A stretch of DNA of 30,023 nucleotides from a virus, in the IMG/VR virus record IMGVR_UViG_3300037963_001192, positions 1 through 30,023 of that record; one strand, given 5' to 3'. Positions 1-30,023 of the stretch are shown here, in pieces; positions within the stretch are counted from its first letter, which is position 1, and the number at the start of each line of letters is the position of its first letter. The notes under the pieces were generated by a model, which saw only the letters and a program-made list of their open reading frames with translations, made no database searches and was not told where the DNA came from. A program made the translations under genes and the position numbers.

Positions 1-100
1 ATCTTATCTGCTTTATGGACAGGAACTGATGGTGATAGTAGTAATAATGATGCTGTTCTTACATTGTTTCCATCAGCAGGACAAGATGCTAAAATAGTAA
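1..100. repeat. Left copy of terminal direct repeat (circular assembly overlap)
   Basis: Bases 1-100 match 29924-30023 at all positions except base 99 (A here, G at 30022). The reading frame continues exactly from one end to the other, so this is the overlap expected when a circular or circularly permuted genome is assembled, not a true physical terminal repeat. The mismatch falls in the third position of a valine codon (GTA versus GTG). Confidence 0.85.
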
Positions 101-885
101 TGTATGGAAATGCTGCACTTCAATGGACTATTGGTAATGACAATGATGATAGTGATAAACTAAAGTTTGATGTAGGTACTACTACTGTTGGTGGTGCAAC
201 TAAAATGACACTAGATGACAATGGAAATTTAACACTAGTAGGTGATTTAGCTGTTAATGGTGATGATATAACTACAGATGGTAATATGAATTTAGATAGT
301 GGTGGCTCACTTACATTAGATGCACATGATGGCAACTTTATTGCTAAAAAAGCAGGAACAGAGTTTAGTTCTGCTAATAGTGCTTATGCAGGTATGATAC
401 TTGGCTATACACACTTGACAAGTACTGACAATACAGAAGTATATACACTCACTACATCATTTGATGTAATAGATGCAGATGGAAAAGTAACATTTGTAGC
501 ACCACCAAGTGGAAATGTTGAAATTGAGTTTAGTGTATATAGAGATTCATTTTCATCAAATAAAATAGTATATTTTTCCTTGTCTGATAATGCTACTTAT
601 AATCTAGCATCAGCAGAAATAGGAGATGGCTCATCAAGTATTGAATTAGCTTTTACTCTTGGATTTGACAATGCAGATGAAACAGATGACAGATATTTAA
701 CAGGTAAATTTGTTGTATGTGGTTTAACAGCAGGAACTTCTTACACATATTGGTTAGGAGCAAAAATAAGTACAACATCAGGTTATTTAAGGTGGGGTTC
801 TAGAACAAGCACAGACCCTGATAGAACATATCCACCATTTATAATTAAGGCAACAGCATTACCTGCAAACATACATACTCAATAG
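1..885 (+). CDS. Tail fibre / receptor-binding-like structural protein, C-terminal part (5' end lies at the other end of the window)
   Basis: This is the continuation of the frame that starts at 29672; joined across the circular junction the protein is 378 aa. The part seen here is open from base 1. It contains short repeated beta-rich phrases (LTLVGDLAVNGDD, NLDSGGSLTLDA) and then a C-terminal module with the phrases AGMILGYTHL, YTLTTSFDVIDADGKVTFVAPPSG, DNATYN, DDRY, TYWLGAK and IIKATALPA. That module recurs, from my knowledge, at the C-terminus of fibre-like proteins of marine phages, where a receptor-binding or trimer-forming role is supposed. It precedes two other fibre-like genes. Role as adhesin is inferred. 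The first internal ATG (64) is not the real start. Confidence 0.75.
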   Translation: MLSALWTGTDGDSSNNDAVLTLFPSAGQDAKIVMYGNAALQWTIGNDNDDSDKLKFDVGTTTVGGATKMTLDDNGNLTLVGDLAVNGDDITTDGNMNLDSGGSLTLDAHDGNFIAKKAGTEFSSANSAYAGMILGYTHLTSTDNTEVYTLTTSFDVIDADGKVTFVAPPSGNVEIEFSVYRDSFSSNKIVYFSLSDNATYNLASAEIGDGSSSIELAFTLGFDNADETDDRYLTGKFVVCGLTAGTSYTYWLGAKISTTSGYLRWGSRTSTDPDRTYPPFIIKATALPANIHTQ

Positions 886-893
886 GAGAATAA

Positions 894-1676
894 ATGAGTT
901 TAACAAATAAAACAATAGCATCAAGTTATGGGGATATACTGCAAGTAGATAATAGTGGAAGTGGTAGAACTGCTAATGGAACAAGAGTTAAAGATGGATT
1001 AGGTCAATCTACAGCAATGACTTTAGGAGGCAATAGTATGAACCTAACACCTTCATCTGACAATACCTCTACATTTGCTGTAGAAAAATCTAATGGTGAT
1101 GATTTGCTTGTTGTAGATACTACAAATTCTTTAATTAAAGCAGGAACTACACAAAGCTATGTAAATACACAAATAAAAGAGTTTGGTGTTTTTGATATGT
1201 CACCAACAGCAGACACACATCATCCTATGGTAGCTATGAATGGATTGGATGCAACTGGTAATACAGATTTGGCACTATTATCATTTGGAACAGGAACAGA
1301 CCCAGCAACTACATTGACACTTGCAAGTGGTGCAGAAAACCTTGTGCCTGTGTTGTGGTATGTGCCAGTATCAATAACAATAGATGAAGTTAGAGTTATA
1401 GCTTCAACAGATGCAGCAGACACATTAAACTTTCATTTATTTTCTTATGCAATGGGAACTGGAACTGGCTCAACAGCAGGTGACTTAACAGATGGAACAT
1501 TACTTGCACACAATGGTAGCAGTTTGACTACAGGAGATGACAGAATTACAACAACAACTCTAACAATAGATTCTGCAAACACAGTAGCAGATAGAGTTAT
1601 ATTAGCATTTGTAGAAAATGTAGGTGACACAAATGACATTACAGCACAATTAATAGTAAAATATCATTATCAATAG
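894..1676 (+). CDS. Fibre-like structural protein
   Basis: A 260-aa protein starting 8 bases after the previous stop, with the ribosome site AGGAG at 883-887. Its N-terminus (SLTNKTIASSYGDILQVDNSGSG, then VKDGLG and a SNGDDLLVVDTTNSLIK phrase) is a recurring opening of putative tail-fibre proteins in uncultured marine phages. The rest is rich in Thr, Ser, Gly and Asp, with no Cys and no membrane segment, as expected for a beta-structured virion protein. It sits second in a run of three such genes. A host-recognition or fibre role is inferred from composition, N-terminal motif and position; no enzymatic motif was seen. Confidence 0.6.
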   Translation: MSLTNKTIASSYGDILQVDNSGSGRTANGTRVKDGLGQSTAMTLGGNSMNLTPSSDNTSTFAVEKSNGDDLLVVDTTNSLIKAGTTQSYVNTQIKEFGVFDMSPTADTHHPMVAMNGLDATGNTDLALLSFGTGTDPATTLTLASGAENLVPVLWYVPVSITIDEVRVIASTDAADTLNFHLFSYAMGTGTGSTAGDLTDGTLLAHNGSSLTTGDDRITTTTLTIDSANTVADRVILAFVENVGDTNDITAQLIVKYHYQ

Positions 1677-1685
1677 GAGAAAATT

Positions 1686-3245
1686 ATGGCAGGATATTCA
1701 AAAGAAATAAAGATTACAACAGCTAAAGGTGAGTATTTAAAAAACATATCAGGTAGTTATGATGTAATATTTGACAAAATTATAAAAGTAGATAATTCCA
1801 ATGCAGGAATTGATTTAGTTAATTATTCAAGAGATGTAGCTAATGATACTATGGTAGCACCTAAAGCAATACTTGTAGAAAATACAGGCAATGTAGGTTG
1901 TGAACTTTTAATATCTACTGCTGAATGGACTACAGATGCAGACAACACAGCAGACTCTATGAGTGATGCAACCCATTATTTAGCAATGTTGTTACCTGCT
2001 GGTGAATGTGCTTATTTGCCTAATAATAGGCTTATTGGAGTATCAGGAGCAGTTGGAGGTGGTATGGGTGTATTAGTTGATAATGCAGTACCTGATTCTA
2101 ATGAATATGTAGATAGTGGTGCTGATGTAGACCATGCAACATCTGCTACTATGGGGTCAGATGCAACTCACACAACTCTTAACTTGGAAGATGGGCATAG
2201 TAAATATTTTAAAGTAGGTGACCTAATAAGACTAGAAAATGAAATATGTGAAGTTACAGCAGTAGGTACAGGTGCAGATTTAGCTAATAGCACACTTACA
2301 ATAATTAGAGGTTTGTATGGCTCAACAGCAGCAACTCATGCTGATGATGTAGCTGTTAGATTACCTTTTTTTAATATGCACCATGATTTTGATGACACAT
2401 CATATAATGGTGGTGGTAATGGTAGTGCTACAGTAGTAAAAACAAATGCAAGTGGCAAATTTAGAGCAATGAATTTCTTTGGATATGGAAGAACAGCAGA
2501 TGCTGTTTGTGATGGATTAGTTGCAGGAAGTGTGGCTATAAAGTTTTATAGTCATGGTTATCAAGAGTTTGGTTTAGCAGGAATTACACCTTCTACAAAA
2601 ACAGGTTTAGCAGCATCTACTACATATACATTTGGCTTATCAATATCAGGTGGCTCTGCTGATGATGTAGCATTTACTACAGATTCTAGTGATTTAACAT
2701 TTGGAAATGTAATATCTAAAATACAAAGTGCAATCAATGATAAATTTACATCAGGAACAAATTTAAAACACAAAAAAGCAACAATAGGAATTGTAAATGG
2801 TGATATTAGAATTACAGATAGTTCAAGACTATCAACTGGTGCTATTGCAATATCAGCACCTTCAGGTGGAACAACACCACTTGGTGTAGGTATTATACCT
2901 GCTGTTGGAAACTTGGAAAAAGCAGTTGTAGCTAAATTACCTGATGACACAATATATGATTCTGTAACCTATGCTTCTAGAAAAAACTCAGGAGCATTTT
3001 TGTTAGATAATGGTAATGGAGTTTTATCAGGAGCAGGTGGCTCTGCTACAATAAATTATGAAACTGGAGAAATTAGAATGGATGCCTACCCTAATGCAGA
3101 ATTTGTTGTATCTGCAAATACTAAGGCAGGTCATGCAGGTGGGGTGGAATCTAGTGCAACTACTATGAATGGCATAGTAACACTAGAAGCAAGAAGCTGT
3201 AATGCAAAAGCAGATACAGATATAAGAGTAATAAGTTTAGGTTAA
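1686..3245 (+). CDS. Structural protein, probable tail fibre or tail-associated
   Basis: A 519-aa protein with ribosome site AGGAGA just before the ATG. Recognisable stretches are KVDNSNAGIDLVNYS near residue 35, ILVENTGNVGCELLIST, and a central segment from about 160 to 225 (LNLEDGHSKYFKVGDLIRLENEICEVTAV, TLTIIRGLYGSTAATH). The last resembles the small hub-like beta domain found in many marine phage virion proteins that ends in an IIRGxxGTxAxxH phrase. The C-terminal third is Gly/Ser/Thr-rich and beta-like. Last of three consecutive fibre-like genes, followed by a 106-base gap. Exact position in the virion is unknown; structural assignment rests on composition and neighbourhood. Confidence 0.6.
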   Translation: MAGYSKEIKITTAKGEYLKNISGSYDVIFDKIIKVDNSNAGIDLVNYSRDVANDTMVAPKAILVENTGNVGCELLISTAEWTTDADNTADSMSDATHYLAMLLPAGECAYLPNNRLIGVSGAVGGGMGVLVDNAVPDSNEYVDSGADVDHATSATMGSDATHTTLNLEDGHSKYFKVGDLIRLENEICEVTAVGTGADLANSTLTIIRGLYGSTAATHADDVAVRLPFFNMHHDFDDTSYNGGGNGSATVVKTNASGKFRAMNFFGYGRTADAVCDGLVAGSVAIKFYSHGYQEFGLAGITPSTKTGLAASTTYTFGLSISGGSADDVAFTTDSSDLTFGNVISKIQSAINDKFTSGTNLKHKKATIGIVNGDIRITDSSRLSTGAIAISAPSGGTTPLGVGIIPAVGNLEKAVVAKLPDDTIYDSVTYASRKNSGAFLLDNGNGVLSGAGGSATINYETGEIRMDAYPNAEFVVSANTKAGHAGGVESSATTMNGIVTLEARSCNAKADTDIRVISLG

Positions 3246-3250
3246 TGGGA

Positions 3251-3312
3251 AGTGGAACAGATTTTTGAAATAATAATATATTTGGGGTTGTTTTTCAGTT
3301 TTTTGTTCCACT
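3251..3312 (+). other. Long-range inverted repeat in the gap between fibre and connector genes
   Basis: AGTGGAACA at 3251-3259 is perfectly complementary to TGTTCCACT at 3304-3312, and the pairing extends two more steps inward through a G-U and an A-U pair. The stem encloses about 40 bases of AT-rich sequence containing a GGGG run and two T-runs. It fills most of the 106-base gap between the fibre genes and the connector operon. It could be a structured RNA, an RNA processing site, an imperfect terminator or a protein binding site; the sequence alone does not decide. Confidence 0.5.
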
Positions 3313-3351
3313 CCTATACTTTACATGAAAATTTTAAAAAAGAGGTAAATA

Positions 3352-4377
3352 ATGGCAGTTACTAGCTTTAAATATGCTACACAATCAGATTTAGCTAACT
3401 ATTTTAACAAGATGGGAGAGTTTGACAGCAAAATTCAAATATTTAACCCATCAACAGCATCTAATCTACACACATTTAATGATGTTGGTCATGTAGAAAT
3501 AAATTCAGCAGGAACTTATATAGACAGCTTGTTTATTAATGGTGAGGAGCAAAGTGCAGGGCAACTTGGAACACCTGATGCAGATGGTGAGTGGAGATAT
3601 ACAGCAGCTACTAACAAATTAGAATATTACAATGATGGCTATACTGCCACAACTATAAACAACCTAGTATTTGAGATAGGTAAAGATTTTTCAACATTTA
3701 TTGACCAACAATTAGTAAATGCTAGTATGGAATTAAATAACTTGTTAGATGCTAGATACCCAACACCTCTACCTAAATATACACAGATAGACAATATGCA
3801 AACACAAGGCATAACACCTGAATATGATGCATTAATTATAAAGGCTACTTGCTATATATGTGCTAGTAATTTAATTAGGTCTAAAGACCCTATGAGTGAA
3901 GAAGCTGATTATTATTATAATTTAGTAAGCAATGCAGATAGAACAGGACTTGTAGATAGGCTTAATGCAGGGGAGTTTAAATTATCTTTTGAAGTAGATA
4001 ACAAAGATTCACAAGGCTCTATAAGAACTATTACACAAGTAGGAACAATGTCACTTGTAGAAACAGCAGGAGAGTATTATGGTGAGCCTTATGATGTATT
4101 GAAAATAACTTGCACAACTTCAGGTGCTTATGGAGTAGCAAAATGTAAAGTAGAATATTATGGCAATGACAAATTGTATGGACAAGAATCCACAGACAAT
4201 ATAGTGACAGGTAGCTTAGATGATTGGGCAGGAATGGGTGGATTAAGAGTTAGATTTTCAGGTGCAGCTATGGTTGAAGATGATAAGTGGGAAATACCTG
4301 TAGTATCAGAAAACAGAAAAATTAGTAATGCTTCTACAGGAACAATTAACCTCAGTAGAAAAGGAAAAAGATTCTAA
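3352..4377 (+). CDS. Head-tail connector (adaptor) protein, Gp36/DUF1320-like
   Basis: A 341-aa protein with ribosome site AGAGG upstream. The opening phrase YATQSDLANYF and the segment from about residue 115 (FIDQQLVNASMELNNLLDARYPTPLP) match the pattern of the short helical adaptor proteins (Gp36 / DUF1320 family) that attach to the portal ring in siphoviruses. The usual family length is about 130-150 aa; here an insert between residues 25 and 110 and a C-terminal extension from about 200, beta-rich by composition (TCTTSGAYGVAKCKVEYYG, WAGMGGLRVRFSG), make it much longer. The stop overlaps the next start (TAATG), indicating translational coupling with the tail terminator candidate. Adaptor role is inferred from the motif and order. 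Confidence 0.6.
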   Translation: MAVTSFKYATQSDLANYFNKMGEFDSKIQIFNPSTASNLHTFNDVGHVEINSAGTYIDSLFINGEEQSAGQLGTPDADGEWRYTAATNKLEYYNDGYTATTINNLVFEIGKDFSTFIDQQLVNASMELNNLLDARYPTPLPKYTQIDNMQTQGITPEYDALIIKATCYICASNLIRSKDPMSEEADYYYNLVSNADRTGLVDRLNAGEFKLSFEVDNKDSQGSIRTITQVGTMSLVETAGEYYGEPYDVLKITCTTSGAYGVAKCKVEYYGNDKLYGQESTDNIVTGSLDDWAGMGGLRVRFSGAAMVEDDKWEIPVVSENRKISNASTGTINLSRKGKRF

Positions 4378-4820
4378 TGGCAGTTACTTATACAAATAAT
4401 TTTAATAATATAATGGACAAGCTGATGGAGATTGTAAAGGCAGAAATGCCAATACCTGTTGTGAAAGCAACCCTAGCTGACCCTTTATTAAAAGCAAATG
4501 AGTCTATAAGGATAATACCTAATGGCTCAACATTAACAGAGTATGCTTCATTTATGGAGCAAAGGGAATATAGTATAACAATACAATATGTGTTTCAAGA
4601 TAAGAGAGAAAGCCACAACTTTTTAGACCATGTGATGAATAATTGCAGTAGGCTAGAGGCTCTTATACATGAAAATATCTCAATAACATTAGCTGATTCA
4701 ACTACAGCATTTGACCTAAGAATGAATAATATGGAACTAGATGCAGAGATAGAAGATGAGGAAGGCTTTTATGTTGCTGAATATGACCTTAGTTGTCAAC
4801 ATATTGGTAATGTAGCATAG
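4377..4820 (+). CDS. Tail terminator / head-tail joining protein candidate
   Basis: A 147-aa protein translationally coupled to the connector gene by a one-base overlap. It has an amphipathic N-terminal helix (NNIMDKLMEIVKAEMP), then alternating beta strands (ESIRIIPNGS, REYSITIQYVFQD) and a C-terminal strand set (VAEYDLSCQHIGNVA). Size, fold pattern and position directly before the tail tube gene are typical of siphovirus tail terminators, which cap the tail tube and join it to the head. No specific catalytic motif is expected. A head-closure role is an alternative. Confidence 0.5.
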   Translation: MAVTYTNNFNNIMDKLMEIVKAEMPIPVVKATLADPLLKANESIRIIPNGSTLTEYASFMEQREYSITIQYVFQDKRESHNFLDHVMNNCSRLEALIHENISITLADSTTAFDLRMNNMELDAEIEDEEGFYVAEYDLSCQHIGNVA

Positions 4821-4831
4821 GAGCAAAATAA

Positions 4832-5020
4832 ATGAAAATAATAGCAAATGAAAAATTAGGCAAATTCTCATCAGCAGGTATGCCATGTGATTCTGTAACA
4901 TTTGGAAAATTACAAGATGGTCAAAGTGTAGATGTTACTGATGAAGTGGGTACAGAACTTATTGCAATGGGATTAGCAAGTGAAGTAAAATCAAAAAAAG
5001 TAACTAAGGAGAAAAAATAA
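4832..5020 (+). CDS. Small hypothetical protein between tail terminator and tail tube genes
   Basis: A 62-aa protein with a good ribosome site (AGGAG, about 10 bases before the ATG) and a one-base overlap with the tail tube gene. It has a compact N-terminal part (beta-like strands around SVTFGKLQDGQSVDVTDEVG, helix ELIAMGLASEV) and a lysine-rich tail (KSKKVTKEKK). Small proteins with this pattern often lie between connector and tail tube genes in marine phages. I do not recognise a defined family. A minor virion or assembly role is inferred only from position. Confidence 0.6.
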   Translation: MKIIANEKLGKFSSAGMPCDSVTFGKLQDGQSVDVTDEVGTELIAMGLASEVKSKKVTKEKK

Positions 5021-6105
5021 TGGCTATAAGTAAAGTAATCAGACCTGTAAGTGATGTCAAGGTTGGTATTAAAGGGGAAGGCTCATTTGGAAATGGTCTT
5101 GCTGATGATACAGCTTTTAGACAGTTGCCTATAGTTCAAGTACAAAAACCTACATTTAATACATTTAGAGAATCTAGATTGTTGTCAGGCAGAGGTTTAG
5201 TAAGACATAAAGATGACACAATAATAAACAACAGAGGTGGAACAGTAACAATGCCTTTTGAGTTTATTGCTACACCTAAACTACTTGCACAGCATTTGGC
5301 AGCTTGTTTACAAGAACATAGTGAATCAGGCACATATAAACACTTATATGAAGTTGGTGGTCAAGGCTCAGAAACTGGACAAATTGGTGGTACTGTTTCA
5401 AATAATATTCCTCATACATTCAATATTGCATACTATCCTCATGCTTCAGCAGGAACAAGAATAGTGGGTGCAATGGTATCAGACATGGCTATAAATTTAG
5501 ACTATGGCACAAATGGGGGTCTGATGACAGTAAATGGTACTTACTACTCAGGATTCTCAAACCCAGTTGCTGGTGGCACAAAACTGGAAACAGATTTTAA
5601 TGGGTCATGGGTAGCACCTGAAACAACTGGATACTATAACATTTGTGATATGTCTACAAAAACATTAGGTGTAGATGATGCTTCTGCAAATGATTTAGTG
5701 TTAAAATCACTTAGCTTTAACTTAGCAAATGGTGTGAACAGAGTAGGTCATAACAGTAATGGTGATGCTGAAATGTATGCTCTACCTGAATATGCTATTA
5801 GTGGTAGTATGTCTATCAAAATGGATGACAACTTTGACTACACAGCAGGAACTAATGTGATACAAGATTTTCTAGATGGTGATACTATGAAACTTAAAAT
5901 CAACATTGGTGATGGCACACTTTCAAGTGTAGGTGAAGCTAATATAGTAGCAAACATTCAATATACTGGTGACCCAGCACAAGACTTAAGTGAAGGTGGT
6001 ATTTTCCACAACTTATCTTTTGAGTGTGTAGATGCAGGAACAGGTGATGAAACTGAAGCCTTTCAGATTGAATTATTCAATGGTGAATCTCAATCAGCTT
6101 GGTAA
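5020..6105 (+). CDS. Major tail tube protein
   Basis: A 361-aa protein that should polymerise into the tail tube. The N-terminal region (VKVGIKGEGSFGN), the central RGGTVTMPFEFIATPKLLAQHLAACLQ, and the repeated pattern of strands ending in NGTYYSG and SGSMSIKMDDNFDYTAG are typical of phage tail tube proteins. The usual siphovirus tube protein is about 150-250 aa, so a longer version with an added domain is present. The position, immediately before the tail chaperone pair and tape measure gene, fits exactly. The start overlaps the previous stop by one base, with AGGAG upstream at 5007-5011. Confidence 0.75.
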   Translation: MAISKVIRPVSDVKVGIKGEGSFGNGLADDTAFRQLPIVQVQKPTFNTFRESRLLSGRGLVRHKDDTIINNRGGTVTMPFEFIATPKLLAQHLAACLQEHSESGTYKHLYEVGGQGSETGQIGGTVSNNIPHTFNIAYYPHASAGTRIVGAMVSDMAINLDYGTNGGLMTVNGTYYSGFSNPVAGGTKLETDFNGSWVAPETTGYYNICDMSTKTLGVDDASANDLVLKSLSFNLANGVNRVGHNSNGDAEMYALPEYAISGSMSIKMDDNFDYTAGTNVIQDFLDGDTMKLKINIGDGTLSSVGEANIVANIQYTGDPAQDLSEGGIFHNLSFECVDAGTGDETEAFQIELFNGESQSAW

Positions 6106-6149
6106 AGATAATCTAGTTTAGTATATTAATATGCTAAATGGAGATTAAA

Positions 6150-6419
6150 ATGACTAAAAACAGTAAAATAAAAGGTGAAAATGTTAAAGAAATAGCATTT
6201 GAAGTTAAGGATTTAAACCTTGATGAAAGAGTTAACTTTAATAAAGCAATTACTAATAATGGTAATTTAACAGGCATTCAATTTGGTGATTTTGTTGAAG
6301 CAGTAAGGCTAGGAACAAAATTGACAGATGATGAAATTAATGAATTTACTGACACAGAAATAATAGCTATTGCAAATAGGTGTTATGAAGTTGTCAATAA
6401 AAAAAAATTCAAGAAATAA
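6150..6419 (+). CDS. Tail assembly chaperone (gpG-like, upstream product)
   Basis: An 89-aa acidic and lysine-rich protein. An earlier in-frame ATG exists at 6138, but bases 6139-6149 form the GGAGATTAAA ribosome site that this phage uses elsewhere directly before ATG, so 6150 is preferred. Between the tail tube and tape measure genes, siphoviruses encode two overlapping chaperones made by a programmed -1 frameshift; this is the shorter one. It ends in VVNKKKFKK, where the run of nine A at 6399-6407 provides a slippery site. The chaperone is expected to coat the tape measure protein during tail assembly and is not in the mature virion. Family assignment rests on position and the frameshift, not on sequence motifs. 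Confidence 0.7.
   Translation: MTKNSKIKGENVKEIAFEVKDLNLDERVNFNKAITNNGNLTGIQFGDFVEAVRLGTKLTDDEINEFTDTEIIAIANRCYEVVNKKKFKK
6399..6407 (+). promoter_or_regulatory. Slippery A9 run for -1 programmed ribosomal frameshift
   Basis: Nine consecutive A read as AAA AAA AAA in the upstream chaperone frame, four codons before its stop. A -1 slip puts ribosomes into the frame of the downstream 6422-6808 ORF, and that frame is open without interruption from 6398 to 6806 (it reads ATT CAA GAA ATA AAT TTG after the run). The fused product would be about 219 aa. This is the standard arrangement for siphovirus tail chaperones (lambda G/GT type). Confidence 0.75.
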
Positions 6420-6421
6420 AT

Positions 6422-6808
6422 TTGATTGTCAATGTTTGGCTTTCAGTTAAAAGACCACCATTAGATAAAGTAAAAGAGTTTCCTTATAAGGCTTTAAATC
6501 CTGTAACACATCAGGAAGTTTTAATAGAAAGCAATGCTGAAATAGATAGGATACTAATGGATTGTTATGTAGAAGCTATAAATAAAGGTTATGATATAGG
6601 TGAAGCCTTATACAATCAACTATTTTTCTTTACTGACCCTATATATATTTATAATGAGGATTGTCAAAATCTGATAAAAAAATATGTATTTTGTGACAAT
6701 TTTAACTGTCCACCTTACCCAAGTTTACAAGAAACACCTGCTGAATTAGTAGATAATTTTTTACTTATTAAAAAGGAACTTAGCAACCCAAACATGAAGG
6801 AAAAATAA
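6422..6808 (+). CDS. Tail assembly chaperone C-terminal extension (gpT-like, expressed by -1 frameshift)
   Basis: This frame carries 128 codons counted from a TTG at 6422, but there is no ribosome site in front of it and no ATG near its beginning. It is in the -1 frame relative to the 6150-6419 ORF, so it is best read as the T part of a G-T fusion made at the A9 run. The part contains KRPPLDKVKEFPYKALNP and a helical C-terminus (YPSLQETPAELVDNFLLIKKELS). In known phages the T part binds the tail tube subunit while the G part binds the tape measure. It ends immediately before the tape measure ATG. Confidence 0.7.
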   Translation: MIVNVWLSVKRPPLDKVKEFPYKALNPVTHQEVLIESNAEIDRILMDCYVEAINKGYDIGEALYNQLFFFTDPIYIYNEDCQNLIKKYVFCDNFNCPPYPSLQETPAELVDNFLLIKKELSNPNMKEK

Positions 6809-9097
6809 ATGGCAGGAAATAGATTTAAACAAGTCATAGAAGTTATAATGAAAGGAGCAGGTAAAACTGCTTCTGATTCCAAAAAGATACAAAAAAGTTT
6901 ACAAGGTGTAGCTAAAGATGCTGCTAAGATAGGTGCTGCTTTTTATGCAGCTAAAGGTGGTATTAATGCTACAAATTCATTTGTGCAATCAGGACAACAA
7001 GTGCAGAATCTAATGCCTTCATTCAAAGCATTAGGCTCACAGATAGATATGACACAAGATGCTTTGAAAAAACTTAAAACTGCTACTGATGGTACTGTTA
7101 GCAGTATGGATTTAATGAAAATGGCTAACCAAGCAATGACATTAGGTGTTATTGGGTCAGAAGATGAAATGGCAAAGCTATTTGATACTGCACAAAGACT
7201 AGGTAAATCACTTGGAGTAGATACAAAAGATGCTGTTGATTCACTTGTAACAGGTATGGGTAGACAATCTATTATGATGCTTGACAACTTAGGTATTATA
7301 GTTGATACACAAAAAGCCTATGATGATTATGCAGAATCTATAGGTGTAACATCAAAAGAACTTACAGACCAACAGAAAAAAATAGCTTTCAACAATGCAG
7401 CTTTAGAAGCTGCTGAAGAAAAAGTTAGTGTTTTAGGTGATGAAAATAGAACAGCATCTGATGAGTTTGCTAGATTGTCAGCAACAGCAGCAGATTTTGG
7501 AGCAGCTATAGGTGAAAAGGTGTTGCCATTATTAGGAAAAGTTGCAGGTGCAGTAGCTACTGCAATAGAAAAAACATCAGAACTTTTTGGCTTAGAACTT
7601 GATACACCTAGAGAAGATAAAGACACAGAAAGTGATTTTGATAAAGGTAGAAAAAGATTTTTAGAAATTAAAACTATGAATGATGCAAGTATGCAACAAG
7701 CACATATTATAGATTTATTATCTAATGAATGGTCTGCTTTTGGAAATAATATTGATAAATCACAAGTTACAATGGAAGATTTGCAAGTTATATTTGATGG
7801 AACAGGTAAATCATTAAGAGATATGAAAATTGAATTAGATGCTCTAGGAAAAAGTCCTGAAGAATATGATAAAGATACAATCAAAGAAATAGTAACAGAT
7901 AGTGAAAAATTAATGGCAACCTTAGCACTTGCACCTATAGGTGTGTTTAATAAATTTATGGGTGATATAGGGAAAAGTTCAGATGGAGCTGTTAATAAAA
8001 TTACAAGTTTGGGTGATAAGGCTCTTGATGCTTTTACAGGTATTTTAGCACTTACTCCTGGAACTGATGTCTTTGTAGATTATGCTAGAACATTTAGTGC
8101 AAATGTAGATGTTACAACAGAAAAATTTAAAGAACAAATAGAAATAACACAAAAAGCAAAAAAAGAGCAAGAAGAACTTACTGCTTTAATGCAAGAATAT
8201 GGTATAGGTGAATTTGGTGGACTAAATGTGACTTTGACAGCATATTCACAATGGGTAGAAGAACAAGAAAAGGCTATTGAGCAAGAACAATTACAATCAG
8301 AATGGAATCAAAAACTTATAGATGATAACAGAGAACTTGCAATGTCTATGGGCTTAGTAAGTGATGAACAAAAAACATTTGATGAATTATATAAAGAATT
8401 TGCAGACACACAACAAGAAGTATTAGACCAAAGACAAAGAGAACAAGATTTAATTGACAATCTTGTAGTTATGCAACCTGAATTAGCAGAGCAAATGGGT
8501 CTAATGCATTCAATGCAACTAGAAGAATTAGAAACAGAAAAAGAACTAGCAGAATTAAAAGAAAAAGCAGAAAAAGCAGATAAAGAGGCACATGAAAGCC
8601 AAATAAAAAGGCTAAAAGAAAAACAAAAAATGAATACTACAGCACTAGGAATAGCTTCTAATTTAATTGGATTGAATGAAAAAAATGCAAAAGCTGTTGG
8701 TGCTATACAAGCTGCACAAGCACTTGTAGATGCTTATTATGCAACACAAGTATCATTTAAACAAGCACAAGAAAATCCTATAACAATATCAAATCCTGCT
8801 TATCCATACATTGTAAGTGCTGCAACTTTAGCACAAGGATTGGCTACAGCAAATCAAGTAGCTAGTAGGGCTGCTGCTGAAGGTATGAATGAAATAGTCA
8901 CAGAGCCTACTTTGATTTTAGCAGGTGAGGAAGGTGCAGAGTATGTTAACATAGAGCCTACACAAAATGAAGGTGAAGGAATGGGGAATGGTTCACAAAT
9001 AATTTTTCAAGGAAATGTTTTAAGTAAAGACTTTATAGAGGATGAGGCTATACCTATGATAAGAGATGCTGTTAGGAGAGGTAGTGTTTTATCATGA
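6809..9097 (+). CDS. Tape measure protein
   Basis: A 762-aa protein that sets tail length. It starts on the base after the previous stop. The N-terminal 200 residues (KQVIEVIMKGAGKTASDSKKIQKSLQ, then a helical region with GVDTKDAVDSLVTGMGRQS and MMLDNLGII) are typical of tail-length tape measure proteins. Residues 440-620 are highly charged with Glu/Gln/Lys and long helical coiled-coil character. The C-terminus has the frequent tape-measure ending (EIVTEPTLILAGEEGAEYVNIEP). At the usual 1.5 A per residue this predicts a tail of roughly 110 nm. No peptidase or lysozyme domain was recognised. The last bases overlap the next start (ATGA). Confidence 0.85.
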   Translation: MAGNRFKQVIEVIMKGAGKTASDSKKIQKSLQGVAKDAAKIGAAFYAAKGGINATNSFVQSGQQVQNLMPSFKALGSQIDMTQDALKKLKTATDGTVSSMDLMKMANQAMTLGVIGSEDEMAKLFDTAQRLGKSLGVDTKDAVDSLVTGMGRQSIMMLDNLGIIVDTQKAYDDYAESIGVTSKELTDQQKKIAFNNAALEAAEEKVSVLGDENRTASDEFARLSATAADFGAAIGEKVLPLLGKVAGAVATAIEKTSELFGLELDTPREDKDTESDFDKGRKRFLEIKTMNDASMQQAHIIDLLSNEWSAFGNNIDKSQVTMEDLQVIFDGTGKSLRDMKIELDALGKSPEEYDKDTIKEIVTDSEKLMATLALAPIGVFNKFMGDIGKSSDGAVNKITSLGDKALDAFTGILALTPGTDVFVDYARTFSANVDVTTEKFKEQIEITQKAKKEQEELTALMQEYGIGEFGGLNVTLTAYSQWVEEQEKAIEQEQLQSEWNQKLIDDNRELAMSMGLVSDEQKTFDELYKEFADTQQEVLDQRQREQDLIDNLVVMQPELAEQMGLMHSMQLEELETEKELAELKEKAEKADKEAHESQIKRLKEKQKMNTTALGIASNLIGLNEKNAKAVGAIQAAQALVDAYYATQVSFKQAQENPITISNPAYPYIVSAATLAQGLATANQVASRAAAEGMNEIVTEPTLILAGEEGAEYVNIEPTQNEGEGMGNGSQIIFQGNVLSKDFIEDEAIPMIRDAVRRGSVLS

Positions 9098-10956
9098 TAG
9101 ATTTGCCTACAATATTTAAAAATGACATACAAGGAAACACAACCTATCTAACTCCACTTATTATAATAAATGATAGAATATATTTATCTACAAAAAAAAT
9201 AAAATTTGATGACAATATATATATGCCTTTTTTAAAATCTATAGGCAATATAAGTGAGTCAGTAGATATTAATAGCAGAAAATTTAAAATATCAGATTCA
9301 ACAATAACATTTTACAATTATAGATATGATAATAAAAATCTAATGGACAAACTTTTAGATGGTGAAATATTTAATAGCAAAATACAGGTTTTTTATAAAT
9401 CACAAAATGCTAAATCTTTAAATGATTGTTTAAGAGTTTATTCAGGATATGTAAAAGATATTACAGAAAATAATGACACATTAAGAATTAGTTCAGAAGA
9501 CCAAACTGAAATTACATTAGGTAAGGAAATCCCAAGGAAAAGAACAAGTGCATCTGAAGATTTGCCACAAAAACATAGGTCACAATATATTCCTATTGTA
9601 TATGGCATTCTAGGGAAAGCACCTGTTGTATATGATTTACTGGAAGATGATAATGCAAATTTAAAAATTACAAGTGACACATATTATATAAGAGGTGTAG
9701 ACAATTTAAAAATGTTTGACAATGATGCTTATGCAGATGTAAGAGAAGAAGCTAGACTATTTGATGGACAAGTAGATGGCACTATATTTAAAAAAATAAC
9801 AAACAAGCAATGGGAAACTAAAGGTGATTATATTGTTATAGAAAAACATACTTACTCTGATAATATAGAAGATGAAAACACAATATTAACATCAGAAGGA
9901 AGGGAAGGGTCACCATTAGCCTTTGATATGGCTGAAATTAGGCAATATACATACTTAAATCACACTTCTAGCAGTCACCAACAGTATGTTAGATTAGATG
10001 GTGGTGATGATGAAACAGCTATTGTAAGTTTAACCTCATATAAAGATATGGATATAAGTTCAGGTGTGCCTGTTGGTAGCAATCCATCATTTAACACAAA
10101 AAGTGGTATATATATAGCTATGCCTCAAAGTTCTGTATTAGACAATGCCTTAGCAACTGAAGGTGGTGTTATACCTATAAAACAAAATAGAGAGTCTTTT
10201 GGTGAAGAAGGTGAATTTGAGAATTTGTTTGGCATTGTAAATTTTAATTTTGAAACACAAGAAAACTTTGTTGGTGCTAGTGATATTGTTACAACCTTGC
10301 TTGAAGATAATTTAGAAGATGAAAAAGATTTTCTAGGTATATGTACACCCAAAAATGGAACACAAAGTTGTTATGGTGCATCATCTGTTTTGGATGGATT
10401 TAGTGGTAATCCAATGTTTGCCCAACTTTATTGGCAATTAGAGGCAACAGACAGATTAGCTTTTCATATATCATATTCTGCTAATGAAGATTATGAAACT
10501 GAAGTAGATACATATTATAATATAAACAGGTATCACCCAAATAGTCAGCCTTATTTACCAGTCAATACTAAAAATGTTGCCCAAAACAGTTTTCAAATGG
10601 GTTTAAGAGTTTATGATGATGGAAATTGGGTTTTGCCTGATTCATTACATGGTGGCTATTATCTATATTTTTATTTCCAAAATTTGGCTGTTGAAAGAGT
10701 GGCAGTAGTAAAAGACTTTTCTAAGAAAAAATTATTTGCAACTGTAGTAGGAAGAATGGATAATTCAGATTTAAGATATACAACTAATCTTTCAACACAA
10801 ACACCATATCAAGGCACACAATTAAATAATTCTATGCAAAGAACACTTACACCTGCAACTACTACACAGCAACAGGCAAGGAAAAAGAAATCACCTGTTA
10901 AAAAAGTTACTGCACCTAGTAAAAATATAAAAAAAACAAATAAAAGAGGTTATTAA
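9094..10956 (+). CDS. Tail tip / distal tail protein
   Basis: A 620-aa protein coupled to the tape measure gene by an ATGA overlap. The N-terminal third has the order seen in many siphovirus distal tail proteins: a PLIIINDRIYLSTKKIKFDDNIYMPFLKSIGNISESVDI segment, a strand set SKIQVFYKS, a YSGYVKDI phrase and a QYIPIVYGILGKAPVVYD motif. The C-terminus is a low-complexity basic tail after about residue 570 (QQQARKKKSPVKKVTAPSKNIKKTNKRGY). The gene is placed between the tape measure and a very large tail protein, so it should be part of the tail tip or baseplate hub. Assignment is by position and pattern; no enzyme motif seen. Confidence 0.6.
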   Translation: MIDLPTIFKNDIQGNTTYLTPLIIINDRIYLSTKKIKFDDNIYMPFLKSIGNISESVDINSRKFKISDSTITFYNYRYDNKNLMDKLLDGEIFNSKIQVFYKSQNAKSLNDCLRVYSGYVKDITENNDTLRISSEDQTEITLGKEIPRKRTSASEDLPQKHRSQYIPIVYGILGKAPVVYDLLEDDNANLKITSDTYYIRGVDNLKMFDNDAYADVREEARLFDGQVDGTIFKKITNKQWETKGDYIVIEKHTYSDNIEDENTILTSEGREGSPLAFDMAEIRQYTYLNHTSSSHQQYVRLDGGDDETAIVSLTSYKDMDISSGVPVGSNPSFNTKSGIYIAMPQSSVLDNALATEGGVIPIKQNRESFGEEGEFENLFGIVNFNFETQENFVGASDIVTTLLEDNLEDEKDFLGICTPKNGTQSCYGASSVLDGFSGNPMFAQLYWQLEATDRLAFHISYSANEDYETEVDTYYNINRYHPNSQPYLPVNTKNVAQNSFQMGLRVYDDGNWVLPDSLHGGYYLYFYFQNLAVERVAVVKDFSKKKLFATVVGRMDNSDLRYTTNLSTQTPYQGTQLNNSMQRTLTPATTTQQQARKKKSPVKKVTAPSKNIKKTNKRGY

Positions 10957-13900
10957 TGTCAAGATATTATCTTACTTGGGTGAAACATACAGATGGCACA
11001 TATCAAGAAACCAATGAAGTTAATATATTTGGTAACAACCTCTTGGCTATAGTAAGAAAAGGTAGTGATTTATTAAATGAAAGTGATGCACAACAACTTA
11101 ATTATGATGATTTCATAGATTACCAATCTAGAGATTTGCAAGATGCTGTTCTTGACACAGGATTAACAAAAATATATATACCAGCAGAAGGTGTGTCTTT
11201 AATGTTAGGAACAGGTAATATGTTAGGTGATAATTGGAATTTATTAGCTGAACATCCTGACTATGCATATGGTCAAAATGGTAGAGAACCTTACAATGAT
11301 ATAAGATTAATAAATAGCAATATAGCAGAAGATGTTGGTGATGATATATATCTAAAATGGAAACCAAATTTACTCAGTAACCCATTAGAAAATATTAATG
11401 ATTGTTTTGGTGTTCCTTTTCATTTTAGGGTTACACCTTACACAAATAATTTAAATTATCAAAGTCAAACTATAGATGGCAATGACTTTATAGAAATACC
11501 AAATTCTGATGTTGTAGATTATTCTTTTGATGTGGACAATACTTATGTTAAATATGTAATTATAAATTTAAGATGTCAAGACTTGTTTAGTCCATATTAC
11601 ACAAACAATTTATGGGGTTATGGTATAGAAGGTTTTTCTGCAAATGTAAATGCAAGATGGATACAAGGTTTTAGAGATATAGCTGAGGGTAATAATGTTT
11701 ATGTAGATGCTATTACAAATGGTATTAATTCCACAATATATGATGGTAATGTTAATATACAAGATATGACAGTAAACATTGAACAAAGTGCTTTAGAAAG
11801 TGGTTTTTCTTGTATGGGCATAGGAATGAGTTTAATAATGCATCATGCTGGTGAAGCAGATACTAATATGTGGTCAATAGGAGATTTTAATAAATCTGAA
11901 ATTATAAATCAAGGATTTCAAGAAGGACACATTAACATTAAGACTAATTTACTTTATGAAAGTGATATTGGTAAAGATTTTAGTCCTATAGTAACAAGTG
12001 TAAATTCATTTACAAATAACATACCTGTTGGACAATCTGCAAATGGTGACATAACTATATTTTTTGAAAATTATAGTGAAATAGCAGAAATTATTATATT
12101 TGACAACACAGATTTTTCTTTAGAAGGCACACCAAGTGATTCAGTCCAAGATTTAACAGATGAATTAGATAGTATTGGGTTTAACTATATTGATAATAGT
12201 GCTAACTATGGCTCTGTAGAGATAGGCTCACAAGACTCTTTGCAAGAAACACCTTTTGGTGCTTCTTTTCAAGCAGAAAGCAATAGTTCTATTACAATAC
12301 CTTTTACATATACAGCACATAGTATAGGACAAGACTCATTTACAATTTATGTAAAACTACTTAATGTAATTTTAGATGATAATGGTGACATTTTTGAAAC
12401 AGAGTATATTTGGTATGAATTAGCTAACATTAATGCAAATTGTGTGGATGCAGATTTAGAAGATGAAGAAGATTATGTTATAGATGACAATGAAGAAGAT
12501 GAAAATTTTGACAACCCTGCTGTAGATGATGACTATGAGCCAGACCCTGACAGAACTATAATACAAAACCCTATTGGGATTATGTTTCATTTAGCTGAAC
12601 AAGAATTAGGATATAAAAAAGGGATAGATGCTGAAAAAATAGATGAAGCTAGAATTAACCATGATAATTGGAGAATGGATTTTTCAGTTAATGATGTAAT
12701 TGAAGGTAAAGATTTATTTAATCAAATCTCACAATCATGCAAATCTATACCTGTGTTTTCAAATGACAAATTTTCTTTTTTTAATTTAAAAAACACATAT
12801 AGAGGTGGCACAGAATATTATACTGATGGCACAAAAGAAAACATAATAACAATTAAAGAAAAAGATGTAATTAACTATCAATTTACAAGAACAGATATAG
12901 AGAACATTGCAACTAAAATAGATTACAGATATTATTTTGATTATGGTTTAGAAACTTATGTAGAGGCACATGAAATAGATGCAAATGACATATATAAATA
13001 TCATGTATCTACAACATATGGCAAATTATTAAACTTTGACCCACTTGATTCTAATAATTATGTTAATTATTATGGTTTAAAATATGATGAGCCTAACACA
13101 CCTAATCACATAGACACTACTAAAATTTTTGAAGATGCATATATAATCCACAATCAAACAGCTTTAAAAAATGCTAATTTTATGTTAGGATGGTATTATA
13201 ATGTACATAATCAAATAAGTTTAACTTTACCTTTAAAGTATTACAATTTAGAACTAGGTGACTTATTAGAATTTGACAAAATGTTGTTAGGTAAAAAAAT
13301 ATATGGAGAAAAATATGTTTTAGACACAATGGAAGATATGCCTATAAGATGTGGTCAATATATTTTACCTTTGTTTATTATAAATAGTATAAAAAAAGAT
13401 TTAAATAAAGTAGAAATAGAGGCAACACAACTACATCATATTGGCTCAGAACATCTAAATTATAAAGGTCAAATTTACCCACCAGTAAAAGAAGTTTTAA
13501 ATGGGGCAGATGGTGGGCTATTTGGAGATATTAATGGAGATGGGCAAGTAGATATTAATGATTTAATAATGTTAAGTGATTTAGTTTTAAGTGAAGCTGA
13601 ATACAACCCTGTAGCAGATTTAGATGGAGATGGAGTTGTTTCAGTACAAGATTTAGTTGAGTGGGTTGATATGTTTTTTGCTGAAAATCAAAGGTCTAGT
13701 GAGCCTAATGCAACAAATGCTAGTATTAATTATGGTAATGGCTCTGTATTTTGCAAAAGCAATGGAGAAATAGCTGCATTTGAGATGACATTTAATGGAA
13801 GTTTTAAAGGTGTAAATTGCTTAGGTGATGGTTGGCAAATGAAAATTAGAAACAATAAAATGTTAATATGGAGCAATGGGAGGACACCTCTATCTGAAAG

Positions 13901-14105
13901 GCTTTTTAATTATATAGGTGAATTAGAAATAACAAGTGTCAAATTTGTAAATTGGAATAAAGAAATTTATTATCCTAATTACAGAACTTTGAACAGAAAC
14001 TTTTGGAAAAGAAGCACAAATAATTGGAACTCAGATGGAAGAAAACCTGAAGAAATAGAAGATATAAAACTTATACATAAAAAAATAGCAAAGACTAAAG
14101 TTTAG
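10956..14105 (+). CDS. Large tail tip protein with dockerin-like calcium-binding module
   Basis: At 1049 aa this is the largest gene and probably the central tail-tip or host-contact protein. It overlaps the preceding stop by one base. Residues about 1-530 are a beta-rich region; an acidic linker follows (about 500-530, many Asp/Glu); then residues 540-830 resemble a tail hub segment (SQSCKSIPVFSNDKFSFFNLKN, YNLELGDLLEFDKMLLGKKIYGEKYVLDTM). Residues 855-912 contain two calcium-binding loops of dockerin type: D858, N860, D862, Q864, D866, D869, and D888, D890, D892, V894, S896, D899, each followed by a helix beginning with L and ending about 10 residues later. A C-terminal beta domain of about 130 aa follows. 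In cellular systems dockerins bind cohesins; here a calcium-stabilised structural fold is the simpler reading. Confidence 0.7.
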   Translation: MSRYYLTWVKHTDGTYQETNEVNIFGNNLLAIVRKGSDLLNESDAQQLNYDDFIDYQSRDLQDAVLDTGLTKIYIPAEGVSLMLGTGNMLGDNWNLLAEHPDYAYGQNGREPYNDIRLINSNIAEDVGDDIYLKWKPNLLSNPLENINDCFGVPFHFRVTPYTNNLNYQSQTIDGNDFIEIPNSDVVDYSFDVDNTYVKYVIINLRCQDLFSPYYTNNLWGYGIEGFSANVNARWIQGFRDIAEGNNVYVDAITNGINSTIYDGNVNIQDMTVNIEQSALESGFSCMGIGMSLIMHHAGEADTNMWSIGDFNKSEIINQGFQEGHINIKTNLLYESDIGKDFSPIVTSVNSFTNNIPVGQSANGDITIFFENYSEIAEIIIFDNTDFSLEGTPSDSVQDLTDELDSIGFNYIDNSANYGSVEIGSQDSLQETPFGASFQAESNSSITIPFTYTAHSIGQDSFTIYVKLLNVILDDNGDIFETEYIWYELANINANCVDADLEDEEDYVIDDNEEDENFDNPAVDDDYEPDPDRTIIQNPIGIMFHLAEQELGYKKGIDAEKIDEARINHDNWRMDFSVNDVIEGKDLFNQISQSCKSIPVFSNDKFSFFNLKNTYRGGTEYYTDGTKENIITIKEKDVINYQFTRTDIENIATKIDYRYYFDYGLETYVEAHEIDANDIYKYHVSTTYGKLLNFDPLDSNNYVNYYGLKYDEPNTPNHIDTTKIFEDAYIIHNQTALKNANFMLGWYYNVHNQISLTLPLKYYNLELGDLLEFDKMLLGKKIYGEKYVLDTMEDMPIRCGQYILPLFIINSIKKDLNKVEIEATQLHHIGSEHLNYKGQIYPPVKEVLNGADGGLFGDINGDGQVDINDLIMLSDLVLSEAEYNPVADLDGDGVVSVQDLVEWVDMFFAENQRSSEPNATNASINYGNGSVFCKSNGEIAAFEMTFNGSFKGVNCLGDGWQMKIRNNKMLIWSNGRTPLSERLFNYIGELEITSVKFVNWNKEIYYPNYRTLNRNFWKRSTNNWNSDGRKPEEIEDIKLIHKKIAKTKV

Positions 14106-14113
14106 GAGAAACA

Positions 14114-15232
14114 ATGGCTAGAAGAACAATAGGAAAACCAATGTTTTTAGCAGACATACCAAGTTATATCAAGCTAAAAATGCAACATCAAGCTATAAGT
14201 GATGGAATTATAGATAACATAACACAAGAAGTTCCACAAACAGACTCTGTTTGGAATCTTGACCCTGTAGCATTGCAATCATTTCCTATTACTGGTGATA
14301 TAAATAAACAATCTTTTGCATTTTACTTTGACTATCAAAATCCTAATATTGTAGGTGATAATTATCTGCAAGAAATTCATCATTTAGTTAGTCATATAAC
14401 ACAATCTGAAACAACAGGTCTGTATGGTGGAATATTAGGACACAATTTGCTAAACATAAAAGATTCATTTGGTGAAAACTTGCTATCTGTTAAATTTAAT
14501 CTTTTAGACACAGCAGGACAGGCTCAAATACAAAATGATGAAGAAGAAATTGTAAATTACAGTTCTCAAATGGCAGAATATAATGGCTATTCATTGTGGA
14601 AAATAAATAATTTTTCTGCAAATGTAACAAATACAAATAGAGCAAAAATAGGTTTACTTTTTGAAACTAGTGGTGCAAATTTTCTTCAAAATTTTCAAAC
14701 ACAATCAATAGACATAGGTAGTATAACTTTTGGCAGATGGTTTTTACCTGAACATAGTTTTGATATACAGGCAACAATTATAAAAGAAAATGATGGTATA
14801 AAAAGAAAAAAAACTATAGGTGGCAACACTATAACTAATGTGAATTTCTTAGGCTCAGAGTCATGGGGTGACTTACCTGCTTGGACACTAGGCAAACAAA
14901 AAAATGCAGATTATAAAACTGTAGGACAAACAGGAAGAAGAAGCTGGAAAGTTAGCTTAAGCTATATACAAGATGATAATATGTTTACAAAACACACTAA
15001 TGAAAACCAATTTTTTGATTATGATATTGATACTGATACATACACATTTGATTCAAGTCTAGGTAGTTTTTTTGGATTGACTTTTGATGGACAAATTCCA
15101 TTCCTCTTTTGTCCTGATAATAATGCTGAAAATCTAGAATTTGCAAAATGTGTAATAACTAATAAGCCTACCTTCAAGCAAGTTGCCAACAACTTGTTTT
15201 CAACTTCCTTAGTTCTTACTGAGGTCTTTTAA
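14114..15232 (+). CDS. Hypothetical tail protein, last gene of the tail operon
   Basis: A 372-aa protein with ribosome site TAGGAGA ahead of the ATG. It is rich in Asn, Phe and aromatic residues, with no signal peptide or membrane segment. Beta-like strands dominate (SFAFYFDYQNP, ENLLSVKFNLLDTAG, SWKVSLSYIQDD), suggesting a virion protein rather than an enzyme. The segment AKIGLLFETSGANFLQN and later SITFGRWFLPE look like a jelly-roll or fibre type fold, but I do not recognise the family. It ends the tail operon and is followed by a strong terminator. A minor tail or tail-tip accessory role is inferred from location. Confidence 0.55.
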   Translation: MARRTIGKPMFLADIPSYIKLKMQHQAISDGIIDNITQEVPQTDSVWNLDPVALQSFPITGDINKQSFAFYFDYQNPNIVGDNYLQEIHHLVSHITQSETTGLYGGILGHNLLNIKDSFGENLLSVKFNLLDTAGQAQIQNDEEEIVNYSSQMAEYNGYSLWKINNFSANVTNTNRAKIGLLFETSGANFLQNFQTQSIDIGSITFGRWFLPEHSFDIQATIIKENDGIKRKKTIGGNTITNVNFLGSESWGDLPAWTLGKQKNADYKTVGQTGRRSWKVSLSYIQDDNMFTKHTNENQFFDYDIDTDTYTFDSSLGSFFGLTFDGQIPFLFCPDNNAENLEFAKCVITNKPTFKQVANNLFSTSLVLTEVF

Positions 15233-15257
15233 ATACAATCAACATACAGCAACAAAA

Positions 15258-15281
15258 GAGGCTCTTAATTGAGCCTTTTTT
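15258..15281 (+). terminator. Rho-independent terminator after the tail operon
   Basis: A perfect 6-bp stem, AGGCTC at 15259-15264 and GAGCCT at 15271-15276, closes a 6-base loop (TTAATT). It is directly followed by a T-run (15276-15281), and the A-run in front extends the helix through a G-U and A-U pairs. It lies 26 bases after the last tail gene and separates the late and early regions. This is the clearest terminator in the window. Confidence 0.9.
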
Positions 15282-15414
15282 GTATATATTATATATTTAT
15301 TATAATTATTTCTCCTCTATAAATAAAAATAAATTATAAAAATGTTTGGAAAAGTTATATAAACTATATTAACTTAGGTTAAGGTTGAAGGTTAAAAAAT
15401 AATAGGAGATTAAA
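15282..15414 (+). promoter_or_regulatory. AT-rich leader before the early genes, probable early promoter region
   Basis: This 133-base gap between the late terminator and the first early gene is very AT-rich and holds several TATA-like stretches, of which TATATT at 15365-15370 is a possible -10 box. I could not find a convincing -35 element at the right distance. Three AGGTT units occur at 15376, 15382 and 15389, the first two forming AGGTTAAGG, which recurs at two other intergenic sites. The gap ends with the GGAGATTAAA ribosome site. A promoter here is expected because the terminator would otherwise leave the early genes untranscribed. Confidence 0.4.
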
Positions 15415-15792
15415 ATGGAAAAAGCAATATATGAAATAGAGATAGATGGAAAACAAGAAAAGTTGTGTGAAAGTGAATTTAAGAAATTAATTAAAGCAAA
15501 AAATCAAGGCTTTATTTTTGAGGTAAGCAGATGGGGTCATATATATCTATATTTAGATATAGAGGATTTCAATCCCAGAAGTAGCTGGAACAGGTTTGTA
15601 ACTTTAGCAGAAGCTAAAAGATTTGCTATTAATAATGCAGAAGTAAATGGAAATAGAATGCATTTTAATTGGGATATAAGAAATAATGTGAATCTGTGCA
15701 GCATATGGGAAGACTTTCAAAGTGAATATGATGGTGAGTTGGAGGATTTGCCTAATGGATTATTAAAAAAGTTTTCTAAGTATATATATTAA
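15415..15792 (+). CDS. Hypothetical early protein
   Basis: A 125-aa soluble protein that begins the early region with a strong ribosome site (GGAGATTAAA then ATG). Sequence features are an N-terminal strand (AIYEIEIDGKQEKLCESEF), a VSRWGHIYLYLDIED strand pair and a Trp/Asn-rich middle (RSSWNRF, HFNWDIRNN). There is no membrane segment, signal peptide or recognised catalytic motif. As the first early gene it might act on host functions, but that is only positional. The hammerhead-like ribozyme begins two bases after its stop codon, so cleavage would detach its coding part from downstream messages. Confidence 0.7.
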   Translation: MEKAIYEIEIDGKQEKLCESEFKKLIKAKNQGFIFEVSRWGHIYLYLDIEDFNPRSSWNRFVTLAEAKRFAINNAEVNGNRMHFNWDIRNNVNLCSIWEDFQSEYDGELEDLPNGLLKKFSKYIY

Positions 15793-15793
15793 A

Positions 15794-15848
15794 TCCTACT
15801 GATGAAGCACCCCTCTTTGAGGGGTGCAGTAACCCAAGTGGTCTAGGA
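15794..15848 (+). ncRNA. Hammerhead ribozyme (type I), with one core deviation
   Basis: The 55 bases contain all parts of a hammerhead in order. Stem I is TCCTA (15794-15798) with TAGGA (15844-15848). The core CTGATGA is exact (15799-15805). Stem II is 9 bp, GCACCCCTC (15807-15815) with GAGGGGTGC (15819-15827), and loop TTT. The second core piece is GTAA (15829-15832) where GAAA is canonical. Stem III is ACC (15832-15834) with GGT (15840-15842), loop CCAAG-type of five bases. The cleavage triplet is GTC, predicting cleavage after C15843. Deviations are A13 to U (T15830) and an A-A instead of G-C at the base of stem II. Type I topology (open at stem I). Activity is not proven; the core change could slow it. 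Confidence 0.75.
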
Positions 15849-15883
15849 AACAAGGTTAAGATTAAATAAACAAGGAGATTAAA

Positions 15884-16072
15884 ATGATAGAATTGAAAAT
15901 AAAAGAATTATGGGCAAAAGGGGAAATTTCACATTTAGGTGATATGCCTGATGATGCTGATATGCAAACATTAAAAGTATTTGCAGACTTAGAAGATGTC
16001 CTGAAATGTAAACAAATTAACTGGAATCATTATTGGGATAGAATTAATTGGAACAAATTATTAAATAAATAA
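15884..16072 (+). CDS. Small hypothetical early protein
   Basis: A 62-aa acidic, tryptophan-rich protein with the ribosome site GGAGATTAAA before the ATG. It appears as two helices (IELKIKELWAKGEIS and ADMQTLKVFADLEDVLKC) followed by an NWNHYWDRINWNKLLNK tail. No membrane segment and no known domain were seen. Its message would start 40 bases downstream of the predicted hammerhead cleavage site, so self-cleavage would give it a short 5' leader with a hydroxyl end. Function unknown. Confidence 0.65.
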   Translation: MIELKIKELWAKGEISHLGDMPDDADMQTLKVFADLEDVLKCKQINWNHYWDRINWNKLLNK

Positions 16073-16088
16073 AGAAGGAAAACTTGTA

Positions 16089-16149
16089 TGGCTCACACAA
16101 GGCTTTTGACTAGGAAAACTTGCAAGGGTGGAAAGGCAAAAGTGAGCCA
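16089..16149 (+). other. Inverted repeat, possible structured RNA
   Basis: TGGCTCAC (16089-16096) pairs perfectly with GTGAGCCA (16142-16149), eight base pairs closing a 45-base loop. Giving up the last pair allows CTTTTG (16103-16108) to pair with CAAAAG (16137-16142), making a longer stacked rod. Both arms lie upstream of the real start of the next gene (16178). A long in-frame ORF from 16088 would read through it, but its ATG lacks a ribosome site. A structured leader or non-coding RNA fits better than coding sequence. Confidence 0.45.
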
Positions 16150-16177
16150 AAAATTTAGAAACAAAAGGAGAAGTGAA

Positions 16178-16288
16178 ATGACAGAAGCTATGTTTGATTT
16201 GTTATACATAATGAGAGAGGTTTGTTATATAATTTTAATTATAATGCTATGGTTTGTTAGTGTTAAATACTTAAGGAGTGATAAATGA
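16178..16288 (+). CDS. Membrane microprotein
   Basis: A 36-aa protein. The frame is open from an ATG at 16088, but that one has no ribosome site and lies on the stem of an inverted repeat, whereas the ATG at 16178 has AGGAG eight bases upstream. The peptide has a short N-terminal part (MTEAMFDLLYIMREV) and one membrane segment (CYIILIIMLWFVSVKYL), ending in RSDK. Its stop overlaps the start of the lipoprotein gene (ATGA). It is one of three consecutive tiny envelope proteins, so a joint role at the host membrane is possible. No family recognised. Confidence 0.5.
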   Translation: MTEAMFDLLYIMREVCYIILIIMLWFVSVKYLRSDK

Positions 16289-16455
16289 AAAATTTAAGAT
16301 TTATGGTTTTAGGCTATTTAATAGCTTTTTGTTTAAATGGGTGTGATTTAGGTATAACAAATTCTAATAATGAAATAGATATGCCTTTTGAAACTAATTG
16401 TAGTGGTTTAGGCTCAAATTACTTAAACCCTTTATATGTTAAAATAGTAGAATAG
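16285..16455 (+). CDS. Small lipoprotein
   Basis: A 56-aa protein with a complete lipoprotein signal: basic start MKNLR, hydrophobic core FMVLGYLIAFC, and lipobox LNGC with the lipidated cysteine at position 20. Cleavage would leave a mature peptide of 37 residues (CDLGITNSNNE and so on) with one more cysteine at position 39. Ribosome site AAGGAG lies at 16272-16277 and the start overlaps the upstream gene. Asp at +2 after the cysteine is the classical inner-membrane retention signal in enteric bacteria. Phage-encoded small lipoproteins include receptor blockers (T5 Llp type) and Rz1-like spanins; as it lies far from the lysis genes, superinfection exclusion is the more likely reading but remains a guess. 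Confidence 0.65.
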   Translation: MKNLRFMVLGYLIAFCLNGCDLGITNSNNEIDMPFETNCSGLGSNYLNPLYVKIVE

Positions 16456-16467
16456 GAGAAGTTAAAA

Positions 16468-16563
16468 ATGAATTATTACACAAAAAGAGATATAAAAGAT
16501 GCAGTTTGGTTTGTTTTAATGATAGTAGTATTTTATCTAAATCTAGTGGTTTGGAGCATTTAA
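16468..16563 (+). CDS. Single-pass membrane microprotein
   Basis: A 31-aa peptide with an AGGAG ribosome site about ten bases upstream. A polar start (MNYYTKRDIKDA) is followed by a membrane segment (VWFVLMIVVFYLNLVVWSI) that runs to the end. It directly follows the lipoprotein gene. Such short membrane peptides are common in early phage regions and may alter host envelope proteins; no family is recognised. The size makes it less certain, although start context and frame are good. Confidence 0.5.
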   Translation: MNYYTKRDIKDAVWFVLMIVVFYLNLVVWSI

Positions 16564-16573
16564 GGGGGGTTTT

Positions 16574-16822
16574 ATGAGCAGTTTTTACATGAGGGTAGAT
16601 GAACATACACCATTGCTATTAAAAGCAATAATTAAGTATAGTCCATTTAAGCAAAGTTATTATGCAGAGCAGTTAGGTATAAAACCTAGTAACTTATCAG
16701 CATATTTAAGTGGTAAGAAAAAAATGAGTAAAGAGTTTTGTAAAGAATTGTTGGAACTTTTAGGGTTTAATCCTGAAAGTCCATACATAATAATAAACAA
16801 AGATAAGTTAGTTAATTACTAA
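16574..16822 (+). CDS. HTH transcriptional regulator (Cro/CI-type)
   Basis: An 82-aa DNA-binding protein. A helix-turn-helix spans about residues 26-55: QSYYAEQLGIKPSNLSAYLSGKKKMSKEFCKELLELLG, with the usual pattern of a first helix, a G in the turn and a recognition helix starting PSNLSAYL. Length is that of Cro-like repressors. Ribosome site GGGGGG is close to the ATG. As the only clear regulator in the genome it probably controls the early-to-late switch or early autoregulation. No integrase or paired CI gene was seen, so lysogeny is not implied. Confidence 0.75.
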   Translation: MSSFYMRVDEHTPLLLKAIIKYSPFKQSYYAEQLGIKPSNLSAYLSGKKKMSKEFCKELLELLGFNPESPYIIINKDKLVNY

Positions 16823-16834
16823 AAAGGAGAAGTT

Positions 16835-17446
16835 ATGCCAGTAAAAATACATGGTAAAGATTATACAACTTGTGCTGAGAGATTAGCAACATTTCATGAG
16901 AGATTCAAAGATAATAAGAAGTCTATAATAACTGAGATAATACAATTCAAAGATGGTATTGTGGTTATAAAGGCAGCAGTTAAGGTAGATGAGGATGTGT
17001 ATGTTGGTCATGCATATGAAGAAATAGGCTCAACACAAATAAACACTACATCTGCCCTAGAAAATTGTGAAACAAGTGCTTTGGCAAGAGCATTAAAGTT
17101 TTGTTTAGGTGATGTTGATATATCAAATGAAATTGCTAGTGCTGAAGAAGTAGCAACTGCTATTAATAAGCAAGAGGGTGGTTATAAAATGAAAACACCT
17201 GATGGTGAAAAAAGACAAATGATTGGTGAAGCTACAGAAAAACAGATTGGCTATATTAAGAAGTTAAATGCTGAGAAAGGTTTGTTTACTGATGATAAAT
17301 TAGAAGTTGAGATGATGAACTTAAGTAAGCAAAGAGCAAGTGAACTTATTGAAGCATTGCAAAATACTGATAATAGTGTTGATGATGATGATGAAGTTAA
17401 AGCAGTTAAAGTTGGTGAAGTTAAACCTGAAGAAATACCATTTTAG
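16835..17446 (+). CDS. ERF-family single-strand DNA annealing protein
   Basis: A 203-aa recombination protein. Residues 1-115 contain the family core: YTTCAERLATFHERF, ITEIIQFKDGIVVIKAAVKV, and TSALENCETSALARALKFCLG, characteristic of ERF-type annealing proteins of marine phages. Residues 130-190 form a small helical domain (TEKQIGYIKKLNAEKG, LSKQRASELIEAL) often found at the C-terminus of this group. The end is acidic (VDDDDEVK) and closes with EEIPF, resembling the C-terminal tip of SSB (DDDIPF), which recruits repair and replication proteins. It should anneal complementary single strands with the nearby nuclease. Ribosome site AAGGAG lies upstream. Confidence 0.8.
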   Translation: MPVKIHGKDYTTCAERLATFHERFKDNKKSIITEIIQFKDGIVVIKAAVKVDEDVYVGHAYEEIGSTQINTTSALENCETSALARALKFCLGDVDISNEIASAEEVATAINKQEGGYKMKTPDGEKRQMIGEATEKQIGYIKKLNAEKGLFTDDKLEVEMMNLSKQRASELIEALQNTDNSVDDDDEVKAVKVGEVKPEEIPF

Positions 17447-17454
17447 GAGGTTAT

Positions 17455-17607
17455 ATGGACTATCAAAGTGAATGTTGTGGAGCAGATACAATAACTGAGT
17501 TGAATTATCATAGTGATTTAAATATTACTACTGGAATATGTTCTACTTGCAAAGAGCATTGTAATTTTCATAAACAAGGAGATGACCATGAATCAGGCAT
17601 TGTATAA
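17455..17607 (+). CDS. Small zinc-ribbon protein
   Basis: A 50-aa protein with a strong ribosome site (AGGAGG at 17445-17450). Cysteines are at 7, 8, 29, 32 and 36, with a CSTC knuckle (29-32) and CC at 7-8, followed by CNFH. The pattern ECCGA near the start and GICSTCKEHC in the second half is a common phage zinc-ribbon form. It overlaps the next gene by 20 bases and lies within the recombination cluster, so a nucleic-acid or protein-binding accessory role is inferred. Its exact partner is unknown. Confidence 0.6.
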   Translation: MDYQSECCGADTITELNYHSDLNITTGICSTCKEHCNFHKQGDDHESGIV

Positions 17608-18070
17608 TAGGTTTGAGTATGGAAAGATTGCAGAAGATGCTTTTAAAAAGTTTTGTGAATATCATAAAATAACTTGTGTGCAGTTTGGGATTACAGACTT
17701 ACCAAATGGTGAAAAATTACAACCTGAAGTAAGTTTTAAAATACCTAAAATAATACAATGTTCACCTGATTTTTGGATTGTAAAAAATGAATTTAATTTT
17801 GTTGAGTGTAAGATGGCAGACAAAAAAACTGGCTCTCATGTCAAAATAAAAAGCAAAGACTTAGAGTGTTACAAACAATGGTCAAATATTGCTGGTTTGC
17901 TGTTTTACATTCACAATCCAATGTATAAAGAATCATATTTGATAAAGATAGCTGATATAGAGAACATTATATTATCAGGTAATTGCAAAGAAGGTGTTTA
18001 TGAAGAAAACAATAAACATTTTTATGAGATTACAATGGATGACATAAGAAACTATGGTAAAGAAGTATAG
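17588..18070 (+). CDS. PD-(D/E)XK nuclease-like protein
   Basis: A 160-aa protein with the core of the PD-(D/E)XK fold: an N-terminal helix with YGKIAEDAFKKFCEYH (E16 may complete the site), then PD at 60-61 (SPDFWIV), and ECK at 73-75 after a strand (FNFVECKM), giving metal-binding residues D61, E73 and K75. Size fits small phage exonucleases or Holliday junction resolvases. Two ATG codons are present: 17582 touches the AGGAG ribosome site with no spacing, while 17588 has six bases, so 17588 is preferred. Lying next to the ERF protein, it may resect ends for annealing. Substrate is not known. Confidence 0.65.
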   Translation: MNQALYNRFEYGKIAEDAFKKFCEYHKITCVQFGITDLPNGEKLQPEVSFKIPKIIQCSPDFWIVKNEFNFVECKMADKKTGSHVKIKSKDLECYKQWSNIAGLLFYIHNPMYKESYLIKIADIENIILSGNCKEGVYEENNKHFYEITMDDIRNYGKEV

Positions 18071-18109
18071 TTATTGTTAAGTTAAAAGGTTAAGGAAAAG
18101 GAGATTAAT

Positions 18110-18886
18110 ATGGCTAAAAGGTTTTTAGATAGTAGTTTGTTTGAAAAGAGGTGGTTTAGAAAATTACCATCTAACATAAAATTATTTTATTTTTATATGT
18201 TAACTAAATGTGACCATGCAGGTATGTATGATGTTGACTTAGAACTTGCAGAGTTTCAGATTGGTATGGAAATAAATAAAGATAATATACTAAAATATAT
18301 TGGTGAGCATATAGAAATAATAAAAGATGACAAATGGTTTATAAAAAAATTCCCTGAATTTCAGTATGGTGTGTTAAATCCAAAAGTAAAGGCTCATGCT
18401 AGTGTCATAAAAATATTAGAAAAAAATAACTGTTTGAAAGGGTTTAGTAACTCTTTGCAAAGAGTACAAGATAAAGATAAAGATAAGGTTAAGAATAAGA
18501 AAAAGGAGAATAAGGTGGAATTACATGAGATATTAGATTTAAAACAAGATGATAACAGACTAGAGATAAGAAGAATTAAGTTTATTAATGAATTGAACAA
18601 AGAGTTTCATACTAAGTACACAAAAGAGTTAAGAAGGGCATTTTTTGATTATTGGACAGAGCCTAATAAAAGCAAGACCAAGATGAGATTTGAGTTAGAA
18701 AAAACATGGGATACTGGCAGAAGGTTAGCAAGATGGGCAAATAATTCTTTTAATAAACAAGAAGATATTAGAAGTTATGATAGTGATGCTGAATTTAAAA
18801 AAAGTCAGCAATTAAAAAAGAAGATGGATGAAGTTGCTAAAGATGCAGCAGACCCTGATGACATAAAACAAATATTAGGAGTATAA
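18110..18886 (+). CDS. Replication initiation / helicase-loader-like protein
   Basis: A 258-aa protein with ribosome site GGAGATTAAT. The N-terminus (RFLDSSLFEKRWFRKLPSNIKLFYFYMLTKCDHAGMYDVDLELAEFQIG) is a winged-helix module like that of phage replisome organisers related to DnaD and lambda O. A lysine-rich linker (VQDKDKDKVKNKKKENK, about 120-136) leads to a helical C-terminal domain with FHTKYTKELRRAFFDYWTEPNKSKTKMRFELEKTWDTGRRLARWA, the part that in related proteins meets the helicase or single-stranded DNA. With no polymerase gene present, this protein would recruit the host replisome. The linker runs may hold AT-rich iterons, but none were defined. Confidence 0.65.
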   Translation: MAKRFLDSSLFEKRWFRKLPSNIKLFYFYMLTKCDHAGMYDVDLELAEFQIGMEINKDNILKYIGEHIEIIKDDKWFIKKFPEFQYGVLNPKVKAHASVIKILEKNNCLKGFSNSLQRVQDKDKDKVKNKKKENKVELHEILDLKQDDNRLEIRRIKFINELNKEFHTKYTKELRRAFFDYWTEPNKSKTKMRFELEKTWDTGRRLARWANNSFNKQEDIRSYDSDAEFKKSQQLKKKMDEVAKDAADPDDIKQILGV

Positions 18887-18887
18887 T

Positions 18888-19181
18888 ATGCTAGATAACA
18901 TAATTAAAAAATTAGCCATCATACTTGCATTATGTGGTGCTATTGGTAGTGTTTTATATTTTACTGACTTAGGTGCTTTTCTTAAAGGTGAAGCTGAAGA
19001 AAAAGTAAAGCAGAAAGTAGAAGAATTTAAAAAAGATGTAAAAGAAAAGCTGGATACTAAAAAAGAAGAAGTAGAGGTAGAGGTAGAAAAAGTAGAAGAA
19101 AAGATAGAAGATGTGAAGGTGCAGGTTGAGGATAAAATTAATGATTTAAAAAAGATTAAATTGGAAAATATTATAAAATGA
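18888..19181 (+). CDS. Membrane-anchored coiled-coil protein
   Basis: A 97-aa protein with one N-terminal membrane segment (about residues 8-27, KLAIILALCGAIGSVLYFTDLG) and a long charged coiled coil from about 34 to 93 built of Lys/Glu/Val heptads (KQKVEEFKKDVKEKLDTKKEEVEVEVEKVEEK). Ribosome site AGGAG is seven bases before the ATG. It lies inside the replication region, not in the lysis cassette, and its stop overlaps the next start. It may tether replication or phage DNA to the membrane, or affect envelope functions; neither is proven. Coiled coils of this type are low-complexity, so family searches will be of limited help. Confidence 0.6.
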   Translation: MLDNIIKKLAIILALCGAIGSVLYFTDLGAFLKGEAEEKVKQKVEEFKKDVKEKLDTKKEEVEVEVEKVEEKIEDVKVQVEDKINDLKKIKLENIIK

Positions 19182-19324
19182 TTAGGAAAGAACTAGGATT
19201 TATTTATATTGTTAATGGGAGAAGTTTTACAACTATGAAGGAAGCAGAAGAATATGCCAAACAAGAAAGCAAAATACAGAAAGCAGATGAGAAAGAAAAA
19301 AAACATTGCAATAAAGAAATATAA
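19178..19324 (+). CDS. Small hypothetical protein
   Basis: A 48-aa protein starting inside the last codons of the coiled-coil gene (ATGA overlap), so probably translationally coupled. It has a strand-like start (LGFIYIVNGRSFTTMKEAEEYAKQ), a form seen in short phage proteins with a single beta hairpin and helix, followed by a charged tail (SKIQKADEKEKKHCNKEI). No motif for a known family. The product is real only if coupling works, as no separate ribosome site is visible. Confidence 0.45.
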   Translation: MIRKELGFIYIVNGRSFTTMKEAEEYAKQESKIQKADEKEKKHCNKEI

Positions 19325-19347
19325 AAGAAGCAAGAAGAAATAGATAT

Positions 19348-19417
19348 GAGGGCAGCATTAACCTTAACCTTTCAAATCCCACACTCTCAATGGGTTTGAT
19401 TCTCCTATGTTGCCCTC
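19348..19417 (+). other. Structured intergenic RNA candidate covering a start codon
   Basis: Bases 19348-19358 (GAGGGCAGCAT) pair with 19407-19417 (ATGTTGCCCTC) over 11 positions with one G-U pair. Inside, TCAAA/CCCA (19372-19381) pairs with TGGG/TTTGA (19391-19399) with one bulged T and a 9-base loop. The outer helix contains the ATG (19407) of the zinc-ribbon gene, so the fold would hide its start. I tested a tRNA fold in both directions and it fails. Could be a translational switch, an unknown RNA or a processing element. Confidence 0.5.
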
Positions 19418-19580
19418 AGAAAAAAAATGTAGAAAGTGCAATAAAGTTCAAGACAAGAAAGAGTTTTATGTTATTTATTCAGGCTATAAATACAACACTT
19501 GTAAAAGCTGTTATAAAAAAATGAACACAAAAAAATATAAGGAGATTAAAGATAGGAAAAAAAAGTTCAAGCTGTGGTAA
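19407..19580 (+). CDS. Small zinc-ribbon protein of HNH-associated type
   Basis: A 57-aa protein with two CxxC knuckles: CRKC at 8-11 and CKSC at 32-35, spaced by KVQDKKEFYVIYSGYKYNT. This KxCxxCxxxKxxxEFY...CxxC pattern is common in small phage proteins and in the N-terminal parts of HNH endonucleases; here no HNH part follows, and the C-terminus is a lysine-rich helix (MNTKKYKEIKDRKKKFKLW). There is no AGGAG before its ATG, and the ATG lies within an RNA helix (19348-19417). It overlaps the beginning of the RusA frame. Confidence 0.5.
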   Translation: MLPSEKKCRKCNKVQDKKEFYVIYSGYKYNTCKSCYKKMNTKKYKEIKDRKKKFKLW

Positions 19581-19932
19581 GTGGGAAAGCCTAGAAATTA
19601 ATGATAAAATTTATAGTAGAAATGCTGTAGATAAATGGCATTGGTCTAAAAAGCAAAGAATAAAACACCAGTATCAATTCCAAATAAGACATATAATGAA
19701 TGAGAATAATATAGAGCCTACATCTGAAAAGTGTCAGTTAAAGATTATTGTTTATTTAAAAAGAAAGTATGATATTGACAATGTTTGGGGTGGAATAAAA
19801 GGTTTTTTAGATGCTTTATGTATAGAAAGATTTATACATGATGATAGTGCTAAGTGGTTAGATATAGTAAGTTTAAAACAAGAAAAAGCTAGTAAATTTA
19901 AGATTTTAGTAGAAAGAAAGGTACTTTCCTAG
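19552..19932 (+). CDS. rusA: RusA-type Holliday junction resolvase, start unclear
   Basis: The conserved part is clear: KYDIDNVWGGIKGFLDALCIERFIHDDSAKW carries the D-x-D-N and D-D residues that bind metal in RusA, which cuts four-way DNA junctions. Counting only from the ATG at 19696 gives 78 aa and loses a well-conserved N-terminal strand and helix that is present in frame upstream (EINDKIYSRNAVDKWHWSKKQRIKHQYQF). Open frame reaches 19525 with no ATG, GTG or TTG. The best-placed codon is ATA at 19552, seven bases after GGAG (19541-19544), giving 126 aa, the usual RusA size. A -2 or +1 slip from the zinc-ribbon gene on its A8 run, or an assembly indel, are alternatives. Confidence 0.7.
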   Translation: MGKKSSSCGKWESLEINDKIYSRNAVDKWHWSKKQRIKHQYQFQIRHIMNENNIEPTSEKCQLKIIVYLKRKYDIDNVWGGIKGFLDALCIERFIHDDSAKWLDIVSLKQEKASKFKILVERKVLS

Positions 19933-19945
19933 TTATACTACACCT

Positions 19946-20257
19946 ATGGCTAGACCTAAAAAATATGATATTGATACAAAGCAAGTAGTTAAGTTAGCTT
20001 CCTATGGTTGCACTATAAGAGAAGTGGCTAATTTTTTTGGATGCTCTGAAGATTTAATTAAAAAGAGTTATTCCCAATTTATTACAAAAGGGAAAGATGA
20101 AGGAAAAATAAGATTAAGAAAACTGCAATGGACAGCTGCTGAAAAAGGAAATGTTCCTATGCTTATATGGTTAGGTAAACAAGTATTAGGACAAACAGAC
20201 AAACAAGAACTGACAGAAGTAAAACCTATAGATGAAATAGTATTTGATGGCATCTAG
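19946..20257 (+). CDS. Terminase small subunit
   Basis: A 103-aa protein that recognises phage DNA for packaging. Residues about 13-60 form a helix-turn-helix with the pattern VKLASYGCTIREVANFFGCSEDLIKKSYSQFITKG, typical of small terminase subunits, followed by LRKLQWTAAEKGNVPMLIWLGKQVLGQTD, a signature phrase of phage small terminases. It lies immediately before TerL and overlaps it by 11 bases. There is no AGGAG at its start; the sequence CACCTATGG precedes translation, so coupling with the RusA gene ending 14 bases upstream is possible. Confidence 0.8.
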   Translation: MARPKKYDIDTKQVVKLASYGCTIREVANFFGCSEDLIKKSYSQFITKGKDEGKIRLRKLQWTAAEKGNVPMLIWLGKQVLGQTDKQELTEVKPIDEIVFDGI

Positions 20258-21533
20258 CTTAACATTACACAAAGAAGATTATTTTCCACACCAATGGGAT
20301 TTCATAAAAAGTGGCTTTGTTGGTGAAAATAAAGATAAGTCTATAGTGGCAATGGTAGCTGGAGTAGGAAGTGGAAAAACATGGTCATTCCTGAGAAAAA
20401 CATTTATCAACCACATATCAAGAAAGAACAAAGATGGCATAAGTAATGGTTGGATTATCTACCCTACATACTCTTTAGCAGAAGAAGTATTTATACCACC
20501 ATTTTTAGATATACTGACAAGCAAAGGAATCCCTTATGATTACAATGTATCCAAACACACTATAAAAACTGCTTATGGAAATATAAAAATATTTCAAATG
20601 GTTAAGCCACAATCTATAGTAGGGGTCAGCTTAAGCTACTGTGGATTTGATGAATATGACATTAATAGTGAAAAATATTGTGAATTAGCATTTAATAAAG
20701 CTGTAGGTAGAATGAGAGATTGTGAAAACCCTGAGATATATATATGCACAACACCTGAAGGAATGAAATATACCTACACCTTAATGGTAGAAAAAGATGA
20801 TGATAATAAATTTTTAGTTAGGGGAAAAACTACAGATAATGTATATTTGCCTAAGACTTATCTTAAATTATTAGAAGATAACTATGATGAAAAACTTTTA
20901 AAGGCTTACAGAGATGGTCAATTTGTTAACTTACAACAAGGTCAAACATACTACCAGTTCAACAGAGATGAAAATGTTCAGACAGTTCAATACAACAGAG
21001 CATTACCTGTTAGACTGGGAATTGACTGGAATGTTGACCCTGAATGTGCAGTCTTATTTCAACTTTATGAAAGACAACCCCAAATAAGAGTTTTTGATTG
21101 TATAGCCTTAACACATGGTGGTAGTGGTGACCTACTCACAGAAAGAATGGTTAATACAATTAAGAATAAATACCCAAATAGTGAATATGTAGCATATCCT
21201 GATGCAACTGGACATAAAAGAGGCTCTAGTGCAATGTATAGTGATATTGACTTATTAGTTAAGGGTGGATTTAAAGTAAAAGCAATGAAAACAAATCCAC
21301 TTGTTATTGACAGAGTTAATGCAGTAAACAAAGCACTTCAAGGTAATCTTGTTATTGACCCTAGTTGTAAAGACTTAATTCAGGATTTAGAAAAAACATC
21401 AAACAAAGAAGGAACTAGAGAAATAGACAAGAGTAACAAAAACTTAACACATATGTCTGATGCACTAGGATATGCAGTACATTGGGAATTACCAATAATT
21501 AAACCAACATTGGGGAGCATAAGAAGGATATGA
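20247..21533 (+). CDS. terL: Terminase large subunit
   Basis: A 428-aa packaging motor with ATPase and nuclease domains. The ATPase domain has Walker A GVGSGKT at residues 39-45 and Walker B LSYCGFDE ending in D135-E136. The RNase H-like nuclease domain has candidate metal ligands D260 (LGIDWNVDPE), D319 (AYPDATG) and D405 (HMSDALGYA). Length is normal for a phage TerL. The frame contains a TTG three bases earlier (20244), but ATG at 20247 is the likely start, inside the end of the small subunit gene. The stop overlaps the portal start (ATGA). It should dock on the portal and translocate DNA. Confidence 0.93.
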   Translation: MASSLTLHKEDYFPHQWDFIKSGFVGENKDKSIVAMVAGVGSGKTWSFLRKTFINHISRKNKDGISNGWIIYPTYSLAEEVFIPPFLDILTSKGIPYDYNVSKHTIKTAYGNIKIFQMVKPQSIVGVSLSYCGFDEYDINSEKYCELAFNKAVGRMRDCENPEIYICTTPEGMKYTYTLMVEKDDDNKFLVRGKTTDNVYLPKTYLKLLEDNYDEKLLKAYRDGQFVNLQQGQTYYQFNRDENVQTVQYNRALPVRLGIDWNVDPECAVLFQLYERQPQIRVFDCIALTHGGSGDLLTERMVNTIKNKYPNSEYVAYPDATGHKRGSSAMYSDIDLLVKGGFKVKAMKTNPLVIDRVNAVNKALQGNLVIDPSCKDLIQDLEKTSNKEGTREIDKSNKNLTHMSDALGYAVHWELPIIKPTLGSIRRI

Positions 21534-22885
21534 TACCAAACATAAGTGAACTATTAGTATTAAATGCTAAGTATGATGCAAGTCAAAAAAGAAAAGATAT
21601 GTGGAAGTCAGCAAGGTTAGATGCCTTAGAGTATTACAAAGGTAGAAGTTTGCCTTATACAATGGAATATTTTGATTTAACATTGTTTGACAAAGTACCT
21701 GCTGCAAACATTAATGTGACTAAAAGAATTATAGATAGAATATCATTAGTGTATATGAAGCCACCTAAAAGAATTTATACTAAAGAAGAAACACCATTAC
21801 TATTTCATCATAAAGACTTTAAGATGCAAAGAGCAGAAAGAATGACTAACTTGCTTGATGGTGTGCTTATCAAAGTTTGTATGAGATATAATGATAAGAA
21901 TGAGCAGAAAATTGAGTATGATATTATACATGATTATGAGCCTATGTTTGGTGATGACCCATTAACTCCAATAGCATTTACTTATCCTATAGCTACAAAA
22001 GATACAGTAGTTGATGATACAGCAAAGCTATATGTGTACTGGGATAAAGATAACACATTTACTTATGATGAGAATGGTAAGATATATACAGATGAAGATA
22101 ATCCTGATATGATTAATCCATATGGTGTATTGCCTTTTGTTGAGTGCTGGAGAGATGGAAAACCTGAGTCTAGTTATATGGACACAGACCCATCTACTGA
22201 TTTAATACAAACAAATACTATGATTAATGTTGCAGAAACAAATAAAAATGCAAACATCATGTTTCAATCATTTGGCTATATCTATGTTAATGGCTCACAG
22301 ATAGAAAAAGATAGTATGGAAGTAGGAGCAGACAAAATTTCTTTTTTAGGAATTGATGGTCAAATGAACATTGTAACACCACCTAACACAGTAGATTCTA
22401 TAACATCATCAATCACAACAGCTTACAAGATGTTAGCACAGAACTACCATATAGATATAAACTTTGTAGAAGGAACTACAGCACAATCAGGTGTTGCTCT
22501 CAAGCTAAGAAACCAAGAACTGCAAGATGAAAGAATATCAGATGTTATTAAGTGGAGAGAAGTAGAAAAGAAAATATTTGAACTTGAAAGACTTATAATG
22601 GCTGTAGATTTTGGAAAAGATGCAGGTGAGTTAGAACAAATTGACTTTGAAGAAACTATGGAAGTATTAAGTGACCAAGAGCAAAGAGATAAATGGGAAT
22701 GGGAGTTATCTAATGGACTTATAGACAGAGCAGATATACTTATGCAGAAAGACCCTGATAGATTCCCTGATAGAGATACTGCTGAAGATTACTTATTTGA
22801 AAGAAGTGATGCAGACTTAGCAGATGATGATGAAGAAGTAGAAGAAGAAAACACATTACTATCACAATTAACTAGACCTGTATAA
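21530..22885 (+). CDS. Portal protein
   Basis: A 451-aa protein that forms the DNA entry ring of the capsid. The position next to TerL with an ATGA overlap, the length and the pattern fit SPP1-like portal proteins: LDALEYYKGRSLPY near the N-terminus, NINVTKRIIDRISLVYMKPPKR, a central wing, YGVLPFVEC, DLIQTNTMINVAETNKNANIMFQSFG, and SGVALKLRNQELQDERISDVIKWREVEKKIFELERLI as the long crown-side helix. The C-terminus is acidic (DADLADDDEEVEEEN), a feature seen in many portals. No unusual changes were noted. Confidence 0.88.
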   Translation: MIPNISELLVLNAKYDASQKRKDMWKSARLDALEYYKGRSLPYTMEYFDLTLFDKVPAANINVTKRIIDRISLVYMKPPKRIYTKEETPLLFHHKDFKMQRAERMTNLLDGVLIKVCMRYNDKNEQKIEYDIIHDYEPMFGDDPLTPIAFTYPIATKDTVVDDTAKLYVYWDKDNTFTYDENGKIYTDEDNPDMINPYGVLPFVECWRDGKPESSYMDTDPSTDLIQTNTMINVAETNKNANIMFQSFGYIYVNGSQIEKDSMEVGADKISFLGIDGQMNIVTPPNTVDSITSSITTAYKMLAQNYHIDINFVEGTTAQSGVALKLRNQELQDERISDVIKWREVEKKIFELERLIMAVDFGKDAGELEQIDFEETMEVLSDQEQRDKWEWELSNGLIDRADILMQKDPDRFPDRDTAEDYLFERSDADLADDDEEVEEENTLLSQLTRPV

Positions 22886-23187
22886 TGGCAGAATATCAAG
22901 GCAGAAAAGTAACACTAGACAAACCTACTAGAATCACTAAAGGTCAAGCAGGATATGGAAGAAAGAAGTTCCAAGTCTATGTTAAAGATGGTGACAAAGT
23001 TAAAAAGGTAATGTTTGGTGACCCTAACTTAACTATAAAAAGATTTTCAGATGAAAAAAGAAGAAGTTTTAGAGCAAGACATAAGTGTGATTCTAACAAA
23101 CCTACAGACAAAACAAAGGCTAGATACTGGTCATGTAAGTTTTGGCAATCAAGAAAGTCAGTATCTGATTTATTAAGTGGGAGTTGA
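22885..23187 (+). CDS. Conserved small head-region protein
   Basis: A 100-aa basic protein overlapping the portal stop by one base (TAATG). It carries the phrases VTLDKPTRI, KKFQVYVKDGDKVKKVMFGDPNL and SFRARHKCDSNKPTDKTKARYWSCKFW. This combination recurs in marine phages near portal and prohead genes, in T4-like cyanophages within a prohead-core protein. The two cysteines (of RHKCD and WSCKFW) and conserved histidine suggest a metal-binding or stabilised core. A head-assembly role is inferred from neighbours and family recollection; mechanism unknown. Confidence 0.6.
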   Translation: MAEYQGRKVTLDKPTRITKGQAGYGRKKFQVYVKDGDKVKKVMFGDPNLTIKRFSDEKRRSFRARHKCDSNKPTDKTKARYWSCKFWQSRKSVSDLLSGS

Positions 23188-23923
23188 TGGCTTAGTGTCA
23201 GACCAATTATTTATAGAACAAAATGCAGAAACTATTGCAGATATTATTCTTGAAGTTCAAGAGAGAACTATAGCAGAACTTTATGCACTAAAAGGTAACA
23301 AATCAGCAGAAGAATTTATAAGATTTATAGAAAGACTTAATGTTGAGGAAGTAATATTTGCAAAGGCTGAAAATGCTATAACTATATTTGAAAACTCTCA
23401 TGCAGGTATGCTACAATCTATACAAGGCTTTTCTGACCTATCAGAAGAAACACTACAAGCACTTGTAAACTATAACACAAACTCTTTATTGTCACAACTA
23501 GATAATATGGCTCAAGTAGTTAAAAGAGAAGTAATAAATGGCATTATTGCTGGGTCACCAACACAATTTGTATTAGAAAAAGTTAGAGGTCAAGGTGCAT
23601 TGAGCAGAGGACAGCTTTTAACACTTATTAACACATCAATGAATGAGTATAGTAGAAATGTTACTAAGCTAATGATAGATAAAATGCCTGATGAAACTAA
23701 ATATGTCTATATTGGTGCATTAGATGAAAAAACAAGACCAATATGTTTACAGATGATGTCAGCAGACAAATTAACAAGGGCTGAAATAGAAGCAAGATTT
23801 GGTAGCAAAGTATTTACAGAAGGTGGAGGATATAATTGCAGACACAAATGGGAAATATCTGTGCAGGATAAGTTTGGACATGACCCTCAAGGTGCTAAGA
23901 AAAGACTGGAGGACTTAGACTAA
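23177..23923 (+). CDS. Minor head protein, Mu gpF-like
   Basis: A 248-aa protein starting at GTG 23177, inside the preceding gene; another GTG at 23195 is possible and no ATG is available in the N-terminal region. The C-terminal part has the family signature: YIGALDEKTRPICLQM, then LTRAEIEARFG and GGYNCRHKWE, with the cysteines and histidine of the Mu gpF-like domain. The N-terminal half is helical (LFIEQNAETIADIILEVQERTIAELYALKG), including VLEKVRGQGALSRGQLLTLINTSMNEYSRNV. In related phages this protein sits inside the procapsid near the portal and may be injected or needed for head morphogenesis. Confidence 0.75.
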   Translation: MGVDGLVSDQLFIEQNAETIADIILEVQERTIAELYALKGNKSAEEFIRFIERLNVEEVIFAKAENAITIFENSHAGMLQSIQGFSDLSEETLQALVNYNTNSLLSQLDNMAQVVKREVINGIIAGSPTQFVLEKVRGQGALSRGQLLTLINTSMNEYSRNVTKLMIDKMPDETKYVYIGALDEKTRPICLQMMSADKLTRAEIEARFGSKVFTEGGGYNCRHKWEISVQDKFGHDPQGAKKRLEDLD

Positions 23924-24582
23924 TGGCAGCACCTTTAATAGCTATAGTAGGAAAATTGTTCACAAAAAAAAGGCTACAGCAAATGGCACTTAATAGAGCC
24001 ATTAAAAAAATGTTTCAAAGAACACCTGACCCTGACATACCAATATCAAACATTACAAAAGGAAAGGTAAAAGCTACAGGTGAGCCTATTAACTTTCCTA
24101 GTCCATTATTTAATAATAAATTCTTTAAAAAATTAGGTGATAATTTAGTAAACCAGTACAGACATCACATATTTAATAAATCAAACCCTAAAGATGCTTA
24201 TGGTAACCCATTTAAACAACCTTATTCAAAAGGATATGAAAAATCTAAAAAGTCAGGTAGAATGAGAAGGCAAGATAGTAGTTATGCAGGTTCTTATGCA
24301 CCTTATCTAACAGGTGACCTATCAAGAGATTTAGGGCATAGTGTAGATGCTAAAAGAAACACTATTTATTTAGGTTGGAATGCTCATGCCAACAAAATAG
24401 ATTGGCTTAAGAAAAATGGTAGAGTATTAACAGATGGTAACTATCCATTGCCTAAAAGTGTTGTAGATAAAGCAATGAAGATAATGAACAATGAATTAAA
24501 GAAAACAATGCCAAAAGGCAAACACAAAATAAAAATTACAGCTAAAGTTAGTTCTGGAATAAGTCAAAAGACAAAAAAATAA
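23923..24582 (+). CDS. Virion morphogenesis protein, Mu gpG-like
   Basis: A 219-aa basic protein, coupled to the gpF-like gene by a TAATG overlap. The segment YGNPFKQPYSKGYEKSKKSGRMRRQDSSYAGSYAPYLTGDLSRDL, followed by YLGWNAHANKIDWLKKNGRVLTDGNYPLPKSVV, follows the plan of Mu gpG-like and HK97 gp10-like proteins, in which a TGxLxxS-type phrase precedes a strand ending in WxxHAxxxxW. These proteins act in head completion or tail joining. The Lys-rich C-terminus (KGKHKIKITAKVSSGISQKTKK) may contact DNA. Assignment is by pattern and order. Confidence 0.6.
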   Translation: MAAPLIAIVGKLFTKKRLQQMALNRAIKKMFQRTPDPDIPISNITKGKVKATGEPINFPSPLFNNKFFKKLGDNLVNQYRHHIFNKSNPKDAYGNPFKQPYSKGYEKSKKSGRMRRQDSSYAGSYAPYLTGDLSRDLGHSVDAKRNTIYLGWNAHANKIDWLKKNGRVLTDGNYPLPKSVVDKAMKIMNNELKKTMPKGKHKIKITAKVSSGISQKTKK

Positions 24583-24657
24583 ATATAGCATAAGTGTTAT
24601 TTTTAAATATATTATGGTGACAGATTTTTAATCAATTACTCACAAAAGAGGTTACAA
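24583..24657 (+). promoter_or_regulatory. AT-rich gap before the scaffold gene
   Basis: A 75-base gap without coding sequence. It holds an AT-rich part with TATTAT at about 24609-24614 and a GTGA/TCAC pair of short arms around 24616-24639. Because scaffold and capsid are needed in much larger amounts than portal and terminase, an additional promoter here would make sense. I could not match a full -35 and -10 pair, so only the location is suggested. A ribosome site AGAGG ends the gap. Confidence 0.25.
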
Positions 24658-25221
24658 ATGGAAGATAAAACAACTCATACTGAAGCAAATCAGGTCAAAC
24701 AACCTAGCACAGAAGCTAGTCAAAACAATGTATCAGATGGTATTCCTAAAGCTAGATTTGATGAAGTCAACAATAAGTATAAAGACATGACTACACAAAA
24801 TCAAGAATTACAGGCTCAATTAGACAAGATTAAGGCAGACCAAGAAGCAACTAGGCAGAAGCAGTTAGAAAAGCAGGGTGAATATAAGACACTTCTTGAT
24901 GAAGCTAACCTTAAACTTGAAAAGGCTCAGGCAGATGTTAAGGCATGGAGTGATTACAGAACAAATAAGAGAAATACTCTTATGGAGCAATTAACTGATG
25001 ATTCTGACAAATCTATTGCAGATGGCTTATCACTTGACAAATTGGAGTTGTATGTTAATAAAGTAACTAAAGTAAATACTCTCCCAACTAATACAAGTAG
25101 GGCAGGAAACACACCACAAGGTGAGTTTAATGGATATAGTTCAATACAAGAGTTTGCAATGAAAGACCCTCAAGGTGCTGAAAAATATTTAGAGCAAAAT
25201 ACTGAAGGTTACATTAAGTAA
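24658..25221 (+). CDS. Capsid scaffolding protein
   Basis: A 187-aa charged protein immediately before the capsid gene, where scaffold genes lie. The middle is a long coiled-coil helix (VNNKYKDMTTQNQELQAQLDKIKADQEATRQKQLEKQGEYKTLLDEANLKLEKAQADVKAW, about residues 38-99), and the beginning GIPKARFDEVNNKYK and the phrase KQGEYKTLLDE are usual in GP20-like scaffolds. The C-terminal 40 residues (FNGYSSIQEFAMKDPQGAEKYLEQNTEGYIK) likely bind capsid subunits. Scaffold guides assembly of the procapsid and then leaves. Length is normal. Confidence 0.8.
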   Translation: MEDKTTHTEANQVKQPSTEASQNNVSDGIPKARFDEVNNKYKDMTTQNQELQAQLDKIKADQEATRQKQLEKQGEYKTLLDEANLKLEKAQADVKAWSDYRTNKRNTLMEQLTDDSDKSIADGLSLDKLELYVNKVTKVNTLPTNTSRAGNTPQGEFNGYSSIQEFAMKDPQGAEKYLEQNTEGYIK

Positions 25222-25238
25222 TTTAATAATATAGCTTT

Positions 25239-25288
25239 AAATAGCAGCACATTCAAAATGAAGGCTATTTGGCAGTTGAAAGAATGTG
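25239..25288 (+). ncRNA. H-type pseudoknot in the leader of the capsid gene
   Basis: Two perfect 7-bp helices interleave: AAATAGC (25239-25245) with GCTATTT (25264-25270), and CACATTC (25248-25254) with GAATGTG (25282-25288). The loops are 2, 9 and 11 bases, compatible with an H-type pseudoknot. It sits in the 86-base gap before the capsid gene, ending 19 bases before the ATG, with the weak AAAGGA ribosome site just downstream. A role in translation control, message stability or processing is possible. An alternative 5-bp partner (ATAGC at 25231) for the first helix could allow switching. Confidence 0.55.
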
Positions 25289-25307
25289 TAACATAAAGGA
25301 CTGAAAA

Positions 25308-26201
25308 ATGGCAAATACAGATGTAGGTGTTGCAGCAGGTGGTTTAGGAAAAACCATTGCAGCAGCAATAGTTCAATTTAATAAAGCAGCAGTTACTCCT
25401 TCTACTATCTCAATGGTAGCAGCACAAAAAGGAAGTAATGTTGTACAATTCCCAGTTTATAGCAAATTAGGTGTTTCAGATGTTACTAATGAAGCAACAG
25501 GTGATGAAGATACAGAAGTAGCAGCAACAAGTATTACAACTGCTGCAACTAATGTAGAGATATTAAGAAATCACATTAATGCTAGAGTTACTGACTTAGC
25601 AGCACATGGTAATGCAGATGCCTTAATGATAAATGCAGGACAAGTTCTAGGTAATGCAGTAGCAGCAGAATTTGATGCAAACATTTGTGCATTATTTGAT
25701 GGATTTGCAACAAGCAAAGGAAGTGATGATGGTCTAAGGTTTTTAGATATAATGGATGCAGTAGCTTCTTTGGAAACTAATGATGCTCCTAGACCTTATG
25801 CAGCAGTTTTACATCCACAACAAATGTATGGCTCTTTTGGTCTATCTAATGAATTAGCAACCACAGCAACAAATTCTAGTGTTGGTGCATTTGCACATGG
25901 TGGTGCTGGATTTGTAGGTGACCAATTCTATAGAGCAGGTTTTGTTACTAGCATAGCAGGTATTGACTTCTTCACTTCACCACAAGTAATTGATGGTGAT
26001 ACAGGTAGAAAGAAAGGTGCTATCTACTCTAAAACTGCTTTAGGTGCAGGTTACATGGACTTTGGTGCAGGTAACTTCATAGAGTTAAGAACTGAAAGAA
26101 ATGAGTTAGGTGCTTCTACTAATTTAGTTGCTAATGGATATTGGGCAGCTTCTGAGTTAGTTGATTTACATGGTGTAGAAATACATACTGAAATCTCATA
26201 A
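25308..26201 (+). CDS. Major capsid protein
   Basis: A 297-aa protein in the right place after the scaffold. It has a regular capsid-like order: an N-terminal helical part (LGKTIAAAIVQFNKAAVTPSTISMVAAQKGSNVVQFPVYSKL), an extended loop (DTEVAATSITTAATNVEILRNHINARVTDLAAHGNAD), the helix AGQVLGNAVAAEFDANICALFDGF, and the phrases RPYAAVLHPQQMYG, GIDFFTSPQV and GAIYSKTALGAGYMDFG, which recur in HK97-fold capsid proteins of marine phages. Alanine-rich with only one cysteine. No protease gene was identified, so maturation may not involve cleavage. A hairpin terminator follows 11 bases after the stop. Confidence 0.85.
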   Translation: MANTDVGVAAGGLGKTIAAAIVQFNKAAVTPSTISMVAAQKGSNVVQFPVYSKLGVSDVTNEATGDEDTEVAATSITTAATNVEILRNHINARVTDLAAHGNADALMINAGQVLGNAVAAEFDANICALFDGFATSKGSDDGLRFLDIMDAVASLETNDAPRPYAAVLHPQQMYGSFGLSNELATTATNSSVGAFAHGGAGFVGDQFYRAGFVTSIAGIDFFTSPQVIDGDTGRKKGAIYSKTALGAGYMDFGAGNFIELRTERNELGASTNLVANGYWAASELVDLHGVEIHTEIS

Positions 26202-26212
26202 TAAATAAAGGT

Positions 26213-26237
26213 AAGGGTGGTGTAAAAGCCACCCTTT
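26213..26237 (+). terminator. Hairpin after the capsid gene, probable partial terminator
   Basis: AAGGGTGG (26213-26220) pairs perfectly with CCACCCTT (26229-26236), eight pairs around an eight-base loop. The tail is only TTT followed by CACTTCTT, so termination may be incomplete. It is placed just after the capsid gene, where phages often limit read-through or stabilise the abundant capsid message. The arm ends nine bases before the next ATG (26246), leaving no room for a ribosome site there. Confidence 0.65.
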
Positions 26238-26245
26238 CACTTCTT

Positions 26246-26500
26246 ATGACAGATAAAAAAGATATAGGAAATTTAAATAATAAAGAATTTGGGTGTGAAC
26301 TTGACCCTGATAAAAAGTTAAAACTTGTAAGAGATGATGAGAAAGGTCAACAAGCATACTACAAGGGAAAGAAAATTAAATATATGGATTATATGCAAGA
26401 AGTAACAGATAGAATTGTTAGAAACAAAAAAGGCAAAGGTGCTGACAATATTGGTATGTTTGGTGGTGTAAGTTTTGATAAAAATGGAAATATTATTTAA
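26246..26500 (+). CDS. Hypothetical protein downstream of the capsid gene
   Basis: An 84-aa charged soluble protein (KDIGNLNNKEFGCELDPDKKLKLVRDDEKGQQAYYKGKKIKYMDYMQEVTDRI). The C-terminal third is glycine-containing (KGKGADNIGMFGGVSFDKNGNII). No ribosome site precedes the ATG; a stable hairpin ends nine bases upstream, so translation may be low or start differently. Position between capsid and a chain of small genes suggests a head or decoration function, but there is no motif for it. I do not recognise the family. Confidence 0.55.
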   Translation: MTDKKDIGNLNNKEFGCELDPDKKLKLVRDDEKGQQAYYKGKKIKYMDYMQEVTDRIVRNKKGKGADNIGMFGGVSFDKNGNII

Positions 26501-26511
26501 GGAGAATAAAA

Positions 26512-26679
26512 ATGGCAGAATCTAAAAAGAAAGAAGTAAAGAAAGAAGTAAAGAAAGAAGTAAAAGTAAGTGGGTATGAAATTAAAAAGCCTAATGGTAA
26601 TGTAATAAAAAGAGATTTCTTATCAAGTGTTGAAATAAAAATGTATGAATCAAAAGGTTGCAAAGTGGAGGCTATTTAA
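26512..26679 (+). CDS. Small lysine-rich hypothetical protein with KKEV repeats
   Basis: A 55-aa protein with ribosome site AAGGAG. Its N-terminal part is a three-fold repeat of KKEV (residues 6-17) encoded by a 12-base unit repeated three times exactly at 26527-26562. The remainder (VSGYEIKKPNGNVIKRDFLSSVEIKMYESKGCKVEAI) looks like a small mixed fold. It resembles small marine phage proteins placed between capsid and neck genes, but function is not known. Copy number of the repeat may vary among relatives. Confidence 0.55.
   Translation: MAESKKKEVKKEVKKEVKVSGYEIKKPNGNVIKRDFLSSVEIKMYESKGCKVEAI
26527..26562 (+). repeat. Three tandem copies of a 12-base unit
   Basis: The unit AAGAAAGAAGTA occurs three times without change (26527-26538, 26539-26550, 26551-26562), inside the small lysine-rich protein, coding for KKEV repeats. 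Probably arisen by slippage. Confidence 0.9.
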
Positions 26680-26681
26680 TT

Positions 26682-26990
26682 ATGATTATATTTTCACCAA
26701 TAACAACAGAAGCTGCTTTAGGCACAGATGATGCAGGGTCATCTAATGTAGGCTCAAGTGAATTTGTAAGGCTTTATAATTCAGCAGGAGCAGGTACAGA
26801 GCATTTAGTAACATTAAACAAAGCAGATGGCACAGATATTGGCACTTTTAGCTTAGAAGGACTAGATACTGTAATAATAAGAAAAGCATCTACTGATAAA
26901 ATATTTGCAGCAAATGCTGCAGTTAAGGCTTGTGGTGTTACTATTATATCAGATGCACAACCTAAAAAATATTCTGTATCAGCTAGTTAA
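26682..26990 (+). CDS. Hypothetical virion-associated protein
   Basis: A 102-aa beta-rich protein. The frame is open from a TTG at 26658 within the previous gene, but ATG at 26682 has GGAGG ten bases upstream and is preferred. Its sequence (SSNVGSSEFVRLYNSAGAGTEHLVTLNKADGTDIGTFSLEGLDTVIIRKASTDKIFAANAAVKACGVTII) follows the pattern of short proteins common in marine phages with alternating strands and a FAAxxxVxACGV ending. A head decoration or tail-associated role is presumed from family recollection. The stop overlaps the lysozyme start (TAATG). Confidence 0.55.
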   Translation: MIIFSPITTEAALGTDDAGSSNVGSSEFVRLYNSAGAGTEHLVTLNKADGTDIGTFSLEGLDTVIIRKASTDKIFAANAAVKACGVTIISDAQPKKYSVSAS

Positions 26991-27394
26991 TGTCACTTAT
27001 AGATAACATTAAAATATCAGAAGGTTTTAGGTCTAAAGTGTATAAATGCACAGAAGGCTATGACACAATAGGTTATGGATTTGCTATAAAAGATTTAGAA
27101 CTTGATGAAGATATTTGTGATATGATATTAGAAAGGAAGGTAGCTAAATTAGTTGAAAGGCTAGAAAAGAACTTACCATACCTTCCCAGTTTACCAAAAG
27201 ATGCACAAGATGTCCTAATAGAGATGGCTTACCAAATGGGTGTTTCAGGCTTACTTAAATTCAAGAAAACACTTATGTATGTAGAAAGTAAAGACTACAA
27301 AGATGCAAGTGTGGAGATGTTGGATAGCAGATGGGCTAAACAAACACCAAACAGAGCAAAGAAGCTATCTGATATAATGGCTAGTGCAGGATAG
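26990..27394 (+). CDS. Phage lysozyme, GH24 (T4-type endolysin)
   Basis: A 134-aa muramidase that cleaves peptidoglycan between MurNAc and GlcNAc. The active-site triad follows the family rule E-8aa-(D/C)-5aa-T: E11, C20 and T26 in ISEGFRSKVYKCTEGYDTIGYGF. Cysteine replaces the aspartate of T4 lysozyme, a known natural form. The C-terminal helical domain is recognisable (DAQDVLIEMAYQMGVSGLLKFKKTL, then SRWAKQTPNRAKKLSDIM). There is no signal peptide, so it needs a holin to reach the wall, in line with the downstream membrane proteins. Its end overlaps the phosphoesterase gene by 11 bases. Confidence 0.9.
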   Translation: MSLIDNIKISEGFRSKVYKCTEGYDTIGYGFAIKDLELDEDICDMILERKVAKLVERLEKNLPYLPSLPKDAQDVLIEMAYQMGVSGLLKFKKTLMYVESKDYKDASVEMLDSRWAKQTPNRAKKLSDIMASAG

Positions 27395-28586
27395 ACTAGC
27401 TTGTCCAAATTGCTTTAGTATACAACTCCACAAGAGTGGTATAGAACATGGTAAGCAAAGATATAGATGTAAGAGATGTAAAAGCAGAACAGTATTTCCA
27501 CTAAGGGAAGCAGAGTTAGAAGTTGTTAGAGAAAATGTAAGATACAAAAAACAACAACAAAAGGCTCAAGACATAAACAGGGTTGAAAGAAAAGCCTTTA
27601 GGGAATTTGCAAGAATTGAAAATGCTGTAGTAGAATACAGCAAAGAATTAAAACAGCTTTTTGAAAATTATAAACTACACACAGAAACTAAGAAGCATAG
27701 AGGTGGTAGCAAAGCAGTAGGTGTAATACAATTTAGTGATGTACACTTCAATGAGTTAGTAGACATACAAGGAAACAAGTATGATTTTGAAGTTGCCTCT
27801 AAAAGATGCAAGTATTTTGTTAGCCAAGCTAAGAAATACTTCAAGATGGCTAAAATAAAGAGCATAGTGGTGGCATTTACAGGAGATTTACTAAATTCTG
27901 ATAGAAGGTTAGATGAACTGCTAAATCAAGCTACAAACAGGGCTAAGGCTACTTTTTTATCAGTTGACATTATGCAACAAGTTTTAATGGATTTAAATCA
28001 AGACTTTAATGTTTCAGTTGCAAGTGTGGTAGGGAATGAAGGTAGAGCAAATAAAGAATTAGGTTGGAGTGATGCAGTAGCTACAGATAACTATGACTAC
28101 ACTATATACAACTGCCTTAGATATTTATTTAAAGATAGCAATATTACTTTTATTGATGGTGACCCTAGTGAGTTAGTTGTAAATGTAGCAGGACAAAACT
28201 TGTTAATGTTACATGGACATGGAGGACTTAGAGGTGGTATAGAGAAAGCTATAAATCAAATTATGGGTAGATATTCAATAAAGGGAATAAATATAGATTA
28301 TGCAATATTTGGTCATGTTCATTCTGCTAGAGTAGGAGATAATTATGGAAGAAGTTCAAGCATGGTAGGTGCTAATGATTACTCTGAAAAAGCATTAAAT
28401 TTAACAGGCAGGGCAAGTCAAAATTGCTATGTGTTTTATGAGAATGGCAATAGAGATGGAATAAAAATTGATTTACAAAATACAGATTGTGAAGGATATA
28501 AAATTGATAAAGAATTGGAAGCATATAATGCAAAATCAGCACACAAGACTAACAAACATGAAACAATCATAAAAATAGTTGTTTGA
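27384..28586 (+). CDS. Zinc-ribbon fused to calcineurin-like metallophosphoesterase
   Basis: A 400-aa two-domain protein. Residues 7-32 form a zinc ribbon (C7, C10, C29, C32) in the phrase CPNCFSIQLHKSG then QRYRCKRC, like that of IS1 InsA and other transposase N-termini. A charged helix (45-100) links it to a metallophosphoesterase from 112: D119-x-H121 (SDVHF), G167-D168 (FTGDLL), G217-N218-E219 (usual form is GNH), H277 and H279 (LHGHGG), and G310-H311-x-H313 (FGHVH). Most metal ligands are present. Such enzymes act on DNA or nucleotides; the zinc ribbon suggests nucleic acid. It lies between lysozyme and membrane genes, unusual for a DNA enzyme. Confidence 0.75.
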   Translation: MQDRLACPNCFSIQLHKSGIEHGKQRYRCKRCKSRTVFPLREAELEVVRENVRYKKQQQKAQDINRVERKAFREFARIENAVVEYSKELKQLFENYKLHTETKKHRGGSKAVGVIQFSDVHFNELVDIQGNKYDFEVASKRCKYFVSQAKKYFKMAKIKSIVVAFTGDLLNSDRRLDELLNQATNRAKATFLSVDIMQQVLMDLNQDFNVSVASVVGNEGRANKELGWSDAVATDNYDYTIYNCLRYLFKDSNITFIDGDPSELVVNVAGQNLLMLHGHGGLRGGIEKAINQIMGRYSIKGINIDYAIFGHVHSARVGDNYGRSSSMVGANDYSEKALNLTGRASQNCYVFYENGNRDGIKIDLQNTDCEGYKIDKELEAYNAKSAHKTNKHETIIKIVV

Positions 28587-28590
28587 CTCC

Positions 28591-28629
28591 TCCTTTTTTC
28601 TGTGAATGTGTTATGTGCTTCCCAAAGGA
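28591..28629 (+). promoter_or_regulatory. Possible hairpin hiding the ribosome site of the holin candidate
   Basis: TCCTTT (28591-28596) is complementary to AAAGGA (28624-28629), the ribosome site of the following gene, with a 27-base loop. The sequence CTCCTCCTTT here also resembles an anti-Shine-Dalgarno. Sequestration could delay synthesis of the membrane protein, as expected for a holin. The stem is only six pairs and may be chance. Confidence 0.25.
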
Positions 28630-28634
28630 TTAAA

Positions 28635-28784
28635 ATGATAGATACTTTAAAAACAACAACAGCAGGTACAGGTGCAATGATAGTAACTTGGATGGAGTGG
28701 CTACCAGTTGCAGTAAGAGTATTAGTAGGGGTTGCTACTTTTTTTTATATATGTGTAAAAATATATAAGCTACTTGAAAAATAA
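28635..28784 (+). CDS. Membrane protein, holin candidate
   Basis: A 49-aa protein. ATG at 28635 follows AAAGGA at good spacing; an upstream ATG (28602) has no ribosome site. A membrane segment covers about residues 23-42 (WLPVAVRVLVGVATFFYICV), preceded by a weaker hydrophobic stretch (TTAGTGAMIVTWMEW) and followed by KIYKLLEK. The size, the position close to the lysozyme and the pattern WxxWLPVAVxxxxxxxxFxYxxxKIYKL, which recurs next to lysis genes in marine phages, fit a small holin. One or two segments are possible. It overlaps the next gene by one base. Confidence 0.55.
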   Translation: MIDTLKTTTAGTGAMIVTWMEWLPVAVRVLVGVATFFYICVKIYKLLEK

Positions 28785-29092
28785 TGGAAAATTTTCTAGT
28801 AATCCTTGAGCAGTATGGGATTCCAATATGTGTTGCAATAGCATTTGGATTTTTTATTTGGAAACAAAATAAGTTTATACAAGATGAACTTATGGAGGAT
28901 TTAGAAGAAAGGTTTAAAAGATTAGAAGGAATATTAATTAAATTAATTGACCAACAAAAGAAAATGCAGATAGAGCAGAAAGGAATAGAGAAAAGTTATG
29001 AAGGTTTAGTTAGTATTATATCTAAGCTAATGAGTAAGAATGGTGGCAATGGATTTAAAAGCAAGTTAGAAAAGTTTTTAAAAGATAATTAA
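28784..29092 (+). CDS. Membrane-anchored coiled-coil protein, BhlA/UviB-type holin or spanin candidate
   Basis: A 102-aa protein with an N-terminal membrane segment (about residues 9-26, EQYGIPICVAIAFGFFIWK), then a long helix of heptads (LMEDLEERFKRLEGILIKLIDQQKKMQIEQKGIEKSYEGLVSIISKL). This layout is that of BhlA/UviB-like holin proteins and also of i-spanins (Rz). It overlaps both neighbours by one base (TAATG). As no Rz1-type lipoprotein follows, the BhlA-like reading is somewhat favoured. The cluster points to lysis. Confidence 0.55.
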   Translation: MENFLVILEQYGIPICVAIAFGFFIWKQNKFIQDELMEDLEERFKRLEGILIKLIDQQKKMQIEQKGIEKSYEGLVSIISKLMSKNGGNGFKSKLEKFLKDN

Positions 29093-29253
29093 TGATAAGT
29101 ATAAAAGATAGGAAAGAATTAAATAGGTTAAGACAAGAAGTAGATGTAAAGATAAATAGTTTTGGTTTGAGATTAAGAAGATTAGAAAATGAAATACTAA
29201 TGTTAAAAACACAAAACAATGAAATTAAAAATTTAATTAAAGGAGAAGAATGA
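29092..29253 (+). CDS. Small coiled-coil protein
   Basis: A 53-aa highly charged helical protein (RKELNRLRQEVDVKINSFGLRLRRLENEILMLKTQNNEIKNLIKGEE) that begins within the previous stop codon and ends one base before the next start. No membrane segment is seen, but Leu/Ile heptads suggest a dimeric or trimeric coil that could pair with the coil of the preceding protein. Lysis accessory is the contextual guess. It would be missed by size filters of many gene finders. Confidence 0.5.
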   Translation: MISIKDRKELNRLRQEVDVKINSFGLRLRRLENEILMLKTQNNEIKNLIKGEE

Positions 29254-29254
29254 T

Positions 29255-29527
29255 ATGGATTGGTTAGCAATGACTTTAGGAGCAAGTGGTGGTGGTGCAG
29301 TATTATGGATTTTAAAAAAGATACCTAATGAAAAAATATGTGCAGTAGTAGAAGGTGGCTTTGAAAAGCTAGGTGTTCTAATGACAGTTGGCTTAACTAA
29401 GTTTTGGGCAACTAAAAAACTATGGAATAAAACAATAGAGCCTTACTTTATAGACTTAGTAGACAATGTGGTAGGTGGTGCATTAAGAGGCTTAATCAAA
29501 GGTTTAAGGTCAGATAACAAGAAGTAA
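29255..29527 (+). CDS. Hypothetical protein of the lysis/tail border
   Basis: A 90-aa protein with AGGAG just upstream. N-terminal residues 3-20 (WLAMTLGASGGGAVLWIL) are hydrophobic, possibly a short membrane insertion; the C-terminus LTKFWATKKLWNKTIEPYFIDLVDNVVGGALRGLIKGLRSDNKK is a conserved-looking phrase that I have met in marine phages, with amphipathic helices. A membrane-associated role in lysis or in the virion base is possible. It is coupled to the next gene (TAATG). Confidence 0.55.
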   Translation: MDWLAMTLGASGGGAVLWILKKIPNEKICAVVEGGFEKLGVLMTVGLTKFWATKKLWNKTIEPYFIDLVDNVVGGALRGLIKGLRSDNKK

Positions 29528-29679
29528 TGAAGATTTGGTTAGCAAAGCAAGTAGCAAAAAAAGGTATAATACCTTGCATATTATGGGTATTAGGGTTGTT
29601 TGCAAAATTAACTAAGTCTAAAAAAGATGATAAGGCAATAGCTAAAATTAAGGAGTTTGTTAAGACTTTAGATGAGTAA
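29527..29679 (+). CDS. Small hypothetical protein, partly hydrophobic
   Basis: A 50-aa protein starting inside the previous stop and ending 8 bases inside the fibre gene. It has a hydrophobic centre (GIIPCILWVLGLFAKL, about residues 13-28) flanked by basic segments, and a charged C-terminal helix (DDKAIAKIKEFVKTLDE). A single membrane contact is likely. It closes the membrane-protein cluster. No family recognised. Confidence 0.5.
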   Translation: MKIWLAKQVAKKGIIPCILWVLGLFAKLTKSKKDDKAIAKIKEFVKTLDE

Positions 29680-30023
29680 AGAACTTAAAATAGAGAATCA
29701 GTTAGACACACACCTAAAACAGATTAAGATAGGTGAAACAGCTACACCTATAGAAATATCAACTGAAAAAATCAGAATGAATAAAGATTTAATCTGTGTT
29801 GAGAATATTGAAGTTGAAGGTGGTTTTAATTTAAATAGCAGACAAATACTTTTTCCTGACCAAATAGTTTTAGAAGCTAGTGAAGCACAAGGTGGCTTGT
29901 CATTAGAAGCTACAGGTTTTTCTATCTTATCTGCTTTATGGACAGGAACTGATGGTGATAGTAGTAATAATGATGCTGTTCTTACATTGTTTCCATCAGC
30001 AGGACAAGATGCTAAAATAGTGA
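29672..30023 (+). CDS. Tail fibre / receptor-binding-like structural protein, N-terminal part (continues at base 1)
   Basis: This is the 5' end of the 378-aa fibre-like protein whose remainder is at 1-885. The first 60 residues (LKIENQLDTHLKQIKIGETATPIEISTEKIRMNKDLICVENIEVEGG) are a known opening in marine phage fibre genes, presumably the virion-attachment part. AAGGAG lies about 20 bases upstream inside the preceding gene, and the start overlaps that gene by 8 bases. The frame has no stop up to the window end and joins exactly with base 1 when the 100-base overlap is merged. Confidence 0.75.
   Translation, partial: MSKELKIENQLDTHLKQIKIGETATPIEISTEKIRMNKDLICVENIEVEGGFNLNSRQILFPDQIVLEASEAQGGLSLEATGFSILSALWTGTDGDSSNNDAVLTLFPSAGQDAKIV
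29924..30023. repeat. Right copy of terminal direct repeat (circular assembly overlap)
   Basis: Same sequence as bases 1-100, with one change at 30022 (G instead of A). See the left copy. The unique genome is therefore about 29,923 bases if the overlap is collapsed. Confidence 0.85.

What the first reader, a model, noticed from the sequence alone, without database searches (positions are those of the whole stretch)
1..30023. No CG dinucleotide anywhere in the genome
Reading the whole window I found no CG on either strand, including across codon boundaries. With the base composition seen, several hundred would be expected. All arginines use AGA or AGG and no codon NCG is used. Such total absence goes beyond usual codon bias and indicates strong selection (a host defence that targets CpG) or a mutational process such as CpG methylation with deamination. 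It is also a clean signature for linking the phage to a host.
Basis: partly seen in the sequence, partly recalled or inferred. Interest (0 to 1): 0.87.

Follow-up and report, generated by a model that had tools for sequence, protein, structure and literature searches.

The report
Phage genomes with no CG dinucleotides
This complete ~30 kb marine phage genome, like those of some relatives and of a second, unrelated phage family, contains not one CG dinucleotide where about 700 are expected, and the pattern fits selection to escape a bacterial defence that reads just the two bases CG rather than mutation or codon bias.

Summary
Confirmed: 0 CG in 30,023 bases (719-757 expected), coding and non-coding. 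Where the third codon base is C or T, C is used 0 of 1,450 times before G but 24-32% before A, T or C; all 292 arginines are AGA/AGG.

It is not unique. Of 35 near-complete genomes (window and relatives), 6 have exactly 0 CG, one has 1 and one has 5; others range up to 0.67 of expectation. CG absence changes at least 11 times on the terminase tree. A second, unrelated phage family is almost uniformly CG-free (45 contigs, 506,506 bases, 0 CG, ~11,900 expected) with mostly normal GATC, CTAG, AGCT and GTAC counts. Ribosome-binding sites suggest hosts in different phyla.

Deamination is disfavoured: arginine CGN becomes arginine or lysine, hardly ever His/Gln/Cys/Trp. The only CG-bearing close kin in family 2 include a lineage with a homologue of T4 dCMP hydroxymethylase, a cytosine-modifying enzyme; the CG-free genomes lack it. 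Best reading: elimination of the target of a host DNA-level defence recognising unmodified CG, a two-base analogue of restriction-site avoidance.

The enzyme and host are unidentified; the cassette link rests on one lineage. Prokaryotic CpG methyltransferases are reported only from Mollicutes; I know of no CG-specific restriction enzyme.

The parts
1..30023 (.). Whole phage genome without a single CG dinucleotide (also no GATC, no GGCC)
1..100 (+). 100-base end repeat, copy 1 (one mismatch to copy 2): contig is a closed circle / complete genome
29924..30023 (+). 100-base end repeat, copy 2
19946..20257 (+). Terminase small subunit (phrog_309); 33-49% identical to pelagiphage proteins
20244..21533 (+). 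Terminase large subunit; used to find and order relatives
21530..22885 (+). Probable portal protein (by position only; no profile match)
   Evidence: inference
23177..23923 (+). Minor head protein (Mu F-like)
25308..26201 (+). Major capsid protein; nearest isolates are pelagiphages and lake phage DSL-LC06, 27-31% identity
26990..27394 (+). Phage lysozyme (PF00959)
27384..28586 (+). Exonuclease/phosphoesterase (phrog_284)
6809..9097 (+). Tail tape measure protein (phrog_3779)

Best explanation
The genome has been purged of CG by selection to escape a host DNA-level defence that recognises the bare dinucleotide CG in unmodified phage DNA (most likely a restriction-type activity whose host-side protection is cytosine methylation of CG). 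Each CG is a cleavage or recognition site; phages lacking C-modification persist only if every copy is gone, and this can be done almost entirely by synonymous change (NCG to NCA/NCT, NNC|G to NNT|G, CGN to AGR). SHOWN: exact absence; selection-like fate of codons; repeated gain or loss on the tree; an unrelated phage family with the same absence and mostly normal levels of the main tetranucleotide palindromes. SUPPORTED BY ONE LINEAGE: a cytosine-modifying cassette in CG-bearing close kin of family 2. INFERRED: that the agent is a host nuclease, that it acts on DNA, and that its site is CG itself rather than a set of longer CG-containing sites.
For: (1) Exact zero in 14 near-complete genomes of two families: 429,835 bases, 10,406 CG expected. 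(2) C-ending codons vanish only before G (0/1450; family 2 0/1317, 0/1363 and so on), so this is not codon or tRNA bias. (3) Codon fates against CG-bearing relatives: CGN to Arg 43, Lys 8, Ile 1; NNC|G retained 0/121 versus 49/161 before A; family 2: CGN to Arg 26 of 32, NNC|G retained 0/135. (4) The terminase tree needs 12 changes of the zero-CG label, at least 11 forced by well-supported branches. (5) Number of the 10 NCGN contexts eliminated per genome is bimodal: 9 genomes with all 10, none with 9, the rest 2-8; independence would give about 7e-6 per genome. (6) Family 2: 48 of 52 contigs at or below about 0.013 of expectation and 45 exactly zero, from about 42 metagenomes or genomes, while GATC, CTAG, AGCT and GTAC are near expectation in nearly all long genomes; its CG-bearing kin at 81-82% TerL identity have 0.47-0.62 with all contexts present in the one examined: all or none. 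(7) G050/G051 of those kin carry a cassette with a homologue of T4 dCMP hydroxymethylase (best PDB hit 1b49, E=2.2e-16, with the Asp of the FGFxND motif), a PLP enzyme and MazG; no thymidylate-synthase homologue in the other 52 genomes tested. (8) The same clade eliminates classic 4-bp restriction-type palindromes all-or-none (GATC, CTAG, AGCT, CATG, CTNAG). (9) CG is the only word of 2-3 bases ever eliminated in the clade.
Against: No CG-specific restriction endonuclease is known to me, and a two-base cutter would need the host to protect every CG. Host unknown; no host gene identified. In clade 1 the intermediate genomes (0.04-0.13 of expectation) lose CG contexts unevenly (CCGN, GCGC, TCGA first; RCGA last), which a single CG agent does not predict without an added context preference or extra 4-bp systems. 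The modification cassette rests on one phage lineage (G050 and G051 are identical over it; G049, also CG-bearing, has no cassette in its 18 kb fragment). CG being palindromic, RNA-level targeting cannot be excluded by strand.
Confidence: 0.62

Rival explanations
1. Pile-up: the phages avoid many separate 4-6 bp restriction sites that contain CG (CCGG, GCGC, ACGT, TCGA, CCGC, ACGC and others) from an R-M-rich host population, and zero CG is the sum.
For: Single CG-containing tetramers are eliminated individually in CG-bearing relatives; clade 1 genomes also avoid many non-CG sites.
Against: ACGA and GCGA are almost never lost alone; all ten contexts vanish together in 9 of 35 genomes (independence ~7e-6); family 2 lost all CG while keeping the main CG-free palindromes, and its CG-bearing kin keep every context.
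Confidence: 0.15
2. Methylation-dependent defence: some hosts or phage MTases methylate CG (as M.SssI/M.MpeI do), and other hosts carry type IV nucleases that cut methyl-CG (McrA, Mrr, PsuGI-like), so phages moving between them gain by having no CG at all.
For: Type IV enzymes are known with very short methyl-CG sites, e.g. PsuGI BB5mCGD, and E. coli restriction of DNA modified at CG (PMC12707154); some CG-bearing relatives encode DNMT3-like C5-MTases. It needs no unknown two-base cutter.
Against: CG-bearing kin of family 2 carry a dCMP hydroxymethylase homologue, which would put modified C everywhere and be a liability against many type IV enzymes, though further hypermodification could shield it; CG methyltransferases in prokaryotes are reported only from Mollicutes (PMC9465063).
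Confidence: 0.13
3. Mutation rather than selection: methyl-CG deamination, or a CG-specific DNA deaminase, turned every CG into TG/CA.
For: TG/CA is raised (1.27 of expectation).
Against: GC (1.32) and AG/CT (1.16) are raised as well; TG/CA in CG-bearing relatives is nearly as high; arginine CGN is replaced by AGR/Lys, not by His/Gln/Cys/Trp; NCG goes to NCA and NCT roughly as ordinary codon usage would have it; mutation bias does not give an exact zero in 14 genomes. A CG deaminase used as a defence would still impose selection against CG and is not excluded in that form.
Confidence: 0.04
4. Composition or translation effect: AT-rich codon use, missing arginine tRNAs, or adaptation to a CG-poor host genome.
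For: All CGN and NCG codons are absent; AT-rich; phages of comparable habitats here have CG at 0.3-0.6 of expectation.
Against: The codon-join test (C before G 0/1450) and non-coding zero are not codon effects; 158 pelagiphage-kin and 79 cyanophage-kin contigs contain no CG-free member (minimum 0.22); sister genomes at 81-82% TerL identity flip from 0 to about 0.5.
Confidence: 0.04
5. RNA-level targeting: a host RNase or sensor that recognises CpG in transcripts, like vertebrate ZAP.
For: CG absence by itself cannot tell RNA from DNA, since CG is palindromic and almost all sequence is transcribed.
Against: Avoidance of dsDNA palindromes in the same genomes and the probable cytosine-DNA-modifying cassette in CG-bearing kin point to DNA; no such bacterial system is known to me.
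Confidence: 0.02

Closest known systems
Restriction-site avoidance/elimination in phages (Rusinov et al. 2018, PMC6286503)
   Same: Complete elimination of a palindromic site from dsDNA phages by mostly synonymous change, all-or-none between relatives; that paper calls sites below 0.1 of expectation eliminated.
   Different: The site is two bases (one per ~40 bases here) instead of an ordinary R-M recognition site; 600-830 expected sites are missing per 30 kb genome; the cognate system is unknown.
CpG methyltransferases M.SssI / M.MpeI of Mollicutes (PMC9465063, PMC5944983)
   Same: Sequence specificity CG, the host-side modification that a CG restriction system would need.
   Different: Described only in Mollicutes; the M. 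agalactiae enzyme is an orphan and the host CG ratio is 0.46-0.5, not zero. None found in the window.
Type IV methyl-CG restriction (McrA, Mrr, PsuGI)
   Same: Very short CG-centred target.
   Different: Needs methylated CG; would punish modified phages; not tested here.
T4-type cytosine hypermodification (dCMP hydroxymethylase)
   Same: CG-bearing kin of family 2 carry a homologue; an alternative way to escape cytosine-directed restriction.
   Different: The CG-free phages lack it and use sequence purging instead.
Pelagiphages HTVC111P/112P/026P/202P
   Same: Nearest isolates by terminase and capsid (26-29% aa), part of the gene order, use of Shine-Dalgarno sites.
   Different: CG at 0.26-0.44 of expectation; none of 158 contigs of HTVC010P/HTVC112P kin is CG-free.

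Membership tests
Phage elimination of a restriction-type site | Site below 0.1 of expectation with more than 15 expected | tested here: met
   CG 0 of 719-757
Phage elimination of a restriction-type site | Palindromic (acts on double-stranded DNA) | tested here: met
   CG is its own reverse complement; other eliminated words in the clade are mostly palindromes
Phage elimination of a restriction-type site | Elimination by selection on synonymous sites, not composition | tested here: met
Phage elimination of a restriction-type site | Host carries an R-M system for that site | not testable with these tools
   No host genome reachable; no relatives in genome contigs
Phage elimination of a restriction-type site | Site length of ordinary type II sites (4 bp or more) | tested here: not met
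   Two-base word; all ten NCGN contexts absent
Methylation/deamination CpG depletion | CG lost mainly to TG/CA, with loss of CGN arginine to His/Gln/Cys/Trp | tested here: not met
Phage-encoded DNA modification | Phage carries DNA MTase or base-modifying enzyme | tested here: not met
   PF00145 and PF00303 absent from the window by six-frame search; no MTase among the window proteins scanned with Pfam/PHROGs
HTVC111P-type pelagiphages | Close homology of core genes | tested here: inconclusive
   6 of 36 window proteins match these phages at 24-49% identity; distant kin only

The most novel reading that the evidence does not exclude
Marine bacteria of at least two phyla carry an undescribed innate DNA defence whose target is the bare dinucleotide CG, strong enough to drive unrelated phage families to zero CG or to cytosine modification; it would have the shortest recognition word of any restriction-type system known to me.
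Probability: 0.45. Interest if true: 0.93.

Novelty: new variant of a known kind. Interest (0 to 1): 0.84.

Why it matters
A two-base target would occur once every ~40 bases of AT-rich DNA and would be an extreme case of self/non-self discrimination, so the enzyme and the way the host protects itself would be of general interest. Total CG loss shows how far a phage genome can be rewritten synonymously under one selective agent and offers a simple search (CG-free contigs) for finding the hosts and the defence. The all-or-none switch between purging CG and, possibly, modifying cytosine makes an old question, why some phages avoid sites and others modify bases, directly testable.

Tried and rejected
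Host search: terminase and capsid queries in genome contigs found nothing; the genome search does not draw bacterial relatives for a virus record, and an E. coli locus could not serve as a centre. SAR11 as host: nearest isolates are pelagiphages, but no CG-free member among 158 contigs of their kin, so left open. Longer motif around residual CGs in low-CG genomes: none, only enrichment of RCGA. Clustering of residual CGs by recent gene import: they are dispersed. Phage MTases as the switch in clade 1: C5-MTases occur in both low- and high-CG genomes, DNMT3-like ones slightly more often above 0.5 (p=0.04, not corrected, relatedness ignored, and only two of the five were shown to be DNMT3-like by search). 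Structure of the 303-aa cassette protein: single-sequence model useless (pLDDT 35); no family match. Literature: no paper found describing CG-free phage genomes, in an open-access library only. Constant 'avoided' words such as CCNGG and GGNCC are not significant under the codon-shuffle null in the window and were not used as evidence.
Full report
OBSERVATION. The window is a complete circular phage genome (100-base end repeat with one mismatch) with packaging, capsid, tail, lysozyme and recombination genes. It holds 0 CG; 719-757 are expected from base composition. The zero includes 2,146 non-coding bases (36 expected). Codons show how it is done: Arg is AGA 236, AGG 56, CGN 0; NCG codons 0; and, among C/T-ending codons, the third base is C in 24%, 25% and 32% of cases before A, T and C but in 0 of 1,450 before G. 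Keeping the protein and the codon usage fixed and shuffling codons gives 240 CG at codon joins, never fewer than 205 in 200 shuffles.

RELATIVES. Terminase and capsid searches in IMG/VR brought about 170 loci. I fetched 34 long relatives, which with the window give 35 near-complete genomes: exactly 0 CG in six (27-32 kb each), 1 in one, 5 in one, then 0.039 of expectation and upward to 0.67; fragments of kin at 51% terminase identity reach 1.5. Residual CGs are scattered along the genomes. On a terminase tree of 103 rows the label 'below 0.02' needs 12 changes, at least 11 on well-supported branches; the quick tree is of one gene and the genomes are mosaic, so the number is a guide. Contigs from the same metagenome differ (for example 3300030329 holds CG-free and CG-bearing kin), so this is not a property of a data set.

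SELECTION OR MUTATION. Compared with CG-bearing relatives in 36 gene pairs, arginine CGN became Arg 43, Lys 8, Ile 1; NCG became NCA 27, NCT 16, with 12 non-synonymous; NNC before G was kept 0 of 121 times versus 49/161 before A. CG-free genomes have slightly less Arg (3.18 versus 3.50%, p=0.001) and no more Gln, His, Cys or Trp. TG/CA is raised, but so are GC and AG/CT, and TG/CA is nearly as high in CG-bearing kin. This is what selection against CG with synonymous escape gives, and not what deamination gives.

ONE TWO-BASE TARGET OR MANY LONGER ONES. Clade 1 genomes also eliminate classic restriction-type palindromes, all or none and in different sets: GATC, CTAG, AGCT, CATG, CTNAG, GGCC and, among CG words, ACGT, CCGG, GCGC, TCGA, CCGC. 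A pile-up of CG-containing 4-mers is therefore a serious rival. Against it: the number of the ten NCGN contexts eliminated per genome is bimodal, with 9 of 35 genomes at all ten and none at nine, while independence from the other genomes' rates would give about 7e-6 (relatedness ignored); ACGA and GCGA are practically never lost alone; and CG is the only word of two or three bases eliminated anywhere in the clade. For it: the low-CG genomes (0.04-0.07) keep almost only RCGA, which a single CG agent alone does not predict.

A SECOND, UNRELATED FAMILY. Searching with an adenine/N4 methyltransferase carried by a CG-free relative brought in a 15.5 kb contig, L523, with 0 CG that shares essentially that gene alone with clade 1. 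Its terminase is of the Terminase_3 type, and the window's proteins find only faint matches in the family. Of 52 related contigs of at least 4 kb, 48 are at or below about 0.013 of expectation; 45 contigs (506,506 bases, about 11,933 CG expected) have none. The 48 come from about 42 metagenomes or genomes. Eight of ten long genomes (30-33 kb) are exactly zero. In most of these, GATC, CTAG, AGCT and GTAC are near expectation (GATC is absent in G042, CATG is low in G044), so the CG loss stands without a general loss of 4-mers; GCNNGC, CCNGG and, in most, CACTG are also rare. The close kin that do carry CG (81-82% terminase identity) have 0.47-0.62 of expectation, with every context present in G050. 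Nothing lies in between.

A POSSIBLE ALTERNATIVE STRATEGY. The CG-bearing kin G050/G051 carry six adjacent genes missing from the CG-free genomes: DUF6378, an unknown protein, a 303-aa unknown, a PLP enzyme, a thymidylate-synthase homologue and MazG. The synthase homologue's best solved match is T4 dCMP hydroxymethylase (2.2e-16) with the Asp of its FGFxND motif, which in T4 directs the enzyme to cytosine (general knowledge). None of the other 52 genomes tested has a thymidylate-synthase homologue. I read this as cytosine modification in place of CG removal. It is one lineage (G050 and G051 are identical there; G049's fragment lacks the cassette), and the chemistry is not shown.

HOSTS. Shine-Dalgarno-like sites precede 58% of clade 1 CG-free genes and 73% of the window's, like proteobacterial phages (43-71%), but 7% of family 2 genes, close to known flavobacterial phages (6%) and to shuffled sequence (5%). 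Family 2 homologues also point to Bacteroidota phages. So CG-free phages probably infect hosts of at least two phyla. The window's nearest isolates are SAR11 phages and lake phage DSL-LC06, yet kin of two pelagiphage groups (158 contigs) and of cyanophage P-SSP7 (79) include no CG-free member. The host stays open.

MECHANISM. Most likely a host DNA defence recognises CG in unmodified DNA and phages survive either by having no CG or, possibly, by modifying cytosine. Shown: absence, selection, repetition, independence from the main 4-mers in family 2. Inferred: DNA-level nuclease, two-base site, host methylation as self-protection. A methylation-dependent (type IV) defence is a rival I find hard to exclude. 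CpG methyltransferases in prokaryotes are described only from Mollicutes (PMC9465063); I know of no CG-specific restriction enzyme (own knowledge). [quoted passage not shown]

LIMITS. Metagenomic contigs, no host, no culture; sampling by homology, not by CG content; contigs are related, so counts are not independent; the open-access library does not cover subscription journals.

Noticed in passing
window 1-30023: GATC (0/63), GGCC (0/29), CACTG/CAGTG (0/49), GAGAC (0/24), GAGCT (1/44), RCATGY (0/37) and GCNNGC (0/33) are also absent or nearly so; significant under a codon-preserving null.
   Followed up: partly
G002-G034 (loci L203-L268): Whole clade eliminates different sets of palindromes all-or-none (CATG, CTAG, AGCT, CTNAG, GATC); CATG elimination (13 of 27) never coincides with CG absence (0 of 8), Fisher p=0.015 with relatedness ignored.
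   Followed up: partly
L187:1501-2367, L186:1501-2526, L182:1492-2382: Phage C5-methyltransferases in relatives; the first two match eukaryotic DNMT3A/3B best among solved structures (E about 1e-26); the third was not searched.
   Followed up: partly
L673:892-4818: Putative cytosine hypermodification cassette (dCMP hydroxymethylase-like, PLP enzyme, MazG, 303-aa protein of unknown family) in CG-bearing kin of family 2.
   Followed up: partly
L128, L129, L130, L148: Distant terminase kin (about 51% aa) with CG at 1.5 times expectation: the same lineage spans from none to excess.
   Followed up: no
L178 (HTVC010P, NC_020481): SAR11 phage HTVC010P has 0 CTNAG (132 expected) and 0 GGCC (25 expected).
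   Followed up: no
window 10956-14105: Tail-region protein of 1049 aa with a dockerin type I / EF-hand match near its C-terminal part (residues 857-904).
   Followed up: no
L616 (IMGVR_UViG_2786546784_000002), L145 (IMGVR_UViG_2786546419_000005): Two phage contigs come from records numbered like IMG genomes rather than metagenomes, so their hosts may be on record; L616 is CG-free.
   Followed up: no
G047 (loci L670, L671): Distant kin of family 2 (58% TerL) with CG at 1.64 of expectation but CTAG, AGCT, CATG and CTNAG eliminated.
   Followed up: no

Follow-up and report, generated by a model that had tools for sequence, protein, structure and literature searches.

An intercistronic type I hammerhead ribozyme in a phage, with a probably weakened core allele

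Results

Between two same-strand genes of the window (by which we mean the whole stretch of 30,023 nucleotides that was analysed), behind the stop codon of the first and before the Shine-Dalgarno sequence of the second, lies a 55-base motif that follows the layout of a type I hammerhead to the base (15794-15848, + strand; Table 1). The upstream TAA ends one base ahead of stem I. Neither flanking protein has a homologue in the viral contigs searched. A preliminary description, made from the letters of the sequence, had placed the motif between two genes and assigned its parts; the location is confirmed and the parts and positions are correct to the base. A 14-codon open reading frame running through the motif (15802-15846) lacks a Shine-Dalgarno sequence, and a coding role was rejected, the frame being judged accidental.

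Table 1. Coordinates of the hammerhead, its parts and the adjoining genes in the window
Feature	Position	Strand	Basis or remark
Upstream gene, 125 aa, no family match	15415..15792	+	TAA 15790-15792
Whole type I hammerhead	15793..15849	+	span matched by models R1 and R2
Stem I, 5' strand TCCTA	15794..15798	+	partner 15844-15848
Core CUGAUGA (C3-A9), canonical	15799..15805	+	sequence
Stem II arm, including A10.1/A11.1 mismatch (15806/15828)	15806..15828	+	sequence, fold
Stem II GCACCCCTC/GAGGGGTGC, 9 Watson-Crick pairs, loop UUU	15807-15815 with 15819-15827	+	
Core G12 U13 A14	15829..15831	+	U at 15830 in place of conserved A13
Stem III ACC/GGU, loop CAAGU, A15.1-U16.1 included	15832..15842	+	strands 15832-15834, 15840-15842
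C17 of GUC triplet, predicted cut 3' of this base	15843	+	predicted from hammerhead chemistry
Stem I, 3' strand TAGGA, putative 5'-OH end of downstream message	15844..15848	+	
Shine-Dalgarno-like AAGGAG of downstream gene	15872..15877	+	sequence
Downstream gene, 62 aa, no family match	15884..16072	+	ATG 41 bases past C17

Read 5' to 3', the elements follow one another as UCCUA-CUGAUGA-A-GCACCCCUC-UUU-GAGGGGUGC-A-GUA-ACC-CAAGU-GGU-C-UAGGA. All three stems are fully paired on both strands and the core is intact at every base other than 13, with the C3 U4 G5 A6 N7 G8 A9 stretch, the A15.1-U16.1 pair (A15832-U15842) and an H17 base (C15843) all in place. Two sites of the motif deviate from the canonical consensus: the G12 A13 A14 segment, which is GAA in all genuine relatives, carries U13, and positions 10.1 and 11.1, paired in the consensus, hold an A-A mismatch (A15806/A15828). 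No contact between stem I and loop II is evident in the window, where stem I has 5 base pairs and no bulge.

The unconstrained minimum-energy fold consists of the three hammerhead stems (-22 kcal/mol), and an equally good fold was reached by 3 of 200 shuffles of the 57-mer. A descriptor covering hammerhead types I-III and scored by stem pairing gave the window 42 as type I, against a best score of 35 in 420 Mb of Markov sequence; the same run gave 45 for the hammerhead of phage Bcep176, 34 for a copy in phage PaP3 and 37 for a copy in L118. Given a strong hairpin, the chance of equally good flanks is about 2e-7. A covariance model built from four loci only (R1; L163, L190, L179 and L181, the window being left out) and run with filters off matched the whole span at 56.3 bits (E 9.1e-14), the next-best match in the window being 15.3 bits, and a model built from 40 hammerheads (R2) gave 55.3 bits. 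A chance hairpin is ruled out by the Markov null, the flank estimate and the E-value of the independent model, in line with the earlier judgement that a chance occurrence was very unlikely. An intrinsic terminator is likewise ruled out, because no U-run follows the motif.

All viral contigs were scanned with the pattern CTGATGA-N8-38-GNAACC-N3-9-GGTCTAGG, which returned 45 loci, 37 of them hammerheads as judged by their stems. The core, stem III and UAGG columns of these loci carry no weight because the pattern fixed them; left free were the CCUA strand, stem II, base 13 and the intergenic position, and a CCUA partner, a stem II hairpin and an A at position 13 were found in 37/37 hammerhead loci. 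Stem I is compensated in copies that the search pattern did not pick up, for instance TCGCA/TGCGA and ATCCA/TGGAA. By descriptor and R1, at least two copies each are carried by L167, L168, L169, L175, L179, L188, L192 and L205, and the contigs with the family span 32-62% G+C. Among 84,980 species genomes there was one match, in an Anaeroplasma MAG, with the same order of stop codon, ribozyme, Shine-Dalgarno sequence and start codon. The exact stem II pattern gave no match, the GTAA-core pattern returned 89 stretches with no true relative among them, and BLAST found no match in cultured phages; a match in G018 (0.04) and two weak ones in PaP3 were regarded as noise.

Two side observations can be added. 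In a recurrent natural variant of the core, A9 and stem II are separated by an unpaired U (CUGAUGAU-stem-GAAA); it is seen in L167, L169, L174, L176, L182, L184, L191, L192, L197, L200 and L205. The L118 copy (6546-6606, - strand), a type I hammerhead with a perfect core, was a chance find in a viral contig unrelated to the others.

Covariation was assessed in a model-fitted alignment of 40 rows (A4), which replaces a MAFFT alignment (A1) that misplaced stem II. In A4, whose fitting to a model favours the model's own structure, 97.6% of cells are paired and both-side changes occur in 12 of the 17 pairs; stem III, which was fixed in the search pattern, does not vary. Covariation scores 0.465, whereas shuffles score 0.095; sliding the partners gives at most 0.109 and makes the paired fraction collapse. 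The slid controls favour real pairing in A4, as do the extra copies in which stem I is compensated. The three stems occur in type I order with covariation, a property that the preliminary description had named as a check and that is strong in hammerheads of other phages. On these comparisons, homology and covariation identify the 55-base motif as a type I hammerhead ribozyme, and the identity first proposed for it is borne out.

What are the neighbours of these ribozymes? When open reading frames of at least 40 codons are counted, 28 of 39 copies have a stop codon whose end falls anywhere from 2 bases inside stem I to 4 bases before it, compared with 254 of 7800 random positions (3%). The commonest spacing, shared by the window, is a stop codon ending exactly one base before stem I; the copies in L162, L175 and L188 are more distant. 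The next ATG lies 6-36 bases past the motif in 33 of 38 copies. Clustering puts the upstream and downstream neighbours into about 30 and 26 unrelated groups, respectively, a few of them shared between contigs, and the neighbours that can be named include an AAA ATPase and ArdC-type antirestriction proteins (L163, L190, L167). The ardA gene lies next to hammerheads described earlier (PMC3088659), and there is possibly a recurring link between hammerheads and antirestriction genes. In the cultured Pseudomonas phage PaP3, R2 finds a copy at 44035-44112 (- strand), directly behind the ORF67 stop codon.

The window phage belongs to an AT-rich group with 30 kb genomes, and terminase relatives up to 97% identical occur in viral contigs. 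None of the 30 records of its relatives examined contains a hammerhead; in L017, the closest of them to include the region, the first early gene is followed instead by a terminator-like hairpin. A terminase-based search for a host in bacterial genomes gave no match. The A-A mismatch together with an AGCAC...GUGCA stem II is found in the window, L163, L190, L204 and L179, and the second copy in L192 has a stem II (GCACCUCUC-AUU-GAGGGGUGC) nearly identical to that of the window. One of the L192 copies lies at 3152-3207. In L181, positions 10.1 and 11.1 are paired. Two window proteins have homologues in L192 (51% and 70% identity), which is consistent with gene exchange. Of the two oddities pointed out in the preliminary description, U13 is indeed confined to the window, against A in 37/37 relatives, while the A-A pair turned out to be no peculiarity, being common to L163, L190/L204, L179 and L192.

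Rfam, proposed earlier as a check, gave no match in the window, either at the gathering threshold or in a permissive search, so that the RF00163 gathering score is not reached. This silence is uninformative, since at gathering Rfam also missed the published PaP3 and Bcep176 hammerheads and reported 0 of 19 tested loci of the window's hammerhead family, relatives with a canonical core included. RF00163 (Hammerhead_1) gives L118 16.1 bits against a gathering score of 34, and RF03152 (RAGATH-1-hammerhead) gives L190 15.4 bits against 56.3. Both models have the same secondary structure as the family, whose tested members fall below their gathering scores. The extent of the family is probably underestimated, because standard Rfam annotation misses it.

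Discussion

Here, we propose, at a probability of about 0.7, that the motif is a phage intercistronic type I hammerhead that would split the message between two accessory genes, and that the window copy is probably a weakened allele. It is one of a family of compact type I hammerheads found between cistrons in diverse phages, with a layout of stop codon, about one base, the ribozyme, a Shine-Dalgarno sequence and a start codon. The three stems would form in the primary transcript, which would cut itself after C17. Cleavage would leave the upstream cistron with the hairpins of stems II and III and, at the 3' end, a 2',3'-cyclic phosphate; the downstream cistron would open with a 5'-OH, about 40 bases ahead of the AUG. 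Both ends would be expected to resist common bacterial exonucleases and decay that depends on a 5'-monophosphate, and neighbouring genes could be uncoupled with neither promoter nor terminator. The separation of upstream and downstream cistrons suggested in the preliminary description fits the placement seen in dozens of relatives.

Cleavage of gene-flanking prophage hammerheads has been seen in vitro and in E. coli, and the splitting of long phage transcripts has been proposed (Perreault 2011, PMC3088659). The phage and prophage hammerheads of that study, among them PaP3 and the triple array of an Agrobacterium prophage, have the same core and occur in several copies per genome, and the PaP3 copy, like that of the window, is a type I fold that lies between phage genes and follows a stop codon directly. 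Compared with that set, many members of the window's family combine a long stem II (8-10 pairs) with either the A-A mismatch or, at 10.1, an unpaired U; U13 belongs to the window. The HHphage of haloviruses HF1/HF2 is part of a polycistronic early message and precedes a start codon by 13 bases; a mapped 5' end falls within three bases of its cleavage site (PMC3088659). It too is a variant hammerhead, but one with other core changes (insertions 2a, 2b) and from an archaeal virus. We found no papers on marine phage hammerheads in the open literature; an earlier description of this subfamily may exist, our search having been limited to open papers.

The weak point is the window allele itself. Mutation of A13 is reported to inhibit hammerheads 10-100-fold (PMC4075628), and because A13 is U here, the window copy probably cleaves 10-100-fold more slowly. 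Since the change is private to the window and probably slowing, the predicted cut after C15843 is weakened as a claim for this allele, and we judge that the window copy either cleaves slowly or is decaying. Some candidates deviating at more than one position are among the inactive ones of Perreault (2011, PMC3088659). A U-U mismatch at 10.1-11.1 does occur in nature and is active (PMC3088659). The U at 15830 may also be a sequencing or assembly error.

At somewhat worse than even odds, the window copy may be what is left of an intercistronic hammerhead that used to be active, now dead or dying and surviving only as a stable hairpin between genes. This would account for a U13 that is found only in the window although the scan accepted any base, and it is consistent with the lack of a hammerhead in every relative of the window phage examined and with the terminator-like hairpin that L017 has after its first early gene instead. 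Decay, however, would be expected to cost pairs as well, and the stems are perfectly paired and the other core bases intact. Moreover, A6 belongs to the same activity class as A13, and the natural A6C hammerhead of phage Bcep176 is active, more so with Mn2+ than with Mg2+ (PMC7151607). The Bcep176 element resembles that of the window in being a natural intergenic phage hammerhead with one core change; it differs in being type II, in the core position changed and in having no 10.1-11.1 mismatch.

Could the upstream stop codon have a role of its own? A terminating ribosome would cover about 12-15 bases downstream. A ribosome at the abutting stop would cover stem I and CUGAUGA, and only untranslated or fresh messages would be cut. 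We think such gating by translation unlikely, though it is an attractive extension in which ribosomes at the stop might keep the ribozyme open. Stop codons do lie within a few bases of stem I far more often than by chance, but compact phage genomes pack their elements tightly regardless, and the more distant copies of L162, L175 and L188 speak against it.

The idea that a strong hairpin acts here as an mRNA stabiliser or attenuator and has hammerhead-like flanks by chance, to which the standing of stem II alone among the strongest hairpins of the window and the silence of Rfam could be said to point, is effectively refuted by the homologues, near-identical elements with a full canonical core in other phages, and is opposed also by the independent-model E-value, a Markov null that never attains the score and the missing U-run.

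With the fixed placement of this family behind stop codons, across phages whose neighbouring genes are unrelated, the splitting of messages by an intercistronic ribozyme becomes directly testable. The natural variants (A-A, unpaired U, U13) form a built-in mutant series, and the cultured phage PaP3 carries the same arrangement.

Other elements of the window

A second conserved intergenic RNA of the window phage family, 65-68 bases long, lies 240 bases downstream of the hammerhead (16083-16148, + strand), with copies in L010 (5179), L012 (3989), L033 (5372), L037 (4292), L141 and L212. It forms a pseudoknot, in which a CTTGT/ACAAG stem carries a loop (GGCTCAC, GGTGCAT or GGCACAT) that pairs about 45 bases downstream. 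Changes occur on both sides, 100% of cells are paired and the covariation score is 0.270, against 0.085. The upstream stop codon abuts this RNA in several phages, giving it a similar position between stop codon, Shine-Dalgarno sequence and start codon. Rfam has no match for it, and we regard it as a candidate new structured RNA or ribozyme. A broader scheme, in which self-cleaving RNAs serve as interchangeable phage gene punctuation, the cut is controlled by upstream translation and 16083-16148 would be an undescribed ribozyme with the same job, strikes us as quite improbable.

Further elements were noted. A strong intrinsic terminator (15252-15283) separates the structural genes from the block of small accessory/early genes, and its hairpin is also present in L017 (around 4666-4692). 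A leader of the form GGTTAAG...AACAAAGGAGATTAAAATG is repeated before several small genes of the window (15376-15410, 15852-15883 and 18077-18109) and is found in L010, L012, L033 and L037 of the same phage family. At 19347-19420 a long stem (GAGGGCAGCAT...ATGTTGCCCTC) with a T-loop-like GGTTTGATTC gave no tRNA call; it holds TTAACCTTAACC, which is complementary to the GGTTAAGG repeats in the leaders near 15376, 15852 and 18086. Finally, sequence near the start of the window (1-80) recurs at its end (29944-30023), shifted by about 20 bases, so that the contig probably has overlapping termini and is complete.
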